DNA from: Pseudofabraea citricarpa
Lineage: Eukaryota > Ascomycota > Leotiomycetes > Helotiales > Dermateaceae
Assembly: GCA_029641185.1 (NCBI GenBank)
Contig: JAPWGK010000017.1
Span: 1,054,001 to 1,118,000 of the forward strand
Direction of reading: 5' to 3'
DNA length: 64,000 nucleotides
Both the position numbers and the translations under genes were made by a program. The notes under the pieces are model-generated. The model was not told where the DNA came from. It saw only the letters and a program-made list of their open reading frames with translations, and made no database searches. This document shows, piece after piece, positions 1 to 64,000 of the stretch; position 1 is the first letter of the stretch, and each line of letters opens with the position of its first letter.

Positions 1-1466
1 AGCCTCCTCTACCTCCTTTTAGTGAGATCTCTTCGTTCGCTGGACATGACAATCATGGAAATCCAAACTTCACGGAGACAAAGAGTTTTTGGTATCCCAA
101 GTGGGTGGAAGACCATGAAGCTAGCTTGATGATGCATTATTTGGATAATGTCTTCTTCCTTCAGTTTCGATTCCACACACCTTCAGTGTCTGCTGGGGGT
201 CGTGGCTGGCTTCTGTCTTTGCTCACGCGTACAAAGCCTTTATACCACGCAGCTCTGAGTCTGAGTGCACTTCACCAACAATCACTTCTTTGTCTGGGAC
301 AAGATCAAGCTCAAATAGATACACTCCATGAACTCGAAAGACACCATAATCTCACTCTCCAGGAGTTACAACTGTTTATTCGGGCCCAAGGTGAAGATGC
401 TACCGAGCAAGGAAGATTCAACGGGAATATTCAGATTTTGGCATGTATGGTGGAGCTGATATCTTTCGAAGTAAGTGTCAAGAATTGGTTCCATCTAAAA
501 GCTAACCCAATGTAGCTATTTAATGGTGGCATCAGTAACTGGCAGGTTCATCTTGCGGCTGCTTCAACATTGATATTATCATTGCATGGCATTCCCCAAG
601 ACGACCATGATCAAATAGAGTTCCGGGAGATGAAAAGAACGTCTTTGTTCAGGTATTCGAGTAATGGCTCTCCGGGAAGTCCCATGTCATCTGAGCATGC
701 CGCCTTGGATTTTCTCACAGGCGCAGTCATATGGTTCGACATTCTGGCCTGTGTCTCAACTGGAGCCAAACCGTATCTTTCAGATTACCATTCCGAGTTT
801 CTTTCTACAATGCCTGTTGTAGCCGCTGGCTCCGTTGAGCAAGGTCAAAAGATTGAGCTAGATACCATAATGGGCTGCCAAAACTGGGCCATGAGCCTCA
901 TAGGTCGAATAGCCCAGCTTGGAGAGCAGAAGAATACGCAACATTTATCCAGTGATCAAATCCAAGGCCAAGAGGCCCTGATTCGGAGCGAGCTGGATTC
1001 AAATAACTCACGTGTTCTGGACGAGATTAATCGGATGCGCTTATTCTACGAAGGCCCGCCACCAATATTTTCACCAGAAGAATATAAAAGGTACACAACC
1101 GACGTCGTGACACATATATTCGCTTGTGCTGCAAGTGTGTATTTACAAAATGTTGTTGGGTTGGAAAATTCTGATTTGCGAATCGAATGCGTCATCTCGG
1201 CGTTCAAAATGGTACCAGATCCACGTATGATGAGAGGCTTGGTATGGCCTCTCTGTGTTGCAGGCTGCATGGCCAAAACGCCTTCAGATCAAGCATTCTT
1301 TAGAGGCGTCACATCCGCAGCCGTTAAAGACTCAAGAACTTTTGGCAACGCCGAGCAAACTCTGGAGATTCTGGAAAAAGCTTGGGATATGCAAGCCAAC
1401 AGGAATGTACCGGTGGATTGCGCGACTTGTATACGCGAGATGGGCACTTGTGTGTTGCTAGTGTAA
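1..1466 (+). CDS. Fungal-specific transcription factor, C-terminal part (partial)
   Basis: The reading frame is open from base 3 at the left edge, so the start and any Zn2Cys6 DNA-binding domain lie outside the window. Exons are about 3-470 and 516-1466; the 45-bp intron (471-515) has a GTAAGT donor, a GCTAAC branch point and a GTAG acceptor and restores frame exactly. The visible protein is helical and includes a SALHQQ motif near its start, a segment reading LFNGGISNWQVHLAAAS across the splice, and a terminal GTCVLLV. These are hallmarks of the fungal transcription factor domain (Fungal_trans_2 type) that follows Zn2Cys6 clusters. It is therefore probably a nuclear regulator of unknown targets. 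The neighbouring GH3 gene on the same strand could be a target, but nothing in the sequence shows this. Confidence 0.85.
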
Positions 1467-2393
1467 CTTTCCCCACATATTGTTCAACTCGACCCTGTCG
1501 TTGGTATTGAACGGTACAAAACCGGTACTTCGTAGCCGCCACATTTTCAGTATTTCGTATAAGCCGGAAGAAGAATTCCTGAGTCCGAGGATGCCAAGTT
1601 TTTCACTGGTTGGCAAGCTCAATTTTGCACATATTCTTTGCCTCAGCCAAGCGCCTGAAAGCATCGAAAGCTGGATTATATGTGCAAGAGTCAATTCAAT
1701 TTACAGCACCTTTTAAGCGACTTCCTCAGTCAAACAGCAACAAAGCAATGAAAATGCACCTAGTAGTAGGAAAGTATATGTCTACGGTGGTACCTTGTGA
1801 GAAGTTTACCGAGAAGCTCACGGGTACGTTTATAGACTTTCGCTTTGCGCTTTGCGCATTTATCTACCGTCTTTATGACCCGAAATCTAGCAGGAGAGCA
1901 AAGTATTTCTATTTAGCCATTACACAGGCCTCTTTACGAAGCCATTCGGTATCTCGGGACAGTGCTTGGTAGACCATGTCAGCGGAGAAAGGCGGGGAAG
2001 TCTTAGCGCGGGGAGACCAACAGGATTGACATGACACGGGGCTCGGCAGAACCTCGCGTATACATCTTATGAGCGCCTCATTGAAGAGGTCATCATCGGA
2101 ATGGAGCTGTTTTGAGCAAGGCCCAAGATTCATCTGCATGTTTATTCGGCCCTTCTACCTTTTGGCCTGTCATATTGCCTGTCTATTCGTCTAGTTGAGG
2201 GTCTCGTTGTTGTCAGCAGGCAGAAGTTATGGCAGTTCATCTGGTCTGGCACTTGGACCTCGACCCCGCGATGATATTATGGACCTTGCGAGGCGGGGTA
2301 TTATTGTATATATTTCAAGAGAAACTGCTCTGAAACACATTTTGTGTTGTACAAGCAGGTCGATAATTTTAAACTGTAATTCTCAGAATTACA
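1467..2393. promoter_or_regulatory. Intergenic region, GH3 promoter with CreA-type sites
   Basis: No convincing gene is present. The 927 bp lie between the transcription factor stop and the beta-glucosidase start. Five hexamers fit the carbon-catabolite repressor consensus SYGGRG: GCGGAG at 1982, GCGGGG at 1992 and 2008, its complement CCCCGC at 2264, and GCGGGG at 2293. Their grouping upstream of a cellulase-type gene suggests glucose repression. This is inference from motif matches only. Confidence 0.45.
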
Positions 2394-4969
2394 ATGAGGC
2401 ATTCTATTAGCTTGTTTACTCTTGCGTGCCTTGTACCTCTAAGCACTGCAGCTGCCCTTGAGATAAGACAACAAGAGAATATCACGGATGATGCCTACTT
2501 CTATGGACAATCTCCACCTGTGTTCCCTTCCCGTAAGTTAAGCGTTGGAAGCGATGTAAATATAAATCTGATCAAATTTTAGCCTTGATGCCTGGGAAAG
2601 GAACCTGGGCGACGGCTTATCAGAAAGCAGTTGCTTTAGTTTCACAAATGACACTCGAAGAGCAAGCTAATATTACTGTTGGATATTCTTCAACGACAGG
2701 CTGTTCTGGTGTTACTGGCTCGGTTCCACGTCTCGGCTGGGATGGTCTTTGCCTTTCTGATGCTGGCAACGGACTTCGAACCACGGATTTTGTAAGTGGT
2801 TGGCCAAGTGGACTACACGTCGGTGCTTCGTGGAATAAAGACCTTGCATACAACCGAGCTTTACTCATGGGAGGCGAGTTCAAGACCAAAGGCGTTCAGG
2901 TGTTACTTGGGCCTGTCGTTGGGCCGCTCGGACGAGTAGCGACAAGCGGGCGAAACTGGGAAGGGATGAGCAACGATCGTAAGTTATTCTGGGAACGTTT
3001 CACACTAAGTTATTATTAAATCTTTATAGCGTATCTGTGTGGCTCACTAGCTGCCGAGACTGTCCGCGGAGTGCAGAAAGCAGGAGTAATCACCTCAGTC
3101 AAGCACTTTATCGGAAATGAGCAGGAAACAAACCGGAACCCATCCGGCGATGTCTCTGCTGTATCCTCAAACATCGACGACAAGACGATCCATGAATTGT
3201 ACCTTTGGCCCTTTCAAGATGCAGTCCACGCCGGTGCCGGATGCATCATGTGCTCGTATCAACGACTCAATAACTCATATGGCTGTCACAATAGCAAAAC
3301 CCAAAATGGCCTTTTGAAAACCGAGCTGGGATTCGAAGGCTTTGTTGTCAGTGATTGGGGCGCACAGCACACTGGACTGTCGAGCGCCGAAGCTGGATTA
3401 GATGTTGTCATGCCTTCATCTACCTATTGGGGCAAGGCGGGAGGAAATCTTACAATCGCTGTAAACAACGGCAGTCTGGCCGAAGCCAGAGTGAAGGACA
3501 TGGCGACGAGAGTCGTAGCGGCCTGGTATCAGATGGGAGAAGATGTACGTTGTCAGAATCTCAGCATAGCCTCAGTTACTTATGTTTCTTTTAGGAGGAC
3601 TTCCCAGAGCAAGGTGTTGGTATGCCTAGCGATTTTACGGTTCCCAAAACTCCCGTATATGCTCGACAGCCAGCATCCAAGCCCGTGCTCCTGAACGGCG
3701 CCCTGGAAGGCCATGTTCTCGTGAAGAATACTAACAATGCTTTGCCGTTAAAGAAACCACGGCTTTTGTCACTCTTTGGATATGACGCCGTTGCACCAGC
3801 TACTATGAACGTGGTCTTTCCTGGTGCCCGTTCGCTTTGGTCTCTCGGGGACGAATCGATCCCTGGAATCCCTGACTGGGGATCCGATGATCTGATTCCA
3901 CAAATCGCTATCAATGGTACACTGACACGTGGTGGAGGAAGTGGTGCTAATGCTCCTGCTTATATATCAGCACCATTTGATGCTCTACAAGAACGTATTT
4001 ATGAAGATGACACCAGCATATTCTGGGATTTCGTCTCTGGTGACCCCGCTGTCGATTCAAACTCCGACGCTTGTCTTGTATTCATCAACGCCTTTGCTAC
4101 TGAAGGCTCTGACCGTCTTGGATTATATGGTTAGTGCTCTCTCGCTTGATATAATAGATTCTGTGCTAACCGAGACAGATGATTTCTCTGACGGACTCGT
4201 AAAGAACGTTGCCGCCAACTGCAGCAACACAATTGTCGTCATTCATAATGCTGGTATCCGACTCGTTGATCAGTGGATTGACCATCCGAATGTTACCGCA
4301 CTTATCTTTGCACATCTTCCTGGGCAAGACAGTGGTCGAGCCCTCGTCCAACTTCTCTACGGCGTTCAGTCTCCTTCCGGAAAGCTACCATACACAGTCG
4401 CCAAGAACGAATCGGACATCAACGTGTTATTCCCTGTACTGCCGGAGGGGCAGTACAGTTTATTCCCTCAAGACGACTTTACCGAGGGTGTGTACATCGA
4501 CTATCGTGACTTCGACGCAAAGAATATCACCCCGCGATACGAGTTCGGCTTCGGATTAACTTACACCACATTCGAGTACTCTGACCTCGACATCTCGCTG
4601 CTCTCTGATGTTCCAACATCCTACTACCCACCAGATGCGGAAATCGTCGAAGGTGGTATTCCTTCCCTCTGGGATGTCATCGCGCACGTGACAGCCACAG
4701 TTACCAACACGGGATCGGTAGATGCTGCAGAAGTCGCACAGTTGTATGTCGGTATCCCAGATGGGCCGGTCAGACAGCTGAGGGGGTTCAGTAAGGTTGA
4801 TATTCCCGTTGGAGCTAATGTCACGGTTGAGTTTGATCTTACGCGAAGAGACCTCTCGGAGTGGAGTGTTGTGGATCAGAGCTGGGTTTTACAGCAGGCT
4901 GATTATACCATCTCTGTTGGTGCGAGCAGCAGAGATCTGCCACTAGTTGGGACATTGAGTATTGGTTGA
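2394..4969 (+). CDS. Secreted GH3 beta-glucosidase
   Basis: Exons are 2394-2532, 2583-2978, 3030-3544, 3595-4129 and 4179-4969; the four introns are 49-51 bp and each restores frame, giving 791 residues. The start is the first ATG and opens a secretion signal (hydrophobic stretch [15 protein letters not shown]). The GH3 N-terminal barrel follows, with KHFIGNEQE and the nucleophile motif VVSDWGAQH (Asp about 287). The alpha/beta sandwich domain contains [16 protein letters not shown], and a fibronectin-III-like domain at the C-terminus contains [17 protein letters not shown]. Family members remove terminal beta-linked glucose from cellobiose and other oligosaccharides outside the cell. Length and domain order are those of a complete fungal enzyme. 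The exact substrate cannot be read from sequence. The promoter carries CreA-type hexamers. Confidence 0.93.
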
Positions 4970-5518
4970 GTAGCCAACATGTCTTTTATAGATAGGCAGG
5001 AACTCGGTGAGGTTGTTGTTATATAAGGTATCTACTAGGTAGATAGGTCAGTAATTAGTTGAAGTAATCGTCATAGGGGTATGAGTAGACCCAGATCAAT
5101 AATAATTGAAAGTTTGGAATCAATAGTTGAAATCATTCAAGATAGCATGGTATAAGTACACATTTATTTGCAGAATAACTATGTTAAAGTAGCTAGAGGG
5201 TATCTTGAAAATCAATCGTGAAGTCATGAAGTGCTCTTGTAAAGCTGTGTATCTTTGTGACGTGATATCGTGGCCATCCAACCGGGTTCGGAATACTTGA
5301 TGCTAACTCGGTGGGTGTGTTCAACCAGGAACTGATCCTCAGCATCGATCTGGGCAGGCATCCTGGGCGTATCGATTGGCGGTCATGTTGGCTGTCATTG
5401 TAATCGCAATGCAGGGGATATACGCACGATCTCTTCGACCTAGCGTGCGCATTACTCTGCATACCATCTGGCATCATTGGCTATACCATGGTTGTCCCGT
5501 ATCTGCAAGACACAGGAC
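4970..5518. other. Convergent intergenic spacer, no gene
   Basis: The 549 bp lie between the 3' ends of the GH3 gene and the SAT4-type gene. It is AT-rich at the start, with no supported ORF or RNA. A minus-strand frame at 5193-5477 lacks family features and lies beyond the stop of its neighbour. Confidence 0.6.
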
Positions 5519-6806
5519 TCACGATCGTTTCCAGCTTTGTGAGCTCTCGCGTTGACTTTCAATATCGTACTCCGAAGCTGTGTATGTGTTCAGCAGCACC
5601 AGCTCGCTGTGGGACTCGGCTTTACTAGAAGATCTTGGTCCATTCTCCTCCCGAGCGACAACTCTATCCATAGCAACGGCATCATCTTGACATGGTGGTT
5701 CTGACCGGTCTGACAAGACCTTTGCCCCGTTTGAAGGTTCAGAGTGTGAGCTTTTGGAGAGTCTGCCGGAGCCCAGGATACCAGGAATGTAGTGCAGGAA
5801 AAAGAGTCGAGTGTGTGGCACTGATGCGCAAATCTGCATTCGTTAGCGGAAGCCATCACTGCAGTTGTTGCCAACTTACGATTCCCACGTAGAGTTCGAC
5901 ACAGCTGGAGATCCAGACGGGAAAAGAAGACCAGCTCATATCATACGAAGTCGAAAAATGGTACGTATATACAGTCCGAGCTACGCCAGCACAAGAAACG
6001 AGGAATCCAACAGCGAACAGGAGTATCACAATTGCTCTTTGTCTCTTTTCTAGGTTCAGATGATATACAGTGGGTATTGGTATGATGACAACGAGGAAGT
6101 CGGTGAACGTATTGATGGTTCCTGCGACAAGAAGATGTGCTGGTCGGTTGATACAACTCGGTTGGGGTTTGAAAGACATTGTCCAGTAATCAGACGGGGG
6201 GCTACATTTTGGTTAAGCTTGGCTTATATGAAGGATAAAAATCCGAGATCAAACACTCACCGGCATTGAAAGACGGTTACGACACAGAATATTGAAGCCT
6301 GAACTACCACCAGCACCATAGCATAGCTGACGAACTTATGCATGAACTTGTTGGTCACACTCATGATCCTCTTTACCATTGCCAACATTGATAATTTTGT
6401 CAACGTAGAACCGGCAGAGAAGAGAACTTGAGCAGCAAGTTCAATTTTGAGTCCAATGACGATTTTATCCAGCTTGATATCCCACACATGGCGATCCTCA
6501 TGGTACACAAGTTGTCCCAGTAGGCTCAACACCATAAAACCGGCTGTAGGTATCTTCAAGGGGGTTTAGTAAAATTTACGTATGATTTGATGAAAGTAAA
6601 CTTACAACCGCACAAACTATCAATGTGTCATCTGCCCCAAAGTTTTTCGAGAGTCGAGTACGTGAATATACTCGCAAGCCAACAATGAAGAGCACGAATG
6701 GAAACAAAACGAGGTTGAGAGCTGTGTTTGCAGAACCACGAGTGACTGGGTTAATATAGTTAGGGGCTGGCCATGTTGCCAATACCTCGAGAGGTGGAAA
6801 CTGCAT
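5519..6806 (-). CDS. SAT4/rhodopsin-like seven-helix membrane protein
   Basis: Exons on the minus strand are 6806-6606, 6553-6261, 6201-5880 and 5833-5519, with introns of 52, 59 and 46 bp, all in phase, giving 376 residues. The first exon holds a hydrophobic helix (ALNLVLFPFVLFIVGLRVY), then RTRLSKNFGADDTLIV, the conserved charged loop of the fungal rhodopsin domain family. Further features are VFQCRPPSDYW after helix 4, FLVVIIPIPTVYHLNL, and CVELYVGII before the last loop, followed by a polar cytosolic tail of about 100 residues. The family comprises integral plasma-membrane proteins related to Pth11-type receptors by topology; most have no assigned ligand. No CFEM cysteine domain is present, so it is not a classical Pth11. 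It converges with the GH3 gene. Confidence 0.88.
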
Positions 6807-9584
6807 TTTGTGCCGTTGGTATACTAGTAAAGTAGATACAACAGTTGGAAAAAGAGGAATCTAGAGGGAAGACAAAGCTCTCCTTGGAGATACTCAAGTG
6901 AACATGTAGGGGGATCCCTTCTACCTCTTATGCTTTCCTTTATCCATGTATTCGGTGGTCGGGTTTGGTCAGCCCTAGAACCAATGGTCAAGGTCCGCTG
7001 CGCTAGCTTGAAGTCCCAGATCCTACCCCTCGCAAAGTTATGGCTCCCTGAATCTTGGTCTCTAGTGCAGAATTTGCACCGTGCATCTTGGGACGTACAG
7101 GCGGCTACGATTCCCCGACAAATCACGAAAGGAATAGCATCGCTTGGAACAAATATGCGGAGTTTCCATCATAGTATGCGAGCACAGACGGCGCCATAGA
7201 TGATAATGCATTTTGACAGGAAGAAGCAACCACATAATCGTAGCCTGGTATCTGATCTCGAGCTTTGACCGTTGATCTATGATACGGTTTCTAAGGCCTG
7301 GGCCATTCAACCTGAGCCAATGATCTCGATAACAAGGCAAACTCGGAGGCAGATGCAGGGGCCAGCGGGGGGATCTCCCCACACGCAGTGGTAGCTCTGA
7401 TGGCTGACGCCATCCGGCGCCATTGGCATCTCTTGGAACAAGATTGGACAATTCACCCATGCGTAATATCGACGTTACTTCCGACACAGTTTCTAACACG
7501 GCCTGCACTGGCGGACGGATTGTTGAGTGCCGTAGAAAAAGAAACAATAGAAACAGACCTGTCATAAAAACAAAGGGAAATCAAGGGCCAAGCGAGCCTC
7601 TGATCCTGGGTGGGAACACTACCTTTATGTATGCTCTAAGTTTTGCCAACTTTGGGCTGCAATACCTCGTGGCCCTGAAGAATAAAATGACTTCATAAAC
7701 GGTTTTGCCTCTCATAAAGAGCTACAGAGTTCGTCAGAAATAGATGGAGGTCTTGTGGCGTTGCACCACAAGCGACAGAGTTCATCTAGCCGTGCATCGG
7801 GACAAGCGTCAAATCGTATGATAACCAAGAACCAGCGGCATGAGTCAGTCACGTGTGACAATGCCCTCAACTCACAACTTGTGAATCGTTGGTGTTTCCT
7901 CTCGGGTCCAAAAGTAGGTGAGACAACAGCTTTGACATTAATCGAGCAGCTGTTGAACGCACGATCCATCATTTCTTCCTCTTTTTTTGTTCTAGAATCT
8001 GCACACGCATTCTTGACAGCTGTCTGCGAGGAGATCTATGTCCCCAAGCGTTGAAAATATCGAGTATTGTGTGGCCACTATGGAGTACATGTAGGGTAGA
8101 AGCGACGCTGATATGACTAGAATGGTGGAGTAGAGCTGCAAATTAGGTGACGAACATCGGCACTGTACGTACACATTTGATTCGTCTGCCGCTAAAGAGC
8201 CATGGACAGTAACGACAAGTAGTAAACTCTCACTCTCGTATCTTGGAGCTATGTTACAACTTCTTTAGCTCTCTCTCAGGAATGGCTTATCCATTCTCAG
8301 AAAGTCGCACATTCGTGGTGGCTCTCCACAGCTTGTGGCTGGCACGATTCAGCTCGTCTCGTCTTACTTCCATGAAAGCCCCGGCGTTCGGATGAGGTGC
8401 TTGTGCTTATGCCTGTGCAGTGTGCATATGCATGGTGGAGAGAAAAGTCGCTGCAACCGTGTTGCGAGAACTCTTGTTTCTTTTTTGTCGTACACGCACG
8501 CGTCGAAAGTGACAGATCTATTCGGTCTGGATGTATCTGAGGCCTGCGTAACCAGTAAAAGGCTGGACAAGTCCAACGGCGACGTGTTCTGCGGCCTCTT
8601 TATGCCCGTGCCTACATAAATTAGCCGAAGTATTATGCATTATGCAACGATTTGGAATTTATCCCAACCTCTCCTTTCACCGCTTCCATCCATTTATTTT
8701 CGTATGCTTGCTTCTTAATCCCACAACAACCCCAAAAGCGCACTCAAAAGATTCCGAGTCTCTCAATGGAGAATTTCTGATCGCTGGACAATCATCGGGT
8801 GTCGGGTCTTCATGAACTTGACCACTTTCGCTTTTGCAAGGGCAAGGGACCGAAAGAACTCCACTATCGGACTTCTACCTGCTGACTTATGATGAAAGCG
8901 AGAGAACAGCTCTCCCGTTGACAAGGTGTGTAAATCTCGCAAATAAAATCCAGGGCTGGGACTGTTGAGACTTGAGTTGATGAAATATTTTCCAAGAAAC
9001 CTTTTTTAAGTAGTACTTTACCTCAGAGCACACTGCGGATATGGCAAACTCAAGTATTCCCTTGAGTTCCAGCTTCTCCTTCCTTTTCGGGGTCTATCGC
9101 TGTCTTCCGGTGGTTCTTGAGGAAAGCTTTTCAAGAATCAGTAATCTCAAGCTTTGCATTTTAGGTTTAATTGGGCGGAGGAATCACTTGGCGAAAGCGA
9201 AAGGGGTTGCTCCACGAGGCTATCCGAGCAGCAAAATGTGAACTTCCCCATAAGGATTCAAGTATCCGACCAATCATTGTTCAAGCCAAACGAGGATCTA
9301 GGACTTCTTTTACATTTCTGTTCACTCTAAAGGATGCTTGTTTTTAGTCAAGACATGCTCTCATGACGAGTGAAAACGGATGACCAGGAGAAACAAGAAG
9401 GTCCAAAGGATCACCAAGCTTTTCAAAACCTTGGTAGACTTTTTGACGAAACAACATGGCCACTTCCTCCAGGTTCTCATTTCATTCAGTGAGATATATT
9501 AGTTGGCGAGTGCCACGGTAGCTTTCGTGATAGCCAGCATCGCTCTCTACACTCATTTACCCCCTCAAGAGCCAGTCCTTCGCT
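6807..9584. other. 2.8 kb region without a supported gene
   Basis: Both strands have only short frames without recognisable motifs, splice continuity or start context. The longest, minus 7062-7565, is low-complexity and not family-like. A near-palindrome GTCACGTGTGAC (CACGTG E-box core) lies near 7849. The last several hundred bases are the likely promoter of the downstream FAD oxidase. Confidence 0.5.
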
Positions 9585-11153
9585 ATGTTTCTTCGCCGTG
9601 CCCTTCTTGGCGCCGCAGCCACTCTCTTTATCCAGCCAGCTCTTGCTCAGAATACCCTTGAGACCTGTCTAGAATCAAGCGGCATTGTCACCAGTTTCGA
9701 AGAAACAAATGCTACCTGGTTTCAAGATACTGCTGCATGGCAGGGACGTATCCGTCCAAACCCATCAGGTGTCGCTTATCCCAAGACCGAAGCCGACGTT
9801 GCGACATCTTTAAAGTGTGCCACCGAGGCTGGAGTCAAGGTATCGGCTCTTAATGGTGGTCATTCGTTTGTTAGTTATGGTATGGGTGGTGAAGATGGTG
9901 CCTTGGTACTTAACATGACTGCTTTTCAGAGCTTGTCGTATGATGAAGCCACTGGATATTTGACTGTCGGCGGTGGAAGCCATGTCGGTCCTGCAGCGAC
10001 ATATCTCTGGAACAATTATGGTGCTCATTTCCCTCACGTGAGAGGTCACTGGGTCGGCATGGCCGGATCGACCATTGGAGGATCATTGGGTACGACTAGT
10101 CGATTCCTAGGAACTCTCATGGATAATTTGGTCTCCGCTACTATTATGCTAGCAAATGGGACTGTCGTAAATACCTCTGCGGACGAGAACCAAGACCTCT
10201 TTTTTGCCATTCGAGGAGCTGCTTCTTCATACGGCATCTTGATGACCTTGACTTACAAAACATGGAAGCCAGTCTATCCTACTGCCACAAAATGGACCAT
10301 CGTTATGCCTACTAATACTACCTTGGATACGGGAGTCAAGGCTCTGTTAGCAGTTCAGGAATTTGGACTTGCAGAGTCTACTCCCGATGAGCTTTACCTT
10401 CGCTGGAGACTCACTGTTCCTACCTGGGGCGGTGCAGGATACTTTTACGGAAACCCCGACGACTTCAAGTCAGTGATGCAACCACTTATGGATGTCTTAC
10501 CAGCAGGAACCAATCTCACTTCCAGCACACTTGACTTCTGGGCCATGGAGATCGATGCAACTGTAAGTATTCTCAGTGTCACTACCACACAATGATCGAA
10601 AACTAACTTCGATTAGGGACCCCTCGCCGCAACATTCGAGACTTCTGCATCCCGTACATTCTATGTCAAGGCTCTGACCTTAACCAAAGACCACCCATTC
10701 ACATATGAGAATGCCGCAGCTCTGTACAACAACACCGCACTGGCATTCAACCGAACCGACATTGCCCGCTCCGGCTTCCTCGATCTATGGGGCGGACGAG
10801 CCAACGCGGCAATCAAAGATTCCGATACGGCATATGCCGAGGGAGGAAATCTCTGGATCGTCCGATGGGAAGCCAATCTCGTTGGTACGGATAATGCTCG
10901 TGGCCAAGCATCCCGATACACTCAAGATGCCATCAACTATATCAAGAACGGACTGAACCCCTTTATTGACCAGTTGACAACAGAGGGTGCAACACTAAGA
11001 GGCTATGCGAATTATCGTGATTCTGAGGCGACTCCTGAAGAGTGGGCTTCTATGCTGTACCCTGGTGATAATTATGCCAGATTGCAGTCGATCAAGCGGG
11101 ATGTCGACCCCGAGCAGCTCTTCAATAGCAACGCTCAAAGTATTCCTGTTTAG
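9585..11153 (+). CDS. Secreted FAD-linked oxidase (berberine-bridge-like)
   Basis: Exons are 9585-10562 and 10617-11153 around a 54-bp intron (GTAAGT donor, CTAAC branch, TTAG acceptor), giving 504 residues. The first ATG begins a signal peptide (RRALLGAAATLFIQPALA). The PCMH-type FAD-binding domain follows, with NPSGVAYPKTEADV, the flavinylation motif GGHSF (His about 93), and GMAGSTIGGSLG. The C-terminus has a berberine-bridge motif region ending LYPGDNYARLQSIKRDVDP. Such enzymes oxidise sugars or secondary metabolites with oxygen, outside the cell. The usual second flavin-linking cysteine is not visible: the loop reads HVRGHWVGMAGS. Mono-covalent attachment through His is therefore likely. 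The substrate is unknown. Confidence 0.9.
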
Positions 11154-12497
11154 ATTATGCCTGTCATATATGGTAGCCTTCTTGTAGATAGTACAGTGCA
11201 TTGATAGAATGTATATAAGAATCTATGCTATTCACTTGCAATTTGCTCCACGCGACACTTGAAGATTGCTTAATTTTGATATATGTTACATGGCCTTCTT
11301 AGGAGACTTTGAAGTTCTTCGGCCTCGCTTGTTATTGCTCCCATCATGGCTTTGGTATTTGGAAATATTTCTATAAATGCCTTTACATGTGACATTTGAC
11401 ATTCATAAATGATGAATCAATGACTCTACTTGATATTCCTATACAAGACATTTGAATCAACGACTAGAAAGCCCCTAGAGATGATTTTCTTTTGTTTACT
11501 CGGTAAATCCCTGATGTGCCACCCTCCAAACAGCAAACTTACTTCACTGCTATTAAGAGTAGTGTATCACATAACTTGTTAATCAGTTTTGAAATGATAA
11601 CAGATTTGAAAACAAGCTATATATAAGTAGGTTATAATACTAGAAAGCGGTAGATGAAAGAAGACTAAATCAAACCCAAATTATTATCAACAAGTGAACG
11701 CGGAATTTATCACAGTTACTTTATTTGTAACTAGTACTCATTATTCACAGAAACATTTTTAATATACCTATTAATAGATACATGTTTATTATCTATAATA
11801 TATATACATGAGATACCATGTTTATATAACAATAAAGCAAGCCTAATATTTGGTGCAATGCCAGGCAGGTATTTGTCGTCATTCAAAATATAATGTGAAA
11901 CTTATTAGTTATAAAATTTGCCCCTTGGAATAACCAAATACAAGACGTGTATTAAACCCTCTATAATTTGAAATGAAATGGTAAGGGCAAGAGGCTTAGA
12001 TTGAAATCTAGTGAACTTGAATAATTGCATCCTGGTTGTTTTTGCTAATATGCTCCATTCGATATATGAAGTATGAAATAGCTTTGCTTTATACATGTAT
12101 TAATTTTTTCACTTATTGCATATGGCAATACAAATATTTATTGATATAACTGTATTTGACTATAAGAGTCTCGTCTAAAACCTTTGCACATAAACTACAG
12201 GGCTTTTTGCAAAAGAGAGTGAAAGCTTCTGCGAATCATAAGTTGGTTTTTGGTAGCGGAATATTAGGATCAGGATTACGATCATGATTGCATCAGAAAG
12301 TCTTTTAGTAGATATGCGAAGTTATGATTAAGATTTTATTATTATATCAGCTGTTGGAAACAAGCTAAAACGCATTGGACAAGGTCAACAAAATAATATA
12401 AAATTGTTGATGGATATGAATTCAACATGACTTGTACTATAGTTGAACATGTAGAACCACCTGATTTGGTGTTATTATGCGGGAAAATTTGGAAAGC
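11154..12497. other. AT-rich intergenic region, no gene
   Basis: About 1.3 kb of strongly AT-rich DNA lies between the FAD oxidase stop and the stop of the first GH114 gene. No ORF or RNA could be supported. It marks the left border of the polysaccharide locus and may contain decayed sequence. Confidence 0.55.
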
Positions 12498-14105
12498 CTA
12501 GTAACCACCAAGTAAACTGAACGGACACTGCATCACCCATGCATTCAACTCCCTTTTCTTGACTATAGTAGAGAATCCATGCCTATCGGGTGTCGAACAA
12601 GCTGGGGTAAGAGTTTCCGAAATCGTGGTATTCAAATACTCGATATGGAACACCGGCTTCCCTGCCTCAATAAAGTCCTGATACTTGTTACAATCGTGGT
12701 TTGCAACACAACCCTCATTCATTTGCCACTGAACCACATCAAGTGTATCATCAATCAATTCCGGAGAGTTCCTCAAACCGATCGACATCTTTGCGTCGTG
12801 TGCTTTGGCTGCTAGGAACCTCACATACTGGACGCTATCTGAGGTAGTCAAGTCAAAGTTGGTCTTCCCCGGCTCATAACCATTCACGTTGTTTGGGTCG
12901 ATACCATCGCAACCCATGTCCTTTGCTCTCTTGATTCTCTTCAGCATGATATCCTGGATCGGCTTCCTTCGAATATCAATCCATCGTTCAGTATCGTTGC
13001 CGTTATAGCTTGCGCCCAAAGTGTCGCCGGGAAAACTGGAAGCATCAGGCTGCCAGCTCTGGTAAGTGCCAGCAGAAAAATGGCAGATAACTCGTCGACC
13101 CGCAGCATGAAATTGAGATACAGTCGTATCGTTGTTCTGAAAGAGATCGATGTCAAAGATATAAGCTCTCAACGAAGGCATGGTGACTGGCTGGTTCAGC
13201 TCGATTCCCCATGTAGTTCCGATGGCTGGATGCCATGCTGCCACCTTATCCGTGCTATTCCGAGCCCGCTCAATCAAAGTTATAGATAGCCCAACAGCTA
13301 TAACTGCTGATCCAATAACAAGAGTAGCTGCAAGAATTATTTTTCGTGTTGACCAGTTCTTCCACCAACTGGCCTTCCGTGTACTTTGCTTTTGATACTT
13401 TGTATTTGGGACATGCACGATATCGGCAAAGGTATTCGTGATTGAAGATGTAGCGGAATCAATGTAGGCATAGACTGATTGCCGGTAAGTCGATTTTCTT
13501 CTTGATGGATCGTATGTCGAACGCCTGAATGTTGATTGTCTCCTCGGCATAGCGGTATATATCGACTGACGAAAGGACGACATCTTTCTTGGTGGCTCTC
13601 CATAAATGGATTGTCTGATGGTAGACTTCCTTCTCGGTGCGGAGCCAAATATAGATTGCCGAAAGAGTGACTTTCGTCGGGGCTGGCTGTCATATTCCTC
13701 CTTTGAATAATCCTGCGCTGGGGATGGCGGAGGCTTGAATAAAAGAAGACCCTTTCTTGAATCAGTCGTTCTTCCTGACGCTGCGGTTGACGGTCGATTG
13801 TCATCGTTCGTCGACACATTGATCGTATCAAAGTAATCGGATTGTTCATCTTCTCTGGTAGGTGTGGGTTCAGCGCTTTCTGCAATGTCGAACCCGACGG
13901 TCCTTGGACCAGCGCGATACTGAGGTGGAGCTGCATAAGAAACCCGGGGATTGCCCATGGGAATCAGGTTTCTGTCGATTCTGCCATACGAATTTTGGGT
14001 GGGGCTTGTAGGACTCGTGCTATATTCATGATTTGGCGGTGGGTTATAGAGTGTCCCAAACTCCTCCCGGATTTTCAAGATGCTCTTCTTACGTTCAGCA
14101 GCCAT
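12498..14105 (-). CDS. ega3: GH114 endo-alpha-1,4-galactosaminidase, membrane-anchored (Ega3-like A)
   Basis: A single exon encodes 535 residues. Residues 1-254 are a long cytosolic tail containing five 15-residue repeats (about 142-213) of the type PRRKSTFRQSIYG. Residues about 255-278 form one hydrophobic helix (IILAATLVIGSAVIAVGL), then comes the GH114 barrel (about 286-535). Recognisable motifs are VICHFSAGTYQSW, MGCDGIDPNNVNGY (acidic residues about 400 and 403) and VFHIEY (Glu about 489), which hold the family's catalytic acids. Known GH114 enzymes cut alpha-1,4 galactosamine links in galactosaminogalactan. A type II orientation would place the hydrolase outside the plasma membrane. The family and the neighbouring deacetylase, epimerase, GT4 and GH135 genes support the assignment. 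The repeated RRxS motifs are unusual. A second, shorter copy lies at 31062-32161. Confidence 0.9.
   Translation of the reverse strand: MAAERKKSILKIREEFGTLYNPPPNHEYSTSPTSPTQNSYGRIDRNLIPMGNPRVSYAAPPQYRAGPRTVGFDIAESAEPTPTREDEQSDYFDTINVSTNDDNRPSTAASGRTTDSRKGLLLFKPPPSPAQDYSKEEYDSQPRRKSLFRQSIFGSAPRRKSTIRQSIYGEPPRKMSSFRQSIYTAMPRRQSTFRRSTYDPSRRKSTYRQSVYAYIDSATSSITNTFADIVHVPNTKYQKQSTRKASWWKNWSTRKIILAATLVIGSAVIAVGLSITLIERARNSTDKVAAWHPAIGTTWGIELNQPVTMPSLRAYIFDIDLFQNNDTTVSQFHAAGRRVICHFSAGTYQSWQPDASSFPGDTLGASYNGNDTERWIDIRRKPIQDIMLKRIKRAKDMGCDGIDPNNVNGYEPGKTNFDLTTSDSVQYVRFLAAKAHDAKMSIGLRNSPELIDDTLDVVQWQMNEGCVANHDCNKYQDFIEAGKPVFHIEYLNTTISETLTPACSTPDRHGFSTIVKKRELNAWVMQCPFSLLGGY
13467..13682 (-). repeat. Five tandem 45-bp units encoding RRKS-type repeats
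   Basis: Within the GH114 gene, five in-frame 15-residue units follow one another (protein residues about 142-213). Each carries a basic-basic-x-Ser core (RRKS, RRKS, RKMS, RRQS, RRKS) followed by an aromatic or hydrophobic residue, R, and a second Ser. The DNA copies have diverged, so the protein pattern appears to be maintained. RRxS is the classical protein kinase A consensus. Confidence 0.8.
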
Positions 14106-14620
14106 TTTGGTATGGAGTTGATAGTATGTGGAAAACTGACAATCACAGTTGGATACTGATGAGAATCAGCAGATGTAGCTTGCGGTTTGAGAATTTCCTG
14201 ATAATAAATCGTTGTGTCGCTTGGGTCTAGAAGGTAGATCACCCGTGCCTATTCCTGCCTTCTTCCGTTCCTGTCAGTCAAAGGTCGGCCTGTGAACGTC
14301 AGATACCTGAGTAGGTGACCCCAGGAATGTGGAAGGCAGATATTAATCCCATTATAGAGATCGTGGGGAGTTCAATGCAGCTGCTTTAGGCTTAATGCCG
14401 AACTTTTATATGATCTATCCTGTGACCGCATTTGGATAATCATTTACCGCAAGCGTGTTGTTTGATTCCGCCACCTCATTACTTGAAGGGGAGTTCAAGC
14501 GGCTCAAAGTCTATACAATTTGGACGCAAGAGGAAAGGTTCTCTATTGACAATAGATCTACACTAAAGTATTTGATTTCGCAGTTCGGCTATTCTGATAC
14601 TATCTCAATCTGCCTACAAG
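14106..14620. promoter_or_regulatory. Promoter spacer between GH114 A and CE18 A
   Basis: These 515 bp separate the GH114 start from the deacetylase stop; both genes run on the minus strand. No ORF is supported. It should hold the GH114 promoter and the deacetylase terminator; no specific motif is distinctive. Confidence 0.5.
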
Positions 14621-16988
14621 CTATGAAAATTCGAAGGTGACGGGAGCACCGTCCAATTTAACCCAAAGTGTTGTAGGATCACTTCCAATCTGTTCCTTTA
14701 CAAAGCCTTTATCATCCAATAGCGGCCTTTCAATCATGACTGGTATAGGCATTTCGCATGTGTTAGCATCACCGGCTCTTACAGTGAATCCACTTATACT
14801 GCGATTTGTGCTTGCATATTGAATGAACGGCTCACATGCATCTACCAACATTCTTCGGTTGAAAGATGCAGCAATCTAGAATTAAATAGTCAGCATTTAG
14901 CTCAGACTGTCAAGGATATTGAGATTACCCACATGGTCATGTTTCAATGTAATTATAGGCCAAGTGACCAGGCGAGCTATGTCTGCAGTTATTGTCTCGA
15001 CCCAAATTTGTAGTAAAGATAATTTCTGTTTTGATCCATTGACGGTGTATTCCTCAACATCTGCTGAGCGTAAATTTGGCTGATGAAACATGTAAGGATC
15101 TGGCAATATTAGAGTTATTGAATCATTAATTCGGAATTATAACATACCGTGGAAAAGGGACAAGAGTTGATTTGTGACAATAAATTGTTCGGCCTCAAGT
15201 AAATCATCCATAATGAACTCATCTGATATCTCTTTGGCAGCAACCCACTCTTCAACATTTACTGCTACAGTATCACTAAAAACTTATTAGTAGAACTTCA
15301 AATAATCTTAGATACGCATACCAGTCATAATAAATTCTGGTTGAGAATCGTGGCGTTACTTGGAACCCATCAAATCCATTCTTGGCCACGTTTGTAAGAA
15401 GTGGCCAATGGTAATTAATCTAGCACAATAGCATTAGCATCTAAGATAACGAGACGCCATAAGAAAAGAAGACGGACAAGGAAAAAACTCACAGGACTCC
15501 TCAACACCTCTCTTGTATTGTCACCAATAGCATTCCAAAGACCATTATCGGACCATGCACGAATCACATCCCCATTATGAAGCCCAGTGATTGCAGGTGG
15601 GATAAGTCCAGATCCACTATACTTGGCAGCCTTGGTAAAATTCATCAGTTCTGCATTTGCAAGATTGAATGAGATCTCCTTGTTTGCATCATGATAAGTC
15701 GCATTATTGAGGCTCATATGGGTGAAAGTATGAGACACAAATCCAAACGCGTCTCTGTTGCTGATATTGAAAAAGAATCGGGCTAGTGGATCGAGAAAAA
15801 TACATTCTCCTGTCCAATCCCATCCTTGATCTTTTGGCCATTGGTTCTTGCCAGTCCCTAGGGGCTTGATGTACTCGAGACTTGTATCTTCTTCCCAAGT
15901 TGGAAAAACTGGTGCATCACATGAATACTCTGTGATATTGAGGCCCGCATTATAGTCGTATATCAAGTTTCCGTTGGCATTGAAGCCAAATTCCGTGAAA
16001 TAAGAACTCCCTTCGTTAAGACGAGAATTAAGGCTGTCCATCCATCCGACATGCTGTTCAAGGTCCTCAGCCCGTAATCGAAAATTGGTATTTGTGTTGT
16101 AGATTGTAGTTTGAAGAAACAAATCGTCGACTGTCACGCCACTTTGATTAGCTAAATGACAGCAAGTTCACATGCTATCTCTTACCTTGGGTTCCTAAGT
16201 ATATACGACGGTATCCTTGTATAGTGCCTCGATATCCCCAGTTTATCCACGCATGGCCAAGGACTGTACTAGTCGCACTCCAGTTTCCAACCGCCAGGAA
16301 GAATGCCATTTGTTCTCGTCCGTCAGCAAATCTGTTGATAACCCCTGCAACAGTTTTTGTACTGAACTGATCATTTGTGTCAAACTCCGCAATGGCTGTC
16401 GTAGTTGATTCCGCTTTGTCCATGATCTTCGCAGGATTATGGAAAAGTCCGACAGTACTAAGTGGCGCAATCCTGTAAACTGTTAGATTATATTCTTTTC
16501 TTGGAGATCTCGGTAGCATTTTACTTGAGACCAGCTCCTGGAAACTCTTCTGCTGCTACACTTTCTATGAGCGATAGTGTTTGCTCAGCCTGATTTTCAC
16601 AACATGCTCCAACAGTCTCGGTACCAAAATCAGTAGTTGGGGCAACACTGAGATGTATCATGCGAACGCCGTAAGTTGTCTGGTAATTGTGTAAACTTTG
16701 CCATTGCCCATCAGTCAGGAGCGAGGCTCCATCTTTCTGTAGCTGAGAGACAGCGACAATAAGTCCATAATTACCACCATGCGTAGCTTCCAAGGGTGGC
16801 AGACCTTTTCCAGGGGTGTCGATCAAATAGGGGTCGAAATTTATTGCATATCCATCTAAAAGGTAGGAGGCTTGATTGATGGCTATATCGTCAACGCCCA
16901 GTACTAATGCTGTGGAATTGTATACGATACAAGATGCAAGGTCAACAAAAAGCAGCGACAAGAAAACAAACAGTAGGAGAATACTCAT
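14621..16988 (-). CDS. agd3: CE18 galactosaminogalactan deacetylase (Agd3-like A)
   Basis: Seven exons on the minus strand are 16988-16525, 16472-16186, 16130-15493, 15419-15322, 15275-15148, 15099-14933 and 14875-14621. Introns are 46-73 bp and all junctions were checked against the intron-poor paralogue at 32976-35536; the total is 678 residues. The start ATG opens a signal peptide (SILLLFVFLSLLFVDLASC). Motifs of the deacetylase fold are TQVDDLFL (Asp about 252-253) and SHTFTHM (His about 384 and 388), the expected metal site. GLIPPAITGLHNGD and YMFHQPNLR follow. The C-terminal domain ends TTLWVKLDGAPVTFEFS. The enzyme partially removes N-acetyl groups from GalNAc residues of secreted galactosaminogalactan. 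Unlike copy B it has no Ser/Thr-rich linker after the signal. Confidence 0.88.
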
Positions 16989-17991
16989 TTTTCCAAATGA
17001 CTCGAGAAAAAACCGGAAAGAATAAAGAAGCAACAATAAAGATCGATGGGAACTTTTGGATCAAAAAATTAGAGTGTAGTTCGAAATGCTACAGTATGTT
17101 CCCTGGTCACTCGACAAATAGTGATGTGGATAAATCTGCCTAGTTTATCTGTACTGACGCAAACAGCCTTGTGTTTGTAAACAGAGATTGTCGAGATTCC
17201 GATGATACCGATCTACCAGAACCTAGTCTAGGTGTGATCCCGCTTATGCATTCTCCAGACCATTAGTTGAGTCTATAGATGCCCGAAAAGTTAAAATTGG
17301 CTCGCTTATCGTAGGCCGCATTCTTAATGGAGCCGGTCCCAAGTCTCTGCCTACCTAGGTATAGGTAATCAGTTGCGATCCACTGAGTGCTTCCCCCCCC
17401 CCATATCTGTGTGGCAATATGGCAATTCAAGTCAGTGGGTCTATAGAAACCTTGCCTTACATGAATTTGAAGCTGTCACGATATTTCTCTTTAACTTAGT
17501 TGACCTTGTCCAAGACCATTGCCATCATTGCGGAGTTTGCTCTCACTTCAGAATGGCGTCTCATTTCCCCGTAGCTTAAACTCTCGGGTCTCGTTATCAT
17601 TTTCCTGATTGTTAACGACGCTTGCGTTGTCACTTCTCGTGCTTGTATCAAAGTGAGGGAGATGCGATGCTGGTGCTGGTGCCTATGCAATGCTTTGTGA
17701 TTCATCGGGCAGGGCTTACAGAAGGGAAAAAGAATCAAAGCCATGTCTCATGCAGTGATCAAGCCATGGCAAGCACTCGGCATCTGAACCTCCGCTGTAA
17801 CACGAATTATTTCAATTATGAAGTGAAATTGGAGATTGTCAACTTTGAAAGATTTTAGTAGCAATGAACAGGAGAGAATTAAATGAGAGTGTTTTAATTT
17901 TGAAAGAATATATTATGACAAAAAGAGAACAAGGAAACCCTGATCTTAGTTGCAGCCTGCAAAAAGTCATCGCAATTAAATGCCTAAAGGT
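16989..17991. promoter_or_regulatory. Promoter spacer between CE18 A and epimerase
   Basis: About 1 kb lies between the deacetylase start and the epimerase stop. No gene is supported; short frames here have no family features. It contains a run of nine or more C near 17393 and presumably the deacetylase promoter. Confidence 0.5.
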
Positions 17992-19656
17992 TTAATGGGC
18001 CGGTGTCAAGGAAACATCTGGCAAACTGTGATGCCAGTCTTCACCAAAGTGACCCCAGCTTTTGTCAGTATTCTGAATAGTTATTGCTGGTGGTCCGACA
18101 TCTTTAATAGATTCGGTGTGTAGCTCATTTTTAATTCCGTCGCTAAATGTACTCAGGCGGCGAACGACATCTTCGAATGAGTTCGGGTTAGAAGCCAATC
18201 GGGCAAATTTCGCAACCACATCTTCGAGATCAGAGTCGCTGGCAACATCCATACTGGCTTTTCGGAATGCACCAGGATCTTTCAATGCTAATGTAGAGAG
18301 TCTGCGCAGACGCTCATATCCAAGCGGATTTTCTGATGCAAATGCATACACGTCTCTACACATGTTTTGGATTCCAAACTGTGCCTCCCATCCAAGTTCT
18401 GTCATCGCCTTTGCCGTACTAGCTGTTACTGTTCCAAGATCCCCGGGTCTTGCGTCGGATATCGCATAGGGAATATCAGTACCGCTGATGGCTGCAAACG
18501 CTTTTATGATCTCCAATACAGAGTAACCATTGCCAGACCCAAGATTGTATACGTGATAATTCTTCCGAATAGTCGAAGCTGGCTCTTCTGGCGTGAAAGA
18601 TCTTTGTTTCTGGAGAATCTCAGCGGCAGGATCTAAAAGCGCTTTTAGTGCGGCAACATGGCCCCGAGCAAGGTCTTCAACATGAATGTAGTCGCGAACC
18701 CCGGTACCATCGCTTGTGTCATATTCTGAACCGAACACGTAGACCTTACTTCTGCGTCTCTGGTACGCCTGTAATATCACTGGCACAATATTGTTGGGTA
18801 TGCCCTTGGGATCCTCGCCAATGAGACCGCTTGGATGAGACCCAGTTGGATTGAAGTATCGAAGTGCTGTAACATGAAATTTGGGATTGGCAACACAGCA
18901 ATCATTCAAGATCTCTTCGGCCATCCATTTCGAGCGTCCATAAGGGTTGGTAATCAAGCCGCCTCCCGTACCCTGACCGCCCACTTGAACAGCATCTTCC
19001 GATATGTTGGCCTCCTTTCCAGAACCATAAACCACAGCGCTGCTAGAGAACACCAGTCGATTGACCTCGAATCTCATCATGGCATCTAATAAGTTGAGTA
19101 AGCCTGTGATGTTATTGTGATAATAGCGTAGCGGCTCGGAGACGGACTCCCCCACTGCCTTCAGCGCTGCGAAATGAACGACAGCAACAATCGATCCTCG
19201 CTTAGATGCGTTCCCTTCGAAATCCAGCGTTGGAGGCACGTCGTCAATTGAATAATCCAGCATCTTGTAGGCTTCTTTTTCTGCAATGCTGCCAATGTTG
19301 AAAATGTCGAGTTTCATTATAAGTTCTGCGGGATGATCGAAAGTATGCCAAAACTGAAAGACATTCGAAGTTCGCTTCTTGTCGCAGAGGTCCACGGCAT
19401 GGAAGAATAAAGGTGGTAGAGTGTTTATGTCCAACTTGAGACGGGCGAACTCGGCTTTGGCAATGTGGTACACTCGAATAAGAGATTCCATGTGACTATT
19501 GATGAGGTTGTCGATGACAACAACAGCACAGCCTGATTTGAGAATTTGTAGTACTGTATGTGACCCAATGTAGCCAGAACCACCAGTGACAAGCACAATG
19601 GGGTATTTCTTGGTGGAGTCACGGGCCATTGAGGCAGCGGAGATTGTTGCTGGCAT
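17992..19656 (-). CDS. uge3: UDP-glucose 4-epimerase (Uge3-like)
   Basis: A single exon gives 554 residues from the first ATG at 19656; a second in-frame ATG (MARDSTKK) follows ten codons later. The Rossmann motif GGSGYIG (about 25-31), FSSSAVVYGSG and the catalytic YGRSK (about 239-243) identify an extended SDR of the GalE group, as do RYFNPTGSHPSG and GVRDYIHVEDLARGH. The enzyme interconverts UDP-glucose/UDP-galactose and, in the GAG pathway, UDP-GlcNAc/UDP-GalNAc, in the cytosol. The protein is longer than usual GalE enzymes (about 340-370). About 60 residues are inserted between the early beta strands and VVHFAALKAVGES, and about 120 are added after the CRDVYAFAS region. It is divergently arranged with the GT4 synthase gene, sharing a 0.94 kb promoter region. 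Confidence 0.93.
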   Translation of the reverse strand: MPATISAASMARDSTKKYPIVLVTGGSGYIGSHTVLQILKSGCAVVVIDNLINSHMESLIRVYHIAKAEFARLKLDINTLPPLFFHAVDLCDKKRTSNVFQFWHTFDHPAELIMKLDIFNIGSIAEKEAYKMLDYSIDDVPPTLDFEGNASKRGSIVAVVHFAALKAVGESVSEPLRYYHNNITGLLNLLDAMMRFEVNRLVFSSSAVVYGSGKEANISEDAVQVGGQGTGGGLITNPYGRSKWMAEEILNDCCVANPKFHVTALRYFNPTGSHPSGLIGEDPKGIPNNIVPVILQAYQRRRSKVYVFGSEYDTSDGTGVRDYIHVEDLARGHVAALKALLDPAAEILQKQRSFTPEEPASTIRKNYHVYNLGSGNGYSVLEIIKAFAAISGTDIPYAISDARPGDLGTVTASTAKAMTELGWEAQFGIQNMCRDVYAFASENPLGYERLRRLSTLALKDPGAFRKASMDVASDSDLEDVVAKFARLASNPNSFEDVVRRLSTFSDGIKNELHTESIKDVGPPAITIQNTDKSWGHFGEDWHHSLPDVSLTPAH

Positions 19657-20594
19657 CTTGGCTATTGAGTTCAATTAAACTGCTAGTAGTGTGGATGTAT
19701 GTATGATTGCTGGTGCTTCTAAAGACCAAAGTATCATCAAGACTGGGAGTCTTATATATTCTATGGTCACAATTTTAGTTGTTTAAATATGCTTGTGAAC
19801 GATTTAAACACAACAACCATGTATAGTCCGTGGTCAAGGTTCCAGAATCCAAGTGGATGGCGCATTGAAATGAACTGTATCTAACATGGATTCAGATTCA
19901 ATTTTCGTCTCTCGTACTGATCTGGTAACGCACAGCATTCCCGTTATATCCGGTTGCAGAACCTGACTGTTTTCGAACGATTATAGCCTACATTATGATT
20001 TCCCCTGAGTTATACGTTACACGCCCCAGCACCAGAGGACATCGGTTCTTGCCGGATTTATCGAAAGCCTGCTATCACATTCTTTGAGGCTGAAATAGCA
20101 AGACGTTGGCAGGCCAAGTTGCATGTAACTTAAAACAACATTTAGAGTTCAAGAGTACTGATTATTTTAGAGTTTGCCAAGAAAAATTCCAGCACTAGTA
20201 GCCTGTAAGTCTGGCCGAGATCGATGGAGCTAATGCTGGCCGCGAAGAGAGGCGGTGTGGCTGCATGCAGTCTTTTTGCATGCTTCGGTTCATGATCTTT
20301 TCAATCTTCCTCGACTAGTCGCAATCTCGATAATTTTCTACCAACATCTTCATAGTGCTACTGGTTAGAAACCTTAAGCTAAGTAAAGCGAGATAGTCCT
20401 GTTACAAACGATACCATTTCGGAGAGTTGCCACCCCAACCTCCTCAATGCGACTGCTATATGTCGGCTTTCTTAACTAAAGTGAGGCATTACCAGCGTTT
20501 TCTAAACACCGCTCAAACTCGGCAATTTGATTCTGTTCTATCGTTTGTGGTACACTTAATTGTGTTGTGCTCCTCAGAGCTCAATATCGCAGAG
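19657..20594. promoter_or_regulatory. Divergent promoter shared by epimerase and GT4 synthase
   Basis: Both genes read away from this 938-bp region, so co-regulation is plausible. Two copies of TGCATGC (TGCATGCA at 20262-20269 and TGCATGC at 20277-20283) sit 15 bp apart about 320 bp before the synthase ATG. An upstream in-frame extension of the synthase ORF begins within the region (ATG at 20460) and could add 45 residues; the ATG at 20595 is preferred because it directly precedes the conserved-looking N-terminus. Confidence 0.5.
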
Positions 20595-23500
20595 ATGACT
20601 TCATTCTTTCAGCCCGTCGTCTACGACCCGAATGTCAGATATTCCGATGCCCAGTCTAATTCGCAGCGTTTTTTGGTATACACAAATTCAACGCTTGCGC
20701 CGTCAGTGTTGTTCTCGAAATGGTACCAATACCTTGTTTTGATATTGGGAGCTGTCGCGTTTTGTGTGCCTCTATTGAAAGTGGCCGCGGGTCATTTCTC
20801 GGGATTTGCACGGAAGAAGATTAAGAAGTATCGAATTGACAGAAAAGCGTCCCTTATACCGTCTCGTGAACGTCAAGCCGAGGATGATCCATACCAAGAA
20901 GAGGACATTGGTTCTTTTGGTGATGATGATTCATCTTCGGTTCATGAGATGGTTGTATTTCAGCAACCAGAAGGAATATCAGACGTCGAAGGTGTTAAGC
21001 ATGTCAACACTTTGGCATCTGTGAAGTGCTTTAGGGAGATTCGAGAAGGAGATGTTCCCAAATTCCTGCAGTTACCATACGACCTTCATATAATTCCCAT
21101 ACAATATGTTTTGAAACTGGATCAAAGATGGAATTCTCCCCAGGACGACTCACAGCAAGAAAGCAATTCAGTCAGGGTTTCAGTATTCGATGATCTCCAG
21201 CTATCAAACACATGGGTGTCCATTAATGATGCGGATCTTTCAGTTCTTGGTTTTACAAGACTCAACCCGGAAGCAACATCACGGAAGTTAAAGCGGTTGT
21301 GTTATGACAATGAGATCCGAGGTCTGGTCCTCGAGATAAGAAGGCTCTCTATGCTTAAAGCCCTTCTTCGTGCTTTACACCTCGATGGAATACAAACGAT
21401 ACTTTCAACAGACGCATCTCGGCCTATCAAGACGGTGGATTTGGGATTGGTCAGTGGTCAGATTTTTCAGAATGCTTGCATTTTACGTGACGGAACCCGA
21501 CGTGATTTCTTCCAGGCGTCAAACTTGAGAACGGCTCTCTCGTATGCTGCTACTGCACGCCAAGAAAATCCTCAGTTTTTTGTAGGATTCCATGATTTGT
21601 GGGAATCACAGCCAAGACCAGCTGTTATTCGACGGAGTCACAAGATGGCCATCTTTCATGGAGCTATTTTTTCACATGGCTCAGCGGGTGAGCCGAACAC
21701 ATTTTTCTCACAGGCCTGTTTGGGTGCGTTCGACTGGCTTAAACGTGACGACGTTATTCAGGTAAATTCAATGACTGGCAGATGTAACGAGCCTCAACTG
21801 ACAAACTGCAGGCTCAGAATAATTGGCTGAAGTCATATCGGCCTAATGCTGCATACCTTCGCAATAATAGCTTGCCGGCTCAATCAATCATAGATTTGGA
21901 GGGCATCATCCCAAGGATCGTGCAAGATTTTGATCTTGATGCATATAAAAGAGGGAGTGAATTTGACACCGACGAAGACACTGACGAAGAGGATGAAACT
22001 AAGCCACCCGACCTGATGCAAGCACCCCCGAGACCCGACTTTTGGGCAGTATCCAGTCAGGGCAAGGAATTATGCGCTGCTGGATGTTATGACCTTCGAG
22101 AAGAGCTCTTTGACAGCCAATATGCATCAGTAGTGTCAACGCAGAAACATCTTCAGAAGTTGAACATGCTACAGGAATTTATGGAGCGAGATATGTTGAA
22201 ATTGCTTGGGACCCTCGACAAGTATTTGGAAACTGTCTCTGATCCTCAACACCAGTTAACGAATTTGGTTTCCGGACTGCGTTCTGGAGACATCCAGATA
22301 TACCAAGGCCTCGACAGCGGTTTCACCCTTCCTGACTGCCAGGGACACTTCTGGGCAGTATCGCGCCAAGATCCCATGGATAAGATCATTTTATACATCT
22401 CGCTTAAGACTCCAGACATTGTCACTACGGTCGTCCATTGTTATCTTGCCCACCTTGGAGTCTCCCGACCGGAAAGATTTGACGTTGAGATGGATATTCT
22501 ACAATCTATCAGCGATGCTGACCAGCTTCATCCCCGTGTGGATTACGAATTAAATGCGGCAACTTACTCCGAATTGCTGTTCATGGCAGAACAGCTTTCA
22601 ATCACCAGAACAAAACATCCAATCCTGGATAAAGTACGATCTGAATGCGAGAAGCTATTAATCGAAGAGCCAACACGACTTGCATTTATCGAGTTACATT
22701 CACATGAATTACTGAGTCACAGAGCCACAATCTCGGATGTAATTAAAAACCGACTCGAAGCCTTGTCCCGGTATGGGGTGAAATCCCTGCCAGATCTCGA
22801 GAATCTCATAGGCTTATATTCCGCCATCGACAATTCAATTCTGAAAGCACTACTTTCAAACGACGAAAATCGATTGGAAAGCCTTACGTCTCCTGTTTTT
22901 GAAGCCTATCGCGAAAAAACCGAGAATTTTGAAGTTAGCAGCGACCTCTATGCTCTACTTTTCTTCTGCTCACTTCGTCGACGAGCTTACGAGGAGATTT
23001 ACATGGAAACAACAGATCGATGTCCGTTATTTTTACAGGCGAAAGATCAAGCAGCTGTCTTCGCAGAGCTATGGGTGCTTGGTTCGCAGTGCGAGAGGTA
23101 TTTTGGAATAAAACCTCGAGCCCTGGGCCACATAATTTATGACGATTATCGACGGTATTTATCCATGAACCCACCTCCAATCGAGTCGTGGAATGGCGTG
23201 GATGTATTCACAGCCTACCACAAAGTTCAAGACAACGGAAATCAAGTTCTGATTGGTTCAGAAGTCAAACCAAACAGCAACAAGCCTGTTCCCCTTCGGT
23301 CAAGACTCATAAAAGCATCTTTCCTCACAATCTTTTGTGTACCAGCAATAGTCGATGTATGTCTTTTGACCTTTGTGGGTCGTGGGCTTTATTTGACGGC
23401 GTTTATGAGTCTGGAAGAACGTATCATGGCTAATTATGCGACACTTGCTGCCCTGCTTATGACTGCTGGTGTGACTGGCTGGTCAGGAAGCACGGGTGGT

Positions 23501-26500
23501 TTTTACCTCTATCAATCTGGGTTTCACAATCTGAACTTCTTCATGGTTCAATGCCTCTCTGGTGGATTCATGCTAACACTTCTACTTGCATTCTGCGGAT
23601 TCTTCGCGTTTTCCTTCCAGTACAGCTGGTATGGAGGCTTTGTATTCGCAGCCTACTTGATCGTGTTATCAACATATCTGAATTTGCTTGGGGTTATGGC
23701 TACAATGCATCGCGAGGACTCACCTTTCAAGTCTGGTCGCTTAGTCCTCGGCAAATGTCTACTGATTACACTCCTCTCGCCATTTTTATCGTCATTTATC
23801 AACAACCATGACGTGTTGATCTATCTTATAGTTCTTTATCTATTTCTTGCAGTATTACTCTACCAATACTCACATCTTTGCCATGAATGGAATACTTGGC
23901 CTGAGACGATAGCCATTGTGAAAGAGAACGAGATCAATGAATGGTACAAGCATAAAATGACTCGGTTTACAGACGAACCTGAAAAGGAAACAGACGAAAT
24001 CAAGTTTCAGAGCATTGAAGCTTGTGAGGCTTTGTTAGCAGAGGTCGAAAAATACAACTCCAAATCCCGACGACGTTCTGGCCCGGCGGACGACTTTGTC
24101 AAGAAGGTCGCAGTTGGTCATAAGTACGTAATTTGGATACTCAAAAAAGAAAGCAACGGACAACCTCTACCAATTCCATACAGTGGCACCTGGCTAGTTC
24201 AAACAAAACTTGCACTAGCAAATCAGCAACAAATTTGCCGGGGATTGAAAGAACATAGCCCCTTTCTACTGTTTCGTAACGCCAAGTATGATATCGCGCA
24301 GAATGTCGGGTTGTTTCTTGTCGCTTTACTTGATCGATGGATAGCTATTTCGATGAGCGCAAACGGGCACGTCGTTAACATGTACTACAACGCAAGAGCA
24401 AGATACGGCATTGCTTTTGGATTGCTGTACTTCCTTCTCAGTGCTGTCAGTCTTGACGTTGTTCTTCAACGTTATTGGGGTCAAACTGGTCGGCAGTCAT
24501 CTAAAAGACTTGGGAATATCTTCGATTTTGAATCTACAGAAGCAGTAGAAAGTCGCAGGGAAAAGCAACGATGGTTCAAAGCCTTGTTGGAACTATTTTG
24601 GGTTATGGTCTGCATTTTTGGGTTCACAACAATGCTCGTCTGGCTTTTCGTCATTGATCTTCCTCAAATAATTCTCTACTTTGCATACATTGTGGGATAT
24701 TCGGCCGTCATTATCTTTCAGGTATGTCAGGATAACCTTTTTTACCTTTCGCATAACGAGGCTAATAGACATAGTTCAATCGTGTTTTCACAATGGATAT
24801 TAAGATTCATGTACAGATTGTGTTCATGGCAGCTATTGGAGGCTATTTCCTGGGTGTTGTCTTACGTAAGTTTTGCTCGCGGATATATACAACGAGACTA
24901 AATAAGTACAGACTCTCTTCCGCAGACACAGGAATTTCGTTTCAACGACGTCCTATCGCTCTGCCTTGCATCTTTATCCGCCGCTTTTGGAACTTGGCTC
25001 TACTCAGACTTTTGCGATGACGTCTCACAGACAGTTCACATTGCATCCGAAGAGACTACTAACTGGAAACTTTACTCTCAAAAGCTTATTGGCAAGCGCA
25101 ATACTTGTACACGATTAAATACTGTTGAGCTTGATGCTTTGACGGGATCTGAGTGTCATTATGACGACTATAGTACCGAATCTCTGTCGCATGCTATCAA
25201 GCAAGTCATAACTGATGCTTTACTCTCTGAAAGTTCAAATATTTCACATGTTTTGCCGAAAGCGAAACAAATACTCGAGCATGCACGAAATATGTGGAAG
25301 AACCGACAAGTCAGACTTCTTACTGTGGACAGAGATGATTTTGTTGCAGCTGGGGGAGCAGATATTTTCGCTGGAAGTTACCGTGTAAACGGTGTGCTTT
25401 CGATTGTTGTTGGCCTTCCTTCAAAGGCCTCTTGGAAAAATGTTTCTGAGAATGAGTACAAAGAAATTGTAGCTCAACTCACTGCAGAGGCATTATTACA
25501 CGAGTGCTGCGAAGCTATGATGAGCATGTCCCACGCCAATGCTACGATTGCGGAACTGGCACTGAGTCCTGATGAGTTTGTGTCAGCTCGTATGTTTGTC
25601 CAATTTGCTTGGGCAAGTACTGCAGATCTACGGCGTATTGCTGCCAGTACCAACAAGGAGCTTTTGCGTCATATAGCACTTGGATGCGATATGAACGTCG
25701 AGTGGGTCAAGACACCTGAAGATGTTCGAAAAGCCATTCTCGCAAGAGCTGTCGGGCGCCGCTTTGTAAGAACAAAGAATGTGGACAACTGGTTGACAGG
25801 AAGATCCAGTTTACTTGAAATCCACGATCTTTACATCAAGCAATGCCTCTGTATCCACCATGGCGTCATTTGGAGGCTGAAACTCCACGACAAGGCAGGA
25901 TTGAAGTCGACCGATGTCTCCCAAGAAGAATACCATTGGAAAAAGGTGGTACAGGAAACGCCATTCCATCCCGTCAAAGCATGGACTGTTAGGGTCTATA
26001 ATTTCTTGTTTCTCTTCATCACTTTCGTCGCTACGGTAAGCCGCGCTGCACCTGACTGTGGCAGAGAGCTATGGTACACGGTTCGTGCGAACAAGTTCCA
26101 ACCGTTGATAGTTTGGGTCATCTTAAAAGTATGGCGAGTTTGTTGGTGGATGAAGAATTTTTGGATTGGGTCAATATTACTTCCACACAACAAAGTCTAT
26201 AACCAGTACTATGATTGGTTGAGCAAAGGAGCAACTCGTACCCTGACTAATGGTTCAATCACCGAGTCGCATCCTCGTGGCTACCGTTCAGGCTTTTTAA
26301 CTGGCACTCCCGATGGTTTCAATCTCAACATCTACGAAGGCCGTCATAGCACAGAACCCAACCTCCGAGATCATTACTGTGCTACCTACGACAAACAAGC
26401 ACGCCTTGGTAGACTTGTACAGATGAAATACCAAGGAGGAGAACTGAATTCTGCTATCAATTGGGTGTATGCATATGAGGAACAGCAAAACGCCAGTCAG

Positions 26501-29359
26501 CATTATCCATTTTACAGAACTGTTTTTCACCAAAACAATGCATCAGAAGATTGCGAAGAATATTATGACGCCTATGGACGAATTATACGTGGGGAAGTTC
26601 GTAAGAATAATATTCGATACAGCTTCAAATACGCTTATGATTCATTACTATCCACTGCGTCAACAAATATTTTGGCAGCAACCTATACTTCACTTGATCC
26701 GTTGGAACCTTCTGTGTTCGAAGTTTTTTGGTGTTTACCTTCGCCATCTTTCAACGATGATAAACAAGACATTTGGATACCGAGTGATAGGATTCAATGC
26801 TTAATCAAAACAACCGATGACACCGTCGAAGAGTTACGGTGGTCGTATGACCACAAGATGGATCCTACAGTACATCGGACGAGGAAAAATTCTCGCCTCG
26901 ATCCAATTGGGACTGCTGAGATACTTGAAACTTATGTCGATGAATATGGGTTGCTCGCTAAGCCCACCATGAATGCCTTCGTTGATGAAGATCTTTTAGC
27001 ATTTCACCAACTGTCATCAATCAAGTTATTCGCTGCGCGGCCGCTGAGAAAGAAGAATAAGGGGAAGCTCCATTTATCCAAGCCGAGTACAAGTTCGGTT
27101 CGCGAAAGAGATCGTAAAGTTTGCAGCTCTCGTCAAATACCAACTTCGGTTCTTCGTACAAGTTTGTGGAAACAGTGGTCCTCCTCCACAAGTCTGGATG
27201 CAATTACGGCATGTCTAATAGATGAGAAGATCTTGCGCGAAGAACCTCTTCTAAAACGTTATTGGTCTTTCCGAGATGCAGGGGATTTTGCTCTTGCGAA
27301 GGCACAGCTGCACGCGAATCTAGAGTCAATAGTGTCCTCTATTGAGGTATCAGATGATGTCTCGAGAAAGATAAACCTACCAATCAAACCTTCCGATCTC
27401 TTTACGATGGGTTTAAGTAAAGATGCAAACTATGTCATATCAAAACCCGAGGAATCATACATCGATACAGATACTCGAGTCGCAGTCATTTTTACTGATA
27501 CAGGTTGTTGGCCTGATGCCCCTGGTGGTGTTTCCAACTGTAGACGAGATCTTGTCGATGGACACTCAACTATACGCAATTACGCCTTGACAGAGTCGGC
27601 GAATGAGTACGGTATTCCTCGTTTCAACATGGAAACAAATGTCCAGCTTGTAAACAATTTACCTCTTTGGGGCTTGGATGGCAAGTGTCCAAATCATGGC
27701 CTCTTCGAAAACTTGCTTCAGTCCCAAGTCGACAGCCGCATACGAAAAACTCGGATCAAAGAAGACATCGAAGGAACCTTTATTCCCTTGTTGATTGCAT
27801 TTATTCGTGGATGTCGCACACACCGACTGACTACAGAGAATCTTATCGAACTTACTGATGTCGTCTTGAACATCAATGCTTACTTTGAAGAGAATGACTA
27901 TCTTGTTACATGGAACTCTAAGCAGGTACGAACAGCATGGCGAGAAGCATGGCTTTGCGAGTACCTAGATCCCAATGTCTCGAATCCCAACGATGCCTTC
28001 GACATTGAGCGACCTACTTCGCAAGACTTTGACGAAGCTCTTGGGTTGTTTGTCAGCTATTTTTTCGTCTTCTCCGTGCGTGTCCCAGAAGAAGTACCTC
28101 GAGTTTACCAAAGCACACATCATGGAATCAGTAGTTTATACGGCATGATACTCAAAATAAGGAGAGGTACAACCTGGGGTATCTGGGACCATGCCATTAT
28201 GTTGCGAGAAAGCTTGCTCAATATCAGTCCGGCCCAGTGTATTCTGTCTATTGCGGTCCAGACCATGTTGATCGGTGCTATGAAAGTCGCCGCACATCTG
28301 GCTTACATGCATGCTGATGTCATTCTTCCATGTACTGCGATCTATAATCCGTAAGTTTTACATTCTTGAGTTCTTACGGCTACTAACTAGGAATCCAGAA
28401 TCTGGGAAGCAGAAATTGGTAGTGACCAAGGGTTGAGATCAAGTTCAAAGCTCTTTGACCGCAAAATAGACCCCATAACAAATGGAATTAGCAGCATGGA
28501 CAAGTTCAAGCCAGTCGGAAAGCCTCGGACACAGGATCCAACTACTATTATGTTGTCTAATGTCCAGTTCATCAAAGACGTCAAAAATGCGATTCTTGCT
28601 GCTGGAGTCATTATTAACGATTTTGGCTTCAAGAATTACAATCTCATAGTCTATGGAGCCCAAGACAGGCAGCCGTCATACGCCATTGAGACAGAGGAGC
28701 TTATCTCGAGATTAGGTATCGGCGAAACAGTCAAGTTAGGGGGATTCGGTTCACCAAGTCAAGTCCTCAAAGATGCTTGGCTCTTCATGAATTCTTCCCT
28801 TTCAGAGGGTCTTCCTTTGGCAATTGGAGAAGCTGCACTTTCTGGTGTTCCAATTGTGGCGACAGAAGTGGGAGCTACAGCTCAAGTGCTTACAGATGCA
28901 GATGATCCCAACATCCTCTATGGAGAGATTGTTCCTCCAAATGATCCGGTAGGCCTTGCCAGGGCGCAAATACGTCTTCTCTCTATGATGGGACCTTGGG
29001 CAAAATATACGACCGATGACGAACCAGTTCCGGATTTGCCGGCGATATTCACCCCTGATGATGTTGAATGGATCACAAAACGAATGCACCAAAAAGCAGA
29101 CGATCGTCAAGCATTGGGTTTGAGGCTACGCGAAGTTGTGCTTCGAAAATTCAACGGTGATCGATATCTTCGAGAACATGAACAGATGTACTGGGTTCAG
29201 CGACATCTGGCGACCCAAAGGGCTGACCATGAATTGGAACAGATCAAGCACAGCCATCCGAAGTTCGGTGAGACAATGATGCCAAAGATGCTTGAGCCAG
29301 CAGACAACGGAAGTATGAAAGGAAGTTGGCAAAAGTTCAATCGAAAAGATCTTTTGTGA
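20595..29359 (+). CDS. gtb3: Giant membrane glycosyltransferase, GT4/PelF-like (Gtb3-like)
   Basis: Exons are 20595-21761, 21812-24865, 24926-28350 and 28399-29359, with introns of 50, 60 and 48 bp, all in phase, giving 2868 residues. One helix lies at about 44-62. A soluble region follows, then at least seven hydrophobic helices between about 885 and 1370. A long extra domain (about 1410-2250) precedes the catalytic part. The GT4 module starts near 2260 with TDTGCWPDAPGGVSNC, resembling the start of PelF-type transferases. It contains STHHGISSLYG, and ends with the donor-binding signature EGLPLAIGEAALSGVPIVATE near 2685. PelF polymerises the GalNAc/galactosamine polymer Pel in bacteria; by analogy this protein builds galactosaminogalactan from UDP-sugars. 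The helices suggest coupled export. The sph3-like gene starts 280 bp downstream on the same strand. Confidence 0.88.
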
Positions 29360-29639
29360 TAGACCGTTGAGATTCAATGAGGCACAATGGCAAGGCATGA
29401 TGGCATGGTCGGTTAGCCTGGTGGAGACGCAACCACGTGCCACTGCGGAATTTGTTCCCTGTAGCGCTTATATAGTTTTGACCCACCTTCATTCTTTTCT
29501 GGCGTTTACCTCGTAACTTTCTTTTGTCTCCTATTCACACATTCCATAACAACTCACATGTAATATAACCAAGAATCGACACAATTACCATCCTAACCGG
29601 AGAACGATTTCTTTAAGCGAGGGGACTAAGCTTAACTCA

Positions 29640-30452
29640 ATGGAGGCGAACAAGATCGCAAAATCCATTTTTCAAACAATCTCGTCTCGTATAAGAGCAG
29701 CCTTCCAAAAAAATCCCCCTTCACCGCCAGAAAAGATGAAGCCATTCATTGTACTTCCGCTTTACATTTACCCGACAGAAATATCATGGAATGTGTTGTA
29801 TTCAGCACTCGCGTCGCACCCGGCATTGCGATTTGTTATGATCATCAACCCCTCGAGCGGGCCAGGATCTCCTCCATATCCGGATTCCGATTACATACAG
29901 GCAATATCAAAACTAAGGACCTTCCCGAACGTAGAGCTTCTCGGATATGTCCACACAACTTATGCGACACGGCCCGAGGCGCTCGTTCAAGGAGATATAA
30001 ACATCTACGCAGGATGGAAAAGCCATCCCGAGTGTCAAATCTATATGGACGGAATCTTTTTTGATGAAACACCTAGTAAATATCCAGGAAAAGAGTACCA
30101 GTACATGCAGCGGGTTGCCACTTATGCGAAACAAGCATTGGGGGGCACCGTCATTCTAAACCCCGGAGTGAAAGTCGACGAAGCATATTATGAGATTTGC
30201 GACCTCGTTGTTGGCTGCGAAAACACCCATGAAAATTACTCGGGTGCTTTACTGGACGAGATGGACCTTTCAATGAGACGGAAAACAAGCATTTTGGTAC
30301 ATCATTTCAAGGGATCGGTCAAGGACCAGAGGGAGTTCGTATTGAGCTTGACCCGAAAACAGGTGGGAGGAATCTTCGTCTCTACGGAAGAATATGATAG
30401 CTGGTCAAAGTTTTGGAGTGACTTTTGTGTTGTCTTAGCGTCATCTGATTGA
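29640..30452 (+). CDS. sph3: GH135 spherulin-4-like glycoside hydrolase (Sph3-like)
   Basis: A single exon encodes 270 residues. The start is the first ATG after an in-frame stop. The spherulin-4 barrel begins with FIVLPLYIYPTEISW and includes FVMIINPSSGPG, ELLGYVHTTYATRP and the acidic motif MDGIFFDETP (Asp about 137, Asp-Glu about 142-143), where the family's catalytic acids lie. It ends with SILVHHF and GGIFVS segments. GH135 members hydrolyse alpha-1,4 GalNAc regions of galactosaminogalactan and are needed for its production in Aspergillus. No signal peptide or transmembrane helix is visible in residues 1-34, so its location is unclear. It lies tail-to-head behind the GT4 synthase and tail-to-tail with GH114 B. 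Confidence 0.92.
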   Translation: MEANKIAKSIFQTISSRIRAAFQKNPPSPPEKMKPFIVLPLYIYPTEISWNVLYSALASHPALRFVMIINPSSGPGSPPYPDSDYIQAISKLRTFPNVELLGYVHTTYATRPEALVQGDINIYAGWKSHPECQIYMDGIFFDETPSKYPGKEYQYMQRVATYAKQALGGTVILNPGVKVDEAYYEICDLVVGCENTHENYSGALLDEMDLSMRRKTSILVHHFKGSVKDQREFVLSLTRKQVGGIFVSTEEYDSWSKFWSDFCVVLASSD

Positions 30453-31061
30453 GTTTGAACCTCTTCCTCTTCCCGGAATGTGGATGGGTGTACATTGGCG
30501 GACACTACATTTATACTTTTCCGATCGTCATATTTGAATAGAGAGAATTAATATGCTTGCAGAAGTCACTTAAGATGATCGAATGACTCCTGATTTTAGA
30601 AACTCCAGACGGCTGCATTCTGGTACGAGGTAGAGTTGCAGTAGTCACGTGTTGACGGAATTATTGTAACGAACCACTTCTGTCTAGGTAAATATGTATA
30701 TATTCTGGGTGTCGAATGAAATTCGAGCAAACATTTTCCATGTAGCTCCAAGGAGTTACACCATGATAAGATGCCCTAAAACTACCCGAGAAGTAGAACG
30801 GGTTTCAAAATGTTTCGCGCGAAGGCCAGGAATGTTAACAAACTGAGTTGCATTCATGGAGAGAGGTTATTTCACGACACTTTGTGTTTCCCAGACAACA
30901 AATCAAATTATATTCAAGTTATGGTTTCTTAATATCCCCCACCAAAAAAAAAGAAAAAAAAAGCTACAAGTCCTAAAGACTTGTTGATTACCGCGCCAGT
31001 ACAAATACGCACACCCAGCAAAAAGCCAACTCCAACTTGAGATCAATTTTCTTCAAACAGA
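30453..31061. other. Convergent spacer between Sph3-like and GH114 B genes
   Basis: The 609 bp contain no supported gene. It includes an A-rich run (AAAAAAAAAG then more A) near 30944-30962 and a CACGTG core near 30645. It should hold two converging 3' ends. Confidence 0.5.
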
Positions 31062-32161
31062 CTAGCATACATCCACCCAAGCATCAAGATCCATCTTCTT
31101 CAAGATCGTTGAAAATCCCGACGTTGACGGCGCATCGCAAGTGGCTGCCTTGGTAGCTGCACTAACATCCGGAGCCTCGGTAGGGTATTCGATATGAAAG
31201 ACTGGTTTATCTGCAGCAATGAAGGGCTCGAACAGATCACATTCGCTGTACACGTTACACTGCTCGTTAATATCCCACTGCATCATATCCACGACGCGAT
31301 TCACGATCGATCCACCGTTCTTGAGTCCAATGGCTAGGCTGCGGTTATGTGCTGCATCTGCGAGAAATGTCAGGTAGTCGACGGCTGTGTCCTCGGTCAG
31401 ATCTAATCCAGAGTCGTTGCTGTAGCCGTCTACGTTGTCGGGATCTACACCATCACATCCTTTTGTTACTGCTAGGTCCATTCGCGCAACCATGATGCTT
31501 CGGACATTGGGTGAGCTTGTGTTAAGCCACCACTCTCCCTCCCAGCCATCAAGACCTATAAGTACAGATATTAAAGTCAGTACTTATTGCATAGATGTAT
31601 TCTTCAATCAAGAGGAATGGATCACTTTCTCAAATAATGCCTCGAAGCCTTTGGGAACTTCACAAGTTCACAATTCCACGTACCTTTGCCATAATCTGTC
31701 TTTTGAAAGCTTCCAGAGTCCGGTCGAAAGTCTTCATAACTACCTGCCGAAAAGTAGCATATGACTTTTCTTCCCAGACTGTGGAGTTTTGCGATTGTCT
31801 CCGGCGTGTTGATAAAAAGGTCAATGTCATAGGCTTCTGCTACAACTGACGTGTCGTCCAAGACAGTCGATAATACTATCTGCCATGAGGTTCCTGCCTG
31901 CGGCTGCCAATAAGACCCATTGGCTGTTGTGTTATTTGTACTTGGTGTAGTGGTGTTCGAAGAGTCGCCGTCTGTGCTTGAATTATCCGAATCGTTTCTA
32001 TCGTGCAATCCAACACCGAGCCCTATTGGTAGACCAATTATCAATACCACAGCAGCAATGGCCAATATTGTGAATAAGACTTTATGTCGTTGCCACAGAT
32101 TCGCAAGGGAGGTCTTGGGAGGCCCATCAGACTGCTCGTATCCACTCGATTGAATCTTCAT
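31062..32161 (-). CDS. ega3: GH114 endo-galactosaminidase, membrane-anchored (Ega3-like B)
   Basis: Exons on the minus strand are 32161-31684 and 31555-31062 around a 128-bp intron (GTACGT donor, TATAG acceptor), giving 323 residues. The chosen ATG gives a short cytosolic tail (about 26 residues). One helix follows (VLFTILAIAAVVLIIGLPIGLG), then a Ser/Thr/Asn-rich stalk with several N-glycosylation sequons. The GH114 domain contains TSWQIVLS, VICYFSAGSYEDFRPD, GCDGVDPDNVDGY and VFHIEYPTE. The role is cleavage of galactosamine-containing galactosaminogalactan at the cell surface. Compared with copy A it lacks the 250-residue tail with RRxS repeats and has an intron. It is divergent from deacetylase B across 814 bp, a pairing that suggests shared regulation. 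Confidence 0.9.
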
Positions 32162-32975
32162 CTCAGCGTAGCAGGGCAGGGCAGGACAATGAAAGCAGAA
32201 TGCCTGTTCAGGTAAAAATGCATTTCGAGATTGAGTGATGATCCTCTCGATTTGTATCTTCTCATTCCATCTTGACGCTCGATTCCCCAAGTCAATCTAG
32301 ACCCGCGGGGTCCCGAGCCGGACTTGAACAAGCGAGCTATTGCTTAAGCGACGCCACCAGAGGCACCCTGTCCTGGAAACAGCAGCGCTACCATGTTAAA
32401 CTCTATGGCCTAGCGTCGGGTAGGTAAATATCTAGAATCTGTTACCGGACTTAGAGCAATCTTCTTACCAGGCAACTAGTATCTGCCGGATGCAGCTGCA
32501 TCGCGAATCTCAATATCGCTCACGACGACCATCGCCTTCCCCGCACGGCACAGATTCTCGATGAAAAACTTACGCTTAAGTCTAAAGCACGATAGTAATC
32601 TAGCTAGATGCTAGTTTTATAGAACTAGAGATGTGTAAGTATTTGATTTACTAGAGCGAAGGGCCAATGACTGGCTCTTGTTCGGAGGAGTGTGCTCCTC
32701 AAGTGATAGCCACTGTTTTTGGCAAGCGATCAGCTCTCGGCTCGAGGCTGGTCACTTCTCCGCTTCCGTGCTTCCTAAATTCTTCAGCATGGATAGTCTC
32801 GGCTCTGGAACTTTTGAGATTCGCGAAAATTTCAGGATCTCCGAGATGTGATCACCATGACAATATCGTTTATCGGGTATATAGTTCGGCAGGAACATCT
32901 TCGAATCCTGATCATCATTCCTTCGTCCACAACATCCTCACCCTCCTCTCATTCCACTCTCATTAACCGCTCACC
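32162..32975. promoter_or_regulatory. Divergent promoter of GH114 B and CE18 B
   Basis: The 814 bp lie between two diverging cluster genes. One sequence, TCGCGAAA at 32821-32828, fits the StuA-type consensus WCGCGWNM. StuA is a reported regulator of GAG genes in Aspergillus, so this is a candidate site, but a single match in 0.8 kb is weak evidence. Confidence 0.4.
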
Positions 32976-35536
32976 ATGGTCAACATTCTCTGTGCTTTGT
33001 TTCCCCTCCTTATTGGATGTCCTAAGCCGACAACGACCACCTCATCGGCCAAAACAACCTCTACTTCTTCCTCGGTGAAGTCTTCCTCGTCTTCAATCAA
33101 GACAACAAGTAGTTCCAATATTGTATCATCGATCGCTGCTTCGTTGACAGGCACAACTTCAAAGACGTCGAGCGTCAAGCTGAGCAGTTCAAGTGCATTG
33201 AGCAGTTTAAACGGCTTAAGCAGTTCACTTGGATCAAGCAGCTCACTTGGCTTAAGCAGTTCCTCGACGTCGAGCAGTGCAAGCAGTTCAGGCACTATTG
33301 TGGTCAACCAGACCGTCAATGCGATCACCGACGAGGTTATCCCCACCGGTCACCAGGGGCCTACTGTAGCAGCTGCACCTCCAGTATCTACTGTAGCCAC
33401 TGTGCTCGATGGCAATACGGTTAACCTGAATACAACAACGGCGACAAATGCAACTGCCCCGCTCAATGCCACTATCGACATAACTGCCACGAGCGTTTCG
33501 AGCACCGTCTTGATCATTGCTCGCAGCAATGCCACTGCCTACTCTGGATACTCCGGCCTGAGCGGCTACAGAATTCCCTACCAAATCCTTGTTGTTCCCC
33601 AAGAAGGCGCCGTCCTGCCTGCTTTGAATAGCAGTCTGAGAGCTGGAAATTTCGGTGCCATCGTCGTACTTTCAGAAGTCAGTTACGACTATGGAGCTAC
33701 TGGATTCCGCAGTGCTCTCACCAGCGACCAGTGGCTTAGCCTGTATGCCTACCAACTTGCCTTTGGTGTCCGCATGGTCCGCATGGACGTCTATCCGTCA
33801 GCGGATTCGGGAACCGAAGCTCAGGGAGGCTGCTGTGCGTCCGGCCAAGACCAAACAGTATCCATCAGCGACACGTCCAACTTTCCCACCGCAGGTCTCG
33901 TTAAGGGAGCTTTGATGAGCACGACTGGCTTGTACCATTATCCAGCAAACATCATCAACAAAACTCTCGCTACCGAGTTCGCCCAGTTTGGAATCAGTGA
34001 TGGATATCCTCAGGTTTCCACTGCGGGTGTCATCAACAATATTGCCGGTCGCGAGCAGATGGTCTTCTTCACCAGTTCCGCTACAGACTGGAGTGAGACT
34101 TCGAACCTGCTCCAGCACGCATGGATTCATTGGGCTACTCGAGGTTTATACACCGGATTCAGAAGAGTCTACTTCAGCACCCAGGTCGATGATATGATGT
34201 TGAAGTCTGGTACATTTGGCTCCGATGCTACCTTCCGTGTTCGCCCAGACGATATGACCAACATTAAAAACTGGATGGTCACCCTGAACAACAAGCTACC
34301 CGGCGGCAGTAACTACTTCATGGAGATTGGATACAATGGCAACGGCAACATCGAGAACTCCACTTTCGGCGATGATTCCAGTACTGCATGTGGCCAGGGC
34401 CCAATCGAGTACGACAGTCAAGGAACTACCGCTCTAGAGTTTCAGAAGCCCCTCGGAACCGGTGATGATATCTGGATCACTTCTTCAAAGACATACCCAT
34501 ATACCACTGCTTGTACCAATAAGGACCCTCTACTTGTATGGTGGTCTGACCCAAGTAATCTGAACGCGTTTGCTCATATTTCTCACACCTTCACCCACGA
34601 GAGTCAGAACAACGCCACTTTCAGCGACATCAACTATGAGATCTCGTGGAACCAGGCATGGATGAAGCAAGTCGGAATAGCTGGAGCACAAAGATTCAGC
34701 CCGAAGGGTCTCATTCCGCCAGCTATCACTGGTCTCCACAACGGCGATGCACTGAGAGCCTGGAGCGTGAACGGACTCACCAACTGCGTCGGTGATAACA
34801 CTCGACGTGTCCTCGCAAACCCGAATAACGAGCATTGGCCACTGATCTCAACCGTAGCCGACAACGGATTCGACGGTATCCAGATCATCCCGCGCTATGC
34901 AACTAGAATCTACTATAACTGCGATACCATGAATTGTACCGTTTCCGAATGGATCGCTACGTCAGCCGGTGCGGGTGACATCAACACGCTGTTGAATTTC
35001 GAGAGACAAGGAACCGGACGACAGCTGCTCGCACTGAGACACGATGCATACATGTTCCATCAAGCAAACCTACGCCAGATCGACGTCGATTCCGTGACGA
35101 TCAATGGGGTAAGCAGTCAACTATCCTTGATTCAGATGTGGATCGAAACCGTCGTACAAGAGATGATTCGCATCGTGACCTGGCCCTTGGTCAGCATCAA
35201 GCAAGACGATGTAAGTTTTCCTCTCTGTTTTCGGGTAGAACTCAACTAATCCAAATCGAATAGCTCGCAACCACCTTTGTGAACCGTATGGCGGCAGACC
35301 AGTGCGGCGTCAAGATGACGTACAATATGAACCCCGTCGCCCAGACAGTAACAGGCGTCACACTTACCACGAACGGCAACACATGCAGTGTCCCAATCCC
35401 TATCACCGTTCCCGGAACCGTAACCAGCACCCAGGGCTTCCAGACAGAGCAGCTCGGAAGCGATCCGTTGACTATCTGGGTTAAGATGGCTGGCTCTCCT
35501 GTTTCTTTCACGCTCTCTTCGCCTTTGCCTTGGTAG
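32976..35536 (+). CDS. agd3: CE18 galactosaminogalactan deacetylase (Agd3-like B)
   Basis: Exons are 32976-35210 and 35264-35536 around a 53-bp intron, giving 835 residues. The N-terminus is short and hydrophobic (VNILCALFPLLIGC), a likely signal peptide. A Ser/Thr-rich low-complexity linker follows (about 19-108), which would be heavily O-glycosylated. The deacetylase part has STQVDDMML (Asp about 405-406) and SHTFTHES (His about 537 and 541), the metal-binding motifs expected of this carbohydrate esterase family, then GLIPPAITGLHNGD and YMFHQANLR. The C-terminus ends DPLTIWVKMAGSPVSFTL, as in copy A. It deacetylates GalNAc in secreted galactosaminogalactan, making the polymer cationic and adhesive. 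The single intron coincides with the last intron of copy A. Confidence 0.93.
33055..33299 (+). repeat. Ser/Thr-coding low-complexity tract in CE18 B
   Basis: This stretch consists of imperfect repeats of AGCAGTTC-like units (for example AGCAGTTCACTTGG recurring near 33220-33260) and encodes the Ser-rich linker (SSLGSSSSLGLSSSS). It is in frame and absent from copy A. Confidence 0.75.
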
Positions 35537-36093
35537 TTTACTCACCTCACGAGTAGCTTACATTCATTCATTGCTGGTGTTATTGTTTTTCTTTCTTTTG
35601 TCCTTGCATCGGGGGAGGAATGTAGCATATAATCGGTTCTAGATATAAAAACAAATCATAGCTAGGAGTTATAATTTAATACATATACTCACCTACTATC
35701 TTCAACATCATCTACAACCAATTTCAAGAATTCGGAACGTGTTGGAGAGGAGAGTTGTTCTTTGGAATTTGACGAAAGACGAGAAGTATTGGAGTATATG
35801 CTAGCATGTTTCCTGAACTTTGAATGTGAATGCCCGTGTTTTATTTTGGTTTTTATCGATATGCGCCATGTAAGCACTATCTAGTAGAAAAACGATTGGT
35901 TTCTAGTACTTTACTGCTTTGCAACCTCGCCATTTTTCTTTGCCAGTAAACCATCTTCATCATCACGTGGATTTCCACTCTAGTTACTCCTGCGAATGCC
36001 TAACAGATGTTTATCGTACCTTCATAATTTTATTTGTCGTAAGCCACTGCTTGAAATGGGAGGGGATGCTGGTCAGAACGTGCTAGCAAGAGC
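35537..36093. other. Convergent spacer, no gene
   Basis: The 557 bp between the deacetylase B stop and the mutase stop hold no supported gene. A CACGTG core lies near 35965. Confidence 0.55.
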
Positions 36094-37788
36094 TTAAATC
36101 ATTCGCTCTAATCGTCTGATGAGGCCATCCGGTTCTGCGACTCCCTGACTGGCGATCCAGTCGGCGCGCTCCTGCGTGTCGGCAACAGAGTAGATTCGGA
36201 GCTCATCGGCGTTACCAGACGGGCGGACATGAGCAACATCGCCATTCGAAAAGATGATGCGGACTCCGTCTGTGTAGAGGATCTGGGCGACGAGGCCAAA
36301 ATCATATTCTGCAGAAAACACTTTTTGGAGATCTTGGCGAATCTGGTCCAGTCGTTCGGCGTGGGGTTCTTTGAGATCGATCGTGGCATCATCCGCGTCA
36401 CGAATGATAATCTGATCAGGATTATAGACGACATTCTGTATGATGGCTTCAGAGGGTGAGAAGCGTCCCATTATTTTCATACTTGTTGCACGGGGGAAAT
36501 TCCGGAGCAGCGCAGCACGGCTGAAGCGGCGAGGTAGCGTAGAGAAGAGTTTTGGCAGCGTGATCTTGCGGTTGTGAGCTGCGAAAAGAGCACAGAGGAG
36601 GGGAAGGAATGCATCTCTCGTAGGTAGCGCAGTGAGCACGTTGCCGTTTCGTTCAAGATCACAGCCCGTGAGAAAGCCTCCATTGGCTTCCCACCCACAG
36701 ACGCGACTGCGGCCTTTCTCGATGGCGCGCTGCATACCTGCAATCACGTAGGGGCTGCCAATTTTCGTCTTTGGTTCAGTAACAGGAGCTAGAGGTCCAC
36801 GGTCAATAGCATCATTGGTGCTAATGGGGACGACAGCGGCACCGATATCAAGGAACTCAGCAACGACCATGCCCAAGAGGTCGCCGCCGAAGAAGCAGAG
36901 TTTGTCGCCTTCAGGAGCAAGGAGCAATGGCCGATCGCTGTCGCCATCAGTTGAGATGATAGCGTTGACTGTCTTACCGGTCTTTCTCCAGAGATCCTGG
37001 ACTGTGTCGAGCTGGGCCTGGTCGATGGCTTCCGTGTCGATTGGCACGAAAGTGTCGCTGCGACCAGCAGGCGTGACCTCGGCACCAAGAGCTTCGAAAA
37101 TCTCAACCAGGAGATCACGGCCAACGGCTGAGTGCTGGTAAGCGAGCAGCTTAACTCCCTGAAGGGCCTCACCCTTGAAGAAATCAAGGTAGCGTTGGAT
37201 GTATGCATTTCTACCCTCGGGTGTCACGGGCAAGAGATCGGATGGCGCAACACGGAAGATGCCTTGCTCGTTGAACAAAGAGTCGGCGAAGGGCTGCGAG
37301 AGGAGTTCTTCGCGAGTGAGTGCAACCTTGTCGTTGATGGGCTGTTCATCCTTTTTCATGAGCTCACCCCTAGACGTGTTGAGTTTGTAGCCATTGCGGT
37401 CAAAGGGGATATGACTACCCGTGACCATGATACTGCCTTTACCATGCTTGAGAGCCCAGTACGTCAAAGCAGGCGTGGGAATGGCGCCGAGGTTGATGGC
37501 ACGCATGCCTGTATTCTTCAAGGCCTGCTCGACCGCTTGGCAGAGGCCACCGCGACCATTTTCGACATATCCAGTGGAGCTGGGCCGCAGGTCGTACGCA
37601 TAATAGAAGTCATCACCAGTTTGGATGCCACCCTCAGACACTGTCAGAGATTGAAGATAATGGATTTCGGCGGTGACGTTGGTGTAGATTTCGAGCTGAG
37701 TCAAATGGACGACTTCACCACGACGACCACTTGTGCCGAATTTGAGAGGCTGTGGTGTGTAGGCAAGGTTGTCGCGGAGGGTAGTCAT
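36094..37788 (-). CDS. Bacterial-type phosphohexomutase (phosphomannomutase-like)
   Basis: A single exon gives 564 residues from the ATG at 37788; the open frame extends 21 codons upstream without an ATG. All four alpha-D-phosphohexomutase signatures are visible: the phosphoserine loop VTGSHIP (Ser about 125), the metal loop DGDSDR (about 281-286), the sugar-binding loop WEANGGF (about 366-372), and the phosphate-binding loop RPSGNADELR near 524. The reaction is interconversion of hexose 6-phosphate and hexose 1-phosphate in the cytosol, the step before sugar-nucleotide formation. It is a ManB/phosphoglucomutase-superfamily protein, not the HAD-type phosphomannomutase used by eukaryotes for GDP-mannose. 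The WEANGGF form does not settle mannose against glucose or glucosamine. It lies next to the polysaccharide locus, convergent with deacetylase B. Confidence 0.9.
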   Translation of the reverse strand: MTTLRDNLAYTPQPLKFGTSGRRGEVVHLTQLEIYTNVTAEIHYLQSLTVSEGGIQTGDDFYYAYDLRPSSTGYVENGRGGLCQAVEQALKNTGMRAINLGAIPTPALTYWALKHGKGSIMVTGSHIPFDRNGYKLNTSRGELMKKDEQPINDKVALTREELLSQPFADSLFNEQGIFRVAPSDLLPVTPEGRNAYIQRYLDFFKGEALQGVKLLAYQHSAVGRDLLVEIFEALGAEVTPAGRSDTFVPIDTEAIDQAQLDTVQDLWRKTGKTVNAIISTDGDSDRPLLLAPEGDKLCFFGGDLLGMVVAEFLDIGAAVVPISTNDAIDRGPLAPVTEPKTKIGSPYVIAGMQRAIEKGRSRVCGWEANGGFLTGCDLERNGNVLTALPTRDAFLPLLCALFAAHNRKITLPKLFSTLPRRFSRAALLRNFPRATSMKIMGRFSPSEAIIQNVVYNPDQIIIRDADDATIDLKEPHAERLDQIRQDLQKVFSAEYDFGLVAQILYTDGVRIIFSNGDVAHVRPSGNADELRIYSVADTQERADWIASQGVAEPDGLIRRLERMI

Positions 37789-38107
37789 CTTAATACTACA
37801 GGTCGGGGGTTTGCTGTTGCGTTGTTGTTTCTGGTGCAGAGGCAGGATCAATTCAAGCGCGAGTGAATGTGAAGGGGGCTGTAATGAAACAATTGAGCCA
37901 GACGATGTGTAAATGTGTAATATCCCCCTGATGGGGGTGTGGGGATAAGCGAAAATGTGCTGGCTTTAACCCAAACAGTATAGCACGTGATCTGCAGTGA
38001 TACTTGTATCTTACGTCTTGTCTTTTCGACTTATAATATCTGATTTTTATATATACGTGCTTTGAAAAAGTTAGGTTTATGAATCTGACGTGCTACACAT
38101 TTGACGT
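37789..38107. promoter_or_regulatory. Promoter of the mutase gene
   Basis: The 319-bp spacer holds a GCACGTGA element (37983-37990, an E-box core) about 195 bp upstream of the mutase ATG and GC-rich GGGGGT/GGGGAT boxes near 37935. No ORF is supported. Confidence 0.4.
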
Positions 38108-41100
38108 TTACCTGTCCTTGAGTACAAATGTCTCCAAGAACGTAAATGGGAGCAGGTCAATTGGACCATCATACTTATCATAATAAATTTCATACTCAGC
38201 CATATATTCGTCCAGTCTATTCTCCTTTAAACCATACCAAAGTTGAACTTGAAAGCTACTTTTAGGAGCTGTTGCATATGGCACGCCTTCCCTAAATTTG
38301 CAACATGTGTGATTTAGTTTCATCGCTTCGAAGATAAGTATTCTAATACAATCATGTGAATACTGCCTCAACAGGCTCGGTGATGGTGCCGTATTTTTTA
38401 GCCAGGATCGATAAGACAGCTTTTTTGGCCACCCCGGGTACCTATCGTAACTTTTTTTAATTAGGATCGATACTGGTGTACATCCACGAGGCGAACATAA
38501 ACAGGAGCAATCATCATGAGCTAGACTAGGTTCTTGCTGAAGCTGCATTATTTGTGGAATATCACAGCTTACTTGTACGGGGTTGCGTTTGGAAAAGCAC
38601 ACATGATGGCTTATTCGCCAAGCATAGAAGTGCAGACCAGACGAAGCTACATTGACGTGACGTGAAAATTCGTTCGCACCTTTTCGTATGAACCACGCAA
38701 TCATGTCGAAATCGGCTATGGACCAGCTTTGCAAAATAGGCGACAGCCCGTCTTTATTCGGGGAATGGATATCAGTGAAACCGGCTTGCCATAACGTCTC
38801 TGCAATCTGAGGTGTCATTCGAATGCTACCATGGAGGCCTGCTGTATCATAAACACCTTCGTCGTCTAGGTCTAGAGCTTCAGGAATTTGGAATCCATGC
38901 AAAAGCAATGCATTTTTGATGTCTGGTACTCTTTTCTCTAACTTGACAGATCTACTTATGCCGAAGTTCAAGAATTCCTCCTCCGGTAACACAGCTCGAG
39001 CATGAGTTAAGAAGCGTTGATGACGATTTATAAGCGCTCCAACGACGGCATTAACGATATGATATTTCTCCGGGTCTTGAAGCTTCAACGCCATTTTAAG
39101 CAAGCTGGTCCTCCACGGAGTTGCTAAGGCGCAGTCTGCTTGTAGCAGTAGTTTTACCGCTTGTGGGGAGCCCAATGCAACAGCTATATGTATAGGCCGG
39201 CGGCTGTAGTGATCCTTTGCATTAACATTTGCCCCACTGTTGATTAAATACTCTAGAGCTCGCGGCCACTGGACTGCAAAGTGTAATGCTGTAAGTCCAT
39301 TGATTGACGAAATGTGGTTGATGTTCACTCGTTGCACCACACGGAAGAATTCAGGCTCTGAGTGCTGCAAAATTACCGAAACAAGATGCTCGTGTCCATG
39401 TACTAAAAGCCTGTTAGGATTATTGACACACAATTAAGGAGAAGGCAGCTCACGTTCAACCTGTTCCGGAAAACAACGAAACTCAAGGGCCTCTTTTGAA
39501 AAGTGTGTGGAACAATATTGTGGATGGATTCTTTTGGTGCTGTTTAGTGGTCGTGAAAATTCACAACCATTACCTACTAACTTCTTATATATCGTTACAT
39601 TCCGAACCATTTCTGATGCAGAAAATGGATAGCTTTTAAACCCAATCATTCTTTGCGCGAATAGATCAAGTGGAGTGCCACTATGGTATATTGGCTTATC
39701 CCAAATTGGTGGATTCTCGATACTGAGCACATTAGGATTTGCACCATTATCCAACAGAAATTCAATTAGTAGAATGTATTCATCCCCTGGTGTGCATCCG
39801 CCTGGACGCCTCTTCGTACGAAGGGCCTGTTGCCTTACATAAAGACAAATGACTTCCTACATAACTTTTAGTATATGCCTGTGAAGCACAGAATAAGGAA
39901 ATCTGACATGAAGCATGGTGTTACCAAGATGATCTTCATCGAGTGGAGACGCCTTTTGATTCTGGTATAGTTCATGGAGGACAGCTTGTAGATCTGGTAT
40001 GTAGGAAGCACTGTGTCTAAATCCAGAAGATACCAACAGGGTTCGGGTATTATAAAAAGCTTGGAAAGCGGGTGATGTTGCAGTGTCCACTAGCCTGCTA
40101 GTACCTATCACGATAGGCGAAACTGAAAAGCCTCTCCTTGTATTCCAGTTTCTGATCTGTAAACTTAAATCTATTCTACGGGCAAAAAGCCATGGTGGTG
40201 GAACAAATGTTGTAATTAACTCGATGCTTTGCTCTGAGGTTGGATATTTTGGACAATGCGAAAGGTGCTTAGTCCGGAATGATCGTTTGAAATGGAACAT
40301 TGAGATAGGTTCCCAATGATTAGTGTGGCTCTTTGGTCTGCACGTACAGCGCATAGAACTCTGATGCCCTTGAAATTCTGCTTCGATATCTTGAGAAAAC
40401 AACCGGAGAAATTCGTTACTCGAGATGTCGAATGGATTCAAGTCTTCAAGAGATTCCATCAACGGCTTCGGTTGGTCTAGAACTTGATTCACTGTATTCT
40501 GTAACGCAGGGTTGCTTTTTATCAAGCAAGACCACTATATCACGATTAGCCAACGAAACATTGGGGCTAAGAGTACGTTGCCCATACATTATCACGCATA
40601 CTTTGTATCTCCCGAGTCAAAAGTTGAGTATCAGCACTGATTTGGTCCACTTTGGGTAGAATCTCTTCTACGTTAAGCCTTGTGCTGTTCGAGTTCGAAT
40701 CAATTCGTTGTGACTGAAGAAGGATTTCCTTGGTTTCGACCAAGATGGTTGCTGACATCTGATGGGTTTCATCTGTTTGGGGGACCATCTGCCTGGTATT
40801 TTTCAAAATTTCCGATGATGTCTGGTGCAGCTGGCCAACTTGAGGATGCATTTGTTCAAAAGCCACCGCATTCTTGGAGGACGTTGCGTCGATGTTTTGC
40901 ACCAAAGAGACAGTCTGCTGAATGCTTTGATATGCTTGGCCCAGATTCGATTTTATTTCGGAAGACAGCTTCCTGGAAGGAAATATAAGTCAGCGATTGC
41001 GCGAGAAACTCCAGAGAATGAAGTTTATCAAGAACAGACGAGAAATCCCTCCCCTTTGCCAGACTGACAGACGCCTAGCGTCACCGCGACGTCAAGCTTA

Positions 41101-41576
41101 GTTAACAACTTAAGACAACCACAGAAATATTATTTATATCTGAACACTTACAAGTTCGTCTCTGCCAACCACATAGATAGAGAGCTCTTCTGGCGCTCAA
41201 GCCTTGCACAAATTTCCAAGATGTCATCTTTTCTCTTCGCCGTGCGGAAGCCCTTCCACCCACGACGCCACACTGGATCATTTTCATCGCCGGCAACATC
41301 GTCAAGCAGGCCGTCAAGTTTCTGGATCTGGTTTACGTAATGGCGCAACGGGACGTCGACCAGATCTGGAGACGTCAGGGACTGAAAGAGGGTATCGTGG
41401 TCATCGCGGATCTTTTGAGCAAGCTCGAGCTGCTGCCGTAGACTGATGTGAAGATCCTGGATTATCTCGGGCGCATCGCGAATGTTGCTGCAAAGGCGAT
41501 CTAGTTTCGAGTACAGCCGGAGCCCGACGTCGATGAACTGGAGGACGCCTGCTGCGACGCCAAGCGCTTCCGCCAT
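38108..41576 (-). CDS. Ankyrin-repeat protein with fungal STAND-type N-terminal domain
   Basis: Exons on the minus strand are 41576-41152, 40972-40588, 40498-39908, 39856-39454 and 39402-38108 (introns 179, 89, 51 and 51 bp), all in phase, giving 1032 residues. Residues 1-141 begin MAEALGVAAGVLQFIDVGLRL, the pattern of N-terminal domains of fungal NLR/STAND proteins (PigL/SesA/HeLo-like group). A polar, helix-rich segment follows (about 142-270), likely coiled coil. Later come diverged repeats (DHLGNTMLH, EFLLDNGANPNVL) and clear ankyrin repeats (NGLTALHFAVQWPRALEYL, INSGANVNAKDHYSRRPIH). No Walker A P-loop or NACHT module was found between them. Such proteins may sense and relay signals in self/non-self recognition or defence; the function here is inferred from architecture only. 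Confidence 0.8.
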
Positions 41577-42508
41577 TTGATGCAGTGAACGAGGTGAGCA
41601 ATGTGAGTATAAGATTTCGCCGTCAAAGCCAGGTTGATTTGATAATTAGAAGGAAAGATGGTCTCGTTGAGGTAGAAGTAAGGCTGCTCGGTGTAACACA
41701 AGATTTGAAAGTGAGGCTGTAACATCAGAACAGCTGCGTATGGAAGGTGCCAAGCGCCGTTCCACCACTTTCCATTGCACCTGATTCGAGCATATCGATT
41801 CTTCGCTCCTAGCAGTTGACTAGATCTTAAAAATGTTCAATAGCGTTATAACAAAAAAGGAAAGCGCGCTAGAGCCACTGCCTGTGTTTAAGCAATCCCC
41901 TCAGTTACCAGAGATTTTTATCTATCTTTCACTGCCTAGGTACTTATAAGTAAATATCGGTTGAGTATAATCAATAAATCGATAGGCACCGCGCTGAGTG
42001 ACTACTCGTTTTGAAGGCATTGATTTATCGAAGGAGAGAGGAATTTCTACAGGAGGCAGGCATCTATATAGGTAGTAGCCGGTTACATGACTATTCTTCC
42101 AACACTAAATACTAGGAAGTTAAAAATTATATCATTCTTAAAGGCTTTCTGCCTCTTATTTACGACTAATTATCAAAGTCATAATAGAGTTAATATCGCC
42201 GTAGTAAAAAGAACCCCCTTTGAAGAAATATAAAAGAAGGTATACTTCTTGTTAAACTCTGTACAAAATCAAACTGATATAACACGTAGAAGAGTAAACC
42301 AAGCCTTTTACAAGCCCGCGTGAGAAGAAGCAAGGCTACGTACGCGTGGTTGAAGATCACAGATGGTGAATAATACCCAAATTGCATACGAGTAAAATTT
42401 ATAATTCATGTTTGTGATTTATATCCTTAAGCTAACTATCAGGTAATGGTATGTGGTATCATGCAGTCTTCGAATTCCATCCTTTCTAATCCTCCCGTGC
42501 CTATGCCT

Positions 42509-42542
<34 letters not shown>

Positions 42543-42568
42543 TATGAATTTGCTTCCATCTATTCGTT
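41577..42568. other. AT-rich intergenic region with hexamer repeat
   Basis: About 1 kb without a gene. The first part is the promoter of the ankyrin gene. The middle (about 41820-42420) is AT-rich and looks decayed. At 42500-42541 seven hexamers run in tandem, just beyond the lipase stop. Confidence 0.5.
42500..42541 (+). repeat. Hexanucleotide tandem repeat, 7 copies
   Basis: CCTATG occurs twice and CCCATG five times without interruption. It lies in the presumed 3' untranslated region of the lipase gene. Confidence 0.95.
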
Positions 42569-45500
42569 TTACCCAAGAACGCCTTTCCTCAATGCTTCCA
42601 GACTAACCTCGTACCTGCCAGGACTGTGATCGAGCAGCATGCTCCCACCAAACTTGACCTCTCCGAACCGCGTCTCAACGTCTCGTACGTATTTCAGTAT
42701 CGAGCGAGTCGCCGGTCGGCCCAACCCCTTCTGTTCACCTTCCTCGCCCTTCTCGACAAATGCATGCCGCTGCAACACCGGACTTGCTTCCACAACAAAG
42801 ACTTCACCCGGCGGAAGAAGCTTACTGCTCAGCATGCTTGCTCGGAGGGATTTCAATGCTGAGTACGCCCACTTATCGTCCTCAGCCTCACCTTGCATGC
42901 CGGCTGGACGATTTCCATACCATCGGTCGGCAAAAGCGCTCGTTAATCCTGCAAATAAGCGATTGCGAACCTCACCCTTTGCCCCTGAGGGATCAGTTTT
43001 AAGAGCGAGAGCAACGGCTTGCAGATCATGCAAGATTCCAAGTGAAAGATGCGGAACGAGATCCTGTCCGTTCACAATAGTCGTAATCAACCCCCGAGTA
43101 GCAAGACGGAGAGAAGGAGAGAAAGTAGCTGGTGGACCGTATGCATAAACATGGATTGGACGACCAGCAGGTATATGAACCTGAGGAGATGCTACACCCG
43201 GATCCGTGGATGATGGTAAAAGAAGTTGTGGTCTCTGGTACTCGGAAGTAGTAACAAAAGCAGTTCCAGTTGTTGCAGGCTCAGAAATCAAGATGGCCAA
43301 AAGAGCTGTAACACCTCCACCTAAAGAATGTCCACATAGTACCAGACCATATTCAGGAAATTCCTCTAGAGCAGCCGTAATTGTAACAAGAACACGACTT
43401 GAAAGTAGACGACGAGCTGATGCATAAATTCCCTTGTGCACTTTGTATGCCTTGCCACGCCAGAAGACCTCGTCATAATCACAAGTCATATCTGCCAAGA
43501 CATCATCAAATCCCAAGGTACCGCGGCAAGTGAGAACAACAGCCTTGGATTCATGATCGAGAGAAACAAAATGGACCATAGGAACGCCGGTATTTGTGTG
43601 TCCAGTTGAGTCTGTACCTCCTTGGGGATCGACAAATGACGAGAGAAGAATCGTATCCGCCGGCAACTGTGTATGATTTGAGAAAGAGTGATGCTCATGA
43701 TGATGTCCGGTATTGATCTCTCTCGTTTGTGCTGCCGTAGAAGTAGTGATCCCCATGACTCGAAGAAAACTAGCTCCATATGATGCAGAGGCAAACTTGA
43801 CAAACCTGGTAATGTTCCTTACGATGTGATGTTGAGGGAACAGACCATCAACAAACCCAGTTCGCATCAGGGAGTCCATTGTTTCCTGACTCTCAAACGC
43901 ACTCTTCCTAGGTTGGGTGGCTAAGACCAAAGACGCGGCAGAATTATTCGTTTGTAGGGTGTATATACTTGGAACGTAAGATGTATTTCGACGATGATGG
44001 TTCTTCTGCGGCGACATAGCCGGATTCCCCGCAATACTCTTCTCTGAACGTGCTCGAAGCATGCTGCTCTGCGCCTTGAGATGGGTACGGAAGGTTGTAG
44101 GCGAGCCAGGACGTGCTTCTGCAGAATGAACAGAGTAAGTATCCGTCTGAGAAACCAAAGAATCACGCCGGCGTTCATGGATGGAATAATAACTAGTTCT
44201 TGATGGACTCCGGGGCAATTCTTGGGGTTGCATCATACCAAGATCTCGTGATGAAAAATAATTGGGATTTCCTCGTTGAGGGGCTCGAGGTGCGTCCCGC
44301 GCAGGAACGAGGGTTGATCCACGTTTCGGGACTGGCAAGTGAGATGGGATAGCTGATTTTGGAACAGGAGATGTTGTTGGCGGAATTCCCCAAGCTGGGC
44401 GTTGCTGAACAACTTTGTTTGGCACGGCCGGCGGCACAGGGACATCGGGCGTGGTCGAATCCTTATTCCAAAGATTTGCTAATGATGTTCCGGATCCTTT
44501 TCTGAGAGCATTCCGAAAAGTACCTTTCTTGTCCGATTTGCTCGGAGGCTTAGATTCAGCTTTAGCCTTCTTTGTAGAAGGAGGTTTGGAAGTGGCTGCG
44601 GAAACTTTCTTCGGAGGACCATCCACACTGCTTATAGACGATGATGAACTCATAGGCTTCCTGATTCTCTTCGGGTAAGGGGAGTTCTCCGAGCGCACCT
44701 TGGGAATAGGTAATGTCTGCATTCCGTATGGTTTGTCGCTTGGGGATTCCGATCGTATCGATGATGGTGATAGTTGACTGTTCGAAAAGGTATTCATGTC
44801 ACGAGATTGTAGGGCAGGACTTGCAATGGGTATGCTGCTGACCGGGGGCGGTGGAGCAGGTTCCTCTTCGACTTCAGGAGATAGTATGGGAGAGACAATA
44901 ATTCCCGTTTCGACAGGAGATTCTATTTCCAACTTGGTTGTTTCTGGCTCAGCTTCAGTGGGGCCTTCATGGTCACTCACTTCAATAACATCATCTGCCT
45001 CCGGACATTCGATAGCCTCCGTTGTATCAATATTGGCACCCTGAAGTTTGTTTCGAATGATGCGATAAACAACACGATAGCGGGGAATCAGCAATCCAAT
45101 CTTCTGCTCGTTCGTGAGGACTTCGCCATCCAGATCGACAGGACCGGTGTGATGAGCGTTCTCTTCAATTATCTCTACGCCAGGAGGTGGAGTCAAATCA
45201 GGAGGCTGTGTGCCCGTTATTTCAACAGTAACAGTTTTTGTAGTAGTTGTAGATGTCGTAATAGAGACAGATGCATCTGCCGGGAGAGATTGCATGATCC
45301 GTTGCTTGAGGCTGATCTCTGGGAGATCATCCTCTGAGCTCTCGTTGTCGTTATGTCCATCTCGCTCGATAGTCTCCAGAACCTCAGCTTCCCCACGGGT
45401 TGTCAAAAAGTGTGCCGAGTGCCTGGCTTTGCTGTCCCTCGTGGTGGAAGAGCCGTTCTTGTCCACGCCGATGACGTCTGCTCTTCTGCCATTGTCAAGT

Positions 45501-46225
45501 ATCACAACATCCCAGAGAACATCCTCGTATCTTCGTTCCTTGCATTCGAGATCGGTGAGCTTCCGGGACCATCGCTGAAGCAAGGCCAAGCTGCATATTC
45601 CGAGTAGTAAATCTGCCACGCTAACCTTCTCTCCTTCCTGGCCTGTTGCAGGATTTCGAAATTCGCGACGAATGAGGGTAATGATGCTCGAGATGGCTCT
45701 GGATGAATCGGTTGAGCCCAGAATGGAGTCCAAGGTGGAAAGTAGCTGGCCGGATAAATCTGAAGCCGTTGATAATGCGGTAGATGATATATAGAAGCCT
45801 GTCGAGGCAGCGAACGATATACTGGTAATAGTGGTGTGCAGGGTAGCAATACTCCTCTCCAACAGGCTCTCGGCCTCCGCTCTTCCCAACTCGCCCGTAC
45901 TCCGGGTTGTGACATCTCTTCCTGCTCTGCTGAGTATGCCTTCAATGACGGCGCGGCTCAGTTCCAAGCCGGTCAAGGTTGTGACACGGGCGCCATCGAT
46001 GAACAGTCCACCCACAAATGTGCCCAGACGGATATAGAGCGACGAAGATCGAGTAACCAGGCTCACGACGCTGGCCACGGGAGCAGGGAGAAGAGTTGCG
46101 CCCGGTCCCTGGTGGGAGTCTTGTCGGAGGGCGACGGTGGAATCTGGGAACGAGCTTGGGTCGTCATCCTGGTCCATAGCGGCTGGTTCGGTATCTGATG
46201 GTAATGGTGATGATGCTTCTATCAT
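42569..46225 (-). CDS. Class 3 lipase domain protein (diacylglycerol-lipase-like)
   Basis: A single exon encodes 1218 residues starting at the first ATG (MIEASSPLPSD). The N-terminal third has hydrophobic stretches (VASVVSLVTRSSSLYIRLGTF and VADLLLGICSLALLQRW). A long Ser/Pro-rich disordered region with basic patches follows (about 400-760). The C-terminal alpha/beta hydrolase holds VVLTCRGTLGFDDVLADMTCDY and the nucleophile elbow CGHSLGGGVTALLA (Ser about 967), then HVYAYGPPATFSP and NGQDLVPHLS, consistent with the Asp and His regions of Lipase_3. Family members hydrolyse triacyl- or diacylglycerols; the size and N-terminus recall sn1-specific diacylglycerol lipases. The ORF is single-exon and intact. 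The precise substrate and membrane topology are not determinable from sequence. Confidence 0.88.
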   Translation of the reverse strand: MIEASSPLPSDTEPAAMDQDDDPSSFPDSTVALRQDSHQGPGATLLPAPVASVVSLVTRSSSLYIRLGTFVGGLFIDGARVTTLTGLELSRAVIEGILSRAGRDVTTRSTGELGRAEAESLLERSIATLHTTITSISFAASTGFYISSTALSTASDLSGQLLSTLDSILGSTDSSRAISSIITLIRREFRNPATGQEGEKVSVADLLLGICSLALLQRWSRKLTDLECKERRYEDVLWDVVILDNGRRADVIGVDKNGSSTTRDSKARHSAHFLTTRGEAEVLETIERDGHNDNESSEDDLPEISLKQRIMQSLPADASVSITTSTTTTKTVTVEITGTQPPDLTPPPGVEIIEENAHHTGPVDLDGEVLTNEQKIGLLIPRYRVVYRIIRNKLQGANIDTTEAIECPEADDVIEVSDHEGPTEAEPETTKLEIESPVETGIIVSPILSPEVEEEPAPPPPVSSIPIASPALQSRDMNTFSNSQLSPSSIRSESPSDKPYGMQTLPIPKVRSENSPYPKRIRKPMSSSSSISSVDGPPKKVSAATSKPPSTKKAKAESKPPSKSDKKGTFRNALRKGSGTSLANLWNKDSTTPDVPVPPAVPNKVVQQRPAWGIPPTTSPVPKSAIPSHLPVPKRGSTLVPARDAPRAPQRGNPNYFSSRDLGMMQPQELPRSPSRTSYYSIHERRRDSLVSQTDTYSVHSAEARPGSPTTFRTHLKAQSSMLRARSEKSIAGNPAMSPQKNHHRRNTSYVPSIYTLQTNNSAASLVLATQPRKSAFESQETMDSLMRTGFVDGLFPQHHIVRNITRFVKFASASYGASFLRVMGITTSTAAQTREINTGHHHEHHSFSNHTQLPADTILLSSFVDPQGGTDSTGHTNTGVPMVHFVSLDHESKAVVLTCRGTLGFDDVLADMTCDYDEVFWRGKAYKVHKGIYASARRLLSSRVLVTITAALEEFPEYGLVLCGHSLGGGVTALLAILISEPATTGTAFVTTSEYQRPQLLLPSSTDPGVASPQVHIPAGRPIHVYAYGPPATFSPSLRLATRGLITTIVNGQDLVPHLSLGILHDLQAVALALKTDPSGAKGEVRNRLFAGLTSAFADRWYGNRPAGMQGEAEDDKWAYSALKSLRASMLSSKLLPPGEVFVVEASPVLQRHAFVEKGEEGEQKGLGRPATRSILKYVRDVETRFGEVKFGGSMLLDHSPGRYEVSLEALRKGVLG

Positions 46226-47271
46226 ACTCTGGTCGACGAGAATTCGAGGGTTCCATTCGAGGAGTCGTTGGCGACTTGGGGCTGGTAGGGAGCGTCTCGC
46301 AGCTGAGGATGAGGGTGAGGGTTGACGTAGGCAGGAGCGGCGTCAGGCGCTGGAATAGAGTTGAATAGCGGTATGTTGGCGCGAGGCGTGATTGTGGCAA
46401 GAGCACACAGAAGAGAATTGTTGGGGGATTGTATTTGGTCAAGTAGGTATGTGGTTGTTGATAGCAGGAACTCTATTGGCGTCTTTACGTGTCGCAAGCT
46501 GCTTTGATGGCAATGCGTCATGTACGAACCGCTGGCCTGCCTCGGCATGTGATATTGGAGGGGCGGAGGGACGGAGGGGCTTGAGAGGCTCGAAAAGGGA
46601 TTCTAGAACTTGAAGATATAAAGTTCCATGTAACCTCCCTCGTGGCAGGGCAGGGAACAGGGCAGGCTGCGATGCGAAGCTCAGGAACCGGTGGCCCAGT
46701 TGCTGATCACAATTGCATGACAAGACGATGGCAGCATTACTGTACAGTACTGCGCTGGTGGTGTGCTCCTCAGGAACCTTTTCAGTGATCTTCAGCGCAC
46801 ACCCATGCCTACCGAGGCCCTACGACTCGCTGGAGAAGCCTATCGCCGTCGGCCGATAAGCCTGAAGGGGGTGCAAGCGCAAAAGCTGATAAGCCTTGCG
46901 CAGGAACCATAATCCAGGAACGCCGCCTATTAACATCAACAACACCTCCGCCTCGCTTTTATATCTCTCGTCCCTCCAACGTAGCATATCTGTCACATTT
47001 TAATACTTAGTATGTCTCTCACATTATAATGCTTAGTATATCTGTCACATCATAATGCTTATCTCTCAACAACAAATCCTTCTCTCTATCCATTCTTTTC
47101 GACCGACTCTTCCGAACTTATCTTATCACTTCGCAAAGACTACGCTCGAGATTCTTAAATTATATACGCGTCCTCATCAAAGTTGTCACTTGTATCAATT
47201 GCATTTCGAAAACGGGCATCGAGCATTATGTCATGAATATATATTCTAATTTGTTACGAAAGACAGCCTAT
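46226..47271. promoter_or_regulatory. Lipase promoter and spacer
   Basis: About 1 kb between the lipase start and the transporter stop. No gene is supported. It carries a 26-bp triple tandem repeat at 46985-47062 and GATAAG motifs near 46855 and 46895. Confidence 0.5.
46985..47062 (+). repeat. 26-bp tandem repeat, 3 copies
   Basis: Three adjacent imperfect units at 46985-47010, 47011-47036 and 47037-47062 share a TCTGTCACAT..TAATGCTTA pattern. They lie about 210 bp beyond the transporter stop. Confidence 0.9.
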
Positions 47272-49024
47272 TTAAACCCTCTCAACCTGTGTGACTTCCT
47301 CGCGTGGCATCTTTTGCTCGGTAAGCAAGTCCGCGGCCGCCTGCTGCTCATCAGCCTCGCGCTCGCCATGTCGACCAATTTGATACCACTTGAGCGTGAA
47401 CAAGCGATCCATACTCTCGAGACTGCGACCAGCCGTCTCGGGAATGAAGAACCACGCCCACGCACCACCGAGCAGTGTGATGACGGTGAACAGCCAGAAT
47501 GTGCCTGCGGGGCCGAGTCCACCGTCGCCAGTGGGAAGGAGCATGTTGGGCACAGCACGACTGTTACCGTACTGGTTGACGAAATGGAAACACATGACCA
47601 TACTGCTGGAGATGGCACGGATGCGGAGCGGATAGATCTCAGCGTTGAGGAGGTACTGCATACTGTTCCAGCCCATGGCCCAGCCAAAGCCGGAGAGGTA
47701 GATCATGACGATGGCACCGGTGCTTGCGGATTTCTGGGTTTTGGTGAATTCTTCACCTTCAGCAAGCTGGGGAACAGCGGTCAAGAAGGCAGCAATGTAG
47801 CACATGGACAGAGCTTGGAGACCGATGCCGATACCGAGGGATCTCTTACGGCCGATGACATCAACAAGGAATAGAGCGCAGATGATGGCAGCAACAAACT
47901 TGACGACACCGAAGATGGCCGTGGCAAAGAGCTTCTCATTCTGGCCCTTGGTACCGAGTAGTGCAAAGAACTTGGGAGCGTAGATGGTGATGCTCTGAGC
48001 GCCAGACCACTGGGACAAGAGTTGGGATGCGAGACCAAGATAGATACGGTAGAAGTTGTTGGGCATAAGGAACATCTCCTTGAGGACACCGAGCCATCCT
48101 TGACCGAGAGTGGCTTCCTGCTCCTCGAGCAATTGTTGCTGGATCTCGGAGATTTCCTTGATGACATGCTCGTCATCAACGGAGAGACCACGAACGCGAG
48201 CAAGATTTGCGGTAGCCTTGTCGTCTTGACCAATCTTGACGAGGTAGCGAGGAGATTCATAGTTGAAGAACGAAAGGATCAAGATGATACCAGCAAACAT
48301 GATGTGGATGGTGGTTGGGACAACCCATTGGTTTGCGGTTCCAGTTGGGATGTGCAATTGACTTCCCCACGATGCAAAGTATGCCAACATTATACCAACA
48401 TAGACGGATCCCGAGAAGGCGCAAGTGCAAAGACCACGGACAGACTTGGGAGCAATTTCGGAGAGATAGACAGGTGCGACGACAGTGGTTTGACCAATAC
48501 CGAGACCAGCAATGAAGCGACCAGCATAGACCTGACCAAGACGACCATTGTTTGTGAGGAAGATGACAATACCGAGGATCCACAAGCAGCAGAGTTGTCG
48601 GGTAGCCCAGAGACGGCCGATACGATCGCAAAGGATGAAAGCACTATGCGTAATTAGCTTTTGATTCTCTCGGTGGTAGAGAAAGACTTACAGTCCAGCA
48701 CCTCCAACACTGCCAATTTGAACCATTGCTGAGATGTTACCCTCAACATTAGCGAGCTCGACCTCATCCAACTTGTCAAGACCAATAAGTTTGAGGAAAT
48801 GGGGTTTGGAGAGCGTTCCCGAGATAAGACCCTCGTCAACACCTATTTAATTATTAGCGACGAGACGAGATAAGTCAATTGAGAACGGCCGACATACCTC
48901 GAGCAGCTCCCATAATACCGAAAGAGAGCACGGCAAACCATAGTCGCCAATTCAAGACTTCTTTGGGGTCATCGCCCCGATTGAGTCTGAAGATGTTCTG
49001 GGGTTTTCCGCCGCCGCCTGCCAT
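47272..49024 (-). CDS. MFS sugar transporter
   Basis: Exons on the minus strand are 49024-48898, 48842-48692 and 48643-47272 (introns 55 and 48 bp), in phase, giving 549 residues. The N-terminus is cytosolic (MAGGGGKPQNIFRL) and about twelve hydrophobic helices follow. Sugar-porter signatures are present: DRIGRLWATR after helix 2, GRFIAGLGIGQTTVVAPVYLSE, SPRYLV in the central loop region, DVIGRKRSLGIGIG, and PETAGRSLESMDRLF at the end. The protein is a plasma-membrane proton symporter or facilitator of the SP family. Some features (the central loop, the SLESMDRLF ending) recall fungal quinate or hexose permeases; the substrate is not certain. It is the only transporter in the window. Confidence 0.92.
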
Positions 49025-51893
49025 TGTGCTGATTGACGAGTTGAAGTAGGGGGGGAAGAGGAAGAGTGGAAGTTGGGAGGGCGACTGGAGATGACCTGGC
49101 ACTGGGAGGTCATGAGAGGGCGAGTTCACCCTCCCTTATATATTTGGGGGAGTACAGCATTTGTCCCCAAGCTTGGCGAGCACTCCGCATCGTGGAGCCC
49201 CCAGACTCTGGTCAGGCGAGAGTCAAAGCCAGGATGGAAAACTCTATGGACGGATCGCTTGCAGGTCAAGCAGTTGTGGTGTCTTCGTAAAATTTGAGTC
49301 ATTAGATTGACCAAGTGCCCACCATGGTGGGCTGCCCAGACTTGTCATTCTTCATTCATAGGGCGAGCACGCATGGCCTGGGCTGGACGCGGAGGGAGGG
49401 GTGTTGGGGTGCTCAGGGTGCTTAAGGGTGGTAGTTGAAGGGATCGCTAGATCACCGGGCAATTCCCAAGGAAAAGCAGCCGATGGTGGTGGCAACCAGG
49501 GAAAAGCTTACAGTATCAAACGAGAGCGACATAATCCACAACCCACGGTGAGATGCTGGGCGCCCAGGCTGAAGAAGCACACAGAAGCTCTGCCGTGCGA
49601 GGTGGCTTTCCTCAGCATAGTGCTTGGTGGTGCTTGACTTGAGTGCTTGTCGCCCCCAAGATGCCCCAAGATGCCCCAAGACGGGAGTCCCTTTCTTACG
49701 TCTTCTTATTTTTTTCACCAAACGACGACAACAACACCGACAACCAGAAATGTCACGATCCCCAGGTTCGGGCTATGCTCTGCTGGAACACGAACACGCA
49801 CTACTGCTCCGCACGTACGCACTCCACAACGTGGGTGACAGATGCGACACTCCCCAGCTCCCCAGCTCTCCAACTCGCCCACCCAACCCAACCACCCACA
49901 AACCTGCTTTGGGGGCTCCAACTCCCCAAATCCCACTCCAACACCCCAAATCCCACTCCAACACTCCCATTATCATGCTCCACAGGCCCTTCGCGGTCGC
50001 CGACACAATCACATTACTGCCAAGAATGCAATGTTACCGTCTTCAGCAAGCCGAAGTCCACCCCGCGGGGTCAAGACTCGCCCTAAAAGGCATGGCACTT
50101 GGCACGTCGGTCATATTCCAGCACCGCAATTGGCCGCTCAGCAGTCCTCCGTCCCTTGTTTCGTGAAAACCTCGTCGGCTAGCATTTGGGGTGGAAAGTG
50201 CCATCTATGCCATCTCGTACAGCCTTCGCTTTCACGGCCTTTGTCCCGCTTTTTTCTCACCACGGGGTTCAGGCCGTGACAATGCTCTTCATTTCATTGG
50301 TGTTGAAGCTCCGATGAACGATAAATACACGTCTGATATCGGAATCCTTCGGCGCCAGAACAGACACTGGGGTATGGAGAGAGTCTGGGCAGTAAGTTCT
50401 GCTGGGATGTCCCATCTCCCAGTAAGCATTCAGCTTACTTTGGGCATTTTCCGACGGTCTTTGACGGGCAGCGGAAATGCAGTCTACTCATCGGAAATAC
50501 ATAACTGCCTTTAACACATCAATGCCCGCATTTAAAAGTCAGTTCATGCCAAGTTGGCCCCAAGGACGAGAACGAGCTTAGATTGCCAATTTGAAGCTTA
50601 TATAGTCTTGTCCCATCTCCATTCGAGCCCCATTCTTGTCCTCCTCCCGACTTATTGTCGTTGTGAGATGTTTTCAAGCTGACTTTGTATCTTGACTCCA
50701 TATTTCTCCAAGCCTGGGGTCGGAAGTTATCGCTACGCTATCGTTTCATCGTCCTGGATGGCTGTACTTTCTCTTCGCAGATACTTCCACAGTCAGTTGC
50801 AGCTGCAGACTGAATTACGTAGAGCTAGCAAGTGCTGGTTGTTGAGATGTACGGACGGATTGTCTCCGGACTTGCATGAATCTAAGTATTGTGTAGCGTC
50901 TTTTCGTGTCTGCTTATTTGGCTGAGGATGCCCAGCCTACCTCTACTTCCGACATCTTGACATGCCCAACCCAGCTCGGGTGCGGCGTTCGCACAATTCG
51001 ACGGGTGGGAGCCGCTGGCGGAAGCATCAGGTCAAGCCATCTACGGCTCCTGGCCGTATCGACGGGAGCAAAACCGCCAAAAAACTTTGATCAAGTTTCT
51101 ATACTCCATCCTTTGAATAAGTTGCTGAGAAAATATTCATTCTAGTGCTCTTATCTTCGCGTTTTGCTTGACTGAATAATTACGGGCTCGCTCGATGCAG
51201 GTCTCTAGCAAATGTTTTTCAGTCAACTTCATCAACCTAGCGGATACATGGTCTGCGGACTTGAAAGAGCGGCATCGCTCTGATCCTTTGATCCTCTGAT
51301 CCATTATTATTATTATTGTGGAGACCAGGTTTGAAAGCGGTTCTTATCTCAATTCTCAAGTAATTCAGTCTGTGAACCTTGTGGTCAAGGCTTCTGTGGA
51401 GTATCCCCAAGAATCTTGTTATGCATACCTCACACCATACTTACTGAATTACCTGGTCAAAGAGCATGTGCGCCACCGTTAATCGGTGCCGTTAGCCTAG
51501 CGACGAGGCATGAGTGGCGACATCAACTGCTGGACAAGGCTGGGCATGGTCAGCGCCGTGACAGATGACCTACCTGTTGTGGTTTTATTAGCTCAACAAA
51601 GTTGGATGTATCATGCGTGGCGGGGAATTGCTCTGTGTGGAGAAACAGGAAAGCTCAATCGTTTCAATCAACTTTTAGCGAGCTGGTTTGAAGAGTTATG
51701 TCGATGTTCGTGCATGTCCTTCCAATAATCACGGGTGGGCATTTCTATTGATCTGCTATTTTTCTAGTCCTCGATACAATTCGCAACTGACAAATTCTGG
51801 TCGGGTCAGATATACAGAAATCACAACGCGATTGTTAACGAAAACGTGCAGACCTTCGAATTCTACCAATATCATGACATCGAAACCCTAGTA
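49025..51893. other. 2.9 kb region without a supported gene
   Basis: After the transporter promoter this stretch has only short frames with no family features. Simple sequence is present: three CCCCAAGATG-like units near 49651-49680, a duplicated CCCCAAATCCCACTCCAACA unit near 49924-49965, and an ATT microsatellite near 51304-51318. Overlapping frames at 49624-50166 are driven by C-rich composition. Confidence 0.5.
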
Positions 51894-53271
51894 TCATGCT
51901 GTCTCTTTCAATTTGACCTCAACAATGGCTTGATTTCCAGTAGAGGCATACCATATCTTTACCAATTCCAATCCAGCCGGTTCCAAAATTTTGATGAAAT
52001 CCTTCTCGGATCTCTCCTTTCCACCGATGGCAATCATGACTGCATCCATGGCATATGCGCTCATATCTCCAGCCACTTCCGTGATGGCGGGAACCACGAT
52101 TTCTCCGATAAGTAGTCGAGAGGTAGGGCCCATTGCCGTTGCGGTATTTGACAATATTTTAATACAAATATCATCTTGGTAATTGTGCAAGATGCGACGA
52201 AGAAAATATACGTGGGCATCTATCAGATGTCAGCCAATGTCGATATATGGGTTTCCAGCGTACTTTTAACAGGCTGAGGCGTGTAAAAATCATATGCCAT
52301 CTTCTCGACGTTTGGAAGTTCAGCTTCCGAGATACTATCCAGGACTTGCGGTCTATCTTGAAGTATCATTTTAGCACCTAAATCACCTGTCTCCTTTCTA
52401 ATCAAAAGCAAAGATTGTCCCCTTCCACCTCCGATATCAACGATAAATTCTCTGTTTGGATCTCCTTGGACCTGATCCGTCAGTGACGTGAATGGGAACA
52501 TTCCAAGAGTTGGCAAGGAAGCTTCTTGTGCCATCATTGCTTTGTTGAACATATTGAAACGATCACGTGTTTCGGTCAAGACTTCATAAAATGTCAACCC
52601 TTCTCTATCGTAAGCATATGAATATGGCGTTTTCTTCAAATCCACCATGTCCTCTGCTGTGTGAGTTTTAAAATAACCAGGAAACTTCAAATATGCCTGG
52701 AACATGTTAATGCTGATTGAATTAGCAAATACCTCCGGTCCTTTTCTCAGGCTCCTCACCATAATCGGTAATATTCTATCGCCGTTCCTTCGAGGTATGC
52801 TCGAGACTTCGCTGTATGAGCATATGTGTCTTCTCCAGTCTCATCAACAATACCGATGGCCACAAGGATTCTCATCAAACGCACTGTGCTGGTTTAGCCT
52901 CTGGTTTCTGTTTTGGGGTGTAGGGTCTCACCAATAACTGAAGCGTCAAGTTTAACCTTGGTTGACAATTCTGTTGCTGTTATACTTCCTTCAATTGGCA
53001 TATTCTGGAAAACTCCATTCTCAACCATGACGTTTAGAGAAGCAGCAGTATTCATCTGTTCGTGTGAGGACATGCAGACTTGTTATTGAGAACCCATACG
53101 TACGAATGCCCACTGCCTTTGAATACTATCCATAGGATCTTCTAATTGAAGATACAAAAGTTCCGTCTGCTTCATAAGCCCGATGCGGTCTTTGCGCTCG
53201 CCATTGTAATCTTTGGCCGCCGCCAAAAGAGCCTCAGCTTGCTTGATAAGACTGGCTTTCACGTCAGACAT
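51894..53271 (-). CDS. SAM-dependent O-methyltransferase (class I-like COMT family)
   Basis: Exons on the minus strand are 53271-53104, 53055-52932, 52883-52760, 52712-52264 and 52219-51894 with introns of 44-48 bp, giving 396 residues. The third junction (GTGAGG donor, ATCAG acceptor) was chosen because it alone removes an in-frame stop and joins a typical GTAIEYYRL segment to FPGYFK. The N-terminal winged-helix dimerisation region includes SITATELSTKVKLDASVI. The SAM site reads IVDIGGGRGQSL. The catalytic region reads YFLRRILHNYQDD (His as general base), and LLIGEIVVPA follows. Such enzymes methylate hydroxyl groups of polyketide or phenolic metabolites. It lies back-to-back with a LaeA-like methyltransferase. 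Confidence 0.87.
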
Positions 53272-53775
53272 TCTGGTTTAAAGTATGTTACACAGATAAT
53301 CAAATTGAAGAAATCCTAGAGAATGATCAGGAGAAAATGGTCTTCGCTGGCGGGGAGAGGCATTCTTCCGGAAACAAGTATGCAGGCGCCTCGCTTAGTA
53401 ACACTAGGATGTCTGCTAACCAATTCCAATGGCGGATTGTACGGCATGCTTACGCTTTCTGATCAGAGTTGCATTAGCTATGCGCCATCTTTAAACTATC
53501 GCCTGTTATCTGAGGACAGAACATGTTTCGCGATGCCCCCGCTTGTTTATGCCCGTCGAAGCTCAGACGGCCGTCTTTCACTCTCATCGGTCGGAAGATC
53601 AGGTTGATAGAAACTCAAATACCCACCAAGCAGATCATCATAACCTGGTAACTGGGTACCTTGGGGAGGCATTATGTGCAATCATTCGCCGACATCCGGT
53701 ATCGAGGCCGAGGATTTTGATGTTTGTCGCCCAAGGCTTCACTCAACCTCCTGCTGATCTTTGACCAGGGGACCG
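53272..53775. promoter_or_regulatory. Divergent promoter between the two methyltransferases
   Basis: About 500 bp lie between the O-methyltransferase start and the first plausible ATG of the LaeA-like gene. No gene is supported; short frames lack family features. Confidence 0.45.
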
Positions 53776-54972
53776 ATGGGGACTCAGCATACGGGGCGCC
53801 AAGGTGATGACTTCTGGTGGTTTTTCAATGATACCGAGAGTTTAACATCATAGCAGTGTTGCTAGTCTGACACAGACTCTCTCGTCGGATATCGTACGAG
53901 GTGTATCTGAGTATGGACGAACGTATGCTGCATACGGACGAGAAGGTAAGAGGGAAACGATAAGACCCAACGAAAATGAGAGTACTGATTTGGTAGAATA
54001 CGGGCTACCGATAGATGAAGCAGAACTTGATAGGATTGATATGTCACATGAGAAATACAAGATGCTTCTTGGAAACCGAACGTTTCTCTCTTCAATTGGC
54101 GAACATCCTCAGCGAATCCTTGATTTGGGAACTGGCACAGGTGAGTTCCTTATTATTTCTACCGAAACTTGCTTATGTTTGAGATGAAAAGGGATATGGG
54201 CTATCGAGGTAGCTGAACTGTATCCTTCAGCTGAGGTGTGTTCTGCTTATGTACCAAAGTCTACCCGCTTATAAGAGAAGGTCTACGGAATTGATATTGC
54301 ACCGACTCAGCCGCAATGGTAGTATCTCCCTTTGATGAAGGCCACTTTACTAACTTCATAAGGGTTCCACCAAACCTTCGATTCGAAATCGATGATATTG
54401 AGATGCCCTGGACATGGCAGCACAACACTTTCGATTTCATCTTCGCAAGAGATCTTCTTCTTTCGATTCGGGACTGGCCGAATCTCGTTCATCAATGTTA
54501 CGAGTAGGTTCCTCTCAAAGCCCAGAATCAGGATTAAAAAAACCGCAGGAACATCAAGCCCGGAGGCAGTATAGAACTCCAAAGCGTGCACCCCAAACTC
54601 CTCTGCGACGATACCAGCACGCCCTACTCGAGCGGGCTGATGGATTTCAGCCGTCAGGCTCTCTCCGCCTCGAGCGCATGCGGCACCCCTTTGGACGACT
54701 GTACGCGGTATAAAGACTACCTCACCGAAGCAGGATTCCAAGACGTCACCGAGACGCGCTACAAGTTGCCATCCTCCCCCTGGCCTCGAGACCCTCGCTT
54801 AAAGCTCATCGGCGCGTTCGAGATCCACAACCTGCTCCATGGGCTATCTGGCATGAGTCTTAGGATGTTCTCCAGAGCCTGGGGCTGGTCCCCGGAGCAG
54901 ACGGAAGTCTTCCTCGTTAATGTCAGGAAGGACCTGAGGAATCTGAGGTATCATACTTATTATGAGTTGTGA
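53776..54972 (+). CDS. LaeA-like SAM methyltransferase, probable frameshift near start
   Basis: Six clear exon blocks are about 53852-53945, 53997-54140, 54192-54235, 54281-54318, 54363-54503 and 54549-54972 (introns 44-51 bp, all in phase), ending at a normal stop. Motifs are VSEYGRTYAAY, LPIDEAELDRIDMSHEKY, the SAM-binding RILDLGTGTGIWAIEVAELYP, IDIAPTQPQWVPPN, FDFIFARDL and IKPGGSIELQS, as in the TAM/LaeA-like family of fungal methyltransferases. The reading frame upstream of 53852 ends in a stop (TAA near 53842) without an ATG. The other frame from ATG 53776 gives DDFWWFFNDTESLTS, which would continue naturally into SSVASLTQTL if one base near 53849-53852 were absent. It may be a pseudogene, an assembly error, or have an unrecognised splice. 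Intact length would be about 319 residues. Confidence 0.7.
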
Positions 54973-56240
54973 GTTTTCCTCGTCCGTCTATCCGCCGGCA
55001 ACGTTATCCACTGCCGTCGAGCCGATGCTGATCTGTCCGTGTAGCATTGTCGTCCGTGGCACAAAACCTTTGGATGCTAGGCCGTAGCGGATGGATGTAT
55101 GCTATGCTTGTGAGTGTTGTTGTATATTTAGAGTTCGATGGCTTGGTTACCGGTGTTAGTCCTATTTTGAATATACTATTACTCGTCTAGATATGATCAA
55201 TCAAGGGGTCGAGCAAGGTGACATATTGAAGAAGAGAAAGCAAAAATAAGTGACCTTCGTTCTTTACCTACCTATCCATACCATTTATTCCTCCCCAATC
55301 AACTTATATATGAGACCGTCGAGCTCAAAACTTTCTCCCTCGGCAGTCCTGAAGTTTGTTTGGTAGCCGTTTTCATGACCATACTTCCAATATAAACAAA
55401 TTGGGGTGCTACGCTGATATGCATATCGGCACGTAGAAACTCAGCAAGTCCCTAATGATTACCCAAGCATCATGTCGTCTACTATAAGAGAGAGCAACGC
55501 CACATAAAATATTACAATGCCAAAGGTATCTGAGCAAGCATTCCAACCGTCAGATCAATGAACAACGCAAGGTTGTGGGAGGTACGAGATCACATGCTGT
55601 TTTTCATGCTCCGCTCTCGAAAGATTGCAATATCTATCGAGAAATACGCGGGGGAGTCAATGCGTCATTCTTTTCTGCTGTAGGTGTTTTAGTGACAACA
55701 GCATTCTTGGTGACAGCGAAATCTTCAAGAATAAGAAGCCATCTAAGTGAGGTGACTAACGTTTTGATTCCGGCTTACGCAGCCGCAGGGGATCTGTCTT
55801 GCCTGGTCGTGCTGGCGGTGACGAGTGTCGCATGCTTCAAGCTGCTACTTGGATTGGCTCGAATGTAAAGGAAATCTAAAGGAACAAGCTGAAGTGAACA
55901 AGATCAAAATCACTGGCTACGAAGGATCTATTGGTGAGCTATGTGAATAACCTCCCAATATCCAAAATGGCTATCAAGCGTTATCTGATTCAAGAGTACA
56001 ACCAATGTTAAAGGGGCGCTCTCTACTTGCTGTCGAGAATACCTATATCAAATTTCCTCAAATCCCGCATATTTCGTTTCCCGAAGGAATTTTGAAGGCA
56101 AAGGCTGGCACACACCATCGATGACGATATCCCTGCCACGCTCGCTTGATAATTCTTCGACTAAAGACAAAAGGTGTGCGTGCGGTGCTGCGCAATATCG
56201 CAAAATCATAGTAGAATAAAACTGCTTAGCTCGTGCCTAC
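54973..56240. other. 1.3 kb region without a supported gene
   Basis: Only short frames occur. One 97-codon frame (55575-55868, plus strand) has two hydrophobic stretches but no ATG before its last codon, so it was not called. The right part is the 3' flank of the small gene at 56241. Confidence 0.5.
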
Positions 56241-56618
56241 CTAGCAGGATGGGATGAAACCGATGAATGAGCCTAGTACCAACCTAGAACCAAGCCAACG
56301 AAGGAAACGGTAGATCCAAGAAGATTCTGTTCCCGGCGAGCTCTGAACCTCGTCTCTGGCCCAAATAATATCCCACGCAAGAAGTTCCGATTCTCCAGCC
56401 GTAAAGGTTCGGTCGAAGAAGTAGGCGCATAGATGGTCATAGTCCCACTCGTACAGAGCTTTGCCCTTCATGTCCATTTCTCGCACAGCTGATAGGAACC
56501 ATAATCCACTGATGTTGCGCTGTCGAGCCCAGCTTTCCATCCAGTCGCGGACCTCTTCTGTAGTGCCATCTCGGGAAGGAAAGTCGTTGATGTAGGAGTG
56601 AATTTGGTTCTTGTCCAT
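56241..56618 (-). CDS. Small hypothetical protein, 125 residues
   Basis: A single ORF begins with ATG at 56618. I do not recognise the family. The protein is rich in Trp, Asp and Glu (DWMESWARQRNISGLWFL, YEWDYDHLCAYFFDR, LLAWDIIWARDEV). It ends with a basic and hydrophobic tail (WIYRFLRWLGSRLVLGSFIGF) that could be a membrane-associated helix. The composition looks protein-like and unlike the AT-rich flanks, which is the main reason to call it. There is no signal peptide. Neighbours suggest no function; an additional exon is possible. Confidence 0.5.
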   Translation of the reverse strand: MDKNQIHSYINDFPSRDGTTEEVRDWMESWARQRNISGLWFLSAVREMDMKGKALYEWDYDHLCAYFFDRTFTAGESELLAWDIIWARDEVQSSPGTESSWIYRFLRWLGSRLVLGSFIGFIPSC

Positions 56619-57424
56619 TTGAGTGTTGGCTGGATTGCTAACTGGAGAACTGGAATTTGTGATTCGTGTTCAGATGAGGCTGGAGCTGGCTTGGAATCAG
56701 GATGTTAGCATGCTGCTACTTATTTCGGAGATGGAACAAATCTTACCGCTATCTAAAATCCTCGCGTCTTCTCTTGATTGATTAGATGATTTGTATTTAC
56801 ATACACAGAGCGCAACAAGCTAACGTTAGGTGCTTGATAGTAACGGTAAAATTTGGAGTTGATATTGTGTATCATTCTACAGTTTTGTGCCTAGTAAGCA
56901 GTCTTTATTCTTTAAAGAGGTATGTTTATATCTGAGCCTACATAAATTCATTGTTCTGTATTTTTCTTCTTCTATAGCCTTCATGAAAAAGCAAGAAACT
57001 TCCACTCTTTATGAAGTTTGGAAATCAATTGAGTGCCAGGTCGCCTGCGTCGGAGAAGTTTTCCTTGTTAGACTTGTAGATATATTATTTTTCAAAACTT
57101 GTTTACTGTCTTTTAATCTTTAAATACCTCATAATGATGAGTCACTTTGTCCCTTTAAATTCATATATTATTTCGTTGTTAAATACTACTTCTTACACCA
57201 AGCAAGTGAAAATAGGTTACACAAAAAGTGGTTTGAAAAGAACTTGAAATTTAATACCCGAAAAATTCAACACAGGAAGCGAGTTGAACCAAATTTTCAA
57301 ATAGAATATATGTTTTTTGAGTGCATTACTAATGTGAAGGCCCTGTTCGGAAAGTCTACACGAGACAGTTTTGAATAGAGAAACGGGAACAGAACCGGCA
57401 AAGTAAAGGCCTCAAGGTATAGTC
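56619..57424. other. AT-rich intergenic region, no gene
   Basis: About 800 bp of AT-rich sequence lies between the start of the small ORF and the stop of the SDR gene. Nothing could be supported. Confidence 0.55.
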
Positions 57425-58464
57425 TTAAATTCCAAAAGATAACTGCTGATCTAATACTTCTCGGATCATGTCTTCGCCCGACTTCCAATTTATGCCCAGT
57501 AGCTTGTCTGCCTTGGAGGAATCAACAGTCGATGTCTCATCGAATGGCGGCTGGAGCCTGACATCCACACTCGGATATTCGTCTTTGATCAGACGAACTA
57601 TATCCTCCCACTTAAACTTGGGTGCAGAGAGCAGAATCTCTTCTCCAGTCTCAAGCGGCACCTCCAAAAGTTTAAGATGTGCTTCGGCAACATCCTGCAC
57701 GTGCACACAAATAGGAGGGAATAGCGGCTTTTCGGATCGAAGGGAGGCGTCCAAAAGAGCATTGATGCCGCTGATATCCTGAGCAGACTTTTGGATGAGG
57801 CTTTTGCCGAGTACAAATGTAGGGTGAAGAGTGATCAGAGTAAACTCTGGCTTGTACTCGTTTACAAATCTTTGTGACGACTGGTGCGCCAAGATTTTCG
57901 AGGCCTGGTATTTCAATCCGTGTCCAACAAAACCTTCGGGGAATTCCATCTCACGGTCCACGGTGAGATCTACGTTACTGTTTTCTGGGGAGGCTATGAG
58001 CTTGAGGAAAGAGATGGAGAATTGTTGCACGTACCCTTTATCACAAGGTCATTGGCCTCCAGAGAACCCATTGGCATCAAAGCTATAACAGAGGATGTGA
58101 TGATGACCTTTTTGATGGTCGGGACTTTTTTTGCAGCCTGTAAAACTGACTCCGTCCCCCGAACGGCTGGTTTGATATAATCATTTTCGAGATCCACGCC
58201 GGTGCCTGGCATGGGCGACGCCAGGTGAAAGATATAGTCTACTCCATTTAGCAGACCTTCAAATGCGTCAACTTTAGTAATGTCGGCGACGATGACGAAT
58301 TCGAGTTCCCCAGAAGATGACGCAAACAGATCTTTGAGCGGTTGTATTTGTTCGACATTTCTCACGCTCAACCGAACATGATAGCCAGCTTTTAGTGTCT
58401 CCTGGACGACTTGGGACCCTATGAACCCGGTTGCGCCAGTAATGAAGATCAATTTGTTGGCCAT
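57425..58464 (-). CDS. NAD(P)-dependent SDR, dihydroflavonol-4-reductase-like
   Basis: Exons on the minus strand are 58464-58035 and 57984-57425 with a 50-bp intron, giving 329 residues. The protein is an extended short-chain dehydrogenase. The coenzyme motif is GATGFIG (about 9-15), followed by ADITKVDAFEGLLNGVDYIFHLASPMP, KKVIITSSV (catalytic Ser region), and a catalytic YQASK after GFVGHGLK. The C-terminal substrate domain contains IHPT-like LHPTFVLGKSL and VHVQDVAEAHLKLLE. Relatives reduce aldehydes and ketones such as methylglyoxal, dihydroflavonols or metabolite intermediates in the cytosol. It is divergent from the tautomerase gene across a 583-bp promoter with a tandem repeat, which suggests shared control. 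Confidence 0.92.
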
Positions 58465-59047
58465 TTTTGCTTTCTTTCTGTTTCGAGAATGAGAACGTCA
58501 AGCTGCAAATTCAATGAAACGCCAACCTTTTTGGCGGACGGCAAGACAAATGTACTTGAACACATTTCATAACAGACGCCATAACCTCAAATATTATAAA
58601 TCACCCCGTTCAGACTGTTATCAGGTCATTATTTGATCACTTATCAAAAGAATAGTAATCCGTAGAATAACATTTAGACAAAACTAATCAGAGGATAGTA
58701 ATCAGTGTATAGTAATCAAAGTATACTAATCAGAGTATTGTAATGAAAGGATTATTTAGTTACTCATCGAGATCGTCTTCAGAATATCACCCCACTGGAT
58801 TATTAATACTTGCTTGGCAACCCACTATAGCTACAGCTAGACCTCGGTATCATGTAGGCATTCATGTCCCAGAGTTGCCTATATATTAGCAAACCCTCAA
58901 ACTTTGTTTCTCGCCAGTATAGCAACTTCAGTCATACTAGCCCAAGGTCCCCCGATTCAAAACTCAGAAGCCCATCTCGTTCGAGACTAGTCATAACTTT
59001 GACAGGTATTCTTAAAAGTTAGAAACATCAACCTCGCTTCGGTTACC
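58465..59047. promoter_or_regulatory. Divergent SDR/tautomerase promoter
   Basis: The 583-bp region separates two diverging enzyme genes. It contains five tandem 14-bp units at 58683-58752 and a diverged sixth unit near 58654. No ORF is supported. Confidence 0.6.
58683..58752 (+). repeat. 14-bp tandem repeat, 5 copies
   Basis: Units at 58683, 58697, 58711, 58725 and 58739 fit the consensus AGTAATCAGAGTAT, with the first four nearly identical and the last diverged (TGTAATGAAAGGAT). The spacing is exact. A loose extra copy (AGTAATCCGTAGAAT) lies about 30 bp before the array. Confidence 0.92.
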
Positions 59048-59488
59048 ATGCCTCTTTGGAACATTTACCACCCTCCCGGTACCTTCGAGGACAATGCTTC
59101 TAAGGAAGCACTCTCCAAAGACATCACAAAGATCTATGTGGCCAGTGGTCTCCCAGCGTTCTATGTCGTTGTGAACTTTTTGAAGTTGGAAGTCGGAAAT
59201 ACGTGGATTGGTGGAGAGCAGCACAAGGACAAGCCATTTATTAGACTTGTCATTGATCACATTGCTATCCGCCTGGATAATGCGGACGAAGTGTACTTGA
59301 AGTTGGTAACAGCTATCGATAATACCTTGAAACCTCACATTGCAGACAAAGGGTATGACTGGGAGTTTCATATTGATGAGACTGAAAGAAGGCTTTGGAA
59401 GATCAATGGACTCATTCCGCCTCCTTGGAAGAGCGATGAGGAGAAGCTCTGGGTAAAGGAAAACAAGCCAGTACCTTGGAACTCCTAA
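59048..59488 (+). CDS. Tautomerase-superfamily protein (cis-CaaD-like)
   Basis: A single exon encodes 146 residues. The ATG is followed directly by Pro (MPLWNIYHPPGTF), giving the N-terminal catalytic proline typical of the tautomerase superfamily after Met removal. DITKIYVASGLPAFYVVV, VEVGN-like LEVGNTWIG and FIRLVIDHIAIRLD are conserved in the fungal oxalocrotonate-tautomerase-like (Tautomerase_3) family. The C-terminus ends GYDWEFHIDETERRLWKINGLIPPP. Members catalyse keto-enol tautomerisation or hydration of small unsaturated acids; the physiological substrate in fungi is generally unknown. The divergent SDR partner may act on the same carbonyl metabolite. Confidence 0.9.
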   Translation: MPLWNIYHPPGTFEDNASKEALSKDITKIYVASGLPAFYVVVNFLKLEVGNTWIGGEQHKDKPFIRLVIDHIAIRLDNADEVYLKLVTAIDNTLKPHIADKGYDWEFHIDETERRLWKINGLIPPPWKSDEEKLWVKENKPVPWNS

Positions 59489-62477
59489 ACGGCGAATTGG
59501 TTCCTTTGCGATATGCGGAAGAGTCTATGAAAGGGTCGGTTTCCTGTTGGGCTATTGGTAAATTCTAGGGTCAAGCAATTGAAAAGCAATTAAAACATTT
59601 GCTTCTGACAAGTACCGAGTTTGATGGGAATTTCTTATAATGTCGGCCAATGCAGTGGATTCATTGCTCAAATAACATGTGGTAGAAGTAATTGTCAATC
59701 ACTTCACGAATACGTAAATCCCTCTAGTGAATCAATAAATACAGATTGATTATAAGAAACATCACAACAACAAATTATACCTTCTATTATATATTTCGGG
59801 GGCGGAAAATACTTGATAATTTTTAGCCCAAGAAGATATTTCGTAATCATTTTCAATGACAAATTTGATGTGCGAAGAACCGAGGCAGCAACACGAAGCT
59901 GTATCACTAAACATGCCGAAATATCTCTATCCTCACCGCTTGCGATAAGCGAGCTTTTTCGTCACAGATGGTTCCCAAAATTTTGGCCTACTCGAAAGCG
60001 CCTCCTTTCTTTAGGTACTGTCTTCGGGAGGCAAACGAAAAATGCGAAGGAAAAATAATGCCCATATAATAACTTCACGATACTGAGACTGAAATTTGTA
60101 TGTCTTTAAAGAAAAGCTTGAAAGTTCTGGTCAGGTGTTGTAGAGTCTAAACAACCCGTATACAAGATAAGACTGATACGCGTTAACAGGCTTTAAAATC
60201 AAGATACTAACCTTAGATTTTAATACAAGTACTGCAAATCTTCCAAAAAATAGCATCCACCCTTTCCCAGTCACTTCTTTAACAATATTGTCAGTTAATA
60301 GATGTATAACACGTAACTAGCGGGTGCCTTTATTACACACTTTTGTAAACGCTGCTTTTATACTTTCCAGGCCTCCTCAATAGACCAGCTTTTTTTTTAG
60401 TCTTCGGAAAGTAATACTATGTGAGTGTGCTTTAAGAGGTAGTAGACGAGGTGTTATTAATTGAAGGGACTTTTAACACGTGACTCTCCAATGCTTTTGT
60501 TATACGTCTTCCCTTCAAGAGCTGGATCATCCAGCATTTTTTTTGACTTAACTGGCGGAGCGGAGCTTGGACTACTTTATCATTCTGCTGAAAATCATTC
60601 GAGGTGGTCCCATGTTATTAAGACTCTTCTTTCAACTCCCCTTCTCTTCACAAACGGTTTCTATTATATTAGTGATCCTGTTAGTGAAATAGCGTTCTTA
60701 ATAAAAATCTTTTAAATGCAAATTATATTTATTCTTCTTATAGATCTATTCTAACTTTCAAAGTTAAGAATCAAGCCCCCTTACAAGAGTCTGGTTGTTG
60801 ACCATGAACGTCGCCATACAATAAGCCTGTTTCACGACCATTTTCAGAAGTAGCTTATATTAATATCTTCTTATTGATTTGGTATTATATATATCTAAAA
60901 AGGCCACCCAATATATCTTTCCAGCACATATTTACAAATGTAGCTCTAACATTATAAATATATTTACTAACCTTTCATTCTTTTAACGCACTTAGTATAA
61001 CATTTTGCAACGACAATGTACGGAGAAAAATCAGGTGGGGAGGGAGCTTTTAGTAAGGTGTCATAAAGTATTTTTGAACTCGAAAATGATAGAGGTAGAT
61101 ATGTAATGCTCCGCTTAGTGGGGTGGTGATGGGGATTATCGTTAAGAAAACCCTCGAAGTAATAATATTTTGAGTCTTACTTATCACTCAATAGCATTGG
61201 GGTGTTCTTGTCTGTATCGTGGGTTATGAAACAGCGATGTTCATACCGAGAGTTGTTAAACGGAACTCGCAGTAATAAAAACCGAAAATACAGCCATAGT
61301 TCTAACAATTTGGGAAACAATCTGGGAGTTTGTCGTTGGTTTGAACACAGAAGTAGTAACGAGATGATACAGAAACAGCTGTGAAGAAATGAGACTATAA
61401 GCGACATGAATGAGGTACTATATTCTAAGGAATATAAATTTAGGTAGTGTTTATATCATTAGTTGAAACATTCCCTTGAATTCTCGCTCCTAATAGCAAT
61501 ACTAGTCGATCTCCCTTTAAAATAAAATAAGAATGATAGTCAGAATCAAATTGATCTGCAGGATAGTGGAGCCGTCTAGAAGATCAAGGAAGTAGCTGCT
61601 CGAATCCTAGGAGCCTCGCCAATCTGTATCGACAAATTCTCTTTCGGCCGAGGGTGATTTGCGGGTCCCCGGTTTAGAACTACCGGCACAGTTAGAACCC
61701 CTCTTGAACTGGTGAAATCTTGGCTGCAATGATACCATCAAATTACTAGGATACTATCTACTTTGTGATTGCTGAATTTAATTTGCTGCTAGATATCTTG
61801 CTGTCTACTTGATATCTTTGTAGAATGGCACTCAAAGGATTAGATCTCGGCAAGTAAAAATGAAGCACTAGTTAAGTATTCTGAAGGCTGCGCAAACGCA
61901 AGCTTTGCCAATCTGATGTGAAATCCATCTAGCTATATTAACGTATGAAGAACAATAGTATACTTGCATGATACATTCAGCCGATAGCGGGGCCATGATT
62001 TGCCAATGCTGCAAGTACATACCTTTCAAGCAGGTGATATCGATAAATTGCTTTATCTCTATGCATTGGATAACAGATGTGGAAATGATAGACAAGATGA
62101 TCTTTCAAGTGAGTAGTACATGGAGTTTTCTGCCTTGAAATCTCTATCGGCCCTACTTTATGATCAGGATAGAATCAATGATTGACAATTTTGGTCTGAT
62201 CACCTACTATATCGCCATCAGGACAGAGATCGGAGGTAGCCCATTGCAGCTTCTAAGGGATTTCAAGTTGTTTTTAGACTATTTACCGTTCCATGGGAAG
62301 GACCGAGATGAGAACCTCCGAAGTTGTCCAGCAAAATGAACAGGAACAGGTTATAAAATGATCATTCAACCCTCTGAAATTTAAAGATACCCTTTCCCTA
62401 AGTACCAGCAGTCACTTTTCTGATTTGTCCCTTCTAATACTCTCTGTTGCTGAACTGCTACAAATAGAAGATCATTC
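59489..62477. other. 3 kb AT-rich gene-free region, possibly decayed repeats
   Basis: No ORF above about 95 codons has coding character. The sequence is rich in A/T runs, TA steps and stop codons in all frames, with a more GC-balanced patch near 61560-61740. This is what sequence damaged by repeat-induced point mutation would look like, but no transposon protein remains recognisable. Confidence 0.45.
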
Positions 62478-64000
62478 ATGATGCTCTCTTTCATTTTACG
62501 AGCCATAGTGCTGCTCAGCACCATTCCAGACGCATTTGGCCACGCCATTGCTGCCCGCAACACTTTGTCTCTCAGAATAAGAGATGATGCTGGAACGTGT
62601 CAGTCTGCAGTATGCATTTCTAATTTACCGTCAAGAGCTATTGTAGTACATGTCTGACTGTTACCAGTGCCAAGCGCTAGCTCTGGACTTTGGGGACAGG
62701 CTTTACTACCCATCCAACGACCCCCAATTCCGAATATGGGACCAGAAACAGCAGGAAGTTGTCTACGCTTGTCGTGTAGAGCCCTCGTCAGCCGAAGAAG
62801 TATCAAGAATTTTACAAATTTTGGTAGAGAAGTGGTGCAGGTTTGCAGTGAAGTGCGGCGGCCATTCCCGATTTGCTGATGACTCAAACTCAGTCGGTGG
62901 TGTTACTATCGACTTAGGGCTCTTAAACTCCGTGGAGCTGGCAGCTGATAACCAGACGGCTCGTATTGGCGGAGGAACAACCTCAAATCAAGGCTTCGAA
63001 GCTCTCAACCCACTCAACCTGTCATATGTTGGAGGAAGAGTCGGAAGTGTCGGCCTCGGTGGGTTCACACTAGGTGGTGGGACTTCAGTAGTCTCTGCTG
63101 AGTATGGATGGGCTTTGGACAATGTTTTCACATACGAGGTTGGATTTGAGAGTCTATATTTGTATTTGTCCCATACTGATGTGTACAGGTTGTATTGGCA
63201 AATTCCACAATTGTGTCCGTATCTGAAGACCAGCATCCCGACTTGTACTTCGCTCTTCGAGGGGGAGGAAACAATTTTGGTGTTGTCACTTCCTTCACAG
63301 TCCGTGTCTTTGAACAAGGTGCTGTATTCACAGGCTCGCGCACCTACGGCGACAATGTAACACATCAGGTCATTGAAGCAGCAGAGAGAGTGTTCACCGT
63401 TGAGGATCATGACCCTTATGTTGGTCTCGAGTACACCTACACATATGTTCCCAGTGAAGACCGATTCACGACGTCAATCGTGCAGCGCTATTCACAGCCG
63501 CTGGTAAACTCTCCTGTATTTGACGAACTCAACCTTATCCCCTCCGAGTCAAATTCTTCCTCGATCCGTACATTGGCAGAAAGCACTAGTGTAGGCCCAG
63601 CTCTCGGGGTCACAAGGTCAGCTCAAACAAAGCAAAGACTGTATTTTCAAAAATGCTAATATATGCTAGAAATGTTTTCGATACTCTCACCCACTTCCCA
63701 TCTTTGGAGCTGAGCCAAAAAGCATTGGAGATATACAAGGAGGAAGTACAATCAGTAAAGAATGTAACTGGCATTACCCCAAGGTGGATCACATATTCGA
63801 TACCGGCCGGAGCAATTCGCAGCATGAAGCAAAGGGGAGGAAATGCTCTTGGTATCGATGTGGAGGGACATTTAATTAGTGAGTAGCAACCCACCACGCT
63901 TGTACTTGATTGGATTAAAATGCTTACTGTAACATAGTTGTTCTAATCACAGCCGGTTGGACAAACAGAGATGATGACGAAAGGGTTCTATCATTTGCTC
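62478..64000 (+). CDS. Secreted FAD-linked oxidase, berberine-bridge-like (partial)
   Basis: Exons are 62478-62609, 62668-63138, 63189-63616, 63670-63878 and 63938 to beyond the right edge, with introns of 50-59 bp that all keep frame. The ATG at 62478 starts a signal peptide (MLSFILRAIVLLSTIPDAFG). The FAD domain shows VEPSSAEEVSRILQ, the flavin-linking CGGHSRF, a long GRVGSVGLGGFTLGGG loop and, after the second intron, LYFALRGGGNNFGVVTSFTV. The loop where bicovalent relatives have a cysteine reads YVGGRVGSVG, so attachment is probably only through His. The visible part ends TAGWTNRDDDERVLSFA; the C-terminal berberine-bridge segment is outside. It is an extracellular oxidase of unknown substrate. 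Confidence 0.88.

What the first reader, a model, noticed from the sequence alone, without database searches (positions are those of the whole stretch)
12498..35536. Expanded galactosaminogalactan cluster with duplicated hydrolase and deacetylase
Seven adjacent genes belong to exactly the families of the five-gene GAG cluster known from Aspergillus fumigatus: GH114 (two), CE18 (two), epimerase, GT4 and GH135. The sequence shows the families and their motifs; the pathway is established for Aspergillus; that this fungus makes such a polymer is inference. The duplication suggests two deacetylase/hydrolase pairs, perhaps for different stages or for surface-bound and released polymer.
Basis: partly seen in the sequence, partly recalled or inferred. 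Interest (0 to 1): 0.9.

Follow-up and report, generated by a model that had tools for sequence, protein, structure and literature searches.

The report
Second sticky-polysaccharide gene cluster, enlarged
A filamentous fungus carries, besides an ordinary five-gene set for a sticky sugar polymer, a second seven-gene set in which one polymer-cutting enzyme seems to have lost its cutting residue and may now only bind the polymer.

Summary
In detail: seven adjacent, apparently intact genes at 12498-35536 are GH114, CE18, UDP-glucose 4-epimerase, a giant GT4 synthase, GH135, GH114 and CE18. This is a galactosaminogalactan (GAG)-type cluster, with three corrections. (1) It is not the only one: the same genome holds a five-gene GAG-type cluster on another contig (C12). 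The two synthases are 26-27% identical; the window's is the closer to Neurospora and Metarhizium homologues. (2) The outer 'b' pair is not a recent tandem copy: CE18b and GH114b are 43% and 35% identical to CE18a and GH114a and form their own lineage, shared with Phlyctema and, for CE18b, Coleophoma cylindrospora. (3) GH114b has Asn where Ega3's nucleophile Asp189 sits; 41 of 43 aligned GH114 proteins have Asp, including its 85% identical Phlyctema orthologue. The rest of its fold is conserved, and it has a long cytosolic tail with basic-serine repeats. So 'two deacetylase/hydrolase pairs' is probably wrong: pair b looks like an active deacetylase plus a membrane-anchored, polymer-binding pseudo-hydrolase. 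Polymer production and the binding role are inference.

The parts
12498..14105 (-). GH114b: probable type II membrane protein, 535 aa; cytosolic tail 1-252, hydrophobic segment 253-281, GH114-fold domain 290-535 with Asn405 at the nucleophile position
13470..13679 (-). Five imperfect repeats of about 15 residues (R-R/K-x-S followed by R-Q/R-S) in the cytosolic tail of GH114b, residues about 143-212
   Evidence: motif positions 143, 158, 173, 188, 202 (protein pattern only; Tandem Repeats Finder on the DNA did not report this array)
14621..16988 (-). CE18b (Agd3-like deacetylase, 678 aa, hydrophobic signal-peptide-like start, no Ser-rich linker); exons 16525-16988, 16186-16472, 15493-16130, 15322-15419, 15148-15275, 14933-15099, 14621-14875
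   Evidence: model; Pfam; catalytic residues kept
17992..19656 (-). UDP-glucose 4-epimerase (Uge3-like), with an insert and a C-terminal extension relative to solved epimerases
   Evidence: Pfam; NCBIfam galE; PDB alignment
20460..29359 (+). Giant GT4 synthase (Gtb3-like), about 2911 aa, four exons 20460-21761, 21812-24865, 24932-28350, 28399-29359; 12 hydrophobic segments
   Evidence: model; Pfam GT4; hydropathy; 61.6% to Coleophoma crateriformis P0162, 36% to Neurospora crassa P0238, 38% to Metarhizium acridum P0212
29640..30452 (+). GH135 (Sph3-like), 270 aa, no TM segment found in the single-exon model
   Evidence: Pfam; PDB 5c5g alignment with the D-E pair and the later E conserved; hydropathy
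31062..32161 (-). GH114a (Ega3-like), 323 aa, hydrophobic segment 24-54, exons 31684-32161 and 31062-31555, nucleophile Asp and acid/base Glu kept
32976..35536 (+). CE18a (Agd3-like deacetylase, 835 aa, about 170-residue N-terminal stretch, largely Ser/Thr-rich), exons 32976-35210 and 35264-35536

Best explanation
The seven genes are a second GAG-type exopolysaccharide locus. Shown: the families, open reading frames, conserved catalytic residues in CE18a, CE18b, GH114a and GH135, a second five-gene set on C12, and Asn at the nucleophile position of GH114b. Inferred from the Aspergillus, Neurospora and Metarhizium systems: the epimerase makes UDP-Gal and UDP-GalNAc; the membrane GT4 synthase polymerises and exports an alpha-1,4 GalNAc/Gal chain; GH135 acts on acetylated chain during synthesis; CE18a and CE18b deacetylate the chain outside, making it cationic and sticky; GH114a trims deacetylated stretches. 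Inferred and new: GH114b no longer hydrolyses. It binds chain through its GH114 cleft and, being a type II membrane protein, holds the polymer at the cell surface or reports on it through its 250-residue cytosolic tail.
For: Pfam and PDB matches. Matches to all five families on C12 within 2222442-2242120, about 19.7 kb. CE18 residues D377, D378, H510, H514 and H668 kept in 123 of 123 aligned rows (120 of 427 hits plus 3 own), R613 in 122 of 123 (one gap), M666 in 122 of 123; both window copies keep all (roles from PMC7229062, passages). GH114 nucleophile column: D in 41 of 43, N in GH114b, A in metagenomic P0039; acid/base E in 43 of 43 (roles Asp189/Glu247 from PMC12054363, passages; numbering fixed by the 6oj1 chain range 73-318). 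On the window lineage since the split from Phlyctema, 2 of 58 columns conserved at 90% and 2 of 74 at 80% changed, and both are the Asp residues of the catalytic motif. Inactive GH enzymes that keep binding their polymer and act like lectins are described in PMC8546845 (passage). The tail is 77% identical to that of Phlyctema over 279 columns.
Against: No expression, polymer or binding data exist here. The b lineage also differs at positions conserved in other GH114 proteins, even in Phlyctema: loop-tip Trp154 is Asn, and Q, Y, E, R positions have changed, so its ligand may not be ordinary deacetylated GAG; though Trp is not universal (two Tyr in the F. solani enzyme). The nucleophile change is seen in one genome only; a base-calling error cannot be excluded. 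Counting the two catalytic changes, the low number of changes at conserved columns is not striking (P 0.012-0.17); only with them set aside is it (P 0.0005-0.015), a post hoc split; at a 70% cut-off one further change (V316I) appears. The R-R/K-x-S part of the tail repeats occurs five times in the window protein but once in the Phlyctema repeats; only R-Q/R-S is widely kept. The GH135 lacks a membrane anchor in the simplest model. If the loss is recent, conservation of the rest says little about present role.
Confidence: 0.6

Rival explanations
1. Ordinary redundancy: the window is a GAG cluster whose b pair is fading. GH114b has just lost activity and is on its way to a pseudogene; CE18b is a spare deacetylase.
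For: Only one genome shows the loss; the Phlyctema orthologue keeps Asp. CE18b has lost a conserved Cys and carries Phe at the CBM Trp292 position in 3 of 3 clade members.
Against: GH114b frame of 535 codons intact; apart from the two catalytic Asp, no change on the window lineage at columns conserved at 80% or 90% (post hoc). CE18b keeps all tested catalytic residues and is found in three genera.
Confidence: 0.24
2. One reading: both pairs are active deacetylase/hydrolase pairs for different stages or for bound and released polymer.
For: Both CE18 are predicted active. In Phlyctema both catalytic residues of GH114b are present, so this may be true in that relative.
Against: GH114b of the window lacks the nucleophile. 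Neighbouring-group rescue as in beta-hexosaminidases does not apply to an alpha-linked, 1,2-cis sugar (general knowledge, not tested).
Confidence: 0.1
3. The locus makes a different polymer from GAG, for example another alpha-GalN-containing or Pel-like chain, while C12 makes GAG.
For: Between the clusters the synthases are 26-27% identical, the epimerases 35% and the GH135s 27%.
Against: The window synthase is 36-38% identical over full length to Neurospora and Metarhizium homologues, and clusters of these genera make GAG (PMC8224951, PMC11356417, passages). The Metarhizium and Aspergillus synthases are themselves only 28% identical (PMC8224951), so 26-27% does not imply another product. The synthase GT4 part is 47% identical between the clusters; CE18a and GH114a are 59% and 55% identical to the C12 ones.
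Confidence: 0.15

Closest known systems
GAG biosynthesis cluster of Aspergillus fumigatus (uge3, sph3, ega3, agd3, gtb3)
   Same: Same five families; catalytic residues conserved in CE18a, CE18b, GH114a, GH135
   Different: Two extra genes (CE18b, GH114b) and a different gene order; the order on contig C12, not that of the window, follows uge3-sph3-ega3-(agd3)-gtb3 (locus numbers of four genes seen; that of agd3 recalled)
GAG cluster of Neurospora crassa (NCU05132-NCU05137)
   Same: Order synthase, epimerase, small gene, GH135, GH114, CE18 is close to the window core; synthase homologue P0238 36% identical over full length (that P0238 is NCU05132 was not checked)
   Different: No second CE18 or GH114 in the passages read; epimerase and synthase swapped in the window; no small gene
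Metarhizium robertsii GAG cluster
   Same: Five families; the synthase homologue of Metarhizium acridum is 38% identical
   Different: Five genes only in the passages read
Ega3, GH114 endo-alpha-1,4-galactosaminidase (PDB 6oj1)
   Different: Asn at nucleophile Asp189, Asn at loop-tip Trp154, 250-residue cytosolic tail with repeats

Membership tests
GAG biosynthetic gene cluster | GT4 synthase, epimerase, CE18, GH114 and GH135 genes together | tested here: met
GAG biosynthetic gene cluster | Catalytic residues for deacetylation and for both hydrolases present in at least one copy of each | tested here: met
   CE18a/b; GH114a; GH135 D-E and E aligned with 5c5g
GAG biosynthetic gene cluster | GH135 with N-terminal TM segment (as described for Sph3 in PMC11356417) | tested here: not met
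   Highest 19-residue hydropathy 1.22 in the 270-aa single-exon model; the C12 copy reaches 3.25. An unseen upstream exon is not excluded, so this lowers but does not settle the point.
GAG biosynthetic gene cluster | Co-regulation and production of partially deacetylated GalNAc/Gal polymer | not testable with these tools
   no transcriptome or chemistry
GH114 by sequence and fold (GH114b) | Match to GH114 profile and to the Ega3 barrel | tested here: met
Active endo-alpha-1,4-galactosaminidase (GH114b) | Nucleophile Asp (Ega3 Asp189) | tested here: not met
   Asn405; D in 41 of 43 aligned
Active endo-alpha-1,4-galactosaminidase (GH114b) | Acid/base Glu (Ega3 Glu247) | tested here: met
   43 of 43
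CE18 deacetylase (CE18b) | Motifs CM1 D-D, CM2 HxxxH, CM3 Arg, CM4 Met-x-His | tested here: met
   roles
CE18 deacetylase (CE18b) | CBM87 domain with exposed aromatic at Trp292 | tested here: inconclusive
   CBM87 profile matched (3.5e-63); the position is Phe in 3 of 3 CE18b clade members, against W in 81 and Y in 39 of 123 rows

The most novel reading that the evidence does not exclude
GH114b is a membrane-anchored receptor or tether for the fungus's own cationic exopolysaccharide: a hydrolase fold that lost its cutting residue but keeps a binding cleft, with a cytosolic tail of basic-serine repeats that could be phosphorylated and signal or anchor, encoded beside its own deacetylase (CE18b) inside a second GAG cluster.
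Probability: 0.22. Interest if true: 0.78.

Novelty: new variant of a known kind. Interest (0 to 1): 0.5.

Why it matters
GAG-type cationic polymers glue fungal biofilms and appressoria to surfaces, and how the polymer stays attached to the cell after export is not settled (general knowledge). A natural hydrolase-to-binder change in the same cluster would give a direct, testable answer for one lineage. A genome with two GAG-type sets whose synthases are 26-27% identical also lets one ask whether one fungus makes two GAG-like polymers. The listings of my paper searches showed no report, by title or abstract start, of two GAG clusters in one genome or of a nucleophile-less GH114; only open-licence papers were searched, most were not opened, and supplements, which may list such clusters, could not be read.

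Tried and rejected
A-to-I RNA editing turning the Asn codon into Asp: the base before the position is not the U that fungal editing favours (recalled rule), so not pursued. Repeat-induced point mutation as cause: the context does not fit the CpA target (recalled rule; by eye). Substrate-assisted catalysis with Asn (as recalled for GH85): rejected because an alpha-linked 1,2-cis sugar cannot form the oxazoline (general knowledge). Recent tandem duplication of the a pair: rejected by identities and trees. A whole-genome search with PF11997 (DUF3492) gave no match, not even in the window; the synthase protein search was used instead.

Limits. Coleophoma cylindrospora GH114b: not among the 40 hits (556 candidates), inconclusive. 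Type of the C12 synthase: no Aspergillus Gtb3 sequence was in hand; one search lists 120 of 332 hits, none of the named ones Aspergillus; to these 120 the window synthase is 35-62% identical (median 38) and the C12 synthase 26-34% (median 28), but the 120 were collected with the window query, which biases this. Gene order in other fungi could not be inspected. The CE18 tree is a quick one on 120 of 427 hits plus 3 own, and flags unusual composition for CE18b and its Phlyctema relative; in the GH114 tree (40 hits plus 3 own) P0002's join with the b pair is flagged as a possible long-branch artefact.
Full report
Check of the observation. The window is bases 1054001-1118000 of contig C9 of a 44-Mb, 43-contig genome. 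The closest named proteins are from Phlyctema vagabunda and Coleophoma, both Helotiales, Dermateaceae, so the fungus is most likely a leotiomycete near these; the species is not known. Spliced models without internal stops could be made, without transcript support. The synthase has about 2911 residues, four exons and 12 hydrophobic segments.

A second cluster. Searches of the same genome with the GH114, Agd3_CE and Spherulin4 profiles and with the window synthase and epimerase also hit contig C12, within 2222442-2242120. Reading that stretch gives epimerase (-), GH135 (+), GH114 (+), CE18 (-), synthase (+). The epimerase and GH114 are open frames, a CE18 model without stops was made, and GH135 and the synthase were seen as open exon pieces. 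This order follows the A. fumigatus locus numbers seen (uge3 07910, sph3 07900, ega3 07890, gtb3 07860; agd3's place recalled). The window core (epimerase, synthase, GH135, GH114a, CE18a) is nearer to the order described for Neurospora crassa. Identity between the two clusters: synthase 26% over 2580 columns of roughly joined exons and 27% over 2784 with the last exons added, its GT4 part 47% over about 230 residues; epimerase 35%, GH135 27%, GH114a 55%, CE18a 59%. So synthases, epimerases and GH135s are far apart, while the a-copy GH114 and CE18 are nearer. In the CE18 tree CE18a and the C12 copy fall in one 26-row set (17 rows with names I know as leotiomycetes, 7 unnamed, 2 own) but in different subgroups. 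The window cluster may therefore be a mosaic. Beyond these, one lone GH114 (C41) and two lone GH135 genes (C16, C17) exist.

Synthase relationships. Of 332 hits, the 120 listed run from Coleophoma crateriformis (72% in the searched region) through Arthrobotrys, Aureobasidium, Fusarium, Metarhizium, Neurospora and Trichosporon asahii. Full-length BLAST gives 61.6% to Coleophoma, 38% to Metarhizium acridum and 36% to N. crassa. Over all 120 the window synthase is 35-62% identical (median 38) and the C12 synthase 26-34% (median 28); the window copy scores higher for 120 of 120, as expected of hits collected with the window query. Metarhizium and Neurospora clusters have been shown by others to make GAG (PMC8224951 and PMC11356417, passages seen). 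This supports GAG as the product of the window cluster; it is not proof.

The b pair. CE18b is 43% identical to CE18a, and GH114b 35% to GH114a. In the quick CE18 tree CE18b groups with Phlyctema P0045 (85%) and Coleophoma cylindrospora P0153 (63%) on a long stem, SH-aLRT 100. All tested catalytic residues are kept in the three, save that Coleophoma has Phe at Y620; they share loss of a conserved Cys and a Phe at the CBM Trp292 position. CE18b is therefore predicted to be an active but altered deacetylase. Two CE18 proteins with different contig lengths were also listed for Oculimacula yallundae and Rhexocercosporidium sp., so two loci are probably not unique to this fungus.

Topology and tail of GH114b. 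One hydrophobic segment at 253-281, with several basic residues just before it, fits a type II membrane protein. Before it lie 250 residues with five imperfect repeats of about 15 residues, R-R/K-x-S then R-Q/R-S. Six RQS/RRS sites are present in the window protein and seven in Phlyctema, but R-R/K-x-S occurs five times in the window repeats and only once in those of Phlyctema; the DNA repeat finder did not report the array. Basic-serine motifs can be kinase sites (general knowledge); phosphorylation is not shown.

Other differences. The window GH135 keeps the catalytic D-E and E but has no TM segment (maximum hydropathy 1.22; C12 copy 3.25), unlike Sph3 (TM described in PMC11356417). CE18a has a Ser/Thr-rich N-terminal stretch that CE18b lacks.

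Interpretation. The locus most likely makes a GAG-type polymer in addition to C12. The most interesting element is GH114b: a hydrolase fold with the cutting residue gone, next to its own deacetylase. [quoted passage not shown] Confidence is moderate because the change is seen in one assembly and no functional data exist.

Novelty. GAG clusters in many Pezizomycotina are known (28 species in PMC4817252, passages; Agd3 homologues in 311 species, 45 of them bacterial, in section 13 of PMC7229062). Two clusters in one genome and a natural nucleophile-less GH114 inside one were not seen in the listings of the open-licence searches; this is limited evidence of novelty. I rate it a new variant of a known kind.

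Noticed in passing
36094-37965 (-): A phosphohexomutase (best PDB match 4hjh, called phosphomannomutase, 265 bits) lies directly beside the cluster and could feed sugar-nucleotide supply; membership in the cluster is unknown.
   Followed up: partly
G000 contig C12, 2222442-2242120 (L019, L020, L023): A second five-gene GAG-type cluster; part of the finding now, but outside the given coordinates.
   Followed up: yes
570-1466, 3071-4969, 9585-10595 (+): Left flank: fungal transcription factor domain, GH3 glucosidase, FAD-binding domain; on C12 an oxidase-like ORF also lies upstream (L018:7521-8036, by eye, no family search).
   Followed up: no
38108-48585 (-): Right flank: ankyrin protein, class 3 lipase of 1218 aa, sugar transporter.
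   Followed up: no
P0039 (metagenomic GH114 protein): A second natural GH114-type protein with the nucleophile column changed (Ala).
   Followed up: no
G000 contigs C41, C16, C17: Lone GH114 (C41, DPDN motif kept) and lone GH135 matches (C16, C17).
   Followed up: partly
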